Assembly: GCF_040253635.1 (NCBI RefSeq)
Contig: NZ_JBEJGX010000003.1
Location: 6,721,501-6,785,500 of the forward strand
Source of the DNA: Streptomyces sp. Edi2
Lineage (GTDB): Bacteria; Actinomycetota; Actinomycetes; Streptomycetales; Streptomycetaceae
Length of the DNA stretch: 64,000 nt
Reading direction: 5' to 3'
Under the pieces are notes generated by a model. The model was not told the origin of the DNA and ran no database searches. It saw only the letters and a list, made by a program, of their open reading frames with translations. The position numbers and the translations under genes were made by a program. The stretch's first letter is position 1, and every line of letters starts with the position of its first letter. This document shows positions 1-64,000 of this stretch, in pieces.

Positions 1-14
1 CGACCGCCTGGCAC

Positions 15-33
15 GGCGCCCCCGCAGGGCGCC
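15..33. terminator. GC-rich hairpin before the first gene
   Basis: A perfect 7-bp inverted repeat (GGCGCCC / GGGCGCC, 5-base loop) is followed by a second hairpin at about 39-54 (CCGGCT / AGCCGG). They lie just left of the first complete gene and could end transcription of a gene outside the window. There is no T-tract, so this is a weak call. Confidence 0.3.
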
Positions 34-71
34 CTGACCGGCTCCGCAGCCGGGGCGTTACGCTGCGTGGC

Positions 72-782
72 ATGCTCGTAGCCGCCGCTGTCTGCCCCTG
101 CCCGCCGCTCCTCGTCCCGGAGGTGGCCGCCGGGGCGGCGCCCGAACTCGATGCGCTGCGCGCCGCCTGCCTGGACGCGGTCGGCGTGCTCGCCGCGGCC
201 CGCCCCGACCGGCTGGTCGTCCTCGGCCCGGCCGACGAGGCTGCCCAGGGCCCGTATCTGCAGGGCGCCCTGGGCTCGTTCCGCGGTTTCGGGGTGGATC
301 TGGAGGTGCGGCTGGGCGCCGCGAAGACCGTGCCGGAGCGGGAACTCCCGCCGTCGTTGTCGGTCGGCGCCTGGCTGCTGTTGCGTACCGAGTGGTCCGG
401 GGCCCCCGTGGAGGCGCTGGGGGTGGCCGAGTCGCTGCCCCGCGACCGTGCACTGCCGGCGGGCCGGGAGATCGCGGCATCCGCGCCCCGGGTGGCACTG
501 CTGGTGATGGGCGACGGCAGCGCCTGCCGGACGGTGAAGGCGCCCGGCTACTTCGACGAGCGGGCCGAGGCCTTCGACGCCGCCGCGGCCCGCGCCCTGG
601 GCACCGCCGACACCGAGGCGCTGGCCGCCCTGGACATGGAGCCGGCCGCCGCTCTCCAGGCGTCCGGACGGGCCTGCTGGCAGGTGCTGGCGGGCGCGGC
701 CGGGGACGCGGGCCTGAGCGGACGGCTGCTGCGCGCGGAGGCCCCGTACGGCGTGGGGTACTTCGTGGCGTCCTGGTCTTAG
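72..782 (+). CDS. Class III extradiol dioxygenase-like (LigB/Memo fold) protein
   Basis: A 236-residue protein that resembles the class III extradiol ring-cleavage dioxygenase subunit B-like proteins usually encoded just upstream of miaA in Streptomyces. The N-terminus (AAAVCPCPPLLVPEVA) and the later stretch around APGYFDERAEAFD (residues about 158-170) are the recognisable parts. I see no signal peptide and no complete metal-binding set typical of true ring-cleaving enzymes, so catalytic activity is doubtful. The ATG at 72 gives a full-length product and is preceded by GC-rich hairpins. The function is unknown. The family call rests on recalled similarity and gene order, not on a search. 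Confidence 0.65.
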   Translation: MLVAAAVCPCPPLLVPEVAAGAAPELDALRAACLDAVGVLAAARPDRLVVLGPADEAAQGPYLQGALGSFRGFGVDLEVRLGAAKTVPERELPPSLSVGAWLLLRTEWSGAPVEALGVAESLPRDRALPAGREIAASAPRVALLVMGDGSACRTVKAPGYFDERAEAFDAAAARALGTADTEALAALDMEPAAALQASGRACWQVLAGAAGDAGLSGRLLRAEAPYGVGYFVASWS

Positions 783-874
783 CGCAATACCGAGGGCGGG
801 TACGCCGACGGCCGCGAGGTACTTCGCCCCGCGGCCGTCGGGCTCCGTACAGCGAGCACGGTGAGCACGGCGGG

Positions 875-1249
875 CTACTGCCGTGCGCTCTCGCTGTCCG
901 CGGCGGCCTCGGCCGACTGCTGCCGGGGGATCCCGGCGCTCTCACCGGCCTTCTCCGCCGGCGGCCCGTCGCCGGCTGCCGTCCCGGCCGCAGGCCCTGC
1001 GGACGCTTCCGGGGCTGCGGCGCGGTCGGCGGCGCCCTCGTCCGCGCAAGAGTCTCCCCCGGCCGCATCGGCAGCCTCCCCGGCCGCATCAGCAGCCTCC
1101 GCGGCCGCCGGAACAACCGCCGACGCCGGCTTCTCCACAGGCTCTTCCGCCTCCGCCGGCTGCTCCGCCCCGGCCGTCACCGCCGCGGCGGCAGGCTCCT
1201 CCGCCGACGCTTCGGACTTACGGCGGCGAAACCGCGAAAACACGCCCAT
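875..1249 (-). CDS. Small low-complexity Ala/Glu/Pro-rich protein
   Basis: A 124-residue protein starting MGVFSRFRRRKSE, followed by a very Ala-, Glu- and Pro-rich tail with repeated AADAAGEA-type stretches. The ATG at 1249 was chosen because AGGAG lies a few bases upstream on the minus strand and the text upstream of it looks non-coding. The basic N-terminus could touch membrane or nucleic acid, but no domain is recognisable. It is divergent from miaA, and proteins of this kind sit next to miaA in Streptomyces. The low-complexity tail makes homology calls unsafe, but codon use favours a real gene. Confidence 0.6.
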   Translation of the reverse strand: MGVFSRFRRRKSEASAEEPAAAAVTAGAEQPAEAEEPVEKPASAVVPAAAEAADAAGEAADAAGGDSCADEGAADRAAAPEASAGPAAGTAAGDGPPAEKAGESAGIPRQQSAEAAADSESARQ

Positions 1250-1434
1250 AACTGCTCCTACGCTCTTCAGATGGCGACATCCCGTGCCGCCGGGGGAACG
1301 GTCCCTTGCGCCGCCCGCGGGCGCCGGTGACGGCGCACCGGCTTCTCGGGACCTCGCAACAGGCAACGACCCCATCGGTTGCCCGTCACGTCGCTCGTTC
1401 GGGACGGGGGTGCGATGTTTGCGAGACTGACGGG

Positions 1435-2373
1435 GTGAACACCGTCGTTCCCGCTCCGCGGGTCATCGCCGTCGTCGGTCCCACCGCGGCCGGAAAGTCC
1501 GATCTGGGCGTCGCGCTCGCACAGCATGTGGGGGGCGAGGTCATCAATGCCGACTCCATGCAGCTCTACCGCGGCATGGACATCGGCACCGCCAAGCTCA
1601 CGCCCGAGGAGCAGCAGGGTGTCCCGCACCGCCTCCTGGACATCTGGGACGTGACCTGCGCCGCCAGCGTCGCCGAGTACCAGCGGCTGGCCCGCGCCGA
1701 GATCGACCAGCTGCTCGCCGAGGGCCGCACCCCGGTCCTCGTCGGCGGCTCCGGCCTGTATGTACGCGGCGCGATCGACGCCCTCGACTTCCCCGGCACC
1801 GACCCGGAGGTGCGCGCCCGCCTGGAGGCCGAACTGGCCGAACTCGGCAGCGGCCCCCTCCACGCCCGGCTGGCCGCCGCCGACCCCGGGGCGGGCCGCG
1901 CGATCCTGGCGAGCAACGGCCGCCGCATCGTGCGCGCCCTGGAGGTCATCGAGATCACCGGCCGCCCCTTCACCGCGAACCTCCCCGGCCACGAAGCGGT
2001 CTACGACACCCTGCAGATCGGCGTCGACGTCGAGCGCCCCGAGCTCGACGAACGGATCGCCCGCCGGGTCGACCGCATGTGGGAGGCGGGCCTGGTCGAC
2101 GAGGTGCGCCGGCTGGAGGGCCAGGGGCTCCGCGCGGGCCGTACGGCCTCGCGGGCGCTCGGCTATCAGCAGGTGCTGGCCCAGCTCGCGGGGGAGTGCA
2201 CCGAGCAGGAGGCGCGCGACGAGACGGTGCGCGCCACCAAGCGCTTCGCGCGCCGCCAGGACTCGTGGTTCCGCCGGGACCCGCGGGTCCACTGGCTCAG
2301 CGGCGCCGCCGAGCACCGGGCGGAACTTCCCGGGCAGGCGCTGGCGTTGCTCGAACGACCGGTCACAGCCTGA
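1435..2373 (+). CDS. miaA: tRNA dimethylallyltransferase MiaA
   Basis: MiaA transfers a dimethylallyl group to the N6 amine of A37 in tRNAs that read UNN codons. The 312-residue length is typical. The P-loop GPTAAGKS is at residues 15-22, followed by the family signatures INADSMQLYRGMDIGTAK, GGSGLYVRG and, near the end, RRQDSWFRRD. The GTG at 1435 was chosen because VNTVVPAPRVIAVVGPT places the P-loop at the usual distance; an in-frame extension to 1306 has no RBS and no conserved content. It begins a run of plus-strand core genes (miaA, membrane protein, dapF). All expected motifs are present. Confidence 0.97.
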   Translation: MNTVVPAPRVIAVVGPTAAGKSDLGVALAQHVGGEVINADSMQLYRGMDIGTAKLTPEEQQGVPHRLLDIWDVTCAASVAEYQRLARAEIDQLLAEGRTPVLVGGSGLYVRGAIDALDFPGTDPEVRARLEAELAELGSGPLHARLAAADPGAGRAILASNGRRIVRALEVIEITGRPFTANLPGHEAVYDTLQIGVDVERPELDERIARRVDRMWEAGLVDEVRRLEGQGLRAGRTASRALGYQQVLAQLAGECTEQEARDETVRATKRFARRQDSWFRRDPRVHWLSGAAEHRAELPGQALALLERPVTA

Positions 2374-2475
2374 TCACGTCATGGCATCGGGACGCTCCGG
2401 CCGCCATCCGGGCCCCTGAGGGCGTGTCATCATCGACCTTCGATCGAGGCGTGCAGTCTGCAGTGGGGAGGGCGC

Positions 2476-2997
2476 GTGGCAATGGAGGCCGGCCCTCGCA
2501 ACCGAACGCAGCAACCGGACGGCGGCACCGACCCGGCACCCCTGACCCACGATGGTCCGGATGCCGAAGACGGCCTGCCCGGCGCCGCACCCGACCCGGA
2601 CACCCTGGACGACTCCGACGCCCCGGACTCCGGCGCCGACGGCCCCGGTGAGGGCGGCGAGTCCTTCCGGGAGCTGCGCCCGCCACGCCGGCTGCGGCTG
2701 TGGCAGCTGGCGCCGATCGTCGCGCTCGCCGTCCTCGGCTCGCTGATGTTCGCCTTCCCCCTCGCCTTCGAGCTCGGCGGCGACGGCGGGGCGATGATCG
2801 CGATGCTCGGCCTGCTGCTGTGCTGCTGCGCGGCCGGCTGGGGCATGATGGCCGCCCGCCGCGTCGGCCACACCTGGCCCGGCCTCCCGGTACCGGGCTC
2901 CGGCCGCCGTGCCGACTGGCGTGTGGTGCTGCTCTACGCCCTCGTGGTGGCGATCCCGGCCTCGCTGGCAATCTGGCGCGTGGCCCGGCTGCGCTGA
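2476..2997 (+). CDS. Small membrane protein with three predicted TM segments
   Basis: A 173-residue protein with an acidic, Pro/Asp-rich N-terminal 65 residues, then three hydrophobic segments: about 76-98 (LAPIVALAVLGSLMFAF), 104-125 (a run with several Cys, LLLCCCAAGWGMMAA) and 146-168 (VVLLYALVVAIPASLAIW). The GTG at 2476 is preceded by GGGGAGGG. It sits between miaA and dapF, a position held by an uncharacterised membrane protein in other Streptomyces. No domain points to a function. Confidence 0.7.
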   Translation: MAMEAGPRNRTQQPDGGTDPAPLTHDGPDAEDGLPGAAPDPDTLDDSDAPDSGADGPGEGGESFRELRPPRRLRLWQLAPIVALAVLGSLMFAFPLAFELGGDGGAMIAMLGLLLCCCAAGWGMMAARRVGHTWPGLPVPGSGRRADWRVVLLYALVVAIPASLAIWRVARLR

Positions 2998-3117
2998 ACC
3001 GGCGCGGTTCCCCTCCGCGACGGCTCCCGTCTCCACGGACGGCCCCTGCGTGCCGTGAACGGGCGCGCGCCCGGCCCCGTAAGGCCGGACCCCCGGGTGG
3101 CCCCGTACGATGCAGGG

Positions 3118-3993
3118 GTGACCAGCACACAGCGCCTCGCCTACCTCAAGGGCCACGGTACCGAGAACGACTTTGTGATCGTCCCCGACCCGGACGGCCG
3201 CCTCGACCTGCCCGCGAGGGCCGTCGCCAGGATCTGCGACCGGCGGGCCGGACTCGGCGGCGACGGCGTGCTGCGCGTCGTCCGGTCCGCCGCGCACCCG
3301 GAGGCGCGGGACCAGGCCGACGAGGCCGAGTGGTTCATGGACTACCGCAACGGCGACGGCTCGATCGCCGAGATGTGCGGCAACGGCGTCCGCGTCTTCG
3401 CACGCTATCTGCTGCACGCCGGCCTGGTCGAGGCCGGTGACCTCGCCATCGCCACCCGCGCCGGCGTGCGCCGTGTCCACGTCGCCAAGACCGGCGATGT
3501 CACGGTCTCGATGGGCCGCGCCGAGCTCTTCGAGGAGAGCGTCATGGTCACCGTCGGCGGCCGCAGCTGGCCGGCCCGGAACGTGAGCATGGGCAATCCG
3601 CACGCCGTCGTCTTCGTCGACGACCTGTCCCACGCCGGTGACCTGCTGGCCGTACCGCCGTTCAGCCCCGCGTCGGTTTATCCCGACGGCGTGAACATCG
3701 AGTTCGTCGCCGACCGCGGACCGCGCCATGTGGCGATGCGGGTCCACGAGCGCGGCTCGGGCGAGACCCGCTCCTGCGGCACCGGCGCCTGCGCGGTCGC
3801 CGTCGCCACCGCCCGCAGGGACGGTCCGGCCCCCACGGAGACCGGCGCCCCCGCCACCTACACGGTGGATGTGCTCGGCGGCAGCCTCTCCATCACCGAG
3901 CTGCCCGACGGCACGGTCGAGATGACCGGACCGGCCGAGATCGTCGCCGAGGGCACCTTCGACCCCGCCTGGCTGGCCGCCGCGCTCGCCTGA
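3118..3993 (+). CDS. dapF: Diaminopimelate epimerase DapF
   Basis: DapF interconverts LL- and meso-diaminopimelate in the lysine and peptidoglycan pathway; Streptomyces walls use the LL form. The protein is 291 residues. Both catalytic cysteines are visible in their motifs: C87 in MCGNGVRVFARY and C220 in ETRSCGTGACA. The start GHGTENDFVIVPD near residue 12 and the GNPHAVVFVDD segment are typical. The GTG at 3118 fits the family start. The gene follows the small membrane protein gene after 120 bp and is probably in the same transcriptional direction as the miaA run. Confidence 0.97.
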   Translation: MTSTQRLAYLKGHGTENDFVIVPDPDGRLDLPARAVARICDRRAGLGGDGVLRVVRSAAHPEARDQADEAEWFMDYRNGDGSIAEMCGNGVRVFARYLLHAGLVEAGDLAIATRAGVRRVHVAKTGDVTVSMGRAELFEESVMVTVGGRSWPARNVSMGNPHAVVFVDDLSHAGDLLAVPPFSPASVYPDGVNIEFVADRGPRHVAMRVHERGSGETRSCGTGACAVAVATARRDGPAPTETGAPATYTVDVLGGSLSITELPDGTVEMTGPAEIVAEGTFDPAWLAAALA

Positions 3994-4182
3994 CGCGCCT
4001 GCTCCCGGGCCGGGGCCTGCATGAGGAACGGCTACGGCCGAAAGGGTCGCTCGAACGGGTGATCCGCCTCACCCTGAGCGAGAGACGGACAGCGCTGCGT
4101 GATGGGGTCGGTAGCATCAAGCACCGGCCCGGACGCCCGAACTGACGCGTCCCACCGCCGGTCGACGCTGCCGGAGGTGCCC

Positions 4183-6375
4183 ATGAGCGCAGAGGCCACA
4201 AACCCTGGTAACCCTGGAGCAGCGGGCCGCAAGCGCGGACGCCGCCGGCTGGAGCTCAGAGGGCTGCGCCGGATCGGCCGGGCCGCGCTGCTCGGCCCCG
4301 CCCCGCGCGACGGCCTCCCGCACGCCCTGGAGCACGTCGCCAAGGTGCACCGCGGGCACCACCCGGACGCCGACCTGGACACCCTCACCCGGGCCTATCT
4401 GCTCGCCGAGTCCTCGCACCGCGGCCAACTGCGCAAGAGCGGCGAGCCGTACATCACCCATCCGCTCGCGGTGACCCTCATCCTCGCCGAACTCGGCGCG
4501 GAGACCACGACCTTGACCGCCTCGCTGCTCCACGACACCGTCGAGGACACGGAGGTGACGCTGGATCAGGTGCGGGAGCGGTTCGGCGCGGAGGTCTGCT
4601 ATCTGGTCGACGGCGTCACCAAGCTGGAGAAGGTGGACTACGGCGCGGCCGCCGAGCCGGAGACCTTCCGCAAGATGCTGGTGGCGACCGGCAACGACGT
4701 CCGGGTGATGTCCATCAAGCTCGCCGACCGGCTGCACAACATGCGCACCCTCGGGGTGATGCGCCCCGAGAAGCAGGCCCGGATCGCCAAGGTGACCCGC
4801 GATGTGCTGATCCCGCTCGCCGAACGCCTCGGCGTCCAGGCGCTCAAGGCCGAGCTGGAGGACCTTGTCTTCGCGATCCTGCACCCCGAGGAGTACGCCA
4901 CCACCCGGGCCCTGGTCATGGAGTACGCCGCCCGGCCCGACCCGCTCACCACCCTCGCCCAGCGGGTGCGCACCGTCCTGGCCGAGGCCGGTATCGACGC
5001 CGAAGTCCTCGTCCGGCCCCGGCACTTCGTCTCGGTGCACCGCGTACGCCTCGCCCGCCGCGAGCTGACCGGCGCGGACCTCGGGCGGCTGCTGGTGCTG
5101 GTGGCGGAGGACGCCGACTGCTATGCCGTCCTCGGCGAGCTCCACACCTGCTTCACCCCGGTGGTCTCCGAGTTCAAGGACTTCATCGCGGCCCCCAAGT
5201 TCAACCTCTACCAGTCGCTGCACACGGCGGTCACCGGCCCGTCCGGGGAGATCGCCGAGACGCTGATCCGTACGCACCAGATGCACCGGGTCGCCGAGGC
5301 GGGGGTGATCGCGCTGGGCAACCCGTACGCCCCCACGGACGGTGCGGACGCCCCCGAGGGCGAGCGGGCCGACCCGACCCGCCCCGGATGGCTCTCCCGG
5401 CTGCTGGAGTGGCAGCGCACCACCCCCGACCCGGACACGTTCTGGACCTCGCTGCGCGACGACCTCGCCCAGGACCGGGAGATCACCGTCTTCTGCACCG
5501 ACGCCCCCTCGGACGGCTCGTCGGGCGTCCCTGGCGGCGCCATCGGTCTTCCCGCCGGGGCGAGTTGTGTGGACGCCGCCTACGAACGGCACGGCGAGGT
5601 GGCGCACTGCTGTATCGGCGCCCGCGTCAACGGCCGGCTCGCCACCCTCTCCACCGTCCTGCACGACGGCGACAGCCTGCAGCTGCTGATGGCCCCGGAC
5701 TCCGCGGCCGGCCCCTCGCCCGAATGGCTCGACCACGCCCGTACACCCGCCGCCCGGCTCGCCATCGCCCGCTGGCTGGCCGGGCCGCAGGAGCCCGGCG
5801 CCCGTCCGGCCGGTGCCGGTGAGGGGCCCGTCGCGGTGCCCCCGGCCGACCGCAGGGCCGCGGACGACGACCGGCCCGGAGCGGACCCGGTCGCGGCCTC
5901 GGTCCTCGTGGTGGCGGATCTGCCGGGCGCCGCGGTCCGGCTGGCGGGCTGTTGCACCCCGGTGCCGCCGGACGCCGTCACCGGATTCGCCGTACGGGGC
6001 GGCACGGTCACCGTCCACCGCGCCCTGTGCCCCGCCGTGGCACGGATGGCGGCCACCGGGCGGCAGCCCGTCGGGGTGCGCTGGCGGGGCGCAGGCCAGG
6101 GGGGTCACGGCTGCCGGGTCACCCTCCTGGCCGAGGCCTTCAGCCGGCCGCAGCTCCTGGCCGACCTCACCGAAGCGATCGCCTCCCAGGGCGCCGCCGT
6201 GGTGTCCGCCGCCGTCGAACCCCCGCGCGAACAGCGGGTCCGCCACACCTACACCCTGCATTTGCCGAACGCCGCCGGGCTGCCGTCCCTGATGCGGGCC
6301 ATGCGCCAAGTGCCGGGAGTCTTCGACGTGTTGCGGGCCGGCCGGTCCCGCCCGGCGGCGGCCCTGCGTCCCTGA
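4183..6375 (+). CDS. rshA: RelA/SpoT homologue RshA, HD hydrolase with degenerate synthetase region
   Basis: A 730-residue Rel/SpoT-type protein, encoded next to dapF as in S. coelicolor (rshA). The HD hydrolase domain looks intact (H117-D118 in LLHDTVEDTE, and KLADRLHNMRTL). The synthetase region keeps FKDFIAAPKFNLYQSLHT and IRTHQMH, but the DLxAxR motif reads DLGRLLVLV, so the conserved Arg is Leu, and the KxxSxxxKM-type segment reads RPRHFVSVHRVRL. A TGS-like region follows at about residues 420-520 and an ACT-like segment at the end. The ATG at 4183 has GGAGG upstream; the longer in-frame extension to 4099 lacks support. I infer that (p)ppGpp hydrolysis dominates. Confidence 0.88.
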   Translation: MSAEATNPGNPGAAGRKRGRRRLELRGLRRIGRAALLGPAPRDGLPHALEHVAKVHRGHHPDADLDTLTRAYLLAESSHRGQLRKSGEPYITHPLAVTLILAELGAETTTLTASLLHDTVEDTEVTLDQVRERFGAEVCYLVDGVTKLEKVDYGAAAEPETFRKMLVATGNDVRVMSIKLADRLHNMRTLGVMRPEKQARIAKVTRDVLIPLAERLGVQALKAELEDLVFAILHPEEYATTRALVMEYAARPDPLTTLAQRVRTVLAEAGIDAEVLVRPRHFVSVHRVRLARRELTGADLGRLLVLVAEDADCYAVLGELHTCFTPVVSEFKDFIAAPKFNLYQSLHTAVTGPSGEIAETLIRTHQMHRVAEAGVIALGNPYAPTDGADAPEGERADPTRPGWLSRLLEWQRTTPDPDTFWTSLRDDLAQDREITVFCTDAPSDGSSGVPGGAIGLPAGASCVDAAYERHGEVAHCCIGARVNGRLATLSTVLHDGDSLQLLMAPDSAAGPSPEWLDHARTPAARLAIARWLAGPQEPGARPAGAGEGPVAVPPADRRAADDDRPGADPVAASVLVVADLPGAAVRLAGCCTPVPPDAVTGFAVRGGTVTVHRALCPAVARMAATGRQPVGVRWRGAGQGGHGCRVTLLAEAFSRPQLLADLTEAIASQGAAVVSAAVEPPREQRVRHTYTLHLPNAAGLPSLMRAMRQVPGVFDVLRAGRSRPAAALRP

Positions 6376-6549
6376 AGGGTGCGCCGCGGCCGCTGCGCCG
6401 GTGAACGGGGCCGGTGGGCCCGCAGGGTGACGGCCCGTCGGAAACCGCTCCGTCCGGCGGCGTAAGACGGACGCACGATCCGCCGCCCGTTCGGGTGCCG
6501 TTTGCCGCGTCACCCGCGGGGGAGGGGGCGGCGTTGGTAGCCGTAGTGC

Positions 6550-8217
6550 ATGTCCCTTCCCCCGCGCCGCCCTTCACGCGACCCCGTTCGCCCCGCTCCT
6601 GCTCCCGCCCGCGCGCTGCCCCGCGACCCGGGCGGGCGGCTCCGTTGGACCGGCCGCCGGGCCGCCGCCCTCGGGCTGGCCGCGCTCGCCACCCTCGGCA
6701 TGGCCGAACCGCCGTCCCTGGGCCCGCAGGGCCTCGGCGACCGCCTCTTCCCCCTGCTCGGCAACACCGGCTACGACGTCACCTCCTACGACGTCTCCCT
6801 GGACTACTCCGGCCACAACGACCGGCCGCTGAAGGCCACCACCGTGATCACCGCCCGTGCCACCACTGAGCTCGACCACGTCAACCTCGACTTCGCCCGC
6901 GGCACCGTACGCTCCGTGAAGATCGCCGGCCTGCCCGCCGGGCACCAGCAGCACGGCGAGGACCTGGTGCTCACCCCGGCCTTCCACATCTCCAGCGGCC
7001 AGGAGGTGAAGATCTCCATCGAGCACACCAGTGAGCCACGCGGCAAGGGCGACGGCGGCTGGCTCCGTACCTCCGACGGTCTGGCGATGGCCAACCAGGC
7101 GGACGCCGCACACCGCGTCTTCCCCTGCAACGACCACCCCTCCGACAAGGCGCTCTTCACCTTCCACATCACCGCGCCGCAGGAGCTGACCGCCGTCGCC
7201 AACGGGCTGCCCATGAGCCCCGGCACCCGCGCGGGGCGCCGCACCTGGACCTATCGCACGACCCACCCCATGGCCACCGAACTGGCGCAGGTCTCCATCG
7301 GGAAGTCCAGTGTGCTGCTGCGGCACGGGCCCCACGGCCTGCCCCTGCGCGATGTGGTCCCGACCGCGGACCGCCGGGCCCTGGCGCCCTGGCTGGCGAA
7401 GACCCCCGCCCAGGTGACCTGGATGGAGCGCAAGGTCGGCCCCTTCCCCTTCGAGGCGTACGGGGTGCTGATCGCCAGCGCCAGGACCGGCTTCGAGCTG
7501 GAGACCCAGACCCTCTCGCTCTTCGAGAAGGCGATGTTCACCGGCGACCGGCTGCCCGCCTGGTACGTGGAGTCGGTGATGCTGCACGAGCTGGCCCACC
7601 AGTGGTTCGGCAACAGCGTCAGCCCGCGCCGCTGGTCCGACGTCTGGCTCAACGAGGCCCATGCCACCTGGTACGAAGCCCTCTACGCCCAGGAGAGGAG
7701 CCACGGCCGGGCCTCCCTGGAGGCCCGTATGCGTCATGCGTACGAGGAGTCCGACGGCTGGCGCGCGGAGGGCGGGCCGCCCGCCGCGCCCAAGGCCCCC
7801 AGCCCGGGACAGAAGATCGGCATCTTCCGCCCCATCGTCTACGACGGCAGTGCACTGGTGCTGTACGCCCTGCGGCAGAAGATCGGCGCCGCCGCCTTCG
7901 ACCGCCTGGAGCGCACCTGGGTCGAACGGCACCGCGACGGCGTGGCGGACACCTCCGACTTCGTGCAGCTGTCCTCCCAGGTCGCCGGGCAGGACCTCAC
8001 CGGCTTCTTCCAGGACTGGCTCTACGGCGACCGGACCCCGCCGATGCCGGGACATCCGCAGTGGCTGCCCAGGGGGGCCGCGGCGAAGCCCGGGCATCCC
8101 AAGGGGGCGGGCCCCGGCCCCGGGCCCAAGGGGACGGCCGCCAGTCCCGCACCCAAGGGAGCCGCCGGGGCCCCCGCGCCCAAGGGAGCCGCCGCACACC
8201 CCGGAAAACCCGTGTGA
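6550..8217 (+). CDS. Secreted M1-family zinc metallopeptidase
   Basis: A 555-residue aminopeptidase-N-like protein. A hydrophobic stretch at about residues 37-51 (AAALGLAALATLG) after an Arg-rich start suggests secretion or membrane anchoring. The zinc site is HELAH (346-350) with the third ligand E369 in WLNEAH, exactly the HExxHx18E spacing. The exopeptidase GxMEN motif is replaced by GFELETQ. The last 45 residues are a low-complexity tail with four PKGA/PKGT-type repeats, probably unstructured. It stands alone between rshA and hflX. The substrate is unknown; extracellular peptide trimming is the likely role. Confidence 0.88.
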   Translation: MSLPPRRPSRDPVRPAPAPARALPRDPGGRLRWTGRRAAALGLAALATLGMAEPPSLGPQGLGDRLFPLLGNTGYDVTSYDVSLDYSGHNDRPLKATTVITARATTELDHVNLDFARGTVRSVKIAGLPAGHQQHGEDLVLTPAFHISSGQEVKISIEHTSEPRGKGDGGWLRTSDGLAMANQADAAHRVFPCNDHPSDKALFTFHITAPQELTAVANGLPMSPGTRAGRRTWTYRTTHPMATELAQVSIGKSSVLLRHGPHGLPLRDVVPTADRRALAPWLAKTPAQVTWMERKVGPFPFEAYGVLIASARTGFELETQTLSLFEKAMFTGDRLPAWYVESVMLHELAHQWFGNSVSPRRWSDVWLNEAHATWYEALYAQERSHGRASLEARMRHAYEESDGWRAEGGPPAAPKAPSPGQKIGIFRPIVYDGSALVLYALRQKIGAAAFDRLERTWVERHRDGVADTSDFVQLSSQVAGQDLTGFFQDWLYGDRTPPMPGHPQWLPRGAAAKPGHPKGAGPGPGPKGTAASPAPKGAAGAPAPKGAAAHPGKPV

Positions 8218-8400
8218 CGGCCTTCCCGGGCCATGGGACCATCGTCGGGACGGCACCGGCCGGCCCGGGAATCTCCCGGACCGCTCGGACGTTGTCACCA
8301 GCGACGGACGCGGCAGCGCCGCGGCGGTCGCCGCACCACCGACAGTCCCGGCGGGAACACCAGGTCCCCGCGAGGGCTTACCGACGACGCAAAGGATCAA

Positions 8401-9888
8401 ATGACCTCCTCTTCTTCCCTTCCGCAGGACCGGCAGCGCCTCCCCGAGAGCCTTCGGGCCAACGCCCTGATGGAAGAGGACGTCGCCTGGAGCCACGAGA
8501 TCGACGGGGAGCGTGACGGCGACCAGTACGACCGTTCGGCCCGTGCCGCGCTACGCCGTGTAGCGGGTCTTTCCACCGAACTCGAGGACGTCACCGAGGT
8601 CGAGTACCGCCAGCTCCGGCTGGAGCGCGTGGTGCTCGTCGGCGTCTGGACCTCCGGCACGGTCCAGGAGGCCGAGAACTCCCTCGCGGAACTCTCCGCC
8701 CTCGCCGAGACCGCGGGCGCCATGGTGCTCGACGGCGTCATCCAGCGCCGCGACAAGCCCGACCCCGCCACGTACATCGGCTCCGGCAAGGCGCTGGAGC
8801 TGCGTGACATCGTGCTGGAGTCCGGGGCGGACACCGTGGTCTGCGACGGTGAGCTCTCCCCGGGCCAGCTGATTCACCTCGAGGACGTCGTCAAGGTCAA
8901 GGTGGTCGACCGGACCGCTCTGATCCTCGACATCTTCGCCCAGCACGCCAAGTCCCGGGAGGGCAAGGCGCAGGTCTCGCTGGCACAGATGCAGTACATG
9001 CTCCCCAGGCTCCGCGGCTGGGGCCAGTCGCTGTCCCGGCAGATGGGTGGCGGTGGCTCCGGTTCGGCGGGCGGCGGTATGGCCACCCGTGGTCCCGGTG
9101 AGACCAAGATCGAGACCGACCGGCGGCGGATCCGCGAGAAGATGGCGAAGATGCGCCGGGAGATCGCGGAGATGAAGACCGGCCGGGACATCAAGCGCCA
9201 GGAACGCCGGCGCCACAAGGTCCCCTCGGTCGCCATCGCCGGCTATACCAACGCCGGCAAGTCCTCCCTGCTCAACCGCCTCACCGGCGCCGGTGTCCTG
9301 GTGGAGAACGCCCTGTTCGCCACCCTGGACCCCACCGTCCGGCGGGCCGAGACGCCCAGCGGGCGGCTCTACACCCTCGCCGACACCGTCGGCTTCGTCC
9401 GGCATCTGCCGCACCACCTCGTCGAGGCGTTCCGCTCCACGATGGAGGAGGTCGGCGAGTCCGACCTGATCCTGCACGTCGTCGACGGCTCGCATCCGGT
9501 GCCCGAGGAGCAACTGGCCGCGGTGCGCGAGGTGATCCGCGACGTGGGCGCGACGGACGTGCCCGAGATCGTGGTCGTCAACAAGGCCGATGCGGCCGAT
9601 CCGCTGGTGCTGCAGCGACTGCTGCGCCAGGAGAAGCACGCCCTCGCGGTCTCGGCCCGTACGGGCCAGGGCCTGGACGAGCTGCTGGCCCTGCTCGACG
9701 AGGAACTTCCCCGGCCGCGGGTCGAGATCGAGGTGCTGGTGCCCTACACCCACGGCGCCCTGGTCTCACGGGCCCACGCCGAGGGCGAGGTCATCTCCGA
9801 GGAGCACACCGCGGACGGCACGGTCCTCAAGGCGCGGGTGCACGAAGAGCTGGCCGCCGAACTCCAGCGCTTCGTCCCCGCGGCGTAG
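8401..9888 (+). CDS. hflX: Ribosome-associated GTPase HflX
   Basis: HflX splits stalled 70S ribosomes after stress. The 495-residue protein has the HflX N-terminal domain (about 90-260) with the Gly-rich linker and GPGETKIETDRRRIREK, then the GTPase domain: G1 GYTNAGKSS at about 281-289, G3 DTVGFVRHLPHHLVEAF and G4 NKAD. The ATG at 8401 was chosen because the in-frame extension to 8233 is not conserved in appearance. A strong hairpin terminator follows 23 bp after the stop. Confidence 0.96.
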   Translation: MTSSSSLPQDRQRLPESLRANALMEEDVAWSHEIDGERDGDQYDRSARAALRRVAGLSTELEDVTEVEYRQLRLERVVLVGVWTSGTVQEAENSLAELSALAETAGAMVLDGVIQRRDKPDPATYIGSGKALELRDIVLESGADTVVCDGELSPGQLIHLEDVVKVKVVDRTALILDIFAQHAKSREGKAQVSLAQMQYMLPRLRGWGQSLSRQMGGGGSGSAGGGMATRGPGETKIETDRRRIREKMAKMRREIAEMKTGRDIKRQERRRHKVPSVAIAGYTNAGKSSLLNRLTGAGVLVENALFATLDPTVRRAETPSGRLYTLADTVGFVRHLPHHLVEAFRSTMEEVGESDLILHVVDGSHPVPEEQLAAVREVIRDVGATDVPEIVVVNKADAADPLVLQRLLRQEKHALAVSARTGQGLDELLALLDEELPRPRVEIEVLVPYTHGALVSRAHAEGEVISEEHTADGTVLKARVHEELAAELQRFVPAA

Positions 9889-9911
9889 CGGCCGGGCGGC
9901 ACGGACGGCAC

Positions 9912-9945
9912 AAGGCCCGCCCCCGGGAGACCGGGGGCGGGCCTT
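9912..9945. terminator. Bidirectional terminator between hflX and the protease gene
   Basis: A perfect 15-bp stem (AAGGCCCGCCCCCGG and its complement) with a GAGA loop lies between two convergent genes. The stem has A/T at both ends, so it can serve both strands. Confidence 0.9.
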
Positions 9946-10011
9946 TGCGTATGCCCACAGGCGAGGTGCGGTGCGGGCGGCACCGTTCCCGGCACCGCCC
10001 GCCTCATCCGC

Positions 10012-11202
10012 TTACTGCTTGGTGGCCCACTTCTTGCTCATGGCGTCGAAGATGCTCTTGGCCTCGGGACCCAGGTGGGGACCGGCGGACCAGCGGGCCG
10101 GGCGCGGCCCCATCGACATGTTGGAGATCAGCTCCGGCTTTCCGTCCTTGCCCTTGGCGAACCAGGGACCGCCGGACGAACCACCGGTCATGGTGCAGCC
10201 GATCCGGTACATGGTCGGCTTCTGGGCGTCCATCGACAGACGGGTCGGCTTGTCGGTGCACTGCTGCTCTGCCGCACCGTCGAACGGCGGCTCGGCGGGG
10301 TAGCCCTGCGCGGTCAGGCTCGGGATCTTGGACATCGCGGGCGCGTTGAAGTCGACCGCGTACGCACCGCCGGCGACCTCCTCCAGCGACTTGCCGCCCG
10401 TGCTCTCCTCGGGCTTCACATGCATCAGCGCAAAGTCGTACGGAGCCATCGGCACGCCGGGAACGGCGCCGCCGGCCTTGATCCACTGCTGGGACGTCGC
10501 CATGTCGTCCGCCCACCACTTGCCCGACGGGACACGGTCCTCGTAGGGCTTGCCCTTCAACTGGGCGGCGCTGCCGCCGGTCCTGTTGAAGTTCGGCACG
10601 AACATCATGTTGCGGTACCAGCCGCCGTTCTTGCCGGCGTGCACACAGTGCGCCGCGGTCCACACCAGGTTGGACTTACCGGGGTGCGCCGGGTCCTTGA
10701 CGACGGTGGCGGAGCAACGCGAGCCGCCCTCGGGGGTGCTGAACACCAGCAGGCCCACACCGGGAGCGGTCGAGGTGTACGGGGTCTTGACGGCCTGAGC
10801 CGGGACGGCGGCGGGCTCAGGGTCGGTCTTGCCCTGGTCCTCCGAGATGTCCTCGGGCTTGCTCGGGTCCTGGGGCGGCTTGACCTTGTCGATCTTGTCC
10901 TTGTCCCAGAAGTCCTTGATGATCGGGTTGATGAACTCCCCGGCCTCCCGGAGCCACTTGTCCCGGTTCCAGTTCTTCCACTCGCCGTTCTTCCACTTGT
11001 CCAGGTCGAAGCCGTGCTCCTTGAGCTTGTCCTGGATGTCCTGAGGAATCTTGAAGTCACCCCCGCCCGTGGAGTCCTGCGCCGCGGACTGGCTGGGCTT
11101 GGCGTCCGCGTTGTCGCTCTCGGGTCCGCAGCCGGTGGCGGTGAGTGCCACAACAGCGGTGAGGGCGGCGGCGGCCAGGACTGGCCGACGTATGGATCGC
11201 AT
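10012..11202 (-). CDS. Secreted trypsin-like (S1/chymotrypsin fold) serine protease, possible lipoprotein
   Basis: A 396-residue protein with an N-terminal signal (RRPVLAAAALTAVVALTATGC). The TATGC at residues 21-25 is a possible lipobox, although the -3 residue is Ala rather than Leu. An acidic, Lys-rich region at about 45-135 precedes the protease domain. The catalytic triad is readable: H185 in WTAAHC, D256 in YDFALMH and S343 in TGGSSGGPWF. The signature is of the S1 fold used by many secreted Streptomyces proteases. It is monocistronic, convergent with hflX, and shares its terminator. Confidence 0.88.
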   Translation of the reverse strand: MRSIRRPVLAAAALTAVVALTATGCGPESDNADAKPSQSAAQDSTGGGDFKIPQDIQDKLKEHGFDLDKWKNGEWKNWNRDKWLREAGEFINPIIKDFWDKDKIDKVKPPQDPSKPEDISEDQGKTDPEPAAVPAQAVKTPYTSTAPGVGLLVFSTPEGGSRCSATVVKDPAHPGKSNLVWTAAHCVHAGKNGGWYRNMMFVPNFNRTGGSAAQLKGKPYEDRVPSGKWWADDMATSQQWIKAGGAVPGVPMAPYDFALMHVKPEESTGGKSLEEVAGGAYAVDFNAPAMSKIPSLTAQGYPAEPPFDGAAEQQCTDKPTRLSMDAQKPTMYRIGCTMTGGSSGGPWFAKGKDGKPELISNMSMGPRPARWSAGPHLGPEAKSIFDAMSKKWATKQ

Positions 11203-11483
11203 GGGTGAGCTCCCCCTGGAGAATTCGGACCGAGCCGGTGTGGCTCGTTCGGTGGTGCACCGGCCGGGTCTTTGTCATGAACCTCAAGATCTCGGTGCAG
11301 CACCCCACTATGCCGGTGACGATGGGGACGGCGGTACTCGGGTCCCCGGTTCCACGCCACCAAGGATCTTGCTGACAACCGTGATCCCGGGTCGCCGCCG
11401 TCGTTGGTACGTACGGGGGACGGCCGGGCTGCCCCCAGCCCGCGCGGCATTCCGCAGCTCACCAGCAGGAGGACACAACTGCC

Positions 11484-12878
11484 GTGGTGTTGACCGAAAC
11501 CGTGCCGGCGGCAGCGCCGCCGGCCCATGAGGGGATTCTGCGGCGGCAGTCCCTGCGCGAGTCCGCCGCCCGTACCTACGCGCGCTCGCTGCCCATCGTC
11601 CCGGTGCGCGCCCGCGGGCTGACCATCGAGGGCGCCGACGGCAGGCGCTATCTCGACTGCCTCTCCGGCGCCGGAACCCTGGCGCTCGGCCACAACCACC
11701 CGGTGGTGCTCGAGGCGATCCGGACGGTCCTCGACTCCGGCGCGCCGCTGCACGTCCTCGACCTGGCCACGCCCGTCAAGGACGCCTTCACCACCGAGCT
11801 CTTCGCCACCCTGCCCGGAGAGTTGGCCGAAAAGGGTCGCATCCAGTTCTGCGGCCCGGCCGGCACGGACGCCGTCGAGGCAGCCTTCAAACTCGTCCGC
11901 ACCGCGACCGGCCGGGACGGCCTGATGGCGTTCTCCGGCGCCTACCACGGCATGACCTCACAAGCGCTCGCCGCCTCCGGGGGAGCGCAGCACACCAGCG
12001 TGGTCCGGCTGCCCTATCCGTACGACTACCGGTGCCCCTTCCGGACCGGCGGCGAGCACGGCGCCGAGCTCGCCGCGCGCTGGACCGAGAGCCTGCTCGA
12101 CGACCCCAAGAGCGGGGTGTCCCAGCCGGCCGGGATGATCCTGGAACCCGTCCAGGGCGAGGGCGGGGTGATCCCCGCGCCGGACGGCTGGCTGCGGCGG
12201 ATGCGGGAGATCACCGCCGCCCGGCGGATCCCCCTGATCGTGGACGAGGTACAGACCGGCGTCGGCCGCACCGGCGCCTTCTGGGCGGTCGACCACAGCG
12301 GCATCGTGCCCGATGTGATCGTGCTGTCGAAGGCGATCGGCGGCAGCCTGCCGCTCGCCGTGATCGTCTACCGCGAGGAGCTCGACGCCTGGCAGCCCGG
12401 CGCACACGCCGGCACCTTCCGCGGCAACCAGCTCGCCATGGCCGCCGGCGCCGCCACCCTCGCCTACGTCCGCACGAACGGCCTCGCCCGGCGCGCTGCG
12501 GAGCTCGGCGCCAGGATGCTCGACCGCCTCACCTCCCTCGCCGCCGCCCATGACTGCATCGGCGACGTCCGCGGCCGCGGACTGATGCTCGGCATCGAGC
12601 TCGTCGACCGCACCGCCGACGCCGACGCCACGGGCGCCCGCCCCGCCGACCCGCAGCTCGCGGCGGCCCTCCAGCACGCCTGCCTGGACCGCGGCCTGAT
12701 CGTCGAACTGGGCGGCAGGCAGTCCGCCGTCGTCCGGCTGCTGCCACCCCTGACCATCACCGACGAACAGGCGGACGCCATCCTCGACCGCCTCGCCGAC
12801 GCCCTCACGGCGGCGGTCCGCACCACCCCCGGGCCGACGGGCTCGTCCCCCACGACCATGCGAGGCACCACCCCATGA
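11484..12878 (+). CDS. Class III PLP aminotransferase (diaminobutyrate-2-oxoglutarate type), siderophore operon
   Basis: A 464-residue class III aminotransferase resembling diaminobutyrate transaminases of siderophore pathways (RhbA type). The PLP-binding Lys is K283 in VLSKAIGGSLP, preceded by the IVDEVQTGVGRTG motif. The GTG at 11484 has AGGAGG about 12 bases upstream. It would supply 2,4-diaminobutyrate from aspartate semialdehyde. Its stop overlaps the start of the next gene by 4 bp (ATGA), so it is translationally coupled to the IucA/IucC gene. A role in siderophore precursor supply is inferred from the operon. Confidence 0.85.
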   Translation: MVLTETVPAAAPPAHEGILRRQSLRESAARTYARSLPIVPVRARGLTIEGADGRRYLDCLSGAGTLALGHNHPVVLEAIRTVLDSGAPLHVLDLATPVKDAFTTELFATLPGELAEKGRIQFCGPAGTDAVEAAFKLVRTATGRDGLMAFSGAYHGMTSQALAASGGAQHTSVVRLPYPYDYRCPFRTGGEHGAELAARWTESLLDDPKSGVSQPAGMILEPVQGEGGVIPAPDGWLRRMREITAARRIPLIVDEVQTGVGRTGAFWAVDHSGIVPDVIVLSKAIGGSLPLAVIVYREELDAWQPGAHAGTFRGNQLAMAAGAATLAYVRTNGLARRAAELGARMLDRLTSLAAAHDCIGDVRGRGLMLGIELVDRTADADATGARPADPQLAAALQHACLDRGLIVELGGRQSAVVRLLPPLTITDEQADAILDRLADALTAAVRTTPGPTGSSPTTMRGTTP

Positions 12879-14890
12879 ACGAACGCCCCGGCACCGACGG
12901 CGGCCAGCCCGCCGAGCGCGTCCCCGCCCACCAGGGCGCGGGCACGATCGAGTCAGTACCCCGCCAGCAACGGCGCGCCCCCGACGCCGCCTGCCACCAG
13001 CAGTCCCACGAGGCCCCGGACCAGGCCGTCCCCGGCCCCTACGACCGCGCCCGGGTGTCCGGTGACCACGACCCCCTCGACCACCCGGACCCGGCGGTCG
13101 CCGCCGACGCCGCGGGCATCGAGCACCTGCTGCGCTGCTGGCTCCGGGAGAGCGGCACCCCGCACCCCGCCGAGGGCGAGGTGGTGATCCCCCTGCGCGC
13201 CGCCGCGGGCGCCCTGCGCATCCCCGTCCGCTACTGGTCGCCCACGGGCTGGCACCGTCTCGGCGCCCCCACCCTCGAAGGCGCCCCGGCCGGTGCCGCC
13301 CCGCTGGACGCCGTCACCCTCGCCGCGCTGCTGCGCCGGGAGGCCGCACACGGCGACCGCCGTGCCTCCGACGGCGGCGAGCACCGGGTGGCGGACACCG
13401 ACGAGCGGCCGGACCCGGACGCTCTGCGCCGGCAGGCACCGGACGGCGGCGGCGCCGAACTCATCGGCCGGGTCGCCAACTCCGTACGCAATGTCGCCCT
13501 CTTCCTCACCGACCGGCGTGCCCGGCCCGCCGACGACCACGGCGCCCTCTTCCTCGAAGCCGAACAGTCCCTTCTCCTCGGCCACCCGCTGCACCCCACA
13601 CCCAAGAGCCGCGAAGGGCTCTCCGAGGCCGAGACCCGCGCCTATTCGCCCGAACTCCGCGGCGCCTTCCCGCTCCACTGGACGGCCGTGCACCGCTCCG
13701 TCCTGGCCGCCGACTCCGCCTGGACCGAACGCGGCAAGCCCGTAGCGGCCGAGCAGCTTGCCAGGGACCTCGCCGGGGACGGCCTCCGGCTCCCCGACGG
13801 CACCGTGCCCTTGCCGGTGCACCCCTGGCAGGCCAGGGAGCTCGCCGACCGCTCCGACATCGCCGCCCTCCGCGAGGCCGGCCTGCTGTACGACCTCGGC
13901 GCCCACGGCCCGCTCTGGCACCCCACCTCCTCCGTCCGCACGGTCTACCGCCCCGACGCGAACGCCATGCTGAAGCTCTCCCTCGGGCTGCGCATCACGA
14001 ATTCCCGCCGGGAAAACCTCCGCAAGGAACTGGCCCGCGGCGTCGAGGTCCACCGGCTGCTGCGCACCGGCCTCGCCGAGCAGTGGCAGACCGTCCACCC
14101 CGGCTTCGACATCGTCCGCGACCCGGCCTATCTCGCCGTCGACGGCTTCGACGGCGCCCCCGTCCAGGGCCTCGACACCGTCATCCGCCACAACCCCTTC
14201 AGCACCACCGACGACGCCGTGTGCATCGCGGGCCTCACCTCCCCGCGGCCCTGGCCCGGCCGCTCGGGCGTGCGCTCCCGGCTCGAAGACCTCGTCGTCA
14301 CCCTCGGCGCCCGCACCGGCCGTCCCCTGGGGGCGGTGGCCACCGAGTGGTTCCTGCGCTACCTGGAAGCAGTCGTACGACCCGTGCTGTGGCTCGACGG
14401 CACGGCCGGCGTCGTGCTCGAGGCCCACCAGCAGAACACCGTGGTGCTGCTGGACCCCGACGGCTGGCCGGTCGGCGGCCGCTACCGCGACAACCAGGGC
14501 TACTACTTCCGCACCTCCCGCCGCGCCGAGCTGGAGCGGCGGCTGCCCGGTATCGGCGTGGCCGGCGACAGCTTCGTCCCCGACGACGTCACCGACGAAC
14601 GCTTCGCCTACTACCTCGGCATCAACAACGTCCTCGGCCTCATCGGCGCCTTCGGCTCCCAGCGTCTGGTCCGCGAGGAGATCCTGCTCGCCGCCTTCCG
14701 GCGGTTCCTCGCCGATGCCGCCGCGGCCCCGCGGGCGCACCGCTCGCCACTCCCCGAGCAGCTGCTCGCCGCCCGCACGCTGCGCTGCAAGGCCAACCTG
14801 GCGACCCGCCTGCACGGCCTGGACGAACTCGTCGGCCCGGTCGAAACCCAGTCCGTCTACGTGACCCTGCCCAACCCCCTCGCCCCGTAG
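12875..14890 (+). CDS. IucA/IucC-family NRPS-independent siderophore synthetase (first copy)
   Basis: A 671-residue NIS synthetase, which joins a carboxylic acid such as citrate to an amine or hydroxamate via an acyl-adenylate. Family signatures include HPLHPTPKSREG, VHPWQAREL, LKLSLGLRITNSRRENL and the C-terminal EAHQQNTVVLLDPDG with YRDNQGYYF. The first 115 residues are a variable extension before the conserved core, longer than in most IucA proteins. The ATG at 12875 lies inside the preceding stop (4-bp overlap). The citrate specificity (type A or C) cannot be settled by eye. Confidence 0.9.
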   Translation: MNERPGTDGGQPAERVPAHQGAGTIESVPRQQRRAPDAACHQQSHEAPDQAVPGPYDRARVSGDHDPLDHPDPAVAADAAGIEHLLRCWLRESGTPHPAEGEVVIPLRAAAGALRIPVRYWSPTGWHRLGAPTLEGAPAGAAPLDAVTLAALLRREAAHGDRRASDGGEHRVADTDERPDPDALRRQAPDGGGAELIGRVANSVRNVALFLTDRRARPADDHGALFLEAEQSLLLGHPLHPTPKSREGLSEAETRAYSPELRGAFPLHWTAVHRSVLAADSAWTERGKPVAAEQLARDLAGDGLRLPDGTVPLPVHPWQARELADRSDIAALREAGLLYDLGAHGPLWHPTSSVRTVYRPDANAMLKLSLGLRITNSRRENLRKELARGVEVHRLLRTGLAEQWQTVHPGFDIVRDPAYLAVDGFDGAPVQGLDTVIRHNPFSTTDDAVCIAGLTSPRPWPGRSGVRSRLEDLVVTLGARTGRPLGAVATEWFLRYLEAVVRPVLWLDGTAGVVLEAHQQNTVVLLDPDGWPVGGRYRDNQGYYFRTSRRAELERRLPGIGVAGDSFVPDDVTDERFAYYLGINNVLGLIGAFGSQRLVREEILLAAFRRFLADAAAAPRAHRSPLPEQLLAARTLRCKANLATRLHGLDELVGPVETQSVYVTLPNPLAP

Positions 14891-14989
14891 CCGCCCCGGC
14901 ACCCCTCCGACAGCAGCCTTTTGCCCCCGTCCCCGGCGCCCCGCGACCCACCAGGCCACGCGGCACGCGGCCACGAGAGGAGAGTCGCC

Positions 14990-15691
14990 GTGCCACCCAC
15001 CGATTCCGGCCTCGGCTCCAGCTCCGAAGACACCCTCGACCTGCAGCTCCCGCCCGATTTCGGCGCGCTGTTCGCCGAGGGGCGGGGGCAGCAGGTGCCC
15101 CCGGACGTCCCGGCCGCCGGCCCGCTGCTCGACAACCTGGCGGGCTGGGGAGCGACCGGCACCCCCGCGGGGCCGTTCGCGCTCGTCCCCGTCCGGCCGG
15201 CCCGCGATCTCGACCGGATCGCCGGCTGGATGAACGATCCGGCGGTGGCGGCCTTCTGGGAACTGGCGGGCCCGCCGGAGACCACCGCCGCCCATCTGCG
15301 CGCCCAGCTCGACGGCGACGGCCGCAGCGTGCCCTGCCTGGGGGTGCTGGCCGGTGTCCCGATGAGCTACTGGGAGATCTACCGGGCCGACCTGGACCCC
15401 CTCGCCCGTTACTACCCGGCCCGGCCCCAGGACACCGGTGTTCACCTGCTCATCGGCGGCGCCGGCGACCGGGGACGCGGGCTGGGCGCCCTGCTGCTGC
15501 GCGCCGCCGCCGACCTCGTATTCGACCACCGGCCGCAGTGCACACGCGTCCTCGCCGAGCCCGATCTGCGCAACACCGCCTCCGTCGCGGCCTTCCTGAG
15601 CGCGGGATTCCGCTACGGCGACGAGATCGAACTGCCCGGCAAGCGCGCGGCGTTGATGGTCCGCGACCGCGCCCACCGCCACCTGCTCTGA
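14990..15691 (+). CDS. GNAT acyltransferase of the IucB/RhbD type
   Basis: A 233-residue protein with the siderophore-type GNAT domain in its C-terminal 170 residues: WMNDPAVAAFWELAGP, PMSYWEIYRADLDPL and the acetyl-CoA loop RGRGLGALLLRA. Such enzymes acylate the hydroxylated amine of hydroxamate siderophores. The GTG at 14990 is preceded by GAGAGGAGAG; an ORF extension to 14921 has no RBS. It lies 99 bp after the first synthetase gene and about 105 bp before the second. Its substrate is inferred from context. Confidence 0.85.
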   Translation: MPPTDSGLGSSSEDTLDLQLPPDFGALFAEGRGQQVPPDVPAAGPLLDNLAGWGATGTPAGPFALVPVRPARDLDRIAGWMNDPAVAAFWELAGPPETTAAHLRAQLDGDGRSVPCLGVLAGVPMSYWEIYRADLDPLARYYPARPQDTGVHLLIGGAGDRGRGLGALLLRAAADLVFDHRPQCTRVLAEPDLRNTASVAAFLSAGFRYGDEIELPGKRAALMVRDRAHRHLL

Positions 15692-15796
15692 CCCCGGCGC
15701 CGTCCGCCGACGGCCCCGCTCCGGCCCGCCGTCCACCCCAGCTGCCCCGGTTGTCCCCCGTACGTGCCGGGGTGGCCCCGCTTCGAGGAGCCCGCC

Positions 15797-17563
15797 TTGT
15801 CGCCCGAGCCCCAGCCTTCGCACAGCGCCTGGCAGCACGCCGCACGCCGACTGTTCGCCAAGACCCTGGCGGAGTTCGCGTACGAGGAAGTCCTCACCCC
15901 CGAGCCCGACGGCACCGCACCCGACGGCACCCCGCAATACCGCCTGCCCGTCACCGAAGGCCTGGTCTACCGCTTCCGCGCCCGCCGCGGCGCCTACGGC
16001 CACTGGCGCGTCGACCCCGATTCGATCACCCCCGACGCCGATCTCTTCCGCTTCCTCACCCACGCGCACGACACCGTGCTGGGCCTGTCCGGCGACACCA
16101 CCGGCCATCTCGTGCGCGAGCTGACCGCCACCCTCGCCGCCGACACCCGGCTCGACGCCACCGCCGTCAGCGCCGCCGACCTCGCCGATCTGGACTACGC
16201 CTCCCTCGAAGGCCACCAGACCGGCCACCCCTGGCTCGTCGCGAACAAGGGCCGGCTCGGCTTCTCCGCACACGACGCGGCGACCTGGGCCCCCGAAGCC
16301 CGCACCCCCCAGCGCCTGCCCTGGCTCGCCGCGCACCACAGCATCGCCCACTACCGCGGCATCCCCACCCTGGCCACCCCCGACCGTCTCTACGGCGAGG
16401 AGCTGGCCCCCGCCACCCGGCACGCCTTCGCCCGCACCATCGCCGACGAGGGCCACGACCCCGCCGACTACCTCTACCTCCCCGTTCACCCCTGGCAGTG
16501 GGACGAGACCATCGCCCCGCTCTTCGCTCCGCAGCTCGCCGACAGATCCATCATCGCGCTGCCCACTGACAACGACCTCCGCCTGCCGCAGCAGTCGATC
16601 CGTACCTTCCTCAACCTCAGCCGCCCCCGGGCCCGTACGGTCAAACTGCCGCTGTCCATCCTCAACACCCTGGTCTGGCGCGGGCTGCCCACCGAGCGCA
16701 CCCTCGCCGCGCCCGCCGTCACCCGCTGGGTACACGGCCTGCGTGACGCCGACCCCTATCTCCGCGACGAGACCCGGGTGATCCTGCTCGGCGAGACCGC
16801 CTCGGTCACCGTCGAGCACCCCCTCTACGACCGGCTCCCCGGCGTCCCGTACCAGTTCAAGGAGCTGCTGGGCTGTATCTGGCGCGAGCCGGTCAGCGGC
16901 CGGCTGGACCCCGGCGAACGCGCCCGCACCCTGGCCGCGCTGCTGCAGACCGATCCCCAGGGGCGCGCCCTGACCGCCGAGCTGGTGCACCGCTCGGGGC
17001 TGGCCCCGCGCGACTGGCTGGCACGGCTGTTCGCCGCCCTGCTGCCGCCCCTGCTGCACTTCCTCTACCGGTACGGCACCGTCTTCTCCCCGCACGGCGA
17101 GAACGCCATCGTCGTCTTCGACGAGCACGACGTCCCCACCCGCCTCGCGGTCAAGGACTTCGTCGACGACGTCAACACCAGCTCCCGGCCGCTCCCCGAA
17201 CACGACTCCATGCCGGACGACGTACGGGCGGTGCTGCTGACCGAACCCCCCTCCTTCCTCACCCAGTTCATCCACTCCGGCCTGTTCGTCGGCGTCTTCC
17301 GCTACCTCGCGCCGCTGTGCGCGGATCAACTGGACGTCCCCGAGACCGTGTTCTGGTCACTCGTACGGGCAGAGATCCTGCGCCACCACGAGCGCTTCCC
17401 GGCCCTCAAGGAGCGGTACGAGACCTTCGACCTGCTCACCCCGCGCATCGAGCGGCTGTGCCTGAACCGCAACCGTCTGCATGCGGACGGTTACCGGGAC
17501 CGCCGTGACCGCCCGCACGCGGCCGTGCACGGCACCGTCCCCAATCCGCTCCACCACCCGTGA
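15797..17563 (+). CDS. IucA/IucC-family siderophore synthetase (second copy)
   Basis: A 588-residue NIS synthetase with the same hallmarks as the first copy: a GHPWLVANKGRLGFS motif, YLPVHPWQWDETIAPLF, LPQQSIRTFLNLSRP, VKLPLSILNTLVWRGLP and FSPHGENAIVVFDEHDVP. A TTG at 15797 is preferred because GAGGAG lies 7 bases upstream; a GTG at 15764 would add 11 residues. Two synthetases in one operon suggest two successive condensations, as on both ends of citrate in rhizobactin or schizokinen. It ends the operon. Confidence 0.88.
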   Translation: MSPEPQPSHSAWQHAARRLFAKTLAEFAYEEVLTPEPDGTAPDGTPQYRLPVTEGLVYRFRARRGAYGHWRVDPDSITPDADLFRFLTHAHDTVLGLSGDTTGHLVRELTATLAADTRLDATAVSAADLADLDYASLEGHQTGHPWLVANKGRLGFSAHDAATWAPEARTPQRLPWLAAHHSIAHYRGIPTLATPDRLYGEELAPATRHAFARTIADEGHDPADYLYLPVHPWQWDETIAPLFAPQLADRSIIALPTDNDLRLPQQSIRTFLNLSRPRARTVKLPLSILNTLVWRGLPTERTLAAPAVTRWVHGLRDADPYLRDETRVILLGETASVTVEHPLYDRLPGVPYQFKELLGCIWREPVSGRLDPGERARTLAALLQTDPQGRALTAELVHRSGLAPRDWLARLFAALLPPLLHFLYRYGTVFSPHGENAIVVFDEHDVPTRLAVKDFVDDVNTSSRPLPEHDSMPDDVRAVLLTEPPSFLTQFIHSGLFVGVFRYLAPLCADQLDVPETVFWSLVRAEILRHHERFPALKERYETFDLLTPRIERLCLNRNRLHADGYRDRRDRPHAAVHGTVPNPLHHP

Positions 17564-17604
17564 CCGGGCCGGCTGTCAGTGGTCCCGCGTAGGCTTGCCA
17601 CGCT

Positions 17605-19608
17605 ATGACGAAGCCCTCTCTCCCCGATCTGCTCCACGCCGCCGTCACCGCCGTCGGCGGCACCGAGCGCCCCGGCCAGGTGGCGATGGCCGAGGCCGTC
17701 GCCGAGGCCGTGGACGACCAGGCCCATCTGCTGGTGCAGGCCGGCACCGGCACCGGAAAGTCCCTCGGCTACCTGGTGCCGGCGCTCGCGCACGGCGAGA
17801 GAGTGGTGGTCGCCACGGCCACCCTGGCGCTGCAGCGCCAGCTCGTCGAGCGCGACCTGCCGCGCACGGTCGACGCGCTGCATCCGCTGCTGCGCCGCCG
17901 CCCCGAGTTCGCCATGCTCAAGGGCCGCTCCAATTACCTGTGCCTGCACCGCCTGAACGAGGGCGTCCCCCAGGAAGAGGAGGACGGGCTCTTCGACGTG
18001 TTCGAGCAGGCGACGCCGACCAGCAAGCTCGGCAAGGACCTGCTGCGGCTGCGCGACTGGGCGGGCGAGACCGAGACCGGCGACCGCGATGCGCTGACCC
18101 CCGGCGTCTCCGACCGTGCCTGGGGCCAGGTCTCGGTCTCCTCCCGGGAGTGCCTGGGCGCCTCGAAGTGCGCCTACGGGGCGGAGTGCTTCGCCGAGGC
18201 CGCCCGGGAGCGCGCCAAGCTCGCCGATGTCGTCGTCACCAACCACGCGCTGCTCGCCATCGACGCGATCGAGGGCGCGCCGGTCCTCCCGTCGCACGAG
18301 GTCCTGATCGTCGACGAGGCCCATGAGCTGGTCTCCCGGGTCACCGGCGTCGCCACCGGCGAGCTCACCCCCGGCCAGGTCAACCGTGCCGTCCGCCGGG
18401 CCGCCAAGCTCGTCAACGAAAAGGCCGCCGACCAGCTCCAGACCGCGTCGGAGACCTTTGAGCGCCTGATGGAGCTGGCCCTGCCCGGCCGCCTCGAAGA
18501 GATCCCCGAGGATCTCGGCTACTGCCTGATGGCACTGCGGGACGCGGCCCGTACGGTCATCTCGGCGCTCGGCTCGACCCGCGACAAGTCGGTCCAGGAC
18601 GAGGACGCCGTCCGCAAGCAGGCCCTCGCCTCGCTGGAGAACGTCCACGCCGTCGCCGAGCGCATCGCGAACGGCTCCGAGTACGACGTCGTCTGGTACG
18701 AACGCCACGACCGCTTCGGCGCGTCCCTGAGGGTGGCCCCGCTGTCCGTCTCGGGGCTGCTGCGCGAGAAGCTCTTCGACGACCGCTCGGTCACCCTCAC
18801 CTCCGCCACCCTCAAGCTGGGCGGCGACTTCAACGGGGTCGCGGCCTCCCTGGGCCTGGCGCCCGAGGGCACGGAAGGCGAGGACGTCCCGACCTGGAAG
18901 GGCCTGGACGTCGGCTCCCCCTTCGACTACTCGAAGCAGGGCATCCTCTACGTCGCCAAACACCTCGCCCAGCCGGGCCGCGAGGGCAGCCGCACCGACA
19001 TGCTCGATGAACTCACCGAGCTGATCGAGGCCGCCGGCGGCCGCACCCTGGGTCTCTTCTCCTCCATGCGCGCCGCCCAGGCCGCCGCCGAGGAGCTGCG
19101 CGGCCGGCTGGACGTGCCGATCCTGCTCCAGGGCGAGGAGACGCTGGGCGAGCTGATCCGGACCTTCGCCTCCGACGCCCGTACCTGCCTGTTCGGCACG
19201 CTGTCCCTGTGGCAGGGCGTCGATGTTCCCGGTGTGAACTGCCAGCTGGTGGTGATGGACCGGGTGCCGTTCCCGCGCCCGGACGACCCGCTGATGAGCG
19301 CCCGGCAGAAGGCCGTGGAGGAGGCCGGCGGCAATGGCTTCATGGCGGTCGCCGCCACCCATGCCGCGCTGCTGATGGCCCAGGGCGCCGGCCGTCTGGT
19401 CCGCGCCACCGGCGACCGAGGCGTGGTCGCCGTCCTCGACCCCCGGGTGGAGCGGGCCCGGTACGGCTCCTTCCTCCGCAAGTCGATGCCCGACTTCTGG
19501 TACACCACCGACCGCAACCAGGTCCGCCGCTCCCTCGCCGCCATCGACGCAGCGGCAAAGGCGGCGGCCTCCCCCGAAGCGGCACAGCCGGCAGCGGACG
19601 TGTCCTAG
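17605..19608 (+). CDS. DinG/YoaA-like ATP-dependent DNA helicase (XPD family)
   Basis: A 667-residue superfamily 2 iron-sulfur helicase. Walker A is QAGTGTGKSLGYLVP near residues 47-61 and the DEAH box is IVDEAHEL. Cysteines spaced for a 4Fe-4S cluster occur in SRECLGASKCAYGAECF (about residues 175-195). The C-terminal helicase motifs include LFGTLSLWQGVDVPG and QGAGRLVRATGDRG. The ATG at 17605 begins MTKPSLPDLLHAAV. It is convergent with lexA, with a hairpin between the genes. I see no LexA box close to its start, so SOS control is not shown. Confidence 0.92.
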   Translation: MTKPSLPDLLHAAVTAVGGTERPGQVAMAEAVAEAVDDQAHLLVQAGTGTGKSLGYLVPALAHGERVVVATATLALQRQLVERDLPRTVDALHPLLRRRPEFAMLKGRSNYLCLHRLNEGVPQEEEDGLFDVFEQATPTSKLGKDLLRLRDWAGETETGDRDALTPGVSDRAWGQVSVSSRECLGASKCAYGAECFAEAARERAKLADVVVTNHALLAIDAIEGAPVLPSHEVLIVDEAHELVSRVTGVATGELTPGQVNRAVRRAAKLVNEKAADQLQTASETFERLMELALPGRLEEIPEDLGYCLMALRDAARTVISALGSTRDKSVQDEDAVRKQALASLENVHAVAERIANGSEYDVVWYERHDRFGASLRVAPLSVSGLLREKLFDDRSVTLTSATLKLGGDFNGVAASLGLAPEGTEGEDVPTWKGLDVGSPFDYSKQGILYVAKHLAQPGREGSRTDMLDELTELIEAAGGRTLGLFSSMRAAQAAAEELRGRLDVPILLQGEETLGELIRTFASDARTCLFGTLSLWQGVDVPGVNCQLVVMDRVPFPRPDDPLMSARQKAVEEAGGNGFMAVAATHAALLMAQGAGRLVRATGDRGVVAVLDPRVERARYGSFLRKSMPDFWYTTDRNQVRRSLAAIDAAAKAAASPEAAQPAADVS

Positions 19609-19762
19609 CCGGGGAGCGAACCCGCAGCCACGGGGAGCGCCCCGCAGCCAGGGGCCGACCCGCGTGGGTGGGCGGGCGAGGTCCGGCGGCGAATCCGCGG
19701 CAAAGGGGAGCGGCAGAAGGGGTCGGCGAAAGCGGCTCACACCACGGGGGACCGCAAAACCA

Positions 19763-19794
19763 AGCCCCGGAACCGGCGCAGTGGTTCCGGGGCT
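19763..19794. terminator. Terminator between dinG-like gene and lexA
   Basis: A perfect 12-bp stem (AGCCCCGGAACC / GGTTCCGGGGCT) with an 8-base loop lies between convergent genes, 18 bp after the lexA stop. Confidence 0.85.
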
Positions 19795-19811
19795 CGGTCG
19801 TGAGGAGTGGC

Positions 19812-20609
19812 TCAGACGCGGCGCAGCACCGCCACCACCTTGCCGAGAATGGTCGCCTCGTCGCCGGGGATCGGCTGGTACGCGGAGTTGTGCGGCAGCA
19901 GCCACACATGGCCGTCCTCGCGCTTGAAGCGCTTGACGGTGGCTTCGCCGTCCAGCATGGCGGCCACGATGTCGCCGTTCTCGGCGACCGGCTGGCGGCG
20001 GACCGTGACCCAGTCGCCGTCGCAGATCGCGGCCTCGATCATGGAGTCGCCGACGACCTTGAGGACGAACAGTTCGCCGTCGCCGACGAGCTGGCGGGGG
20101 AGCGGGAAAACATCCTCGACCGACTCCTCGGCGAGGATCGGGCCACCGGCGGCGATCCGGCCGACCAGCGGGACATAGGAAGCGGCGGGCTTGCCGGCGG
20201 TCTCCGTCGCGGCAGCGGTCGTCTGGTCCGACCCGCGGACCTCGTACGCCCGGGGGCGGTGCGGGTCGCGCCGCAGGAAGCCCTTGCGCTCCAGAGCCAT
20301 GAGCTGGTGGGCGACGGATGAGGTGCTGGACAGTCCGACGGCCTGGCCGATCTCGCGCATGGACGGCGGGTAGCCGCGCCGCTGCACCGAATCCCGGATC
20401 ACCTCGATCACCCTGCGCTGGCGGTCGGTGAGTCCGGAACTGTCGGCCCGGATCCCCGGTGGCCGGCCGGGCAGTGAACGGGCCGGCTTCTGCTCTTCGG
20501 AGTCCAACGTGGCGTCGTCCATCGGCGGCCGCTGTGCCTGTTGCGGATCGAACCGGCTCTGGGAGTGGCTTTGTGCGGTGATGGTCGCGCTGTCTGCGGT
20601 GGTGGTCAC
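19812..20609 (-). CDS. lexA: SOS repressor LexA
   Basis: LexA represses SOS genes until RecA-ssDNA triggers its self-cleavage. The 265-residue protein has a Gln-rich extension of about 57 residues, then the winged HTH ([33 protein letters not shown]). The cleavage site is A154-G155 in RIAAGG, and the catalytic dyad is S189 (VVGDSM) and K226 (EATVKRF). The GTG at 20609 was chosen because [13 protein letters not shown] is the usual Streptomyces start; the frame stays open further upstream but is not coding. A near-consensus operator lies 63 bp upstream of the start, so autoregulation is likely. Confidence 0.97.
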
Positions 20610-20671
20610 GTCGGCCCCTCTCGAAATGTTCTCCCTAGTTAGCCAACGGTAGTTGCTTTCGAAAGGTTGCG

Positions 20672-20687
20672 CCAAACACACGTTCGA
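20672..20687. promoter_or_regulatory. LexA operator (SOS box) upstream of lexA
   Basis: The site reads CCAAACACACGTTCGA and matches the actinobacterial SOS palindrome TCGAACnnnnGTTCGA at 10 of 12 defined positions; the right half is perfect and the left half has two changes. It lies 63 bp upstream of the lexA GTG. Confidence 0.8.
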
Positions 20688-20986
20688 GTGAAATATTCGG
20701 CGAATGGCTGACCGGATCGAGTGACTGGGTGTATGGCCGAGCGGTAATTCCGGCCCGGGCGGGCACTTCCGCCCGGATGTCCCGGCCTCCGGTGCGTCGG
20801 GCCGTCGACGCGCGAAGGGGTCGTGAGGGGATGCGCGAAGGGGGGCGGTGACCGGCCGTCGCGACCCGGCCGATTCTGTCATCTCCGCCCCGCCGCGCCG
20901 CCGGCCGGGTGGCTTCCCGTACTCTCATGGGCGACCGCGCGGCCCGTCGCCGCCGCGACACGCGGTAGGCGGATGTAAGCGCCCCG

Positions 20987-21034
20987 ACACCACATCTAGT
21001 GGTTAGATGCGATCGGTCACCCAGAAGTTGTGGT
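20987..21034. promoter_or_regulatory. Tandem NrdR boxes upstream of nrdR-nrdJ
   Basis: Box 1, CACCACATCTAGTGGT (20988-21003), is a clear palindrome. Box 2, ACCCAGAAGTTGTGGT (21019-21034), matches it at 11 of 16 positions. The two boxes start exactly 31 bp apart, the three-helical-turn spacing known for NrdR operators. They lie about 145-190 bp upstream of the nrdR start, which fits autoregulation of the nrdR-nrdJ operon. Confidence 0.75.
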
Positions 21035-21178
21035 GCCCTGGTCCCTCCGGGGGTCGGGAATCGCCTATGCTGGAGACAGCTCCGAAGGGCCCGTACGGGC
21101 CGGTCGGAGTTCTGTCGCCGTATGCCGGGTTCGTTGGCGTACGTACGTCCGTATATCGAGGGTGAGGAGGGTGGGGCC

Positions 21179-21709
21179 ATGCACTGCCCCTTCTGCAGGC
21201 ACCCGGACAGCCGGGTCGTCGACAGCCGCACCACCGATGACGGGACAGCGATCCGCCGGCGCCGCCAGTGCCCCGACTGCTCCCGCCGTTTCACGACCAT
21301 CGAGACGGCGTCGCTGATGGTGATCAAGCGGAGCGGGGTCACCGAGCCCTTCAGCCGCAACAAGGTCATCGCGGGAGTGCGCAAGGCGTGCCAGGGCCGT
21401 CCGGTCACCGAGGACGCCCTCGCCAAGCTGGGCCAGCGGGTCGAGGAGGCGGTGCGCGCCACCGGCAGCGCCGAGCTCTCCACCCATGACGTCGGGCTCG
21501 CCATACTGGGCCCGCTGCAGGAACTCGACCTCGTCGCGTACCTGCGCTTCGCGTCCGTTTACCGGGCCTTTGATTCACTCGAGGACTTCGAGGCGGCCAT
21601 CGCCGAACTGCGTGAGCAGCGCGAGCAGGGGCCGCCCGGGCAGGAATGCGGGACTGACGGGGAGGCCGGCGGCCCGGCCGTTCCCGTGCCCGCCACCGCC
21701 GCCGACTGA
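21179..21709 (+). CDS. nrdR: Transcriptional repressor NrdR
   Basis: NrdR is a nucleotide-sensing repressor of ribonucleotide reductase genes. The 176-residue protein has the Cys4 zinc ribbon at the N-terminus ([17 protein letters not shown] and [14 protein letters not shown]), then the ATP-cone ([24 protein letters not shown] onward) and the conserved [13 protein letters not shown] segment. An Ala/Pro tail follows. The ATG at 21179 has GAGGAGGG upstream. It is first in an operon with nrdJ, 123 bp away. Confidence 0.97.
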
Positions 21710-21832
21710 GCTCGGCGCGCATCCAGAACCTTTACCGGGGCGAGAGCAGGGCGTCCCGGTACGGAAAGACATACACCGTGCCACGGAATGAGTGCGCACA
21801 TATGGGCGTTTGCCCGTATACAGGGAGGCGGC

Positions 21833-24706
<2,874 letters not shown>

Positions 24707-24715
24707 GCGTGAGCG

Positions 24716-24750
24716 GGCCCGCGCGGGAGGTGTTCCCCTCCGCGCGGGCC
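24716..24750 (+). terminator. nrdJ terminator
   Basis: An 11-bp perfect stem (GGCCCGCGCGG / CCGCGCGGGCC), extended by partial pairing toward the loop, starts 9 bp after the nrdJ stop. Confidence 0.8.
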
Positions 24751-24806
24751 TGCGCCTCGGGCTGAGCATTCCGAGGCAGAACTCGGGCTGGGACAGTCCG
24801 TGGCAG

Positions 24807-24844
24807 AAGGGGAGGGGACCGGCCGACGCCGGTCCCCTCCCCTT
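24807..24844. terminator. Second, bidirectional terminator between nrdJ and the TerD gene
   Basis: A perfect 17-bp stem (AAGGGGAGGGGACCGGC and complement) with a CGAC loop sits between convergent genes and probably ends the terD-like transcript as well. Confidence 0.88.
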
Positions 24845-24955
24845 CGTGCTGCGGCTTGCTGTGGCCTCGTGCTTCCGTTCGTGCCGCGGTTCTTGCTCCG
24901 GGTATTGCCCGGGATCTTGCTCCGGTTCGCGTTCCGGTTTCGGTGCCGCGCCCCG

Positions 24956-25477
24956 TCAGCGGCCCATCAATGAGGCAAACCCGTCCGGGTCGGTGTCGAA
25001 TCCCCGGAGCGCCGGGCGAAAGCGCCACTGCCCCGTCCCGTCCCGGGTGAATTCGGCCACCGTCGCCGCGGTGGCACCCGCGACGTCGTTGAAGTCGTTC
25101 TCGGCCAGATCGGTGTAGCCCTCGCGGATCCGTACGAGCGTGTTCTGTATGTCGCCGAAGACCTTGCGGCCCTCGCCCTGCTGGATGGCCACCCCCACGA
25201 TCACCCGGGTGTAGGTGTCGGACAGCCGGTCCAGCTCCAGGGTCATGATCTCGTCGGAGCCGAACCCCTGGCCGGTCCTGCTGTCCCGGTTGAGGGTGAT
25301 GGTCCCGTCGGGCGACCGGCTGTCGAAGTGCACCAGATAGGCCGGGTCGCCGTGCGGCGCGTCGGCTGTATAGGTCGCCGCGACGATGTCGAGGTCATTG
25401 TCCGGCGTCCCGAGGGGGCTGGGGTCCCACTGGAGCGTTACCTCGACCTTCTCGATCCCTTTGTTGAACGTGTTCAC
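24956..25477 (-). CDS. TerD-family (tellurium resistance/stress) protein
   Basis: A 173-residue TerD domain protein. Family features are VTLQWDPSPLGTPDNDLDIVAATY, the acidic calcium-binding-type stretch SRSPDGTITLNRDSRTG, and GDIQNTLVRIREG. The GTG at 25477 gives the usual N-terminus of a lone TerD protein; the open frame upstream is not coding. It stands alone rather than in a ter operon. Streptomyces carry many TerD paralogues, linked to stress and development, and the exact role here cannot be read. Confidence 0.85.
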   Translation of the reverse strand: MNTFNKGIEKVEVTLQWDPSPLGTPDNDLDIVAATYTADAPHGDPAYLVHFDSRSPDGTITLNRDSRTGQGFGSDEIMTLELDRLSDTYTRVIVGVAIQQGEGRKVFGDIQNTLVRIREGYTDLAENDFNDVAGATAATVAEFTRDGTGQWRFRPALRGFDTDPDGFASLMGR

Positions 25478-25909
25478 CGGACTTTCCCTCCCGTCATCTC
25501 CCGGGGACGCGGCGCGGCCCACGCGGGCACGCGCACGCCTTCCCGGGACTTCCCGTTGACTGACCATCGTGCCACGCCCGGCGGCCCCCGCGCGGAGTGA
25601 ACTGCCCCTGGTCACCTGCGCTTTGCCCCGGGTTCGGGTGGCTGGAAAGCGCCCCTGGGGGGAGAGGCGAGCACCCTGGGGAGAGGGGAGGGAGCACAGG
25701 GGCACCCGTACGGCGTGCGGCTGATTCGGCGCTCCTACGGGAAGGCCTGCGCCCGGAGATGTGCGGAGGCGTCCCGGGGGCTACCGAAGCGGTGGAGCAG
25801 CGGCGGCGCGGTCCTGACGGTGATCGACCCGCGCCCGTAAGGAAGTTCGGGCCGGTCGGAATGTGACGCGCAGTGATCCCGCCCGGCTCCCGGGCCGTAC
25901 GATGGCGCG
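25478..25909. other. Intergenic region, no gene seen
   Basis: This 432-bp gap separates the divergent terD-like and DUF4937-like genes and should hold both promoters. Short ORFs here lack codon bias, an RBS or recognisable content. No repeat or RNA gene was recognised. Confidence 0.5.
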
Positions 25910-26515
25910 GTGCTGGTCAAGTGGATTCGCCTCACCGTTGTGGACCGTCGAGGGTTCGAACGGGGGCAGCGGAAATGGGCGGGGCTGCTGGGTGAGCCGG
26001 GATTCCGGGGGCAGGGCGGTGGGTGGAGCCGGGGGCGGCCGGGCGTCGCGCATCTGGTGGCCTTCTGGGAGAGCCGGGCCTTTTACGACTCCTTCATGGC
26101 GCGCTCCCACGACCGCCTGGCGGCCGCCCAGGTCGGCACGTACAAGGACGCCCAAGTACGGCTGTTCGAGCACGAGTTTGATGTGAAGGTGGGCTTCCGC
26201 CCGTCGTTCGGCGATGTGGATGTGCTGCGGCTGGCGCACTGCCAGGTGCGCCAGGACCGGGTCGAGCACTTCATGCTGATGCAGGAGAAGGTCTGGAACC
26301 CCGCGATGGCGGGTTCGCCGGGAATGCTGCGGGGGATGCTGGGGCGGGCGCCGGGGGAGGAGTTCCTGGTGCTGTCGCTGTGGCAGTCGGCCGCCGAGCG
26401 GGGGAAGTACCGGCCTGAACGGGTGGAGCGGCTGGCACTGCGGGCCCAGATAGCCGCGGATGTCCGGGCGATCGCGGGCGATGTGGTGCAGCTCGAACCG
26501 TCGTGGACGGTGTGA
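25910..26515 (+). CDS. DUF4937 / YdbC-like protein (dimeric alpha-beta barrel type)
   Basis: A 201-residue protein that begins MLVKWIRLTVVDRRGFERGQRKW, typical of the YdbC/DUF4937 group, which often has an antibiotic-monooxygenase-like fold. Two internally similar halves are visible: HLVAFWESRAFYDSFMARSHDR (about 46-67) and EEFLVLSLWQSAAERGKYRPERVERL (about 150-175), as expected for a duplicated barrel. The GTG at 25910 fits. It is convergent with the TetR gene, 12 bp apart. The biochemical function is unknown. Confidence 0.7.
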   Translation: MLVKWIRLTVVDRRGFERGQRKWAGLLGEPGFRGQGGGWSRGRPGVAHLVAFWESRAFYDSFMARSHDRLAAAQVGTYKDAQVRLFEHEFDVKVGFRPSFGDVDVLRLAHCQVRQDRVEHFMLMQEKVWNPAMAGSPGMLRGMLGRAPGEEFLVLSLWQSAAERGKYRPERVERLALRAQIAADVRAIAGDVVQLEPSWTV

Positions 26516-26527
26516 GGGGCGGCGCGG

Positions 26528-27310
26528 TCATTTCGCGGCGCCGGGGGGTGTGCCGGTGGATGAGCCGACCGTGGCGCCGGTGGTGAACGCCCCGGCGCGG
26601 GCGGCGGCCAGGGTGGTTGCCACGGCCTGGTCGGCGACGGAGTCGTCCACCGGCTCCCGGGTGATGAACAGGCGGAAGAAGAGCGGAGCGGAGACGGATC
26701 GGACGAGCGCGCCGGCGTCGATGGCGCTTTCCGGGGCGGTGGGGGAGGCGGGACCGGGCGGGGCGGTGTCCGACGGAGCGGTGTCCGGGGTGGCCGGTAC
26801 AGTGCCCGGGGCCGCCGGCAATTCGCCGCGTCGGACGGCGCGTTCGACGAGGGCCTCGCAGCGCGTGAATCGCTCGGTGTAGTAGTCACGCAGCGCCACG
26901 GCCGCCCGTTCCGACTGGAAGGCGGCGGCGATCATCGCGGAGCCCGATGCGGCCACCGCCGGGTCGGTGAAGGAAGCGACGACCTCGCGCGCCAGGGCAC
27001 GCAGATCGCCCTCCAGGGATCCGGTGTCGGGCGGGACCCAGCTGTCCTCGCCCGCAAGGTCGAGGGCGTCCGCCACCAGGCCCTCGACGTCCTTCCAGCG
27101 CCGGTAGAGCGTCGTTTTGTGCACGCCGGAGTGCTCCGCGACGTATTCGACGGTCAGGCCCGGATAGCCGTGCTCGGTGAGCCCGGCCAGCACGGCGTCG
27201 CGGACGGCGGCGCGGGTGCGGGCGGTGCGGCCGCCGGGGCGCCGGGTGCCGGGAGTGGGCGCGGGATCGTCGGACTCGCGCCGGTTCCCGGGCACCGTCT
27301 CGTCAGGCAA
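26528..27310 (-). CDS. TetR-family transcriptional regulator
   Basis: About 260 residues. The N-terminal HTH is AVRDAVLAGLTEHGYPGLTVEYVAEHSGVHKTTLYRRW, a clear TetR helix-turn-helix. The ligand-binding region contains a Pro/Ala/Thr-rich low-complexity insert (about residues 180-205). The start is uncertain: TTG codons at 27310 and 27316 follow AAGAGGAG, of which 27310 has the better spacing; an ATG at 27376 and the ORF limit at 27412 are alternatives. The target gene is unknown; the divergent phosphatase gene is one candidate. Confidence 0.88.
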   Translation of the reverse strand: MPDETVPGNRRESDDPAPTPGTRRPGGRTARTRAAVRDAVLAGLTEHGYPGLTVEYVAEHSGVHKTTLYRRWKDVEGLVADALDLAGEDSWVPPDTGSLEGDLRALAREVVASFTDPAVAASGSAMIAAAFQSERAAVALRDYYTERFTRCEALVERAVRRGELPAAPGTVPATPDTAPSDTAPPGPASPTAPESAIDAGALVRSVSAPLFFRLFITREPVDDSVADQAVATTLAAARAGAFTTGATVGSSTGTPPGAAK

Positions 27311-27560
27311 TTGCAACTCCTCTTGCGTTAGCTGGGCCGGTGTGTCACTCTTATCGTAATGCGACGGTGGTTGCATTTGCGTGGAGAGGGAGAATGTTCG
27401 CTCGGATCTCATTACGTGACACCGCCGCCCGGTCCTGCGGGTGGCTCCTGCTCGCTGCGTGTCGCCGCGGTCTCGCCGGGGTGGTGGTGGGGCTGACCGC
27501 CCTGCTGGTGCTCTCCGGTCGTGTGCGGCAGGCGCAAAGCAGGAGATTTAGGCTGGCGGC

Positions 27561-28220
27561 ATGGCTCGGCCCCGACGTATCGTCCTCATCCGCCACGGAG
27601 AGTCGGCGGGGAACATCGACGACACCGTGTACGAGCGGGAGCCCGATCACGCGCTCGCCCTCACCGAATCCGGGCTGCGGCAGGCGAAGGAGGCCGGTGG
27701 CCCGCTGCGCGAGATGTTCGGTGAGGAGCGGATCTCCGGCTATGTCTCCCCCTACCGCCGCACCCACCAGACCTTCCGCGCCCTCGGCCTCGACCCGGCC
27801 AGGGTCCGGGTGCGCGAGGAGCCCCGGCTGCGTGAGCAGGACTGGGGGAACTGGCAGGACCGCGACGACGTACGGCGGCAGAAGGCCTACCGCGACGCCT
27901 ACGGCCACTTCTTCTACCGCTTCGCCCAGGGCGAGTCCGGCGCGGATGTCTACGACCGTGTCGGGGCGTTCCTGGAGAGCCTGTGGCGCAGTTTCGAGGA
28001 CCCGGACCACCCGCCGAACGTCCTCATCGTCACGCACGGTCTCACCATGCGCCTGTTCTGTATGCGCTGGTTCCACTGGACGGTGGCCGACTTCGAGTCG
28101 CTGTCCAATCCGGGCAACGCGGAGTGGCGCACCCTGCTGCTCGGCCCGGACGGCCGCTACACCCTCGACCGGCCGTTCGCGCGCTGGTGTGTACCCGAGC
28201 CTTATGGCGTCACCGGTTAG
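27561..28220 (+). CDS. Histidine phosphatase (phosphoglycerate mutase-like) family protein
   Basis: A 219-residue protein with the catalytic motif IRHGESAGN (R11-H12-G13) and the second catalytic His in VLIVTHGLTMRLF. The segment YRRTHQTFRALGLD carries the expected phosphate-binding Arg residues. The family includes mutases and many phosphatases of unclear substrate. The ATG at 27561 follows AGGAGATTTAGG. The ADP-ribosylglycohydrolase gene begins 11 bp after its stop, so the two are probably co-transcribed. Confidence 0.9.
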   Translation: MARPRRIVLIRHGESAGNIDDTVYEREPDHALALTESGLRQAKEAGGPLREMFGEERISGYVSPYRRTHQTFRALGLDPARVRVREEPRLREQDWGNWQDRDDVRRQKAYRDAYGHFFYRFAQGESGADVYDRVGAFLESLWRSFEDPDHPPNVLIVTHGLTMRLFCMRWFHWTVADFESLSNPGNAEWRTLLLGPDGRYTLDRPFARWCVPEPYGVTG

Positions 28221-28231
28221 AGTGCACAGCG

Positions 28232-29140
28232 ATGAACCCCGACCACCGTGACGCAGACCGCTGTGCGCGAGCTCTGGCGAGCTTGCGCGGCCTTGCCGTG
28301 GGTGATGCGCTCGGATCCCAGTTCTTCGTCCCCGCCCATTACCCCTCCCTCAAGCGCCGCACGCTGCCTCCCTCTCCCTGGCAGTGGACCGACGACACCG
28401 AGATGGCCTGTTCCGTCCTCGCGGTGCTCACCGCCCATGGCCGGGTCGACCAGGACGCACTCGCGCGCTCCTTCGCCGACCACCATGACTTCGACCGTGG
28501 CTACGGTCCGGCCGTCAACCGCATGCTGCGGCTGATCCGCGAGGGCGGCGACTGGCGCGAGCTGGCGTCGGAGCTCTTCAACGGCCAGGGTTCGTGGGGC
28601 AACGGAGCGGCCATGCGCATCGCTCCCCTCGGTGCCTGGTACGCCGACGACCCCGAGCAGGCCACCCACCAGGCGGAGATCTCCGCCTACACCACCCACC
28701 AGCACCGTGAGGCCGTGGTCGGCGCCATGGCCGTCGCTGCCGCTGCTGCCCTGGTGGCCGACCCGAGCCGTGACACCGGGCCCGAACAGCTGCTGGACGG
28801 CGTGCTGGAGCTGATCCCGCGCAGCGCCGTACAGGCCGGACTGCGCCGCGCCAGGGACATGCTCGACTACGCCGACTCCGGCACTGTCGCCGCCGTCCTG
28901 GGCTGCGGGCGGCGCACCAGTGCCCACGACACCGTGCCGTTCACCCTCTGGGCCGCGGCCCGGCATCTGGGCAACTACGAGCGGGCGTTCTGGACCACCG
29001 CTCAGGCGGGCGGCGATGTGGACACCACCTGCGCCATCGTCGGCGGCATCGTCGCCGCCGGCCGCGACGGCAACCCGCCCGAGGCGTGGCTGGACGGCAC
29101 CGAAGCACTCCCGTCCTGGGCACCCGTCCTCGCCGGCTGA
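28232..29140 (+). CDS. ADP-ribosylglycohydrolase (DraG/ARH) family protein
   Basis: A 302-residue protein of the DraG/ARH fold, which removes ADP-ribose from proteins or small molecules. Metal-binding motifs are visible: GLAVGDALGSQF near residue 20, QWTDDTEM (about 50-57) and the C-terminal AQAGGDVDTTCAIVGG. The ATG at 28232 follows the phosphatase stop closely with a weak RBS. The substrate is not readable from sequence. Confidence 0.9.
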   Translation: MNPDHRDADRCARALASLRGLAVGDALGSQFFVPAHYPSLKRRTLPPSPWQWTDDTEMACSVLAVLTAHGRVDQDALARSFADHHDFDRGYGPAVNRMLRLIREGGDWRELASELFNGQGSWGNGAAMRIAPLGAWYADDPEQATHQAEISAYTTHQHREAVVGAMAVAAAAALVADPSRDTGPEQLLDGVLELIPRSAVQAGLRRARDMLDYADSGTVAAVLGCGRRTSAHDTVPFTLWAAARHLGNYERAFWTTAQAGGDVDTTCAIVGGIVAAGRDGNPPEAWLDGTEALPSWAPVLAG

Positions 29141-29466
29141 TCACCTCGCTCCGTCTCGCCGCGGCCTCCCAGCCGCGCTGCGACTCGTCCGCGCCCGTCC
29201 GCTGCTCTTCTCCCGCGGTCGTCCCCACCTCCTCCAACGGGCGGTGCTGGGAGGCCACTTCGCCCCGCACGGCCCCGCTCGGGCCGAGGGGACGACGGTG
29301 TCCCCTGGCGGCCGCGACCGGCCTCGGTCTGCCGGCGTGTACCCCTCGGTAGCGGAAGCGAAGGGTCCCGTTCATGTGCTGCTCACGCCATCGCCCCCAC
29401 CGATTGCCGCCAGGTGGGGATCCGGTGCGGACGACTGAGTCGAATAGGCGTAACCTTGCTGGCGCC
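29141..29466. other. Intergenic region before rnhB, no gene seen
   Basis: This 326-bp gap contains open frames on both strands that look like GC-driven shadows. The promoter of rnhB should lie here, but I could not assign -35/-10 boxes with confidence. Confidence 0.45.
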
Positions 29467-30168
29467 ATGCCGTACGAGCCCCCCACCCATTCCGTCGAGC
29501 GATCGTTGCGCGCCACGACGGGCGCCAAGATCGTTGCAGGTATCGACGAGGTCGGGCGCGGAGCGTGGGCCGGTCCGGTCAGCGTCTGCGCAGCCATCAC
29601 CGGCCTGCGCCGGCCGCCCGACGGACTCACCGACTCCAAGCTTCTGACCCCCAAGCGCCGCACCGAACTGTGTGATGTGCTCGACACGTGGGTCACGTCG
29701 TACGCCCTGGGGCACTCCTCGCCGGAGGAGATCGACGAACTGGGCATGACCGCAGCCCTGCGGCTCGCGGCCGTACGCGCCCTGGAGGCGCTGCCGGTCC
29801 GGCCGGACGCGATCATTCTCGACGGCAAGCACGACTACCTGGGCGCGCCATGGCGGGTCCGCACGGTCATCAAGGGCGACCAGTCCTGTATCGCGGTCGC
29901 CGCCGCGTCCGTGATCGCCAAGGTGCGACGCGACGCGATGATGGCCGAACTGGGCCTGGTGTACGCCGACTTCGACTTCGCGGCCAACGCAGGCTACCCC
30001 TCGCCGACCCATCGCATTGCCCTGGAGGAGTACGGTCCTACGCCGCACCACCGAGTGTCGTGGTCCTACATGGATGCCCTGCCCCGCTGGCGGCATCTGA
30101 AGAAGGTGCGCATCACCCCCGAAGCAGCCGCTCTGGAAGCCGGTGGCCAACTCGGCTTCGATTTCTGA
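29467..30168 (+). CDS. rnhB: Ribonuclease HII
   Basis: RNase HII cuts RNA in RNA-DNA hybrids and removes single ribonucleotides from DNA. The 233-residue protein has the signature [17 protein letters not shown] (D27, E28), the DGKHDY segment with the next acidic residue, and SVIAKVRRD. The ATG at 29467 gives [14 protein letters not shown], the usual Streptomyces start. The next gene starts 66 bp later in the same direction. Confidence 0.96.
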
Positions 30169-30234
30169 GCGGTACGGACATCAATTCGGTACCCGATGAC
30201 GTGTTCCGCACTTACGTTTGATAGACATCCCTTT

Positions 30235-30888
30235 ATGCCTCTCATCCCCGAGGAGCCTCAGATTCACGAGAGTGTCCCGGGTCCCCGCGCAACTCCGGCC
30301 GCCGGCCGTACCGCGCCGACCCCCCGTCCCGTTCCTGGTCCCGGTCCCCGCCCCGCGCCGCCGCGCGGCGCTCCCGCGGCCAGTGTCCGTCCGGGCAAGC
30401 CCGGACCTGCTGCCCCGCCGCGTGGGCCTGTCGCCGCTCCGCCGGCGCAGCGCACCAGCTCCCCGCAGCCGCCGCCCGCCGACAAGGCCGGCACCGCCAC
30501 GGGAGCACAGCTCCAGCTGATCCCGGCACCCGCCGACGGCGCGGTCGACGCCGCCGACGAGGCCGTCGATCTGCTGCTGGACTCCGGGCGTGCGCCGGGC
30601 GAGATCCTGGTGCTGACCACTGGCGAAACGCACCCGTGGGCCGCACATGAACTGTCCTTCGGCGAAGCGTCCTACTGGGCCCAACACGACGCCGCGGACG
30701 ATGTGTTCTACGCGGACGCCGATGCAGGGCGTGCCACCGGCCGGCCCGTCGTGGTCGTTGCCGTCAACGGCGGTACGGACGAGGTCACCGCGCAGGCGCT
30801 GCCCGCGGCGATGGCCCGTGCCGGAACGCTGCTGATCGTTTGCGGCGACCCGCAGCGGATCAACACCGTTCTCGGCGCACCCGCCTGA
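30235..30888 (+). CDS. Uncharacterised Pro/Ala-rich protein with a conserved C-terminal domain
   Basis: A 217-residue protein. Residues 1-85 are a Pro/Ala/Arg-rich linker-like region. The C-terminal 130 residues are well formed (EILVLTTGETHPWAAHELSFGEASYWAQ, then VVVVAVNGGTDEV and LLIVCGDPQRINTVLG). The C-terminal part loosely recalls the last domain of UvrD-type helicases without the motor, so it may be a stand-alone relative; this is a guess. The start MPLIPEEPQIH at 30235 was chosen over 30196. Confidence 0.6.
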   Translation: MPLIPEEPQIHESVPGPRATPAAGRTAPTPRPVPGPGPRPAPPRGAPAASVRPGKPGPAAPPRGPVAAPPAQRTSSPQPPPADKAGTATGAQLQLIPAPADGAVDAADEAVDLLLDSGRAPGEILVLTTGETHPWAAHELSFGEASYWAQHDAADDVFYADADAGRATGRPVVVVAVNGGTDEVTAQALPAAMARAGTLLIVCGDPQRINTVLGAPA

Positions 30889-30906
30889 CCGCTGCCGGTT
30901 CGCAAC

Positions 30907-30935
30907 AGCCCGTCGGCCCCAGAGGCCGTCGGGCT
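30907..30935 (+). terminator. Terminator after the Pro/Ala-rich protein gene
   Basis: A 12-bp stem with one T-T mismatch (AGCCCGTCGGCC / GGCCGTCGGGCT, loop CCAGA) starts 19 bp after the stop codon. Confidence 0.7.
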
Positions 30936-31181
30936 CGCTTGCGTTCCCGCCGACGAGGTCCGGACGTGGCACGGATGCCCGGCGCTTCGGTGGGGGAGGG
31001 GCGCGGCTGTACCGGTCGAGGCGGTCCGTCTTCTGCCGGGCACCGAACGCCGGGCGAGCCCTGTGTGTGCCGGACCGCCCCGTGGGGAGCTCTGCCGTGT
31101 GCGCCGGAGCGTCCGACGGGGTGTGCCCTGCTTCCGCCACCCGACGTGAGCCCGACGTCTGACGGATATCTGCCGGTCCGC

Positions 31182-31892
31182 TCAGCGTGCTGCCGTGTGC
31201 CGATGGGCATCCTGGGCGCCGCCTCCCGTGCGCCGTGGCACCAGCCGGCCGCGGGCGACGGGAAGATTCGCGGCCGCGTGCGGCGCATCGGGAGGCGCCG
31301 TCGTGCGACGGTTCTCCAGGGGCCCGGCCGTTGCACGGCGTGATTCCGTGACCGGCTCGTTCCAGGACGAGGCCCTGGGGCGGCGCCCGCCCCGGCCCTC
31401 TCCCAGGACCTGCCAGCGGTCCGGGGTCAACGTGATGTACGCCCCGCAGCGGAGCCCGTGCAGGGTGCAGGCGTCCCGCAGCCCCCACATCCATGCCCCG
31501 TCCGTCTCCGTCCAAAGGGGCTCGCCCTCACGGCAGTAGAGCAGCACGGCGGTCCGGACCGGGGCGCGCAGCCGCAGGTCGTGCGGGATGACCCGGCGCA
31601 GGTGTGCCAGTAGTACGTTGCGGAACTCCCAGCCGTCGGGAGCGGCCGTGAACTCGGCGAAGGAGGCGCTGGCCGTCACCCGCTCATGGGTGTCGAGCAC
31701 CGCGACGACGGCCGTCGACGGCACCGGCCGATGACGGTCGTGCAGGCCGGTGACGACCTCACGGGGATTGCGCAGCAGCGGGATACCGGCCGAGGCCCAT
31801 TCGGCGGGCTCCAGCATCCGGCCCAGTCGGGCGGCGGAGTCGGCGGACGGAGGCGGGGACACCTGCGGGGGCGGGGCGAAGCCGAAGGACAC
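31182..31892 (-). CDS. Uncharacterised protein, possibly nucleotide- or DNA-related
   Basis: A 236-residue protein with a structured middle (about residues 20-170: LEPAEWASAGIPLLRNPREVV, AVVAVLDTHERVTASASFAEF, VRTAVLLYCREGEPLWTETDGAW) and a low-complexity Arg/Thr-rich tail. No known domain is recognised. It lies between the RNase HII group and the truncated RecQ gene, on the same strand as the latter, and such proteins appear next to recQ in Streptomyces by recollection. The ATG at 31892 is preceded by GAGGAACGTGTCC-type sequence on the minus strand. Confidence 0.6.
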   Translation of the reverse strand: MSFGFAPPPQVSPPPSADSAARLGRMLEPAEWASAGIPLLRNPREVVTGLHDRHRPVPSTAVVAVLDTHERVTASASFAEFTAAPDGWEFRNVLLAHLRRVIPHDLRLRAPVRTAVLLYCREGEPLWTETDGAWMWGLRDACTLHGLRCGAYITLTPDRWQVLGEGRGGRRPRASSWNEPVTESRRATAGPLENRRTTAPPDAPHAAANLPVARGRLVPRRTGGGAQDAHRHTAAR

Positions 31893-32111
31893 GTTCCTCC
31901 CATCGTCTACGCGTCCGCGTCGTCGGGCGGTGGCGTGGCGCGGGTGAGCGCCACGGCATGACCCTGCCTGGCCACGGACGGCCGGTTACGGGGAAGCGAT
32001 TCCAATTCTCGCGGTCGTACCCGCACGCGGCAACGAGCAATTCCCGCCCGCGACCGGAATCACCCGGGGAGCGGCAAATGTCCCTGCCCGTCGCCGCATG
32101 CCGTACGGCTC

Positions 32112-33917
32112 CTAGCCCTGTACGGCCAGGACCAGCGGAAACACCTCTGCTGCCCCCGCCCGGCGCAGCAGCCGGGCGGCAACGGCCAGCGTCCAGCCGG
32201 TATCGGCGTAATCGTCCACCAGCAGCACGGGGCCGGCCGCCGACGCCAGCGCCTGCGCCAGCTCCGGCGGAACGCCCAGTGAACCGTGCAGCGCCCGCAG
32301 CCGCTGGGCACTGTTACTGCGCGGAATCCTGCCGTCGGCACCGTCGTCCACCGAGCTCACCGTCCCCAGGAACGGCATCCGGCCGACCGTGGCGATCCGT
32401 TCGGCCAGTGATCGGATCAGCTGCGGGCGGCTGCACGACGAGAGCGCGACAACGCCCACCGGGCGGGCCGGGGCATCCGCTGCCCCCGAGGCCCAACCAC
32501 CGGGCCCCTTGGCCCAGTCGGCGAGCACGGTGACCACCGCGGCGGCCACATCGTCGGGGACCGGGGCGTCCGGCGCCTGCGCCGCGAGCATCGGCCGGAG
32601 GCGGTTGCCCCACCCGATGTCGGACAGACGGCCCAGGGCCCGGCCGGTCGCCGCGAGCTCGCCTGCCGGGATGCGCCCCTTGAGGTCGACGCCGACGGCC
32701 GGCAGCCCCGTCGGCCACATCCGCCGCGGCTCCACTTCCACTCCGGGCCGCCCCAGCTCACCGCGCGCCGCATCCAGCGATGCGGCGGACACCTCGGCGG
32801 CGAACCGTGCCTCCGCGCAGTTGTCGCAGCGGCCGCAGGCCACGGCCGCCTCGTCGTCCAACTGCCGCCGCAGGAACTCCATCCGGCAGCCCGTGGTGGT
32901 GGCGTACTCCCGCATGGCCTGTTGTTCGGCCTCGCGCTGGCGGGACACCCACGCATAGCGCTCGGCGTCGTACGACCACGGCCGGCCGGTGGAGGTCCAG
33001 CCGCCCTTGACGCGCTGCACGGCCCCGTCCACATCGAGCACCTTGAGCATGATCTCCAGGCGCGAGCGGCGCAGTTCGACCTGTGGTTCCAGAGCCGGCA
33101 GCGACACCGGGCGGCCGGCGGCCGCCAGGACGTCCAGGGTCCGCCGCACCTGCTCCTCGGGCGGAAAAGCCAGCGAGGCGAAGTACTTCCAGATGGCCTC
33201 GTCCTCCCGCCCGGGAAGCAGCAGCACCTCGGCGTGCTTGACCCCGCGCCCCGCCCGCCCCACCTGCTGGTAGTAGGCAATGGGGGACGACGGCGAACCC
33301 ATGTGCACCACGAAACCCAGGTCGGGCTTGTCGAAGCCCATACCCAGCGCCGAGGTCGCCACCAGTGCCTTGACGCGGTTGGCGAGCAGATCGTCCTCGG
33401 CCTGCTGGCGGTCGGCGTTCTCCGTCTTGCCGGTGTACGAGGAGACCGTGTGCCCCCGCTGGCGCAGGAAGGCCGTGACCTCCTCGGCGGCGGCCACGGT
33501 GAGCGTATAGATGATCCCCGAGCCCGGCAGCTCGTGCAGATGATCGGCAAGCCAGGCGAGCCGGTGCGCGGCGTCCGGCAGCGGGAGGACACCCAGGCTC
33601 AGGCTCTCCCGGTCCAGCGGCCCGCGCAGCACCAGCGCCTCGGTGGAGCCCTCGCCTGTGCCGAGTTGTTCGGCGACATCGGCCGTCACCCGCGCGTTGG
33701 CCGTGGCGGTGGTGGCGAGCACGGGCACACCGGGCGGGAGATCGGCGAGCATGGTGCGCAGCCGCCGGTAGTCCGGCCGGAAATCGTGGCCCCAGTCGGA
33801 GATGCAGTGCGCTTCGTCGACCACCAGCAGACCGGTGGCCGTCGCGAGCTTGGGCAGCACCTGATCGCGGAAGTCGGGGTTGTTGAGCCGCTCGGGGCTA
33901 TGGAACGGGGAGGGCAT
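32112..33917 (-). pseudogene. Chromosomal RecQ-family helicase, 5' truncated (copy A)
   Basis: This frame encodes the DEAH box ([22 protein letters not shown]), the second RecA domain with motif VI ([11 protein letters not shown]), the zinc-binding CGRCDNC region and a C-terminal phosphoribosyltransferase-like end ([14 protein letters not shown]). The first half of motor domain 1, including Walker A, is absent. Homology to the intact copies at 34.1 and 47.2 kb stops at SPERLN, position 33,899. The six residues before it (MPSPFH) come from a repeated element. It is more diverged from copies B and C than those are from each other, so it is probably the native gene, cut by the island. The missing 5' part is not in this window. 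Confidence 0.85.
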
Positions 33918-33967
33918 TCAAATTCCAGGTGAATCTAGAGCCCTGACCTGCACAAACGCTCCGATCG
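33892..33967 (+). repeat. 76-bp direct repeat, copy 1 (island boundary)
   Basis: The sequence from TCGGGGCT to CCGATCG matches 47035-47110 at 64 of 76 positions with no gap, counted by eye. Its first 8 bases coincide with recQ copy A codons (AGCCCCGA on the minus strand). A shorter ungapped match of 37 of 51 positions exists at 39869-39919. It could be a recombinase attachment site or the end of an IS-like element. Confidence 0.75.
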
Positions 33968-34096
33968 AGGATTGGCGTGGCCGAGGGCTCCGCCCAGGCC
34001 GTCCTCGATGGGCGGGCGGCACGCGCACTCTTTGTGATCGCTTTATCGCGTTGGGTGGATTCGCTGATTGTCAGTGCCATCGGGTTGCATGGGGGT

Positions 34097-36256
34097 ATGG
34101 ACCATCTGGAGCTGCGTACTGAAGCCGACGCCGTCCTCGCTGAGCTGGTCGGTGATCCTGGAGGTTCGGCGCGTCTGCGGGAGGATCAGTGGCAGGCGGT
34201 GGCGGCTCTGGTGAAGGAGCGCCGACGTGCTCTGGTGGTGCAGCGCACTGGCTGGGGTAAGTCGGCGGTGTACTTCGTTGCCACCGCATTGCTGCGTCGG
34301 CGTGGCTCGGGTCCGACGGTGATTATCTCGCCGTTGCTGGCGCTCATGCGGAACCAGGTCGAGTCGGCGGCGCGGGCGGGGATCCAGGCGCGCACGGTTA
34401 ACTCGGCCAACCCGGAGGAGTGGGAAACGATCTACGGGGAGGTCGAGCGTGGTGAGACCGATGTTCTCCTCGTAAGCCCGGAACGCCTTAATTCTGTGGA
34501 CTTCCGCGATCAGGTACTGCCTAAGCTCGCGGCCACCGCGGGCCTGCTGGTGGTCGATGAGGCGCACTGCATTTCCGACTGGGGGCACGACTTCCGCCCT
34601 GACTACCGCAGGCTGCGCACCATGCTGGCAGAGCTGCCGGCTGGTGTGCCGGTGCTGGCTACCACCGCGACCGCCAATGCTCGGGTCACGGCGGATGTGG
34701 CGGAACAGTTGGGTACGGGTGGCGGGGATGCACTGGTGCTGCGCGGCCCGCTGGACCGGGAGAGCCTGCGGCTGGGGGTGCTGGTGCTGCCGGATGCGGC
34801 GCACCGGCTGGCGTGGCTGGGGGAGCGGCTGGAGGATATGCCGGGTTCGGGGATCATCTACACGCTGACGGTGGCGGCGGCGGAGGAGGTCGCGGCGTTT
34901 CTGCGGCAGCGCGGGTTTCCGGTGGCTTCCTACACGGGGAAGACGGAGAACGCCGACCGGTTGCAGGCGGAGGAGGATTTGCTCGCCAACCGGGTGAAGG
35001 CGCTGGTCGCCACTTCCGCGCTCGGTATGGGCTTCGACAAGCCTGACCTCGGCTTTGTGGTGCATCTGGGGTCGCCCTCGTCGCCGATTGCCTATTACCA
35101 GCAGGTGGGGCGTGCGGGGCGCGGCGTGGACCACGCGGACGTGCTGCTGCTTCCGGGCAAGGAGGACGAGGCGATCTGGGCGTACTTCGCTTCGGTGGGC
35201 TTCCCGCCCGAGGAGCAGGTCCGGCGCACTCTGGCGGTGCTGGAGGAGGCGGGGCGTCCGCTGTCGCTGCCGGCGTTGGAGCCGTTGGTGGATCTTCGGC
35301 GCTCGCGCCTGGAGACGATGCTGAAGGTCCTGGACGTGGACGGCGCGGTGAAGCGCATGAAGGGCGGCTGGACCGCGACGGGGCAGCCGTGGGCGTACGA
35401 CGCGCAGCGGTATGCGTGGGTCGCGAAGCAGCGGGCGGCGGAGCAGCAGGCCATGCGGGACTACGTGGCGACCTCGGGGTGCCGGATGGAGTTCTTGCAG
35501 CGGCAGCTCGATGATGAGAAGGCGGTCCAGTGCGGTCGCTGTGACAACTGTGCCGGGCCCTGGCTCGATCCCGCCATCTCGCCTGCGGCCCTTGCGGCAG
35601 CGACGGGGGAGCTGGACCGCCCCGGCGTCGAGATCGAGCCTCGCAAAATGTGGCCGACCGGGCTCGCCGCGGTCGGCATGGATCTTAAAGGCCGTATCCC
35701 TGGGGGCCAGCAGGCGGTCACTGGGCGTGCGCTGGGAAGGCTGTCGGATATCGGCTGGGGCAACCGCCTGCGGCCGGTCCTGGCGGCGCAGGCGGCGGAC
35801 GGGCCGGTCCCGGACGACGTGCTGGCCGCCGTCGTGAGGGTGATGGCCGACTGGGCTCGCTCGCCGGGCGGCTGGGCCAGTGGTTCTCCTGACGCGGTGG
35901 CGAGGCCCGTGGGCATCGTCGCCGTGCCCTCCCGCACCCGCCCCCAACTGGGCGCCTCCTTGGCCGAGGGCGTGGCTCGTGTCGGCAGGCTCCCGCTGCT
36001 CGGCAGCCTTGCCTACACCCCGCAAGCGGATGAGTTTGCGGCGCACCGCAGCAACTCCGCCCAGCGGCTGCGGGCCCTGGTTGCCTCGTTCACTGTGCCC
36101 GACGAACTCGCCGCCGCCCTGGCCGCTACCCCCGGCCCGGTCCTGCTCGTCGACGACTACACCGACTCCGGCTGGACTCTGGCCGTATGCGCACGCCTCC
36201 TGTGCCAGGCCGGAGCCGACCAAGTGCTCCCGCTCGTCCTTGCGTTGGCCGGGTAG
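34097..36256 (+). CDS. RecQ-family helicase with C-terminal PRTase-like domain (copy B)
   Basis: A 719-residue superfamily 2 helicase. Walker A is RTGWGKSAVYF (K55), then [37 protein letters not shown] and [11 protein letters not shown]. The RecQ zinc site is C...CGRCDNC at about 490-505. Residues about 683-698 carry the PRPP-loop-like VLLVDDYTDSGWTLAV, so the C-terminus looks like a ComF-type phosphoribosyltransferase fold. The ATG at 34097 was chosen to match copy C; a GTG at 33977 would add 40 residues. It is convergent with the next gene, 38 bp apart. It is nearly identical to copy C and may replace the broken copy A. Confidence 0.92.
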   Translation: MDHLELRTEADAVLAELVGDPGGSARLREDQWQAVAALVKERRRALVVQRTGWGKSAVYFVATALLRRRGSGPTVIISPLLALMRNQVESAARAGIQARTVNSANPEEWETIYGEVERGETDVLLVSPERLNSVDFRDQVLPKLAATAGLLVVDEAHCISDWGHDFRPDYRRLRTMLAELPAGVPVLATTATANARVTADVAEQLGTGGGDALVLRGPLDRESLRLGVLVLPDAAHRLAWLGERLEDMPGSGIIYTLTVAAAEEVAAFLRQRGFPVASYTGKTENADRLQAEEDLLANRVKALVATSALGMGFDKPDLGFVVHLGSPSSPIAYYQQVGRAGRGVDHADVLLLPGKEDEAIWAYFASVGFPPEEQVRRTLAVLEEAGRPLSLPALEPLVDLRRSRLETMLKVLDVDGAVKRMKGGWTATGQPWAYDAQRYAWVAKQRAAEQQAMRDYVATSGCRMEFLQRQLDDEKAVQCGRCDNCAGPWLDPAISPAALAAATGELDRPGVEIEPRKMWPTGLAAVGMDLKGRIPGGQQAVTGRALGRLSDIGWGNRLRPVLAAQAADGPVPDDVLAAVVRVMADWARSPGGWASGSPDAVARPVGIVAVPSRTRPQLGASLAEGVARVGRLPLLGSLAYTPQADEFAAHRSNSAQRLRALVASFTVPDELAAALAATPGPVLLVDDYTDSGWTLAVCARLLCQAGADQVLPLVLALAG

Positions 36257-36294
36257 GCGAACGCTGTTGGCTCTCGCACAGGCCAACCAAGTGT

Positions 36295-37701
36295 CTACTG
36301 CTCGGAGTCAGGGCCGAAGAGCGATTCTTGCCTGTACACCTTGTGTACGTACGAATTATCTTTGGAGGTTCGAGTCCGATTGCGTTTTTGCCGGTCGCGC
36401 ACAGACTCGCTACTGTTTTCCTCGGCGACGAGGACATTGTTACCTTCACTGACGCGGCGCTTGACCATAGACCACAACTGCTCTCGCGTGGTGCCGACAG
36501 TGCCGACCAGTCCTTCCTTGACCAATTCGACAAATTGTGCGCCTACGAGGTGACGTTCGACTCGGTCGTAGCCCAGCAGTCGAGCTTGACTGCCTTTCTG
36601 GGGGCCGAGCGTGCAGTCGTTTTCAAGCAGCATGCGCACATAGGAAACCGGAAGGTACATTCCGTGCGAGAGTCCCTCGACTGGATTCTTGCGAGTGTCC
36701 TCGGGCCAGTGGGCGAGCTTGAGGAAGCAAGGGTCGCTTCCCAGACGCCATTCGTGCGGTTGCGTGGGCGGGCTGTTCAGCTGTGCCACTTTTTCGAGTC
36801 GATCAAGCTGACTTCGTAGCCGTTCGTCGACGCGTATCTCTCGCTTGCGTGGATCTAGGCGCTTGTATTGAACGAGTGTAAAACTCTTGGTGGGCACGTG
36901 ATAGTAGATCATGTCGGTTCCGGTCCGGGACTCCAGTGGAAGGGCGTTTACGTTGGTCACCTCGAGCCGTCGCCCGCTCGAATCCCAAAGCACGTTGATG
37001 TCGCATCTGGCCCCGCTCCCGTTCACCCAGTCACTGTCCAGGCCGAACGCCCGTCCTGCGGCGCGCACATCATGGTCGATCAGGCTGTTTTCCGAGGGCT
37101 GCGGGATGATGCCTGCCGTGTAAGGCGCGTCGCGGGACTCGGGGCGCTTCCAGGCGTTTAGTGAAGGCAGAGGGAAATCGGCGATTCGCAAGATGCTCCG
37201 GACCGCGTCTTGCTGTTCCTGCCAGGCTTGATCTGCTTCGTCATGGCTGTCTAGTACAGGGGGATTGGCCTGGGCCAGCAACCAGTCGATCAGCGGGACG
37301 AGACGGGGAAACTTCGCACGGAGCCCTCTTTCAAGTGCCTGCCAGACCTCACCGCTGCACCATCTGGCTGTGCCGATGAGACTTGCTCGTTCGAATTCGT
37401 TCCGCAAGTCAGATTCCAACAGGGCAAGAAGGCCGTCCTCTCCGTCGAGTGGCACATCTTCCATGCACTCACGCAGCGGATCGATGGTGATGCTCTTGTC
37501 GACGGTGCCGGGTGTGTTGTGGCGGGCCACGCTACCCATCCAGATCAGCTGTCTGGATCGCCGGCCGGCGCTGTTCTCCGTGTCTTCGCTGATGACCAAG
37601 GCCATTGGCGGGCCTACATTCGGCCCAACTGGCTGATCCTGCGCTGCGAGGACCTTGGTCAGGCGGAGCTGTAAGCGCAGTCGATCATGGATCTTTGTCA
37701 T
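36295..37701 (-). CDS. Uncharacterised protein with a possible QxK-type nuclease motif
   Basis: A 468-residue protein without a confident family. A segment in the middle, RRLEVTNVNALPLESRTGTD followed by MIYYHVPTKSFTLVQYKRLD, has the spacing of a PD-(D/E)xK nuclease with a Mrr-like QxK end (QYK). The C-terminus is Lys/Arg/Ser-rich. The ATG at 37701 (MTKIHDRLRLQL) was chosen because GCGAGG precedes it; the frame stays open to 37782. Codons are less GC-biased than in the core. It is convergent with recQ copy B and divergent from the serine recombinase gene. A nuclease role is inferred. Confidence 0.65.
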   Translation of the reverse strand: MTKIHDRLRLQLRLTKVLAAQDQPVGPNVGPPMALVISEDTENSAGRRSRQLIWMGSVARHNTPGTVDKSITIDPLRECMEDVPLDGEDGLLALLESDLRNEFERASLIGTARWCSGEVWQALERGLRAKFPRLVPLIDWLLAQANPPVLDSHDEADQAWQEQQDAVRSILRIADFPLPSLNAWKRPESRDAPYTAGIIPQPSENSLIDHDVRAAGRAFGLDSDWVNGSGARCDINVLWDSSGRRLEVTNVNALPLESRTGTDMIYYHVPTKSFTLVQYKRLDPRKREIRVDERLRSQLDRLEKVAQLNSPPTQPHEWRLGSDPCFLKLAHWPEDTRKNPVEGLSHGMYLPVSYVRMLLENDCTLGPQKGSQARLLGYDRVERHLVGAQFVELVKEGLVGTVGTTREQLWSMVKRRVSEGNNVLVAEENSSESVRDRQKRNRTRTSKDNSYVHKVYRQESLFGPDSEQ

Positions 37702-37893
37702 CTGCCTCGCTGGCAGCGTCACGATGTAGGCCACGGTCGGAGCGTAGTGCGAGCGATCATCGTGCGAGCCAGCTTGCCTCATCTTGGACTGCCTGGCGCT
37801 GCCTTCAGACGTGTGTGTTCGGATGGACTGTTGGGGACGGTCCGCTCCCTGCGAAGGTTTTCACGGCCTGCATCCTGGGGTAACGGGGCTGAC

Positions 37894-39924
37894 GTGCAGG
37901 ATTTTCACGCGGCCCTGGTGGCGACGCGGCTGCGGTCGGGCCGGCGGACATTGCGGGCTGTGGACTACCTGCGTGTGTCGACGGAGGAGCAGGCCAAGGG
38001 GTACGGCATTGCGTACTCGGGGAAGAAGACGGCCGGGTACATCAGTCAGAAGGGCTGGGAACACGTCGGCACTTTTGTCGACGAGGGAGTCTCCGGGGCT
38101 TTGGAGTCCCACCAGCGCCCGGATCTGCGGCGGCTGATGGAGCGGGCGTGGACGGTCCCGCGGCCCTTCGACATCGTCGTCGTGAACGAGGGCCGGGCCA
38201 TCGGCCGTACCGGGCGCGCCTTTTGGAGATGGGTCTGGGAACTCCAGGAAATCGGCATCTTCGTCGCCGTGGTCAAACGGGACTACGACAACAGCACTCC
38301 CGAGGGGGAGAGCAAGATGCGCAAGGACGCCGATTACGCCGAGGACGAGCGGGAGATCATCCGCGAGCGGACCCAGGGCGGAATCCAGGAGAAGGCCGAG
38401 AGCGGCGGTTACATTGGCGGCAAGGTCCCTTACGGCTACTGCGTCGGGGCGGGTCGCCTCGTCCTGGATGAGTGCCGTAAGGGCAGGGACTGCGCGGCCA
38501 AGCACGAGGCGTGCGCGTTGCGGCGGGGCCGGACGCTGTATGTCGCCTTGCGGGACTGGAGCCAGGCGGCGCTCGCGGTGAATACGGAGGGCTACAGGAG
38601 GCGGGACGGCGGGCTGTGGGGCGGTCAGAGTCTGCGCCAGCAGGTGCTTAACCCCATCGTCCTGGAGGCACGGCAGGTGTTCCGCGGCTCTGGGGGAGTA
38701 CGGCGAGACCACGAGGGACGGCCGGTGAACGGCGAGCGGGTGGTCATCCCGCTACCGCCGGTCTTCACCCCGGCCGAGGTCGAGGAACTCCGGGCGGCCA
38801 GCGGGCGCCCGGTTCGCACATTGCAGAAGGCCCGTGTCTACACCCTCAGTGGCCGGATCGTCAGCCCCTGCGGTAAGCGCTACATCGGCGGGGGAACGAT
38901 CCTGAGGACGAAGGCATACCGGTGCCAGGGTCGGAGTAGGGCATACGCCGGCGCACCCACGTGCTCCTGCCCCTATCTGGCTGCTGATCCGGTCGAGGAG
39001 CGGACCTGGCGAAGAGTGAGGACGCTTCTCGGCGACGCCGACCGTCTCAAGGGAATCGCTGGCTGCCAGAGCGAGCCATCAGCCGCCCAGTGTGACGGCT
39101 CGAGGGAGCGCAGGGGCGAACTCGACCGGCAGATCAGGATCCACAGGCAGGCCCTCGCCATCGCCCTCGGTGTGGCCGCGAAGGAAGTCGCCGCGCTCGA
39201 TCTGGGTCTGGAGGAATCGGAGAGGGCGGTGGTGCGCCAGATCGCGCCGCTGCAGGCTGAACTCGGCGTACTACTCGATGCCCGGAGGGAGCTGAAAGCC
39301 CGGCTGGCGGAATCGGATGCGGCACGAGAGCGGTCCGCTCAATTGGTCGAGCTTGCGGCCATGACCCGACGGATGTGGAGCGGCCTTCCGCTGAAGCGGC
39401 AGAAGGAGCTCATGGCCGCACTGGACGTTGAGGTGACGTTCCTTGAACCGCCTCAGCAGGGGCGCAAGGGGCAGCTGTGCGCGCTGACTGCGTGGTTCAC
39501 CGACAGGAGACTGCTGGTCCCGCTGCTGACCGATGAGGGCTGGGCGACGATCGAGCCGATGATCACCCACCGGCCGCGGGGAGTTAGTCCCCGGCTGGTA
39601 ATGACCGGAATCCTCTACAAGGCCCGCACCGGCAAATCCTGGAGCGCTCTCCCCGACCTGTTCGGCTGTCCCTCGACGTTGCAAACCTATGCGGCCCGCT
39701 GGCGCGAGTCCGGCTTCTGGGAGAACGCCATGCGATCCCTCGCCGCTGCCGAGGGCACACCAGTGCCTGCATCACCTGAGATGAAAACCCGGATCGGGTG
39801 CTCCATCGAGCCACGGAAGCTGCTGAGCAGCGCGCAGTGGGGGAGCATCAACACCTCACTGCCGGACCATGGTACGGGGAGGGCGTTCAGGTTCCGGATA
39901 GAGCTGGAGCCCTGTTCCCAATAG
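37894..39924 (+). CDS. Large serine recombinase/integrase with a transposase-like C-terminal tail
   Basis: A 676-residue large serine recombinase. The catalytic Ser is in VDYLRVSTEEQAKGYG near residue 30. The resolvase domain continues through EGVSGALESHQRPDL and NEGRAIGRTGRAFW; the recombinase domain (EKAESGGYIGGKVPYGY) and a Cys-containing zinc-ribbon region (CSCPYLAADPVEERTW) with a coiled coil follow. The last 130 residues, from LLTDEGWATIEPMI, resemble the N-terminal DUF4096 part of IS5-type transposases (GILYKARTGKSWSALPDLFG). The GTG at 37894 starts VQDFHAALVATRLR; the frame is open to 37687. It probably moved this island or a cassette in it. Confidence 0.88.
   Translation: MQDFHAALVATRLRSGRRTLRAVDYLRVSTEEQAKGYGIAYSGKKTAGYISQKGWEHVGTFVDEGVSGALESHQRPDLRRLMERAWTVPRPFDIVVVNEGRAIGRTGRAFWRWVWELQEIGIFVAVVKRDYDNSTPEGESKMRKDADYAEDEREIIRERTQGGIQEKAESGGYIGGKVPYGYCVGAGRLVLDECRKGRDCAAKHEACALRRGRTLYVALRDWSQAALAVNTEGYRRRDGGLWGGQSLRQQVLNPIVLEARQVFRGSGGVRRDHEGRPVNGERVVIPLPPVFTPAEVEELRAASGRPVRTLQKARVYTLSGRIVSPCGKRYIGGGTILRTKAYRCQGRSRAYAGAPTCSCPYLAADPVEERTWRRVRTLLGDADRLKGIAGCQSEPSAAQCDGSRERRGELDRQIRIHRQALAIALGVAAKEVAALDLGLEESERAVVRQIAPLQAELGVLLDARRELKARLAESDAARERSAQLVELAAMTRRMWSGLPLKRQKELMAALDVEVTFLEPPQQGRKGQLCALTAWFTDRRLLVPLLTDEGWATIEPMITHRPRGVSPRLVMTGILYKARTGKSWSALPDLFGCPSTLQTYAARWRESGFWENAMRSLAAAEGTPVPASPEMKTRIGCSIEPRKLLSSAQWGSINTSLPDHGTGRAFRFRIELEPCSQ
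39869..39919 (+). repeat. Direct repeat, diverged copy 2
   Basis: It aligns without gaps to 33900-33950 at 37 of 51 positions, with most differences being transitions. It overlaps the last codons of the recombinase gene and lies about 120 bp after the transposase-like tail, as copy 3 lies about 110 bp after a transposase remnant. Confidence 0.6.
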
Positions 39925-40198
39925 ATGCACCGTAGGGGTGGGGCGGTCCAGAGCACCGGCCAAAACCCTTCTCGACCTGTAGGCCCTCAATCGGAATGTC
40001 CCGTTCCGCTGTGGCAACCTGCGCATTCTCAGCACGTCTTATTCAGACCATGCGGAGTGGGATCGTCTCCAGGTCCTCCTATGCGCTGGCCAAACCAAGA
40101 CGGCATGGTCAGACCTCGTTTCACGGGCATATTGATCCTGCTCGGCGATCAACTGGAATAGTCTGGCCACAGGTAGGGCGGGATGTCGGGGGTGCACC

Positions 40199-41722
40199 GT
40201 GCAGAGCAGTGACTCAGATGGAGTCGTTCAGGCCAGCGGGACTCCGCTGGGCTCGCTTTTTAGCCAGGTGGGCGGGCTTCGATTCAAGCGCGAAAAGGTC
40301 CCTGCGCGCACGTCAGGAGCGATTCGCATCGTGGTGCCCCGCGACATCGGACACGACGGTTCACTTGCCGCCCCCGATCCGACGAGCAGTTGGGTGGTGC
40401 CTCCGGATAGCCTGCCGCGGCTCGAGGCCGGCGACATGATCGCGACTGAAGTTCTCGCCGCGGACGGCAGCATCAGGGCCGCAGTGGTTACAGAGGCAGA
40501 CCTACCAGCTGTTGCGAGTGACAGCGTGCTGGTGCTGCGTTCCCACGAGCCACTCGATCCCGGGTACGTGCGGTGGGTTCTTGCCTTCTTGCGCTCGTCG
40601 GACCTCCGGGCGATCGCTATCGGAACAGTCGGAATCGTCCGTGTGAAGCGGAGCGATCTGGTCAACCTCGAAATTCCGCCCCTGAATGACGCTCTAGCTG
40701 CGGCCTTGGACGATCTGGCCATCGTCCGAGAGCGGATGAGCGATTGGCAACGTGCCGCTACTCAGCTACTCCAGTCGGCGTTCCGTGACCGCAACGTCGT
40801 TCAGGCGCGTGAGCGGATCATCGCTTCTGGACAGACGCTGCGGCTGCGAGTCGAAGCAGCGACGCAGCTGGATGAGTTCGGCTACATCATCCGTACACGT
40901 TTCCCATTTCCGATCGCCGCGCGTTGGCGAGAAGTGGAAGTGCGGATGAGCGCCGGCGAACCGAAGGAAGCCTATGAGGCGGTGCTCGCCACGGCCGAGA
41001 TCCTGTGTGGCTACAGTGCCCTGATAGTCGCGGCGCTCGCCCGTGAGGCGGGCATCGAACTCAGCTCCGTTCGCGCTATCCGGGAGAAACTGGCAGGGGG
41101 GCGCACAGGTCCCGGGTTCGGGGAATGGGTTGCGGTTCTTGAGGAGATCGTCAGCGGACGTAAGCGGAGAACGCTACCTGCGGAACACCCCCTACACGAG
41201 TTCGGTTCCCTGCTCTCAGGTTCCGAGACCGTAGCAGCACGCAAGCGGCTCTACGATCAGCGCAATGCCGTGGCGCACCACCGCGGCCCCGATCACGTAG
41301 AACTTCCTGCTGCCCTGAGCAGCGCTCACGCTGATCTATCCAAGCTGTTGGACCGGGCACGCTTTCTCGCCGACCTGCGCCTGGCGTACTTCACGGACGT
41401 GCGATGGGATCAGTTGCTAGGGTCCGCGACTGTGGACTACCGGAGCATGATGGGGGACCACCCGGTAGTCCCGACCAACATCATGTCGAGCAGCCGCAAC
41501 GACCTTGAGCCCGACAGCCTGTATCTGATTGACCGCGAGCACGGACTGCATCTCCTGCGTCCATTTCTGATTGGCCGCCCGTGCCCAAGGTGCCGGAACT
41601 GGTCAACCTTTCATGTTGATCAAGTTCCTCGCAGCGGGGCTGTACTGAAAAGCCTTGACCATAGTCACACTCTGCCCGATGCCGCAGTGGGCGTTTCGTT
41701 GTCGGCGGTTGGCTTGATCTAG
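40199..41722 (+). CDS. HsdS-like target-recognition protein with a HEPN-like motif
   Basis: A 507-residue protein. Residues about 25-185 look like a type I restriction specificity (HsdS) target-recognition domain: GDMIATEVLAADG, DSVLVLRSHEPLDPGYVRWVLAFL, IGTVGIVRVKRSDLVNLEIPPL and a following helix ERMSDWQRAATQLL. The second half is helical and contains R355-N-A-V-A-H360, the Rx4H signature of HEPN RNases. A CPRC zinc-knuckle-like pair lies near residue 462. No HsdM or HsdR gene is adjacent. It is 274 bp downstream of the recombinase. The GTG at 40199 has no strong RBS. A self-contained DNA-sensing effector is an inference. Confidence 0.7.
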   Translation: MQSSDSDGVVQASGTPLGSLFSQVGGLRFKREKVPARTSGAIRIVVPRDIGHDGSLAAPDPTSSWVVPPDSLPRLEAGDMIATEVLAADGSIRAAVVTEADLPAVASDSVLVLRSHEPLDPGYVRWVLAFLRSSDLRAIAIGTVGIVRVKRSDLVNLEIPPLNDALAAALDDLAIVRERMSDWQRAATQLLQSAFRDRNVVQARERIIASGQTLRLRVEAATQLDEFGYIIRTRFPFPIAARWREVEVRMSAGEPKEAYEAVLATAEILCGYSALIVAALAREAGIELSSVRAIREKLAGGRTGPGFGEWVAVLEEIVSGRKRRTLPAEHPLHEFGSLLSGSETVAARKRLYDQRNAVAHHRGPDHVELPAALSSAHADLSKLLDRARFLADLRLAYFTDVRWDQLLGSATVDYRSMMGDHPVVPTNIMSSSRNDLEPDSLYLIDREHGLHLLRPFLIGRPCPRCRNWSTFHVDQVPRSGAVLKSLDHSHTLPDAAVGVSLSAVGLI

Positions 41723-41931
41723 CCCGCGCTCCGGCGGGCTTCAAGGTCCCCGACCGCTTCAAACTGAAGAATGCGGTACAGGAGTTCAGTTTCTTCGGGA
41801 GGACTCCGAGTCGATCGGGCCAGAGGAAGGACCGCCCGGGCCACGCGCTGCCCGAACTCGGTGAGCTGCATGGACCGGCTTTTCGACGCGCGCACCACGA
41901 GTTGACCGCCGAGGTCCGCCTCCAAGCGCAC
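41719..41931 (-). pseudogene. Fragment of a LysR-type HTH regulator
   Basis: A 70-residue frame beginning VRLEADLGGQLVVRASKSRS and followed by MQLTEFGQRVARAVLP matches the second half of the LysR N-terminal HTH domain (pattern RLExxLGxxLFxRxxRxxxLTxxG). The first helix and all of the effector domain are missing and there is no RBS. It could be a decayed regulator or a small ORF that resembles one by chance. Confidence 0.4.
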
Positions 41932-42210
41932 AGGACAAAAGCGTTCGTCTCACATCGGTGTCCCATGGCCGGACAAGGGTCACCGGCATTGAGAAGGGGA
42001 CATCCGAATTGCGAACCTACACGACCCGGTTGCGACTGGAGACTGCTCGTTGCGATCGGAGACCAGGTGTCAACGGTGATCGTCAGCCCCTGACCGACAT
42101 CGGCTACGACGCCTCAAAGTACTCGGTTATGCTCGTGTTACGAGCCCTTCGGCGGGAGTAAATACCGGGTTGTCGGGGTTGATGTCAGTGCTCGGCGCTA
42201 GGTTCTGCCC

Positions 42211-42750
42211 GTGGCACGTAGACGCGAGATTTGCGAGTTCGATGACGAGTATTGGTGCGAGATCTGCGAAGACCCCATCGACTATGGCGAGAAGGGCCGG
42301 GTCAAGGGCCACTGCTCTGCATGCAGCGTTGCCGTCCGGCAGGCCCGAAGGCATGGCCTGACCGTCTGGCAGATGAACGCCATCCTTCGCGTACAGGACG
42401 ACGAGTGCGCCCTGTGCGGTCAACACCCAGGGGACTCAGGCACAGAGGGGGTGTCGTTCTGGCATATCGACCACGACCACACCCACTGCCCCAACTCTGG
42501 TTCCTGCGGAAGGTGCGTTCGGGGGCTGCTCTGCAAGGCGTGCAACCTCTACGGGATCTCGTGGTACGAGCGGCTGCCCCCGGCCTGTCGAGACTCCCCC
42601 CGCTTGAACGCTTACCTTGCTGACCCTCCCGCTCGTAGACCAGAGGCGGCAGTCAGCACGTGGGGCGACGTGACGGGAATCCGTGCTCGAGACGGGGCCT
42701 TCGCGAGCTGGCGGTCTTCACGACCGCTCGAAGAGGGTTCGGGTATTTGA
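42211..42750 (+). CDS. Endonuclease VII-like HNH protein
   Basis: A 179-residue protein with an N-terminal Cys cluster (CEFDDEYWCEICEDPI, HCSACSVAVRQARR) and a central recombination-endonuclease VII-type HNH: CALCGQHPGDSG, WHIDHDHTHC and RCVRGLLCKACNLYG (about residues 68-115). This pattern (CxxC, DHDH, VRGLLCxxCN) is typical of phage-derived Endo VII domains, which cut branched DNA. The GTG at 42211 begins MARRREICEF. It lies 100 bp upstream of the membrane protein / TPR-PIN pair and may or may not belong with it. Confidence 0.85.
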   Translation: MARRREICEFDDEYWCEICEDPIDYGEKGRVKGHCSACSVAVRQARRHGLTVWQMNAILRVQDDECALCGQHPGDSGTEGVSFWHIDHDHTHCPNSGSCGRCVRGLLCKACNLYGISWYERLPPACRDSPRLNAYLADPPARRPEAAVSTWGDVTGIRARDGAFASWRSSRPLEEGSGI

Positions 42751-42850
42751 CCAGTACCTTGCCGCACGGTCTCATCAGAGGGCCGATTATGGCACTCTCT
42801 TTCCTTCTGGGCAGAACGGGCGTTGGCGACAGATCGGTGAGCTGGTGGCT

Positions 42851-43270
42851 ATGACGGGGACGGCACGCGTGTGGATATCGGTGACGGCTGCGTTGACCGG
42901 CCTGGCGACCGTCGGGCTGGCCCTGGGCGCTGTTTTCGCGGACCCCGACACGACAGAGCGGACCGTGGGGGTGGTGGGTGCGGTCGTCGGATTGGTGACC
43001 TTGCTGGTGTCTGTGATCGCCCTGTTCCGCAACACGGGTGGCGGGTCTACAGGTGGGCGGCGCGTGCGCGGCGGCCGTGGATCGGTCGTGGCCGGCGGCA
43101 GCATCACCGGCTCCGCGATCGGGAACAACTCAAAGGTGACTGGTCCCCACACCACGCCCAGTAGCACTGCAGCGAGGCGGAACGTGGATGACGTGCGAGC
43201 TGGTCGAGACGGGATCGCGGCCGGCGGTGACATCACGGACAGCGCCCTTGGGGAAGGTAGCGAACGGTGA
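42851..43270 (+). CDS. Small two-TM protein with GGxITxSxxG motifs, partner of the TPR-PIN protein
   Basis: A 139-residue protein. Two hydrophobic helices, about residues 8-29 and 39-59, precede a soluble tail that contains a motif twice: GSVVAGGSITGSAIGNNSKV (78-97) and AGRDGIAAGGDITDSALGEG (117-136). The first is almost the same as residues 35-54 of the next protein. Such glycine-rich turns could form a short beta-solenoid or assembly tag. The ATG at 42851 was chosen because it gives a clean first TM segment; the frame is open to 42683. The stop overlaps the next start by 4 bp (GTGA), so the two are coupled. No family is recognised. Confidence 0.7.
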   Translation: MTGTARVWISVTAALTGLATVGLALGAVFADPDTTERTVGVVGAVVGLVTLLVSVIALFRNTGGGSTGGRRVRGGRGSVVAGGSITGSAIGNNSKVTGPHTTPSSTAARRNVDDVRAGRDGIAAGGDITDSALGEGSER

Positions 43271-46200
43271 AGCCGTTTTCCTGGATTCGCCGTAAGGGGA
43301 AGATCGCCGCCTCAGAGGGTGAAGCAGTTCCCGTCGAAGCTGCGCGGACGGTGTCCGCCGGTCCGGGTGCGGTTGTCGCTGGCGGAGCAATCACAGGTTC
43401 TGCGATCGGTGACAACAACACGGTCACGTACATTGAGAAGCAGTACGTGACCGACGGGGGCGCAACGCTGGGGGCGGGCCGGTCCTGCTTCGATCAGGCG
43501 CTAGCCACGCTGCCACCCGTATTCCAAGAAGAAGCACGTCAATTGCGTGATCGCTGGCCTGACGTGGAGGCGGTCGTCAATCAGCTTCCGACGGGTAGGA
43601 CTGCACGCAAGAAGATATTGGAGCAATGGGCCGAGCACGAGCCACGATGGCTCGCCAGCGCCCCCGTCCAGGCATTTCCTTGGCTAGCCCACCTGGCGTC
43701 GACATACGATGCTCGCACCGCATCCTTCTCTTTCTATGACCGGGCGGTACGCGACGGCGGATACCCTCGTGACCTCCTGGTCGTGCGGGCTGCTCTGCAG
43801 GCAGAGACAATGCCCGAGGGCAGCGCGCGCTCGTACCTGGCCGCCCATCAAGACCTTGACTCGCCACTGGTCTGCGCCTTGCAATTTGCTTTGGACGGCG
43901 ACCGGCCCGCGGCCCTGAACCACCTCAACCGGTGGACAGCTCCTGATGACAGCGCGCATGCTCTGCAGCTTCTCCTGAGAACGGACGCCCTCGTAGGGCA
44001 GGACTTGACCGACCAGGCCCTGCCAGCACTGCGTGAGGCGGATGTCGCACGCTTTCCTCAGCTTGGGCTGGCGCTGGCACAGGCTCTGCTGCAGCGAGCC
44101 ACGCGCCGCGCTACACGCAGTAAGCTCGCCGACGCCCAGGAAGCCCTGGCCGTCGCCCTCCGTGTGCGTAACGCACGTCGGGAATGGTTCGGTGACAGCG
44201 CGGCGGCGGTGGTCCTGGGAATACAGGCCGCAGTGTTCAGCCAGGATCTGTCGACCGCGTGGGCTCTCTCGCAGCTGGCTCCAGAAGGAGACGCTGACGC
44301 GCAAGAAGCGGAGGATCCTCGGGTCCAGGAGGAAAGTGCCCTGATCGCGGCGCTGACGGGCCGCGAACACCGGGCGCGCGCACTTTTGAGCGTGGTGACA
44401 AGCCCGTTCGCGAAAGCGCAGGTGCTGGCTGTGCTCGAAGAACGCCGTGCCGGTAGCGACAGCGAGGACGAGCGAGTAGCTGAAGCCTGGCAACGCGCCT
44501 GGGATGCAGCGGAGCCAGGGCCCGAACAGCTTATGGCGGCCATGGGGCTGGTTGAGTCTGGGCGGAACCTGCCGGAGATCGCTCACCTGAAGAACGATTA
44601 TCCCGAGGCAGTAGGGGATCTCGAGAAGTTCGCCCGCGCCGTCAGCGGTAAAATGGGCGGCGATCTGGTGGTCCTGCGCGCCAACGCGAACCAGAGTCCG
44701 ATCATCGCCCTGAAACTGGCGCAGCGCTATCAGCAACTCGATGATCGCGAAACGGCCGCGGCCACCCTGCAGGAAGCCGCGGCACAATGGCGCGATGCGC
44801 AGCTGATGGCAATGGCAGCCCGTACCTACCAACAAGCCAGGGACTACGAGAAGGCTAAGGAGTGCGCTGAGAGTGCGCTGCGGATCGCTGGCCCGGGTTG
44901 GGCAGCACAGGGCGCGATGTATGAGCTGCTCGTTGAGACGGAATCCGCCGCAGGGAACTGGGAGCGGGCCACGGACGCGGCCATCGTCCTCCTGGGACTG
45001 GATCCGCACAATCTTGACGCACGCTGGGCCCTGGTGAGGTGCTACGTCATACGGGCACGGCCCGACGAAGCATGGCGGACACTCACCGAATTCAGGGAAG
45101 CGGCTCCACCACGGCGCCGAGACGAAGCGCTCCTGTGGGTCCAGCTCGGTGCACGTCGCTCTACTGATCCCCAATTCATCGGGCGTGCGCTGGAGCTGAT
45201 GCAGAACTGGCCACAGGATGAAGAACTCTTGGGGACTTTCCTGGGCGTTCTTCTCTGGCGCACCACTACGACGCAGCCCATGAGTGCAGAGGCGGCCGAG
45301 CTGCTGCATGAAGCGAGCTCGGACTACCGGGAACGCTTCCCGAACAGCGTCTACTTCCGCGCCCTCGATGCCACCGATCCACAAGCGGTACTCGAAGAAA
45401 TCGGCGAGGGCCTACGCCGTGAGCACGAGGGCGAGGGCCGTCGGGAAATCCGAGAGCGGATCAATCAGGGCCAGCTTCCCATCGGGATGCTGGCTCCTAT
45501 GAGTGGCAGGTCGTACGCCGAAGTGTGCGTGCGGCTCACTGTAGAACGTCCTGGCCTGTTTGCCTCCGACCCGACCGCAATCACGGTGGAAGCAGGCGCA
45601 ATCCAGGTCGCGCTCACCCGGCGGGTGGTCGTGGATACGAGTGCGGCGGTGTCTCTCGCCGTGTTGGAGCCGGGCGCCGCCGAACGGCTCATCGGCTCCT
45701 GCCAGAGCATCGTGACAACCGACCAAATCGTCGGCGATGTTTTCCACGCCGTCGACTCATTCGCCCTGCGGTCCGATGCCACGCTGGTCTGGAATGAGGA
45801 CGAATCACGGCCGATTCTTCACGTTGCGCCGGACGGGCAGGTGAGCGCCTTGCGTCGCACCCTTGAGCGTGCCGCCGACATCGTGCGGTCACTGCCCCGA
45901 GTGGCCCGACCAGAGCTGCGCGCACTGCCGGGGCTGCCTGCCGGACGGGGCGCGGAGATATGGCTCACGGCCCTGGATCATGCCAAGGAGCACGGCCTGG
46001 TGTTGTGGTGCGACGACCGAGCTCTGCGGAGGTTCGCCCGGTCGGCGGGTGTACCCGCATTCGGAACGCTCGCCCTGATCGACGCGTGCCAACGCCAGCA
46101 GACCATGGCACCACAGGAGGCGATGGTCCTGAGAGCCGAACTCCTGCGGCATTTCTACATGGACATCCCCTTCGCCAGTGACCTGTACGGTTTCGCGGCG

Positions 46201-46674
46201 CAGGCCGACGGCTGGCACGCACGAGGAGTAGCTGCCGCGATCGCACGACCGACAGCCTGGAGCGATCCGTGGGGCGTGGTGCGGTTGGTCCTCAAAGCAG
46301 TTGCACAGACCATCGATTCTGAACCGGACCATGCTTCGGCTTGGCTGACAGCTGCTTACGCGGGCCTCTGGCGGGCAACGCTGCCCTCCCACAGGTCCGG
46401 CAACCTGCAGAAGCTTTCCGTCCAAGCCCTGACGCAGCCCTGGGTCTCCGACTCATCACTGCCCTTCCTCCTAGGAGGTCTACACAACGGGGCCGCAGAG
46501 GTTCAAAGCAGTGACGGTCCACTGATGGCTGCCCTGGCTCGCTACTACGAGGCGCTGATTCAGCAAATGGGCCATCCCTGGGCAGGAACGGCGCTCATGA
46601 ACCTGTTCAGCCACGCTGCCGAAGCGGACAAGTCTGCAGCTGCACGCATCGTGCTCACCCACCGAGACGGGTAG
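43267..46674 (+). CDS. Large TPR protein with a C-terminal PIN-like nuclease domain
   Basis: An 1135-residue protein. Residues 35-54 carry VVAGGAITGSAIGDNNTV, shared with the membrane protein encoded just upstream. Residues about 110-690 are alpha-helical repeats; the clearest TPR-like units lie at about 470-660 (ALKLAQRYQQLDDRETAAATL, ARTYQQARDYEKAKECAESAL). Residues about 785-945 look like a PIN domain: D790 in RVVVDTSAAVSLAVL, E897 in GAEIWLTALDHAKEHG, and D916-D917 in LVLWCDDRALRRFARSAGVPAFG. PIN domains usually cut RNA. A C-terminal helical region of about 190 residues follows. It starts with GTG inside the preceding stop. A membrane-associated, sensor-controlled RNase is inferred. Confidence 0.75.
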   Translation: MKPFSWIRRKGKIAASEGEAVPVEAARTVSAGPGAVVAGGAITGSAIGDNNTVTYIEKQYVTDGGATLGAGRSCFDQALATLPPVFQEEARQLRDRWPDVEAVVNQLPTGRTARKKILEQWAEHEPRWLASAPVQAFPWLAHLASTYDARTASFSFYDRAVRDGGYPRDLLVVRAALQAETMPEGSARSYLAAHQDLDSPLVCALQFALDGDRPAALNHLNRWTAPDDSAHALQLLLRTDALVGQDLTDQALPALREADVARFPQLGLALAQALLQRATRRATRSKLADAQEALAVALRVRNARREWFGDSAAAVVLGIQAAVFSQDLSTAWALSQLAPEGDADAQEAEDPRVQEESALIAALTGREHRARALLSVVTSPFAKAQVLAVLEERRAGSDSEDERVAEAWQRAWDAAEPGPEQLMAAMGLVESGRNLPEIAHLKNDYPEAVGDLEKFARAVSGKMGGDLVVLRANANQSPIIALKLAQRYQQLDDRETAAATLQEAAAQWRDAQLMAMAARTYQQARDYEKAKECAESALRIAGPGWAAQGAMYELLVETESAAGNWERATDAAIVLLGLDPHNLDARWALVRCYVIRARPDEAWRTLTEFREAAPPRRRDEALLWVQLGARRSTDPQFIGRALELMQNWPQDEELLGTFLGVLLWRTTTTQPMSAEAAELLHEASSDYRERFPNSVYFRALDATDPQAVLEEIGEGLRREHEGEGRREIRERINQGQLPIGMLAPMSGRSYAEVCVRLTVERPGLFASDPTAITVEAGAIQVALTRRVVVDTSAAVSLAVLEPGAAERLIGSCQSIVTTDQIVGDVFHAVDSFALRSDATLVWNEDESRPILHVAPDGQVSALRRTLERAADIVRSLPRVARPELRALPGLPAGRGAEIWLTALDHAKEHGLVLWCDDRALRRFARSAGVPAFGTLALIDACQRQQTMAPQEAMVLRAELLRHFYMDIPFASDLYGFAAQADGWHARGVAAAIARPTAWSDPWGVVRLVLKAVAQTIDSEPDHASAWLTAAYAGLWRATLPSHRSGNLQKLSVQALTQPWVSDSSLPFLLGGLHNGAAEVQSSDGPLMAALARYYEALIQQMGHPWAGTALMNLFSHAAEADKSAAARIVLTHRDG

Positions 46675-46739
46675 CACAGGCTCGAGCAGGAGGGCATCTT
46701 CTGCGTCCTGTGTGTCGATCGTTGGGGACCTCCGGACCT

Positions 46740-46924
46740 TCGCAAAAGGGTGCTCCTCCAGCAGGGCCTGGGGCGCTGACGGGACCGAACCCGACCGACC
46801 GCGCAAGAAGGGGGCGAAAACCCATCTCATCGTCGACCGCCGCGGTCTGCCTCTGTCGATCGGCATCTCCGCCGCGAATCTCCACGACAACCAGGCTCTC
46901 ATTCGGCCCATCCGCGCACTGTGA
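46740..46924 (+). pseudogene. IS5-type transposase remnant
   Basis: The frame reads GADGTEPDRPRKKGAKTHLI followed by VDRRGLPLSIGISAANLHDN, the typical catalytic-domain segment of IS5-group DDE transposases (usual form GxNPTDRGKxGxKxHLxVDRxGxPL). It stops after about 60 residues, with no start and no other transposase part nearby. It lies directly upstream of repeat copy 3 and recQ copy C. Confidence 0.75.
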
Positions 46925-47034
46925 CCGTCGGTCCAATCAGACGCGCCGGTCAGGTAGTCCGCGGGCAGGTGTCCACAGACGTGAGCAGTGAGTCGCATGT
47001 GCCGTTGCCGCTTGCATTTGGAGAAGTCAGTGGT

Positions 47035-47110
47035 TCGGGGCTGCCGAACGGGGAAGGCATTCAAATTCCAGGCCGAGTTGGAGCCCTGACCTGCATAAAC
47101 GCGCCGATCG
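47035..47110 (+). repeat. 76-bp direct repeat, copy 3
   Basis: It matches 33892-33967 at 64 of 76 positions without gaps. Its end lies 130 bp from the ATG of recQ copy C, exactly the distance between copy 1 and recQ copy B. It also starts with TCGGGGCT although no recQ coding sequence adjoins it on the left, so these bases belong to the repeat as well as to the recQ target. Confidence 0.75.
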
Positions 47111-47239
47111 GGGGCGAGGTGGTCGAGCGCTGGGCCCTGGCCATCCTTGATCGATGCGTGGTGGGAGGGGCCGTGCGCAAGCTGCTTGTCACGCTGGGTG
47201 AGTTAGTGGATTGTCAGTGGCATCGGGTTGCATGGGGGC

Positions 47240-49399
47240 ATGGACCATCTGGAGCTCCGCACTGAAGCCGACACCATCCTCGCTGAGCTGGTCGGTGACC
47301 CCGGGGGTTCGGCGCGGTTGCGGGAGGATCAGTGGCAGGCGGTGGCGGCGCTGGTGGAGGAGCGCCGACGGGCGCTGGTGGTGCAGCGTACTGGCTGGGG
47401 CAAGTCGGCGGTGTACTTTGTGGCCACTGCTCTGCTGCGCCGGCGTGGCTCCGGGCCGACGGTGATCATCTCGCCGCTGTTGGCGCTGATGCGGAACCAG
47501 GTCGAGTCGGCGGCGCGGGCCGGGATCCAGGCGCGCACGATCAACTCGGCCAATCCGGAGGAGTGGGAAACCATCTACGGGGAGGTCGAGCGCGGCGAGA
47601 CTGACGTTCTCCTCGTAAGTCCGGAACGCCTCAATTCCGTGGATTTTCGCGATCAAGTGCTGCCCAAGCTTGCGGCCACGACTGGCTTGTTGGTGGTTGA
47701 CGAGGCGCACTGTATTTCCGACTGGGGCCATGACTTCCGCCCTGATTACCGCCGCCTGCGCACGATGTTGGCGGAGTTGTCGGCGGGTGTGCCTGTGCTC
47801 GCCACGACGGCGACGGCGAACGCGCGGGTGACCGCGGATGTGGCAGAGCAGCTGGGCACGGGGGGCGGGGATGCTCTGGTGCTGCGGGGGCCGCTGGACC
47901 GGGAAAGTCTGCGGCTCGGGGTGCTCGAGCTGCCCAATGCGGCGCATCGGCTGGCGTGGCTGGGCGAGCGACTAGGGGACCTTCCGGGTTCCGGGATCAT
48001 CTACACGCTGACGGTCGCGGCGGCCGAGGAGGTCGCGGCGTTCCTGCGGCAGAGCGGGTATCCGGTGGCCTCCTACACGGGGAAGACGGAGAACGCCGAC
48101 CGGCTGCAGGCGGAGGAGGATCTGCTGGCGAACCGGGTGAAGGCGCTGGTCGCCACGTCCGCGCTGGGGATGGGCTTCGACAAGCCGGACCTGGGATTTG
48201 TAGTGCATCTGGGGTCACCCTCGTCTCCGATCGCCTATTACCAGCAGGTAGGGCGTGCGGGGCGTGGTGTGGATCATGCGGATGTGCTGCTGCTGCCGGG
48301 GCGGGAGGACGAGGCGATCTGGGCGTACTTCGCTTCGGTGGGCTTCCCGCCCGAGGAGCAGGTGCGGCGCACGCTGGCGGTACTGGAGGAGGCGGGCCGT
48401 CCACTGTCGCTGCCGGCGCTGGAGCCGCTGGTGGATCTTCGGCGCTCGCGCCTGGAGATGATGCTGAAGGTCCTGGACGTGGACGGTGCGGTCAAGCGTG
48501 TGAAGGGGGGCTGGACGGCCACCGGGCAGCCGTGGGCGTACGACGCGGAGCGGTACGCGTGGGTCGCGAAGCAGCGGGCGGCGGAGCAGCAGGCCATGCG
48601 GGACTATGTGGCGACCAGGGGGTGCCGGATGGAGTTCTTGCAGCGGCAGCTGGACGACGAGAAGGCGGTCCCGTGCGGTCGCTGCGACAACTGTGCCGGG
48701 CACTGGCTGGAGGCGGTGGTCTCTTCCTCAGCACTCGCGGCGGCGGCAGGCGAGCTGGACCGTCCGGGGGCAGAGATCGAACCACGCAAGATGTGGCCGA
48801 CCGGGCTCGCCGCGGTCGGCATGGACCTGAAAGGCCGTATTCCCGTGGGCCAGCAGGCGGTCACCGGGCGCGCGTTGGGCAGGCTGTCGGACATCGGCTG
48901 GGGCAACCGCCTGCGCCCCCTGCTGTCGGCGCAGGCCACGGATGGGCCGGTCCCGGAGGACGTGCTGGGTGCCGTCGTGACGGTGCTGGCCGACTGGGCG
49001 CGCTCGCCGGGCGGCTGGGCCAGCGGCTCCTCTGACGCGGTGGCGCGGCCGGTGGGGATCGTCGCCATGCCGTCGCGCACCCGCCCGCAGTTGGTCGGCT
49101 CACTGGCTGAGGGCGTGGCCAGGGTCGGCAGGCTCCCGCTGTTGGGCACCCTGGTCTACACCTCGCAGGCGGATGAGTATGCGGCGCACCGCAGCAACTC
49201 CGCCCAGCGGCTGCGAGCCCTGGCCGCCTCGTTCACCGTGCCCGACGAACTCGCCGCCGCTTTGGCCGGCACTCCCGGCCCGGTCCTGCTCATCGATGAC
49301 TACACCGACTCCGGCTGGACCCTGGCGGTAGGCGCACGCCTCCTGCGTCAGGCCGGTGCCGATCAGGTGCTCCCGCTCGTCCTGGCTCTGGCCGGATAG
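47240..49399 (+). CDS. RecQ-family helicase with C-terminal PRTase-like domain (copy C)
   Basis: A 719-residue protein, the same length as copy B and nearly identical throughout, with scattered substitutions. Walker A (RTGWGKSAVYF), [30 protein letters not shown], the zinc site CGRCDNC and the C-terminal VLLIDDYTDSGWTLAVGARL are all intact. The ATG at 47240 has GGGGG upstream; a TTG at 47228 is also possible. It is convergent with the AbiJ-like gene, 55 bp apart. The changed partner gene with the same helicase suggests cassette exchange. Confidence 0.92.
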   Translation: MDHLELRTEADTILAELVGDPGGSARLREDQWQAVAALVEERRRALVVQRTGWGKSAVYFVATALLRRRGSGPTVIISPLLALMRNQVESAARAGIQARTINSANPEEWETIYGEVERGETDVLLVSPERLNSVDFRDQVLPKLAATTGLLVVDEAHCISDWGHDFRPDYRRLRTMLAELSAGVPVLATTATANARVTADVAEQLGTGGGDALVLRGPLDRESLRLGVLELPNAAHRLAWLGERLGDLPGSGIIYTLTVAAAEEVAAFLRQSGYPVASYTGKTENADRLQAEEDLLANRVKALVATSALGMGFDKPDLGFVVHLGSPSSPIAYYQQVGRAGRGVDHADVLLLPGREDEAIWAYFASVGFPPEEQVRRTLAVLEEAGRPLSLPALEPLVDLRRSRLEMMLKVLDVDGAVKRVKGGWTATGQPWAYDAERYAWVAKQRAAEQQAMRDYVATRGCRMEFLQRQLDDEKAVPCGRCDNCAGHWLEAVVSSSALAAAAGELDRPGAEIEPRKMWPTGLAAVGMDLKGRIPVGQQAVTGRALGRLSDIGWGNRLRPLLSAQATDGPVPEDVLGAVVTVLADWARSPGGWASGSSDAVARPVGIVAMPSRTRPQLVGSLAEGVARVGRLPLLGTLVYTSQADEYAAHRSNSAQRLRALAASFTVPDELAAALAGTPGPVLLIDDYTDSGWTLAVGARLLRQAGADQVLPLVLALAG

Positions 49400-49454
49400 G
49401 CCGCGGCAGGATTCCCGAAGATGGCTGTTGCGGCCAAGGGGCACTAGGGAGAGG

Positions 49455-50738
49455 TCAACGGGGTGGGAAGAGCGTACGGGTGAGGTCTTCGCGGAGCCGC
49501 TCTTTCACGGATGCGGGATCGCTGGTGTGTTCGTGGGCGATCCGGATCGTGTGGATACCACAGCGGGCCCAGTGCCGGTCGCGGTCTTCGTCGTCGGCTT
49601 TGCGGGTTCGGCCGTAGTGGTGCGGGCCGTCGACCTCGATGATGACGGCCCGGCCGTTCCCCAGGACGGTGAAGTCGGGGCTGCGTACACCGGCGTCGCG
49701 CAGCTTGGCCGAGGCGAGCGGCAGGATGGCCATGCCGTTCTGGGTGGGGCGCTCGCGCTGGAGTTCTTGGAGGACGTGGTAGACAGCGAGTTCGGCCCTG
49801 CTGGCGAACACGAGGTCGTCTGCTGTCGGGTATCCCTCGTTGCTCTTCCTTTCCCGGCGTGCCTGGTTGGTCGGGGTGAGGGGGTCAGTGTCTTGGTGCC
49901 GCCAATCCTGGGTGATGCCGGGGAAGGGGCGGAGGGCGGCCTCGACAACGAGCGATTGGACGTCTTCGCGCTCTAGCCGCTTGAGCACGGTTGCCAGCCG
50001 CTGCCAGATCACGTCGGTCACTGCCGTAGTGAACTCGGGTACGAGTGCACGGTCGGCGGTGATGACAGCTTCATAAGTGTCGGCTGTCCAGTTGTCATTG
50101 GGCATCGGATGGAAGATGCCGCCGTCGCGGCGCAGGGTGAGCTTGGCGGAGCGGACGAGGTCGCGAGCCAGCCCCTCACCGTCTTCGTCGAGAAGGTGGT
50201 AGGTCTGGCCGAGGACGAGATCAAGTTTGCTGGCGTCGTCGTCCCTCAGCGGCAATGCGATCAGCGGGCCACCGGTGTTTTCCGGGACCGGCGTGTAGAC
50301 CGGCCGGCCCGACAGGAATGCGTGGGCGCGTAGGGCCCAGCCGTCCGGTGCCAGGAGCCGGTTCAGTTCATCGACACGCCTGGCTGACTGATCGGTGTCG
50401 GCTTGAACCGCGGGGTGGACCGTCCGTGCGAGGAACGCCAGGAGGAACTCGTCGGGTCCCTCAAGAAGTTGGAACCGGGCGTCCTCGAAAACCCAGTCGT
50501 CCTCCCAGTCGAAGTTGCTCACCCGGTGCTGGATGATGTCGCCGCGAGCGGTCGGCCGACGCGAGTCGGTGGAGGGCAAGGCATCCAGGTCGTACAGGCT
50601 CTCCAGGAAGGTGACTTCTTCGAGCCGCCCCCACCATCCGCCCTCTGCGCTGCGCAGGAAGTCGAAGATGTCGCGCCGGGTCACCGCTGTGATCTTCTGC
50701 GAGGTGCCCTGAGCAGGTGAGGTGTCGCGTGGAGTCAT
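49455..50738 (-). CDS. AbiJ-NTD-like / DUF559-like nuclease fusion protein
   Basis: A 427-residue protein. The N-terminal 130 residues (TRRDIFDFLRSAEGGWWGRL, FLESLYDLDALPSTD, FQLLEGPDEFLLAFLARTVH) fit the AbiJ N-terminal domain group found in abortive-infection proteins. The C-terminal 110 residues look like a DUF559/Vsr-type PD-(D/E)xK nuclease: RSPDFTVLGNGRAVIIEVDG, HHYGRTRKADDEDRDRHWAR and IHTIRIAHEHT, with D and ExD as likely metal ligands. The ATG at 50738 begins MTPRDTSPAQG. It is convergent with recQ copy C, the slot taken by an unrelated gene in the other cassette. An abortive-infection effector role is inferred. Confidence 0.78.
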   Translation of the reverse strand: MTPRDTSPAQGTSQKITAVTRRDIFDFLRSAEGGWWGRLEEVTFLESLYDLDALPSTDSRRPTARGDIIQHRVSNFDWEDDWVFEDARFQLLEGPDEFLLAFLARTVHPAVQADTDQSARRVDELNRLLAPDGWALRAHAFLSGRPVYTPVPENTGGPLIALPLRDDDASKLDLVLGQTYHLLDEDGEGLARDLVRSAKLTLRRDGGIFHPMPNDNWTADTYEAVITADRALVPEFTTAVTDVIWQRLATVLKRLEREDVQSLVVEAALRPFPGITQDWRHQDTDPLTPTNQARRERKSNEGYPTADDLVFASRAELAVYHVLQELQRERPTQNGMAILPLASAKLRDAGVRSPDFTVLGNGRAVIIEVDGPHHYGRTRKADDEDRDRHWARCGIHTIRIAHEHTSDPASVKERLREDLTRTLFPPR

Positions 50739-50794
50739 GAACCCAGAATGGCGTGCTGTTTGCCTGTCTGCCGGGTTTTTGTGTCATGCCCATC

Positions 50795-50880
50795 GGGGTA
50801 GCGAATCTGACGTGCAAAACCCTCACGTGGCGGCTGTGGTGGCGGCCCGGCTGCGTGGGAGCAGACCGCCGAATCCAGCG
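50795..50880 (+). pseudogene. Remnant of a serine recombinase gene start
   Basis: From GGGGTA at 50795 through a GTG at 50812, the DNA resembles 37877-37960, the start of the intact recombinase gene, with the same 17-bp spacing from GGGGTA to GTG and a shared CTGACGTGCA. The encoded VQNPHVAAVVAARLRGS parallels VQDFHAALVATRLRSG. Similarity then ends. It marks the end of the second RecQ cassette. Confidence 0.55.
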
Positions 50881-51068
50881 GTCGGCGGCTGTCTGGTTCC
50901 GGTCGCTGTTGCCAGCGGCAAGTGGCGTCAGCGATGGTCGCGTTGATGGTCTGTGCGCCAGACCACAGGACCCAGGCGGCTGACGTGTCCCCTGTCCGGC
51001 AGCTGTGTCACTGACGTCAGCTAGGTTTGACTGGCTGGCCGCTATGGGAGCGATGGAGGGGGAGTCCT

Positions 51069-54000
51069 GTGAGTGATGTGGGCGAGCGGGCGAAGAATCG
51101 CTTGATCATGCTCGATGGCCACTTCGCGCATCCTGTGCGGGTGGAGCACGTCGAGTCGATCGGCGCTGGTGTATTCCTCGTCAGGGTTCGCCACTCAAAT
51201 GGCGCGCCTGATGAAACTCAGGTCTTGGAGTCTGAGCTTGAGGCTGCCCTCGCAAGGGTTGCGCCTAAGTCCGAACTGGTCAATGCGCGGGACCTCTTTC
51301 TGTGGGTGGAGTCTCAGCGTATTAAGCATGCCTTTGCCCACGATCCGCTGTTTGCTGTTTCGATGAGCGGTGTCCGCGGCCTTCCTCATCAAATCGAGGC
51401 CGTCTATAGACACATGCTACCGCAGCCCAGGTTGCGCTTTGTCCTCGCAGATGACCCCGGCGCCGGTAAGACGATTATGGCCGGGCTTCTGCTGAAGGAA
51501 TTGAAACTCCGCGGTGCGGTCGAGCGAATCCTGATCCTTAGCCCTGCTCCACTTACCACACAATGGCAAGATGAATTGCTCGAAAAATTTGATGAGCAGT
51601 TTGAGATTGTGTCCAGTGAGCAGGTTCGCAATCAGGTCGGACAGAGCCCCTGGGGCAGATTCCCGCAGGTCATCAGTAGTATTGATTTCACCAAGAGAGA
51701 TGACGTACGCAACGAGCTGCTCCGTGCACAATGGGACTTGGTCATTGTTGATGAGGCCCACAAGGCGTCGGCCTTTACGAAGCGGGGCAAGGATGAACGA
51801 ATAGTTAAGACCAAGCGATACGTTGTGGTGGAGGGTGTGGCCCAGCAAGCCGATCGGCTGCTGCTGCTCACGGCTACACCGCACTCTGGCGACGAGGATA
51901 GGTTCACACGATTCTTGGGTTTACTCGACCCTGACCAGTTCTCAACGCCCGACCTGGTGAAGAAGCAGATTTCGAACGATGGAAATCCGTATTTTCTGCG
52001 GCGCCAGAAGGAAGACCTTGTGGATGAGCAGAATAATGCGCTGTTCGTCGCGCGGCATGTCTACACGCAGCCATTCCAGCTCTCGCAGGCTGAGTACGAG
52101 CTGTACCAGGACGTCACTGCCTACGTGAACACCTATCTGGGTTCGCGTGGAGGCGCGCGGGGTAACGCCGTGGCTCTCGCGCGGACTGTGCTGCAGCGCC
52201 GTCTCGCTTCAAGTCTGGGGGCGATAAGATCTTCCTTGGCTAAGCGAGCCGATCGCTTGAGTGATCTGGTTGATGAACTGACCACAATGACCAATGCTGA
52301 TCAGAAGCGGCGGTTGGCCTCGCTCGGGCGCATGCCAGCGGATTCAGACTTTGAAGACGATAATGAGGCAGCGTCCGACGATATCGACGAGTTCGTCGAT
52401 GACGCCCTGGCTACCGAAGTCAGCAGTGCAGATCAGATTTCCCAGCTGCGGACGGAAGTGCGCGAACTCCGGAAGCTGGTCGCCCACGCCGACCGAGTCC
52501 GAGCTCAGGGCGACGAACGCAAGCTCGTGGCCCTCCGCGAGTGCTTGGCCAGGGCAGAGTTCGACGAACTAAGGGACGGCCGGGGGAAGCTCCTCATCTT
52601 CACCGAGCACCGCGACACCCTGGACTACCTGGAAGAGAACCTCCGTCGACAGGGCTACTCGGTCTGCACTATTCATGGCGGTCACCCTCCCGCGGAGCGC
52701 AAGAGAATCCAGCACGACTTCCGGCAGAACAAGCAGATTTGCATCGCCACCGAGGCGGCCGGCGAAGGCATCAACCTCCAATTCTGCCACCTGATGATCA
52801 ACTATGACCTTCCTTGGAACCCTGTGCGCCTGGAGCAACGCATGGGGCGAGTACATCGCATCGGCCAGATCGCGGACTGTCGGATCTTCAACTTCTGCGC
52901 CACCAACACGATCGAAGGCCAGTTGTTGGCTAGCCTTCATGCCCGTCTGGAAGCGATGCGGGCCGACCTCCAGGGTCGCGTCTATGACGTGATCGGCGAG
53001 CTCCTTACCATCAACGGCATTGACTTCGAGCGGTTGGTAAAGGAAACCCTGGCCAATCCCACCCGGGCAAACCGGCACGCAGCCGCCGCGGCCATCAATG
53101 GACTCAACGCGGACAAGCTGAAGGAGTATGAGCAGGCCACGGGTATCGCCCTGGCAAGGAAGTACGTAGACATCGACTGGGTGCGTGGCCAGAACTTCCT
53201 CTCCGAAGAACGTCGGCTCATGCCGGAGTACGCAGAGGCGTTCTTCCTGCGTGCTGCGAATCGTCAGCAGCTTCGCGTCGAGCGCCGCGCCGATCAGCTG
53301 CTCCGCGTTGAACATGTCCCTGTTGCTCTGCGCAGCGAGACGCTCATGGCAGTCAAGCACCGGGGGCGTCCCGACACCGAGTACCGCAAGCTCACCTTCA
53401 GGAAGGAGGAGCGCGACCGCGTAGAGAACGAGGATGCAGTGCTGTGCTCTCCCGGCCATCCGCTGTTCGCGGCGCTAACTGAGGCCCTGGAGCGGGACCT
53501 TGCTGCGGACAACGTCCCCCAGGGTGCCGCAGCGTTTGTAGACCCAGGTACTCGTGTCCCCTATTTCGTCCACCTCTTCGCCTATGAGGTGGTGGGTGAG
53601 GACGTCCACGGTGCCCCCGAACTCGCGTACGCAGAGGTCGTCGCGGTGATAGAGGACAGAGACGGTCTCCACCGAGGGCCGGCAGATGTACTACATACGC
53701 TCACGCCTGCGCCCCCTGACGAAGTGCGGAAGGCGGCGTCTCTTGCTCCCGAGCAGATCAAGGCCGCCACCGACTGGTTGCGCGTTCAGGTCCAGCTCCC
53801 GCGGACTGGGGCGGAGCGACACAGTCGACTTGATCAAGCCAAACTTCGGGCCTCCTACCTTGGGGAGGCGATGGATGCGCAGAAGCAGCGTTTGGAGAGC
53901 CGATGGGAGGCGTACGACGTCAAGGTCGCTGCTGGGGACGACTCGTACAGGCTCCAACGGGACAACGCAGCTCGGCAGATCAAGGAACTGAAGCATCGGC

Positions 54001-54572
54001 GGTTGTCCAAGTTGGAGTCCCTCAACCGCCTCGGCGTGGTGCGCTCAGGGAAGGTCACGCACCTCGGCTCTGCCTCTGTAGTGCCCCCCAGCGCGCCAGA
54101 GCATCCTGACGTCGACGTCATGCGCCCCAACAGCAAGGAAGTTGAGGACGCTGCGGTTGCGGTCGCGATGGCTTTCGAGGTGGAGCAGGGATGGGAACCG
54201 GAATACCTCGGACACCTGATGGACGGCAGCGGCTTCGACATTCGCTCGACACGGACGCTTCCCGACGGCAGCACGCAGGTGCGTCGGATCGAGGTGAAGG
54301 GCCGCAGCGCTGCCGCGGGCGATGTGGGCCTGTACCGGACCGAGTGGTACGCGGCCCAGCGATGGGCGGCGGGATTTTGGCTGTATGTCGTCTACAGCGC
54401 GACGACGAGCCCTGTACTGATGAGGGTGCAAGACCCCTACCACACGCTGCCCAACGTGTCAGAGATCCGGCAGGTTACCGGCTATCGCGTACCGGGAGCT
54501 AGCATCCGAGCTCACGCGGTTGTAGAGGCAAGAGCTGCGGAGCGAGAGGAACAGAGTGCGCGACAGCAGTGA
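51069..54572 (+). CDS. SNF2-family helicase with C-terminal DUF3883-like domain (Hma-like operon, helicase)
   Basis: A 1167-residue superfamily 2 protein. Walker A is ADDPGAGKTIMAGLLLKEL (K134), the DEAH box is VDEAHK (D228-H231), and the second motor domain has GRGKLLIFTEHRDTLDYLEE, IATEAAGEGINLQFCH and RLEQRMGRVHRIGQ. The last 110 residues (SGFDIRSTR, RRIEVKGRS, VGLYRTEWYAAQRWAAGFWL) fit DUF3883, common in defence helicases. The GTG at 51069 follows GGAGGGGGAG; the open frame reaches 51027. The stop overlaps the methylase start by 17 bp, so the genes are coupled. DISARM DrmD is related, but the neighbours differ. Confidence 0.9.
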   Translation: MSDVGERAKNRLIMLDGHFAHPVRVEHVESIGAGVFLVRVRHSNGAPDETQVLESELEAALARVAPKSELVNARDLFLWVESQRIKHAFAHDPLFAVSMSGVRGLPHQIEAVYRHMLPQPRLRFVLADDPGAGKTIMAGLLLKELKLRGAVERILILSPAPLTTQWQDELLEKFDEQFEIVSSEQVRNQVGQSPWGRFPQVISSIDFTKRDDVRNELLRAQWDLVIVDEAHKASAFTKRGKDERIVKTKRYVVVEGVAQQADRLLLLTATPHSGDEDRFTRFLGLLDPDQFSTPDLVKKQISNDGNPYFLRRQKEDLVDEQNNALFVARHVYTQPFQLSQAEYELYQDVTAYVNTYLGSRGGARGNAVALARTVLQRRLASSLGAIRSSLAKRADRLSDLVDELTTMTNADQKRRLASLGRMPADSDFEDDNEAASDDIDEFVDDALATEVSSADQISQLRTEVRELRKLVAHADRVRAQGDERKLVALRECLARAEFDELRDGRGKLLIFTEHRDTLDYLEENLRRQGYSVCTIHGGHPPAERKRIQHDFRQNKQICIATEAAGEGINLQFCHLMINYDLPWNPVRLEQRMGRVHRIGQIADCRIFNFCATNTIEGQLLASLHARLEAMRADLQGRVYDVIGELLTINGIDFERLVKETLANPTRANRHAAAAAINGLNADKLKEYEQATGIALARKYVDIDWVRGQNFLSEERRLMPEYAEAFFLRAANRQQLRVERRADQLLRVEHVPVALRSETLMAVKHRGRPDTEYRKLTFRKEERDRVENEDAVLCSPGHPLFAALTEALERDLAADNVPQGAAAFVDPGTRVPYFVHLFAYEVVGEDVHGAPELAYAEVVAVIEDRDGLHRGPADVLHTLTPAPPDEVRKAASLAPEQIKAATDWLRVQVQLPRTGAERHSRLDQAKLRASYLGEAMDAQKQRLESRWEAYDVKVAAGDDSYRLQRDNAARQIKELKHRRLSKLESLNRLGVVRSGKVTHLGSASVVPPSAPEHPDVDVMRPNSKEVEDAAVAVAMAFEVEQGWEPEYLGHLMDGSGFDIRSTRTLPDGSTQVRRIEVKGRSAAAGDVGLYRTEWYAAQRWAAGFWLYVVYSATTSPVLMRVQDPYHTLPNVSEIRQVTGYRVPGASIRAHAVVEARAAEREEQSARQQ

Positions 54573-57279
54573 CAAGCGGCTGATCGAAGACGTCATACCG
54601 ATCGACGTCATCAGCCGCACCAGCGCCAGCGAGAAGGTGGGCGGCCGGGTCGGCCACCCTGCGTCGCTCCATCTTTGGTGGGCTCGCCGACCGCTCGCGG
54701 CCTCCCGCGCCGCTGTCTACGCTGCCCTGGCGCCAGCGGAAGGGCGCACGCGCACGCTGGAGCAGGAATCGGACTTCTTCGATGCGCTGTGCACATGGGG
54801 CGGCAACGACCAAGCCATCCGTACAGCGCGAAGCGAGGTTCTCGCTGCAAGCCCTGACGGCCCGCCAAAGGTTGTCGACCTCTTCTCAGGCGGGGGCGCA
54901 ATACCGCTAGAGGCGCTGCGGCTGGGATGCCAGGTCACAGCCAATGAACTGAACCCGGTGGCTCACCTCATCGAGCGCATGCTCTTGGAGTTTCCGCAGA
55001 GCTACCCCGGGCTCGCCGACGACGTACGCAAGTGGGGCCAGACCTGGCTCGACTCAGCCTGGAGTGACCTGGCTCCTTTCTATCCGCCTGTCGACGGCGG
55101 CACGGGCCAGCAGGCGTTCCACGCCGACGACGAGACTGAGCAACGTCTTCCCCTGGCGTACCTGTGGACACGCACGGTGCGTTGCCCTAACCCTGCCACC
55201 CCCGAACACGACGCCCACCTTGTGCGCCAGACCTGGCTCGGCCGGAAGAAGAACCGGCTCGTCGCCCTCAAGCCCGTGGTCGACCGGAAGTCGCTGTCGC
55301 TGCGCTATGAGGTGGTTCAGGCAGCGACCGAGGCCGATCTCGGGTTCGACCCTGCCGAAGGATCCCGGGGCGGTGAAGTGGCGTGCCGTATCTGCGGTGC
55401 CACGGTCACGGGCCAGTACGTCAAAGCGGAAGCCCGCGCCGGCCGTATGGGGACAGCGCCCCTTGCGGCCCTCGCAGCCAAGCCAAACCGCCGTGGACGC
55501 GACTACCTTGCTGTTGGCGACTATGAGCTCCCGGATGACGCGCAGTGCCAGAAGGCCCTTGAGAAGCTGAAGGACGAGCTGAAGGTCGATCCGCTCAATG
55601 AGCCCCTTCCCGGCACCATGCGCATTACCGGCGGAACGTGCATGGTCTACGGGTTCTCTCAGTACAGCGACCTGTTCACGCCACGACAGTTGCTCGCGCT
55701 GAGCACCCTGGCTGCTGGCATTCGTACCGTGTACGACAAGGCATGCGCCGAGGACATGGATCCCGGACGTGCGGCTGCTATGGCTACCGCGTTCGCCATG
55801 GCTTTGAACAGGGTCGCAGACCGGCTGTCGAACCTGTGCCGCCTTGACACGAAGAATGAGGGCGGAACGAATACTTTCGCCCGTCAGGCGCTGCCGATGG
55901 TGTGGGACTTTTATGAGGCTAACCCGTTCGCAGGGGCCTCTGGGGATGTGCGTAAGTACCTCAAGGAGACCGCTGACCTCATCGAGAGGCAGTCGAGTCT
56001 CCCGAATGCTGCTACCTGCGTGCGAGGGTCCGCCGCTTCTCTTCCACTTCCTGACGACTCGCAGGACGCGGTCATCACGGACCCGCCCTACTACGACAAC
56101 ATCTCGTACGCGGACCTCTCTGACTTCTTCTACGTGTGGCTGAAGCGGTCGGTCGGATTCCTCTACCCCACGCACCTTGGTGGAGAGCTGACGCCGAAGA
56201 AGAAGGAGGCAGTAGTCGCTGCCTACCGTCATGCCGGCAACAAGGAGGAGGCACGCCGGCATTACGAAGACCTCATGGAGCGTGCGTTCACCGAAGCCCA
56301 TCGGGTGCTCAAGCCAGGTGCACCGCTCGTCTGTGTCTACGCGCACAAGACCACCTCGGGGTGGTCCAGCCTGGTCGAATCCCTCAGGAACGCAGGCTTC
56401 ACCATAACCGAGGCATGGCCCCTGGACACCGAGATGCCGGAGAGAGCTGTCGGCCGAGGTACAGCCAGCCTGGCTTCCTCCATCTTTCTCGTCGCACGCA
56501 AGCGCAGACCCGACGCCGGAGTGGGCAGCGAGGCCGACGTCATGGCTGAGCTCGACCAGATCATCGCGGAACGCCGCACGCGCCTGGAGAAGCTCGGCAT
56601 CACAGGAGCAGACCTGGTCATTGCCACCGTCGGGGCTGGCCTCCGCGCCTTGACCCGGTACGAGCGTGTCGAGCAGGACAACGGCGAGCTGCTGCCCGCC
56701 GAGACGTTCCTGGAGATGGTCCAGAGCCGGGTCCTCGACGAGATCGTCGAGGGCTTGGCCGGCACGGACCCCGTCACCCGCTACTACCTGGCGGCTCAGT
56801 TCTCGTACGGGTACGCAGCCGTTCCGTTCGACGAGGCCAACAACCTTGCTCGGATGGCCGGAGCCAACCTCGACGGATCCGGTGGCCTGACGGCTGGCCC
56901 CAATCCGCTCGTTTCCAAGGTCAAATCCACCGTTGTTCTCAGAGACTTCGAAGAACGCGGGGACGATCCGCGCCTGGGCGAGCCGAACACCGAAGCCAGT
57001 GGGACACTGCCGCTCTACGAGATCGAGTCGTCAGTCGCGCCGCCCCTCATTGACGTTGCCCATGCTGTCCTTTGGCGCGCCGAGCACCGTCCAGCTGCGA
57101 TTCCCTCCTACCTGTTGTCGGTGAACGTCGACGTCGACGCCGTTCGCCAGGTAATCCAGACCTTGGCAGGCCGGGCCTTGCGTTCCAGCTCTAGCGAGTC
57201 GAGGAGCCGAGAGGCGAGCGCAGCGGAGCGTCTGCTGGCGTCGTGGAGGACGATCACCGGGGAACGAGGACTGGTCTGA
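54556..57279 (+). CDS. DUF1156 adenine-type DNA methyltransferase (Hma-like operon, methylase)
   Basis: A 907-residue protein. The N-terminus (KRLIEDVIPIDVISRTSASE, GHPASLHLWWARRPLAASRA) is the DUF1156 signature. The SAM motif is VDLFSGGGAIPLEALRLG (D108) and the catalytic amino-methyltransferase motif is D509-PPYYDN, as in N6-adenine or N4-cytosine enzymes. A zinc-ribbon-like CRICGATVTG lies near residue 280. The GTG at 54556 sits inside the helicase 3' end. The product probably marks self DNA so that the helicase and ATPase act on unmodified phage DNA; this is inferred from related systems. Confidence 0.9.
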   Translation: MRDSSDKRLIEDVIPIDVISRTSASEKVGGRVGHPASLHLWWARRPLAASRAAVYAALAPAEGRTRTLEQESDFFDALCTWGGNDQAIRTARSEVLAASPDGPPKVVDLFSGGGAIPLEALRLGCQVTANELNPVAHLIERMLLEFPQSYPGLADDVRKWGQTWLDSAWSDLAPFYPPVDGGTGQQAFHADDETEQRLPLAYLWTRTVRCPNPATPEHDAHLVRQTWLGRKKNRLVALKPVVDRKSLSLRYEVVQAATEADLGFDPAEGSRGGEVACRICGATVTGQYVKAEARAGRMGTAPLAALAAKPNRRGRDYLAVGDYELPDDAQCQKALEKLKDELKVDPLNEPLPGTMRITGGTCMVYGFSQYSDLFTPRQLLALSTLAAGIRTVYDKACAEDMDPGRAAAMATAFAMALNRVADRLSNLCRLDTKNEGGTNTFARQALPMVWDFYEANPFAGASGDVRKYLKETADLIERQSSLPNAATCVRGSAASLPLPDDSQDAVITDPPYYDNISYADLSDFFYVWLKRSVGFLYPTHLGGELTPKKKEAVVAAYRHAGNKEEARRHYEDLMERAFTEAHRVLKPGAPLVCVYAHKTTSGWSSLVESLRNAGFTITEAWPLDTEMPERAVGRGTASLASSIFLVARKRRPDAGVGSEADVMAELDQIIAERRTRLEKLGITGADLVIATVGAGLRALTRYERVEQDNGELLPAETFLEMVQSRVLDEIVEGLAGTDPVTRYYLAAQFSYGYAAVPFDEANNLARMAGANLDGSGGLTAGPNPLVSKVKSTVVLRDFEERGDDPRLGEPNTEASGTLPLYEIESSVAPPLIDVAHAVLWRAEHRPAAIPSYLLSVNVDVDAVRQVIQTLAGRALRSSSSESRSREASAAERLLASWRTITGERGLV

Positions 57280-57324
57280 GGTGTTGACCATCCACAACGT
57301 TGAAGTACAGGGGGTTGGAACGCA

Positions 57325-60135
57325 GTGAGTTCGAGCTATCGGCTGTCGTCCTGGACAGAGGTCGCACGTCCGCACGAGGATGTGGCGGCTGGCGTCCTCG
57401 ACATGGGGACGTACGCAGCCAACCTCTCCGGGGTCTTCCGAGGCCGGAAAGGTATCTCACCCGTCTACGCAGATGCCGGTAGGTTCTATCAGGCGACGTA
57501 CCTCACCGAGAAGATGCGAGAGCTGCTCACGGACGTCGTGAGTGTTCTGGCCGGAGGAACCGGCTCTCACGTGTTGCAGCTCCGGACCCCCTTCGGTGGC
57601 GGTAAGACCCACAGCCTTGTCGCGCTCCTCCACTTGGTTCGCAACCGTGCCGCCTCCCTGGCTGCTTGTCCCGAGTTGAAGGACATTGCTGACCCGGGGG
57701 ACGTGCGGGTCGCTGTGTTGTCTGGTGAGGAACTGGACGCGCTCACTCCGATGACGGCCACGGGAATCGAGACGCACACCCTGTGGGGAGAGTTCGCAGC
57801 GCAACTCGGGCGCTACGAACTCGTGAAACAGCACGATCTCGCTGGTGCCGCCCCGGGCGGCGATGTGCTGCGGCAGGTTATTGGTGACAGCCCGACCCTC
57901 ATCCTCCTTGACGAAGTCTTGATCTATGTCGAGAAGGCCATGGTCGTTTCGAAGGGAGAATCGAACGCTGGCCGTCAAGCCATGCTGTTCCTTCAGTCCC
58001 TGACAGAAGTGGTCAGCGCACAGCCCAATGCAGCCATGGTCTACAGCCTTCAGGCCAGCGTCGGTGAGGCCGTGGGTGCCGAGGGGCTTCTCAGCGACTT
58101 GGACAAGCTCGTCGCGAGAGTGGATGCCAAGCGCGAGCCTGTCGCTGGCGACGAGGTGCTCCGCGTTGTGCAGCGGCGGCTCTTCGCGGAACTCGGCGAC
58201 GAGACCGTCCATCAGGAGGTCGCACGCTCCTATTCCGACCTGCTTCGGAAACAGCTACTGGCTACAGCGGAAACTGGTGACGCGCGACGAGAAGCCGATG
58301 CAGCGGCCGACTCCCTGGAGGGGCGGATCCTGGCTGCGTATCCCTTCCACCCCGAACTGCTGGACCTCATGTACCACCGATGGGGGTCTCTGGTCTCGTA
58401 CCAACGCACCCGCGGTGCCCTGCAGTTCCTGGCAGCAGTCGTCCATGCCCTGTGGCGGTCGGGGGCGCAAAGCCCACTTGTAGGCCCCGGCGATGTTGAC
58501 TTCAGCGATGAGTCAACTCGTGGTGCATTCTTCTCCCAGGTCGGTGAACGGGAGCGATACGCATCGGTTCTGGCCAGCGATGTGACGTCGGACGGTGCGG
58601 GATGCGCGACCGTAGACCGGACCCTCGGGGCAGATAGCCCGATGCTCGCGCAGCTCCGAATAGGAACTCGTGTGGCCTCCGCCATCATGCTGTACAGCTT
58701 CGGGGCGCGTGAGGGCGAAGACCGAGGTGTCCTCGAAACGGATCTCGTCCGAAGCGTCCTGGTTCCCGGGTTGACTCGAAACGTGGTCGTTTCCGCGTTG
58801 CGCGACCTTCGTGAGGAGGAGCTCTACCTCCACTACACGGGACGCCGGTACCGCTTCGAGCCAACTCCCAACCTGACGAAACTCGTACGCGACGAGGGCA
58901 CCAAGCTCAGCTCCAAAGAAGTGCTCGCCGAGGTTCGAGGCGACCTTGAGAAGCAACTGCAGGGCAACAAGGGAGTGGCTCTGTGGCCAGAAGCACCGGG
59001 CGGCATCGCTGACGAACGGCCCTTCTTCACAGTTGCCTACCTGCATCCGGACTGGTCCGAAGACCGTGATCCTCAAGCAAAGTTCATTGAACAGGTAGGC
59101 AAGGGAAGCCCACGGCGCTATCGCAACGGACTGGCCCTGGTCCTCCCGGATAAAGGCCAGTTCGACCTTGCCCGCCATGCTGTAAGGCTGCGTTTGGCTG
59201 CTGAAACACTCCTGGCGAAAGCCAGGCAGTACAACTTCGGCCCCGAGCAAATCGAGGAACTCAGGGAGAAGGCCGGCAACGCGCGACGAGATGGCTCCGC
59301 CGCTATCAGCGCCGCATACAGCACGGTGACCATCCCGACGCGGTCGCGGGCGGGGGACACGCCATACGTGCTTGAGTCCGCAGACCTGCGCACGATGCTC
59401 GCGGCTGGCCGCGCCCTTCACGAACGCGTGGTGGAAGCCCTCAGTCAGCGTGTATTCAGCTCCATCACCCCTGCGAAGCTTGTTGCCCTGGCCGGCCTGG
59501 GGCCGGACCGGAAAGCCGTCACGTGTGGCGACCTAGTGGACTGGTTTTACAGCTACTACGACTTCACCAAGCTGTGGGGCAAGAAGGCCATCGCCTCCGC
59601 CATAGCGAAGGCTGTCTCGGAGTCCGAACTCGGCTACGTGGTTGGCGTAATCCGAGAGGATGCAGAGATCGCTCCTCGTGATGCACGCCAAGTTCGTTTC
59701 GGTGATCGGCTGCCGGCCGATGAAATCGACCTTTCGGACGACGCAGCCATCCTGTGGCGTGACTACGCGCAGAAATATGTCCAGGCGGCTGCGGAACCAA
59801 CTGCTCAGCAACCCGAATCCAGAGCTGAGGCCCGACCTCAGCCCACCCCTTCAGCGCAGCCCGCCAAACCGCAAGGGGGTACGCAAGGCGGCGGTGGTCC
59901 GGCAACCGGAGTCCAGAGTGATGTAGTGCGAGTGGCCGACGTCAGAGCCACCATTGAACGATCTGGTGTCTTCAACCTCAACCGGGCCCTTTCCTGGCTG
60001 AGGGGCGAGGTAGGCCCCGTTCGCATTGAGATCAGCATTCACGCCGAGGGCGAGTTCGATCGAGGTTCCTTCCGTAACGGGTTCCTGGAGCCCCTCGAAG
60101 AAGCCACGGAGGATCTCGACATCAACACGCAGTAA
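57325..60135 (+). CDS. DUF499 ATPase (Hma-like operon, ATPase)
   Basis: A 936-residue DUF499 protein. Walker A is TPFGGGKTHSLVALLH (K94), Walker B is LILLDEVLIYVEKAM (D196, E197), and a sensor-like MVYSLQAS follows. A Pro/Gln-rich linker at about residues 820-870 precedes a C-terminal domain of about 70 residues (EISIHAEGEFDRGSF). DUF499 proteins occur with DUF1156 methylases in anti-phage loci. The GTG at 57325 lies 45 bp after the methylase stop. A hairpin terminator closes the operon. Confidence 0.88.
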   Translation: MSSSYRLSSWTEVARPHEDVAAGVLDMGTYAANLSGVFRGRKGISPVYADAGRFYQATYLTEKMRELLTDVVSVLAGGTGSHVLQLRTPFGGGKTHSLVALLHLVRNRAASLAACPELKDIADPGDVRVAVLSGEELDALTPMTATGIETHTLWGEFAAQLGRYELVKQHDLAGAAPGGDVLRQVIGDSPTLILLDEVLIYVEKAMVVSKGESNAGRQAMLFLQSLTEVVSAQPNAAMVYSLQASVGEAVGAEGLLSDLDKLVARVDAKREPVAGDEVLRVVQRRLFAELGDETVHQEVARSYSDLLRKQLLATAETGDARREADAAADSLEGRILAAYPFHPELLDLMYHRWGSLVSYQRTRGALQFLAAVVHALWRSGAQSPLVGPGDVDFSDESTRGAFFSQVGERERYASVLASDVTSDGAGCATVDRTLGADSPMLAQLRIGTRVASAIMLYSFGAREGEDRGVLETDLVRSVLVPGLTRNVVVSALRDLREEELYLHYTGRRYRFEPTPNLTKLVRDEGTKLSSKEVLAEVRGDLEKQLQGNKGVALWPEAPGGIADERPFFTVAYLHPDWSEDRDPQAKFIEQVGKGSPRRYRNGLALVLPDKGQFDLARHAVRLRLAAETLLAKARQYNFGPEQIEELREKAGNARRDGSAAISAAYSTVTIPTRSRAGDTPYVLESADLRTMLAAGRALHERVVEALSQRVFSSITPAKLVALAGLGPDRKAVTCGDLVDWFYSYYDFTKLWGKKAIASAIAKAVSESELGYVVGVIREDAEIAPRDARQVRFGDRLPADEIDLSDDAAILWRDYAQKYVQAAAEPTAQQPESRAEARPQPTPSAQPAKPQGGTQGGGGPATGVQSDVVRVADVRATIERSGVFNLNRALSWLRGEVGPVRIEISIHAEGEFDRGSFRNGFLEPLEEATEDLDINTQ

Positions 60136-60172
60136 TGCAAGGTCTTTCGTCTCCCACGGATAGTGCAGGCAT

Positions 60173-60198
60173 GCAGCGCGGGCTTTCGCCCGCGCTGC
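60173..60198 (+). terminator. Terminator of the helicase-methylase-ATPase operon
   Basis: A perfect 11-bp stem (GCAGCGCGGGC / GCCCGCGCTGC) with a TTTC loop lies 38 bp after the DUF499 stop. Confidence 0.85.
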
Positions 60199-60536
60199 GG
60201 ACGGTTGACCTCTGAACCGAGATGTTGGATTGGTGAGACTCGCACAGGTGGCATGTGGGCCTCATGTTGTTCAGCGGCCGGGACCGGACTCGCTTTCCCC
60301 AGAACCCCAGCAGCACGTCTGTGGCGTGGAATGGCGCGACAGCTTGGCGACACGAAATGGAGCGTCTCATCTGGGGGTTGGGCGCATGCCATGCGCAAGC
60401 TTAGGCGTAGGCCGTAGTGAACACGCTGGGCGCTATGTGTGGATGAAGCTACGTGGGCCTGCTGTGGTTTGCCTAGTCCAGATGCCGGTGGTTACTGACC
60501 GTGTGGGAGCGCGGGCGCGGGAGGGGTGGAGGAAGC
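60199..60536. other. Intergenic region before the ATPase/HNH pair
   Basis: 338 bp without a credible gene; open frames here lack an RBS and family content. It should hold the promoter of the ATPase/HNH operon. I see no repeat or structured RNA. Confidence 0.45.
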
Positions 60537-62099
60537 GTGCAGTTCACAGTTGTGGAACGGGGCGAGCGGCAACCGAAGGACCTGCGGTCGCACGCGCTGC
60601 TTGTACGAGACCGGTGGAACGACTTCGGCTTCGTGACCATGTTCCATCTAGTGATCTACGACGAGGCCGGCCGTCGGCACGGGATTGGTGAGGTGAAGAT
60701 CGGCGAGTTCGGGATGCAGGGAGGGCAGGAGCAGACGCTGAAGCGCCCCGGCCGCATGGTGCGAGTACCTGGAGAGTTCGAAGAGCTCGGGGAACGTCAC
60801 TTTTCCCTGGGGCAAGACGACTCGTACTATGAGCGCCTGCGGCAGCTTGGAGATGTTGTTCGTGTTCCGGTGCTGTCCGCTTTGAAGGACATGGCCTTCA
60901 GGGAGAGCATCTTCGATCGTGCACAGCACGAGCAAGTAACGCGCGAGTCCCTCATGCGTTTCTTGAAGCCGAGTGCAGTCGAGGAGCAATTCCGCCGAAT
61001 TGCCCAGGGGGGTGCCCGAGTCTCAGGCTTCGAGGTGGCATACGAGGCGCCTGTTCCTGTGGGAGGTGGAGGCAAGTCGCTGGTCCTGCAGTTCGGCGTG
61101 ATGCCGAACTCGCGGCCTTCCACGAACATCCATGTGTTGATCGGCCGCAACAGCGTCGGCAAGTCCTTCTTGCTGAATAGTCTGGCCCGGGCTGTCGCCA
61201 ATCACGAAGCTGATCAGCGCGAGGTGGGTCGCATTGTCGAGAGCGCGCGGGGCGCCCGCAGTTCCTTCGCGAATCTGGTTAGCGTGACTTTCAGTGCCTT
61301 CGATGAGTTCCCGCTCATCAGCGAGGACGAGGTCGCCATCTCCTACGCCTATGTCGGGCTAAAAATTCCTTCAACTAGCTCTCGCCAGCCGCGCGTCAAG
61401 ACTCCCAGCCAGCTAATGGGCGACTTCGCAGATAGCGTGGAGGCTTGTTTGACTGGGGAGCGCGCAGACCGATGGGCCAATGCTCTGCGGACCTTGCAGT
61501 ATGCGAGCATTGGCTTCCTCGACGAGCGCTGGGTGGAGGAATTCCAGTCCACGCAGAGCGCGAGCGCCCGCCGACGCAAGGCTCGGCAGCTGTTCGCAAG
61601 TCTCAGCTCGGGGCACAAGGTTGTCTTGCTGACGATGACCCGTCTCGTGGAACACGTCACTGAGCGGTCGCTGGTCGTTATAGACGAGCCTGAGTCCCAT
61701 CTGCACCCGCCCCTGCTGGCTGCATTCATCCGCGCTCTTTCTGATCTGCTCACCGACCGTAATGGGCTGGCGGTCCTTGCCACCCACTCGCCCGTCGTCC
61801 TCCAGGAGGTTCCCGCGTCGTGCGTGTGGAAGCTGCGGCGCTACGGAAACCAGTTGGTCGCCGACCAGCCGACTGTCGAGACGTTTGGTGAAAACGTCGG
61901 AGTCCTCACCCACGAGGTGTTCGGGCTTGAGGTGACGGACTCTGGATTTCACCGTGACCTGAAGGCTGCTGTGCGGCAGGGGCTTTCGTACGAGAACGTA
62001 CTTGGGCGTTTCGACGGGCAGTTGGGCGGCGAGGCGAAGGCCATCGTCCGGTCTCTCATCACTATCCGGGATTCAGACGAGGTGGAGGGTCAGGTCTGA
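60537..62099 (+). CDS. AAA/ABC-type ATPase, PtuA-like (Septu-like pair)
   Basis: A 520-residue AAA_21/OLD-group ATPase. Walker A is VLIGRNSVGKSFLLNSLAR (K209), the ABC-like signature region is LSSGHKVVLLTMTRLVEH, Walker B is LVVIDEPESHLHPPLL (D383, E384), and the switch His is in LATHSPVV. The N-terminal 170 residues (TMFHLVIYDEAGRRHGIGEV) are not a standard domain. The GTG at 60537 has GGAGG upstream. Its stop and the next start overlap (TGATG). With an HNH partner this resembles Septu PtuA; other ATPase-HNH systems are possible. Confidence 0.85.
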   Translation: MQFTVVERGERQPKDLRSHALLVRDRWNDFGFVTMFHLVIYDEAGRRHGIGEVKIGEFGMQGGQEQTLKRPGRMVRVPGEFEELGERHFSLGQDDSYYERLRQLGDVVRVPVLSALKDMAFRESIFDRAQHEQVTRESLMRFLKPSAVEEQFRRIAQGGARVSGFEVAYEAPVPVGGGGKSLVLQFGVMPNSRPSTNIHVLIGRNSVGKSFLLNSLARAVANHEADQREVGRIVESARGARSSFANLVSVTFSAFDEFPLISEDEVAISYAYVGLKIPSTSSRQPRVKTPSQLMGDFADSVEACLTGERADRWANALRTLQYASIGFLDERWVEEFQSTQSASARRRKARQLFASLSSGHKVVLLTMTRLVEHVTERSLVVIDEPESHLHPPLLAAFIRALSDLLTDRNGLAVLATHSPVVLQEVPASCVWKLRRYGNQLVADQPTVETFGENVGVLTHEVFGLEVTDSGFHRDLKAAVRQGLSYENVLGRFDGQLGGEAKAIVRSLITIRDSDEVEGQV

Positions 62100-62929
62100 T
62101 GTGGTCTCTGCCCGCGCCGGCTCTCTCCCCGCGCACTGTTTATTCGCTGTGCATCAGCAAGTCTTTGCCGAAGACCAAGGCGCGTCTGCATGCCTTGGAA
62201 GAGGATGTGGTAAACGCTGCTGACCGTTTTGAAGCCGCAGCTGCCGTGGCAGCTCTCCATACACTGGGTGACCTCAAGACCAAGCCCTGCGATAAGGCCG
62301 TCCGAAAAGAGCTGAGGAACAACTACACGCAGCGCATGTCGAGCAAGAAGCACCCGGCGAGGGTGCACTACGACCAGCTGAGGAACGTCCCTTCTGGTCG
62401 TTGCCCTCTGTGCGGCCACCGTGATGTGGAGACGCTCGACCATCAGTTGCCGAAGGCGGACTACCCCCTGCTCGCAGTGGTGCCGACCAACCTGGTCCCC
62501 GCTTGTCGCAGTTGTAACACGCTGAAGAGTGATACCGGCCCGGAGAGCGCAGGCAAACAGACGCTCCATCCCTATTTCGATGACATCGGCGACGAGCAGT
62601 GGCTCTTTGCCCGAGTACATGAAGTAGTGCCAGCCGCGGTCACGTTCTTCGTGACGCCGCCGAAGACCTGGGACAGTGTTCTGACAACTCGGGTGCGATG
62701 GCATTTCAAAGTGTTCAACCTCGCAGAGCTCTACGCAGCCCAGGCTGCCCGAGAGATGGGCGATCTCCGGTACGTACTGAAACGCAAGGCCCCGTCCGTG
62801 ATCGGTGATCATCTCAAGGACGAAGCTGAGGGCCGAGCCGAGAGATCCCCTAACCACTGGAGGACCGCCATGTTCCAGGCGCTGGCCAGCAGTTCCTGGT
62901 ACATCGGAGGTGGCTTCGCGCTGGAGTAG
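62099..62929 (+). CDS. HNH endonuclease, PtuB-like (Septu-like pair)
   Basis: A 276-residue protein. The HNH core is CPLCGHRDVETLDHQLPKAD (C102, C105, D114-H115), then VVPTNLVPACRSCNTLKSD with the second CxxC pair and the conserved N. A helical N-terminal region of about 90 residues precedes it. The ATG at 62099 overlaps the ATPase stop by one base. In Septu, PtuB is the nuclease controlled by the PtuA ATPase. The assignment rests on domain pairing and size. Confidence 0.85.
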   Translation: MWSLPAPALSPRTVYSLCISKSLPKTKARLHALEEDVVNAADRFEAAAAVAALHTLGDLKTKPCDKAVRKELRNNYTQRMSSKKHPARVHYDQLRNVPSGRCPLCGHRDVETLDHQLPKADYPLLAVVPTNLVPACRSCNTLKSDTGPESAGKQTLHPYFDDIGDEQWLFARVHEVVPAAVTFFVTPPKTWDSVLTTRVRWHFKVFNLAELYAAQAAREMGDLRYVLKRKAPSVIGDHLKDEAEGRAERSPNHWRTAMFQALASSSWYIGGGFALE

Positions 62930-63081
62930 TGGCTGGTCGTCCCGACCAGCAGGAGTGGATTAGGCAGACGGTTGGCAAGCTGCGTTGGTCACGCCTCAAC
63001 GTAACCATCTTGGGCACTGCTTGTAGAGCGGAGCCGGGGCCTCGGTCATCAGTCACGCGCCACGTGACGATTGCCGTGATG

Positions 63082-64000
63082 TTACCTTCGCGGGCTCGGC
63101 TCCGAAGGTGTTGCCGGACTAGCCCGGGCGACATCTGTGGGGGGCGCGTGGTGGGTGGGCAGGGGACCGTCCCCTGGAACGTCGCATTTCTCAGCGGCGG
63201 TGGCGCCGGGAACGGCAGCGAGCTGTTGCCGCAAGACTCCGTGGCCTGGCGTGAGGAGATCCCGCAGAGCGGTGAGGTGCAGGGCCTCCTGTCGGACGAT
63301 GGCTCCGTTGGTGAGCAGGTGGGTTGTGCGGGGGCCGAGCGGGGTGGTCAGCCAGGAACAGACGCTGCGGGCGGCTTCGGCGCTCACCGCGGCGGCCTTT
63401 CTGTGCGTGCGGTTGAGGAGTGCGGCGTAGAGGCCGCCTGCGGGTGTGAGCGGCGGAAGGCCGGCCGAGACGGATCGTTGGCTCGCGAGGGCGACACAGT
63501 GGAGACCGTCGAAGTCGAGGTCCCCGTAGTAGAGGATTTCGGTGAGCCGGTGGCCGGTTTCTGCGAGGCGCTCGGGGAGAGTGCTGATGCTGGCGGCGAT
63601 GCGGTCGCCGTCGCCGAAAGCGATCCAGCCGACTTCGTCGCGGTGGGGCCACTGCCGCAGGATGCGGCGGAGGTTGTCGAAGGCGGCCGTGTTCTCGACG
63701 ATGAGTAGCCAGGGCGCTGGCCCGAGTTCGATGACGTTCAGGGGCTCGGGGGTGAGGTAGGCACGCAGGTGGTCTCTGACGCTCAGGAGCCCTTCGAGTA
63801 CCCACTTCGAGTCGTGAATGCCGTCGAGGTACTTCTCGTCGCCGAAGAGCTGACAGGCGCGGTCGCGCAGCGGTACGGGTTCGCTGGTTGCTCCGCCGGC
63901 TAGGAGGAAGTCGTTGAGGGCGGTGAAGAGGCCGTGGTCGTGCTGGCTGAGTCGGCGTCCGTCGAGGAAGGACAATTCGGCGGCCCAGGAGCGGGCCGCT
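63082..64000 (-). CDS. JetD-like (DUF2220, Wadjet nuclease subunit) protein, partial
   Basis: The frame is open to the right edge, so the N-terminus is missing; at least 306 residues are present. The toprim-like core VIELGPAPWLLIVENTAAFD, GWIAFGDGDRIAASI and EILYYGDLDFDGLHCVALAS fits DUF2220/JetD, the topoisomerase VI A-like subunit that cuts plasmid DNA in Wadjet. The C-terminal 40 residues are a low-complexity tail. JetD is usually the last gene of a jetABCD operon; on this strand jetABC would lie to the right, outside the window. A TTG at 63975 is not a convincing start. Confidence 0.78.
   Translation of the reverse strand, partial: AARSWAAELSFLDGRRLSQHDHGLFTALNDFLLAGGATSEPVPLRDRACQLFGDEKYLDGIHDSKWVLEGLLSVRDHLRAYLTPEPLNVIELGPAPWLLIVENTAAFDNLRRILRQWPHRDEVGWIAFGDGDRIAASISTLPERLAETGHRLTEILYYGDLDFDGLHCVALASQRSVSAGLPPLTPAGGLYAALLNRTHRKAAAVSAEAARSVCSWLTTPLGPRTTHLLTNGAIVRQEALHLTALRDLLTPGHGVLRQQLAAVPGATAAEKCDVPGDGPLPTHHAPPTDVARASPATPSEPSPRR

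Follow-up and report, generated by a model that had tools for sequence, protein, structure and literature searches.

RqlH, a RecQ-PRTase helicase, was reportedly described from M. smegmatis by Ordonez et al. In Escherichia coli, the PRTase domain of RqlH causes genotoxicity when the DprA-like RqlI is absent, and variants with a dead helicase retained effects, according to the report on that system (PMC4670107). Among genomic islands, some are known to compensate for the gene they hit, with the dusA-specific elements (IMEVchUSA3) and the ICE SXT in prfC as examples (PMC8409611). Likewise, there are large serine recombinases that target conserved genes, and their targets are enriched for DNA competence genes; the main text of that study makes no mention of DUF4096 or a helicase (PMC10083194). 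Moreover, serine-integrase ICEs of actinomycetes are in some cases located within protein genes or disrupt them (PMC3218068). Among the papers listed in our search of the open-access literature, there was no report of an element that carries a whole substitute for its target, which then replaces the target. Here, we describe a Streptomyces island that, in all likelihood, inserts by means of its integrase in the native helicase gene and brings along a substitute, which has repeatedly replaced the host gene.

The window, i.e., the whole 64,000-nucleotide stretch of DNA analyzed (G000:C3:6721501-6785500 in the 9.8-Mb genome of the source strain, G000), contains the left end of an island of 170,523 bp that sits within the native helicase gene. 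To the left of the island are the RNase HII gene of the conserved host flank (29374..30168, plus strand; Pfam RNase_HII, 6e-34) and a conserved host gene without a Pfam match that adjoins the native helicase (31182..31892, minus strand). Then follows the C-terminal part of the native helicase, comprising about residues 127-719 (32112..33899, minus strand), whose N-terminal counterpart is located 170 kb away (G000:C3:6925909-6926337, minus strand). The two pieces have the 14-bp AGCCGCTCGGGGCT in common, which forms the attL core at 33886..33899 and recurs 170,523 bp away as its attR partner at G000:C3:6925909 (L089:7909-7922). In fact, in silico joining of the island flanks gave an uninterrupted helicase frame that matches intact relatives, and the island thus has an integrase at one end, attL and attR sites with a common core, and an in-frame empty site, as befits a serine-integrase element. 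The native C- and N-terminal pieces are 92.9% and 93.7% identical, respectively, to the native helicase of S. rhizoryzae (L043), to which the flanking genes are also nearest, with the RNase HII being 93.1% identical. A related insertion in genome G028 likewise has left and right junctions that agree with each other, as they do in G000. Since the common core amounts only to TCGGGGCT in genome G204 and to TCCGGGCT in G028, the true core may be shorter than 14 bp. As a separate observation, the open reading frame of the native C-terminal piece (32112-33917) takes its start codon from the island side (33886-33917) and begins with MPSPFH; a PRTase-bearing fragment might be produced from it.

A complete substitute helicase (copy 1; 34097..36256, plus strand) starts 198 bp inward of the left junction. 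Pfam assigned to it the DEAD and Helicase_C domains, with RecQ_Zn_bind just below the cut-off (24 of 25 bits), and both DEAH and CxxCxxC were read by eye, i.e., the RecQ-like DEAH helicase core with Zn-binding cysteines that characterizes RqlH and PsyrT. Its PADLOC match to PsyrT (710 bits, profile positions 7-682 of 689), along with the motif VLLVDDYTDSGWT seen by eye, points to the C-terminal PRTase, for which there is no separate Pfam match. We accordingly class the protein, from these profiles and motifs, as a RecQ-PRTase of the RqlH/PsyrT type, and the remark of the first-pass annotation that no such system had been described was mistaken as regards the helicase itself (PADLOC; PMC4670107). 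No DprA-like antitoxin (PsyrA/RqlI) was matched among the neighbors scanned with Pfam and PADLOC, and the helicase there lacks the adjacent partner that defines the PsyrTA/RqlHI toxin-antitoxin systems. A match to this helicase was found in all 295 genus genomes searched (293 at E=0, the other two at 1.4e-276 and 1.7e-280), and its usual locus has DUF4192 on one side and a gene without a Pfam match plus RNase HII on the other. The conserved native neighbors are DUF4192, RNase HII (adjacent in the large majority of relatives), and two genes without a Pfam match.

At the right end of the island lies a serine integrase of 666 amino acids (P0006) with Resolvase and DUF4096 domains, and a zinc ribbon just below the Pfam cut-off. 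It stops just past the core at attR, and therefore the integrase gene crosses the attachment site; the left end of the island bears codons resembling the last ~17 of this gene. These belong to repeat copy 1 (33892..33970, plus strand), the "76-bp repeat" of the first-pass annotation, which represents the island side of the attachment site and holds the last ~17 integrase codons plus the stop. Repeat copy 2 (47035..47113, plus strand), 84% identical to it across 79 nt, is an integrase 3' end ahead of a second helicase, at a buried junction that is attachment-site-like. Both translate to codons resembling the last ones of a further enzyme, serine integrase B, with copy 2 reading GCRTGKAFKFQAELEP and then a stop. 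Integrase B (37894..39924, plus strand) has Resolvase and a C-terminal DUF4096, with Zn_ribbon_recom just below the cut-off, and is complete at its 3' end, which is itself repeat copy 3 (39861..39939, plus strand); the repeat is therefore integrase-gene DNA. This third copy and the truncated minus-strand helicase (32112-33917) had both been overlooked before. Although integrase B (55% identical to the terminal integrase of the island) is complete, no helicase comes next after it, which counts against the explanation we prefer.

The order of repeat and helicase does occur twice, as first noted, and in both cases the helicase ATG (34097 and 47240) is 205 bp from the start of the repeat (33892 and 47035). 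Helicase copy 2 (47240..49399, plus strand), placed by tree and identity, has 719 codons like copy 1, and the two are alike, but "nearly identical" overstates 93% protein and 88% DNA identity. Duplication as an assembly artefact is unlikely, given that 12% of bases differ between the copies and that other genomes show this type of insertion too. A serine recombinase follows in both instances, in full at 37894-39924 and as a remnant resembling the gene start at 50812..50890 (plus strand; judged by eye against 37894). A fragment like the end of an IS5-type transposase was also seen by eye at 46780-46925, just ahead of repeat copy 2. The two cassettes would be two members or generations of one element family, stacked in one island.

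The integrase family was found at E<=1e-60 in 25 of the 295 genomes and at the helicase in three of these, besides which G259 has an integrase fragment. The complete integrase of G028 ends about 100 bp short of the attR core and not on it. In the flanks of 80 named loci, there was no match to integrase A or B at 1e-5, and the inspected part of the 1e-4 list for them gave one weak partial match. All of this likewise counts against the preferred explanation. The remaining integrase relatives examined sit elsewhere in the chromosome, and their C-terminal tails diverge beyond the common region; these other DUF4096-type integrases look as if they too cross an attachment site. Separately, we noticed DUF4096-type relatives (L177-L194) at several other chromosomal places, some of the loci having the same downstream neighbors. 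The exact core is absent from 43 of 43 foreign helicase copies and present in 16 of 59 others, which could mean that the foreign helicase is immune to the integrase, though these rows are related to one another, and G028 argues otherwise.

By a simple gene caller, the island has 144 genes, the native C-terminal piece included. Among ten of them scanned beyond the window, matches included a TraG/TraD coupling protein, NlpC/P60, an EccE-like protein, and FtsK, as well as a Mu-type transposase, an ABC transporter, and a glycosyl hydrolase, with three lacking any match; from TraG/TraD and its companions, the island is probably a conjugative element. No free plasmid or phage form close to the element was found, with queries of viral contigs made with sequences other than the helicase; this is a further point against the preferred explanation. 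Inside the window, each helicase is followed by a convergent gene. Partner 1 (36295..37782, minus strand) belongs to a family without a Pfam match, and an open reading frame is indeed present at the 36295-37701 first given, but its start is uncertain and the longest frame reaches 37782. The family has 159 homologs, with a QYK motif invariant among the 120 matches listed, and the predicted model has a weak likeness to a VcaM4I-type N-terminal domain and to an Hjc-like (PD-(D/E)XK) domain, i.e., it weakly resembles a base reader joined to a nuclease. Partner 2 (49455..50738, minus strand) carries AbiJ_NTD3 (Pfam, 4.5e-47) as had been proposed, whereas the nuclease half of the suggested fusion has just weak DUF2726/MTES_1575/DUF559-type matches at the C-terminus, all below the cut-off. 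The two partners have no Pfam match in common, in keeping with their having been called unrelated. Other plus-strand cargo comprises a protein without an assigned family (40199..41722), an endonuclease VII-like protein (42211..42750; Pfam, 1.9e-11), and a PIN-TPR-GreABC domain protein (43267..46674; Pfam, 1.4e-14). Further along is a plus-strand row of an HmaA-like helicase (51027..54572; PADLOC, 6e-191), an HmaB-like methyltransferase (54556..57279; 2.6e-135), and an HmaC-like ATPase (57325..60135; 2.1e-115), which together (51027-60135) make a candidate Hma defense system. A PtuA/PDC-M01A-like ATPase (60501..62099, plus strand; PADLOC, 1.6e-194 and 2.1e-164) and a PDC-M01B-like HNH protein (62099..62929, plus strand; PADLOC, 2.3e-98, with Pfam HNH at the cut-off) were additionally observed as a Septu-like pair (60501-62929). 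The Hma-, PtuA/HNH-, and AbiJ-NTD3-like genes bear out that defense-type cargo is present, and we regard them and the convergent genes as island cargo. On the related island of G028 (L175:11048-15647), a PD-T4-6-like kinase and two pPIWI-RE system genes were seen downstream of the substitute helicase.

Insertions at different stages are found in other genomes. Fresh cases are G000 and G028, the latter with a C-terminal piece open for 600 codons and the foreign helicase 199 bp off (198 in the window), and with the N-terminal piece (residues 2-131) and an integrase 56% identical to that of the island on another contig. The insertion point is the same as in the window on both sides in G028 and on one side in G204. 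Partly decayed is G204, where an integrase remnant (residues 399-666) abuts residues 5-132 of the N-terminal piece, and so are G254 and G273, in which the C-terminal piece has a large internal deletion and its distance to the helicase is about as in the fresh cases. Also partly decayed are S. flaveus (L009), with the native N-terminal piece and the last 32 residues, and G264 and L012, with C-terminal bits. No native remnant was detected at most other inverted loci, which represent the finished stage. The longer native pieces in G000, G028, G204, and G254 are nearest to the same relatives as the flanking genes (those of G273 and L009 are too short to place); being fragments of each host's own lineage, they therefore mark separate insertions.

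Across the genus, we examined the best 80 of 590 confirmed relatives, among which the copies nearest to the window helicases carry SPERLNSVDF and are, in 21 of 21 cases, at the native locus but inverted, whereas all 54 other copies with context have the native orientation (five of the 80 lack context). A further 20 of 20 top-identity genus loci are also inverted, and counting once the duplicate of S. anulatus L013 (L124) leaves 40 distinct inverted loci. Both sets were picked by similarity to the window and are therefore not a random sample. In 295 evenly drawn genomes, codon patterns gave the foreign type in 73, the native type in 210, both in three, and neither in 15; when tables were compared by hand, the three with both proved to be G000, G028, and G273, in each of which a native fragment adjoins the foreign gene. 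About a quarter of the sampled Streptomyces species thus carry the foreign-type helicase, inverted, in place of the native gene. In a FastTree helicase tree, the 43 foreign rows (including both window copies and the duplicate) form a single clade, with subclades of 27 rows (including the window copies) and 16 rows; the G028 substitute is nearest to the latter (mean identity of 87% versus 80% to the 27-row subclade). On the flank-gene tree (FastTree, 88 rows, 37 foreign), there are 21 label changes, at least 13 of which are forced by well-supported branches, although long branches were flagged and the changes are gains or losses whose mechanism the tree does not discern. A single helicase clade set against at least 13 changes on the flank tree, together with the remnants and the inversion, therefore argues that islands have repeatedly and independently replaced a core host gene. 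Moreover, dN/dS is about 0.07 for three pairs of foreign helicases (dN 0.03, dS 0.42-0.47) and about 0.07 between the two window copies, which indicates strong purifying selection.

From this, we propose that a large DUF4096-fused serine integrase puts the island into the native helicase where this encodes SPERL (about residues 127-132). In the chromosomal state, the integrase body ends at attR, and the likeness of its last ~17 codons lies at attL with the complete helicase directly behind; the circular form would have the order integrase, attP, helicase. As the host helicase is split, the oppositely oriented island copy would supply the function at once; its intactness and the selection on it, both read from sequence, suggest functional substitution, by which the island would compensate for the damage to its target. 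Thereafter, the interrupted native gene would decay along with most of the island, the inverted foreign helicase would be kept by selection, and the host would depend on it. That spread is by a serine recombinase, as originally supposed, is supported.

Alternatively, the inverted allele could stem from few insertions and have since spread mainly by homologous recombination through the flanking genes, free of any integrase. We regard this as possible though rather unlikely: an integrase or native remnant is missing at most inverted loci and the tree changes are blind to mechanism, but own-lineage native fragments lie beside the foreign helicase in G000, G028, G204, and G254, and the helicases borne by the fresh insertions of G000 and of G028 belong to two different foreign subclades. 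A PsyrTA/RqlHI-type toxin effect, by which a helicase that is split or on its own would damage the host and so penalize insertion or loss while an intact copy protects, seems improbable. It would suit the near full-length PsyrT match, the genotoxic PRTase of E. coli RqlH without RqlI and the effects of its helicase-dead variants (PMC4670107), and the open C-terminal piece in G000 and G028, which keeps the PRTase without the N-terminal ATP-binding part; however, neighbors scanned have no DprA-like or PsyrA match, and the helicase is found without such a neighbor at its conserved locus.

We consider very unlikely the original interpretation of a defense module in which the RecQ-PRTase helicase works with exchangeable convergent nuclease effectors. 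A convergent gene does accompany the helicase in each window cassette, AbiJ_NTD3 being present in one product and the model of the other being weakly nuclease-like, and the PsyrT match and the toxicity of E. coli RqlH without its DprA-like partner (PMC4670107) would fit. Yet the helicase is in all 295 genomes, and at the 40 distinct loci the gene next to the foreign-clade helicase runs convergently in 12 (four of them within 100 bp), on the same strand in 27, and missing in one, with none of the 12 resembling either window partner, so that a survey of convergent neighbors reveals no conserved partner. Pfam on ten neighbors from seven loci gave six matches (UreD, M1 peptidase, AMP-binding/PP-binding, RPE65, MFS, and a weak ABC) and none for the other four, and PADLOC matched none of ten in a partly different set. 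Hardly credible is the idea that recombination inverted the host helicase locally and that an island later inserted nearby, for while orientation differs at a constant place, the foreign clade is distinct from the native gene of each host, whose fragments adjoin it, as in G000, G028, and G273. Returning to insertion and replacement by the island, we offer tentatively, as a reading that may well not hold, that it is a self-establishing, gene-drive-like 'target takeover': the element cuts a universal gene, brings a diverged substitute uncut by its own integrase, and binds the host once the original decays, having rewritten a core helicase genus-wide and used the slot for defense cargo.

Gene-patching islands being known, what sets this case apart is that a whole replacement becomes the host copy, and has done so time and again, in about one quarter of the Streptomyces species sampled. 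The stages from fresh insertion through to completed takeover can be read as a series. Whether horizontal core-gene replacement is a selfish strategy can thereby be put to the test, and the case yields a family of serine integrases whose genes run across their own attachment site, together with a defined attB; as a warning, 'modules' of helicase neighbors at such places can be cargo. Compared with RqlH/PsyrT systems, the window helicase shares the RecQ-type Zn region, the C-terminal PRTase motif, and the near full-length PsyrT match, but has no RqlI/PsyrA-like neighbor in view, and is a core chromosomal gene and an integration target. The dusA elements and SXT use tyrosine-type integrases. Like islands of large serine recombinases (as characterized in PMC10083194), the Streptomyces island has a serine recombinase and a conserved target site within a gene, but differs in the DUF4096 C-terminus, the integrase 3' end across the attachment site, and the target gene carried along; versus actinomycete serine-integrase ICEs, it has a TraG/TraD-type coupling protein beside an FtsK protein. 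As with the dusA elements (IMEVchUSA3) and SXT, the island inserts in a protein gene and would compensate for the damage. In contrast, those elements repair the interrupted gene itself with a hybrid 5' end, whereas the Streptomyces island brings a complete separate gene in opposite orientation, and this substitute ends up replacing that of the host.
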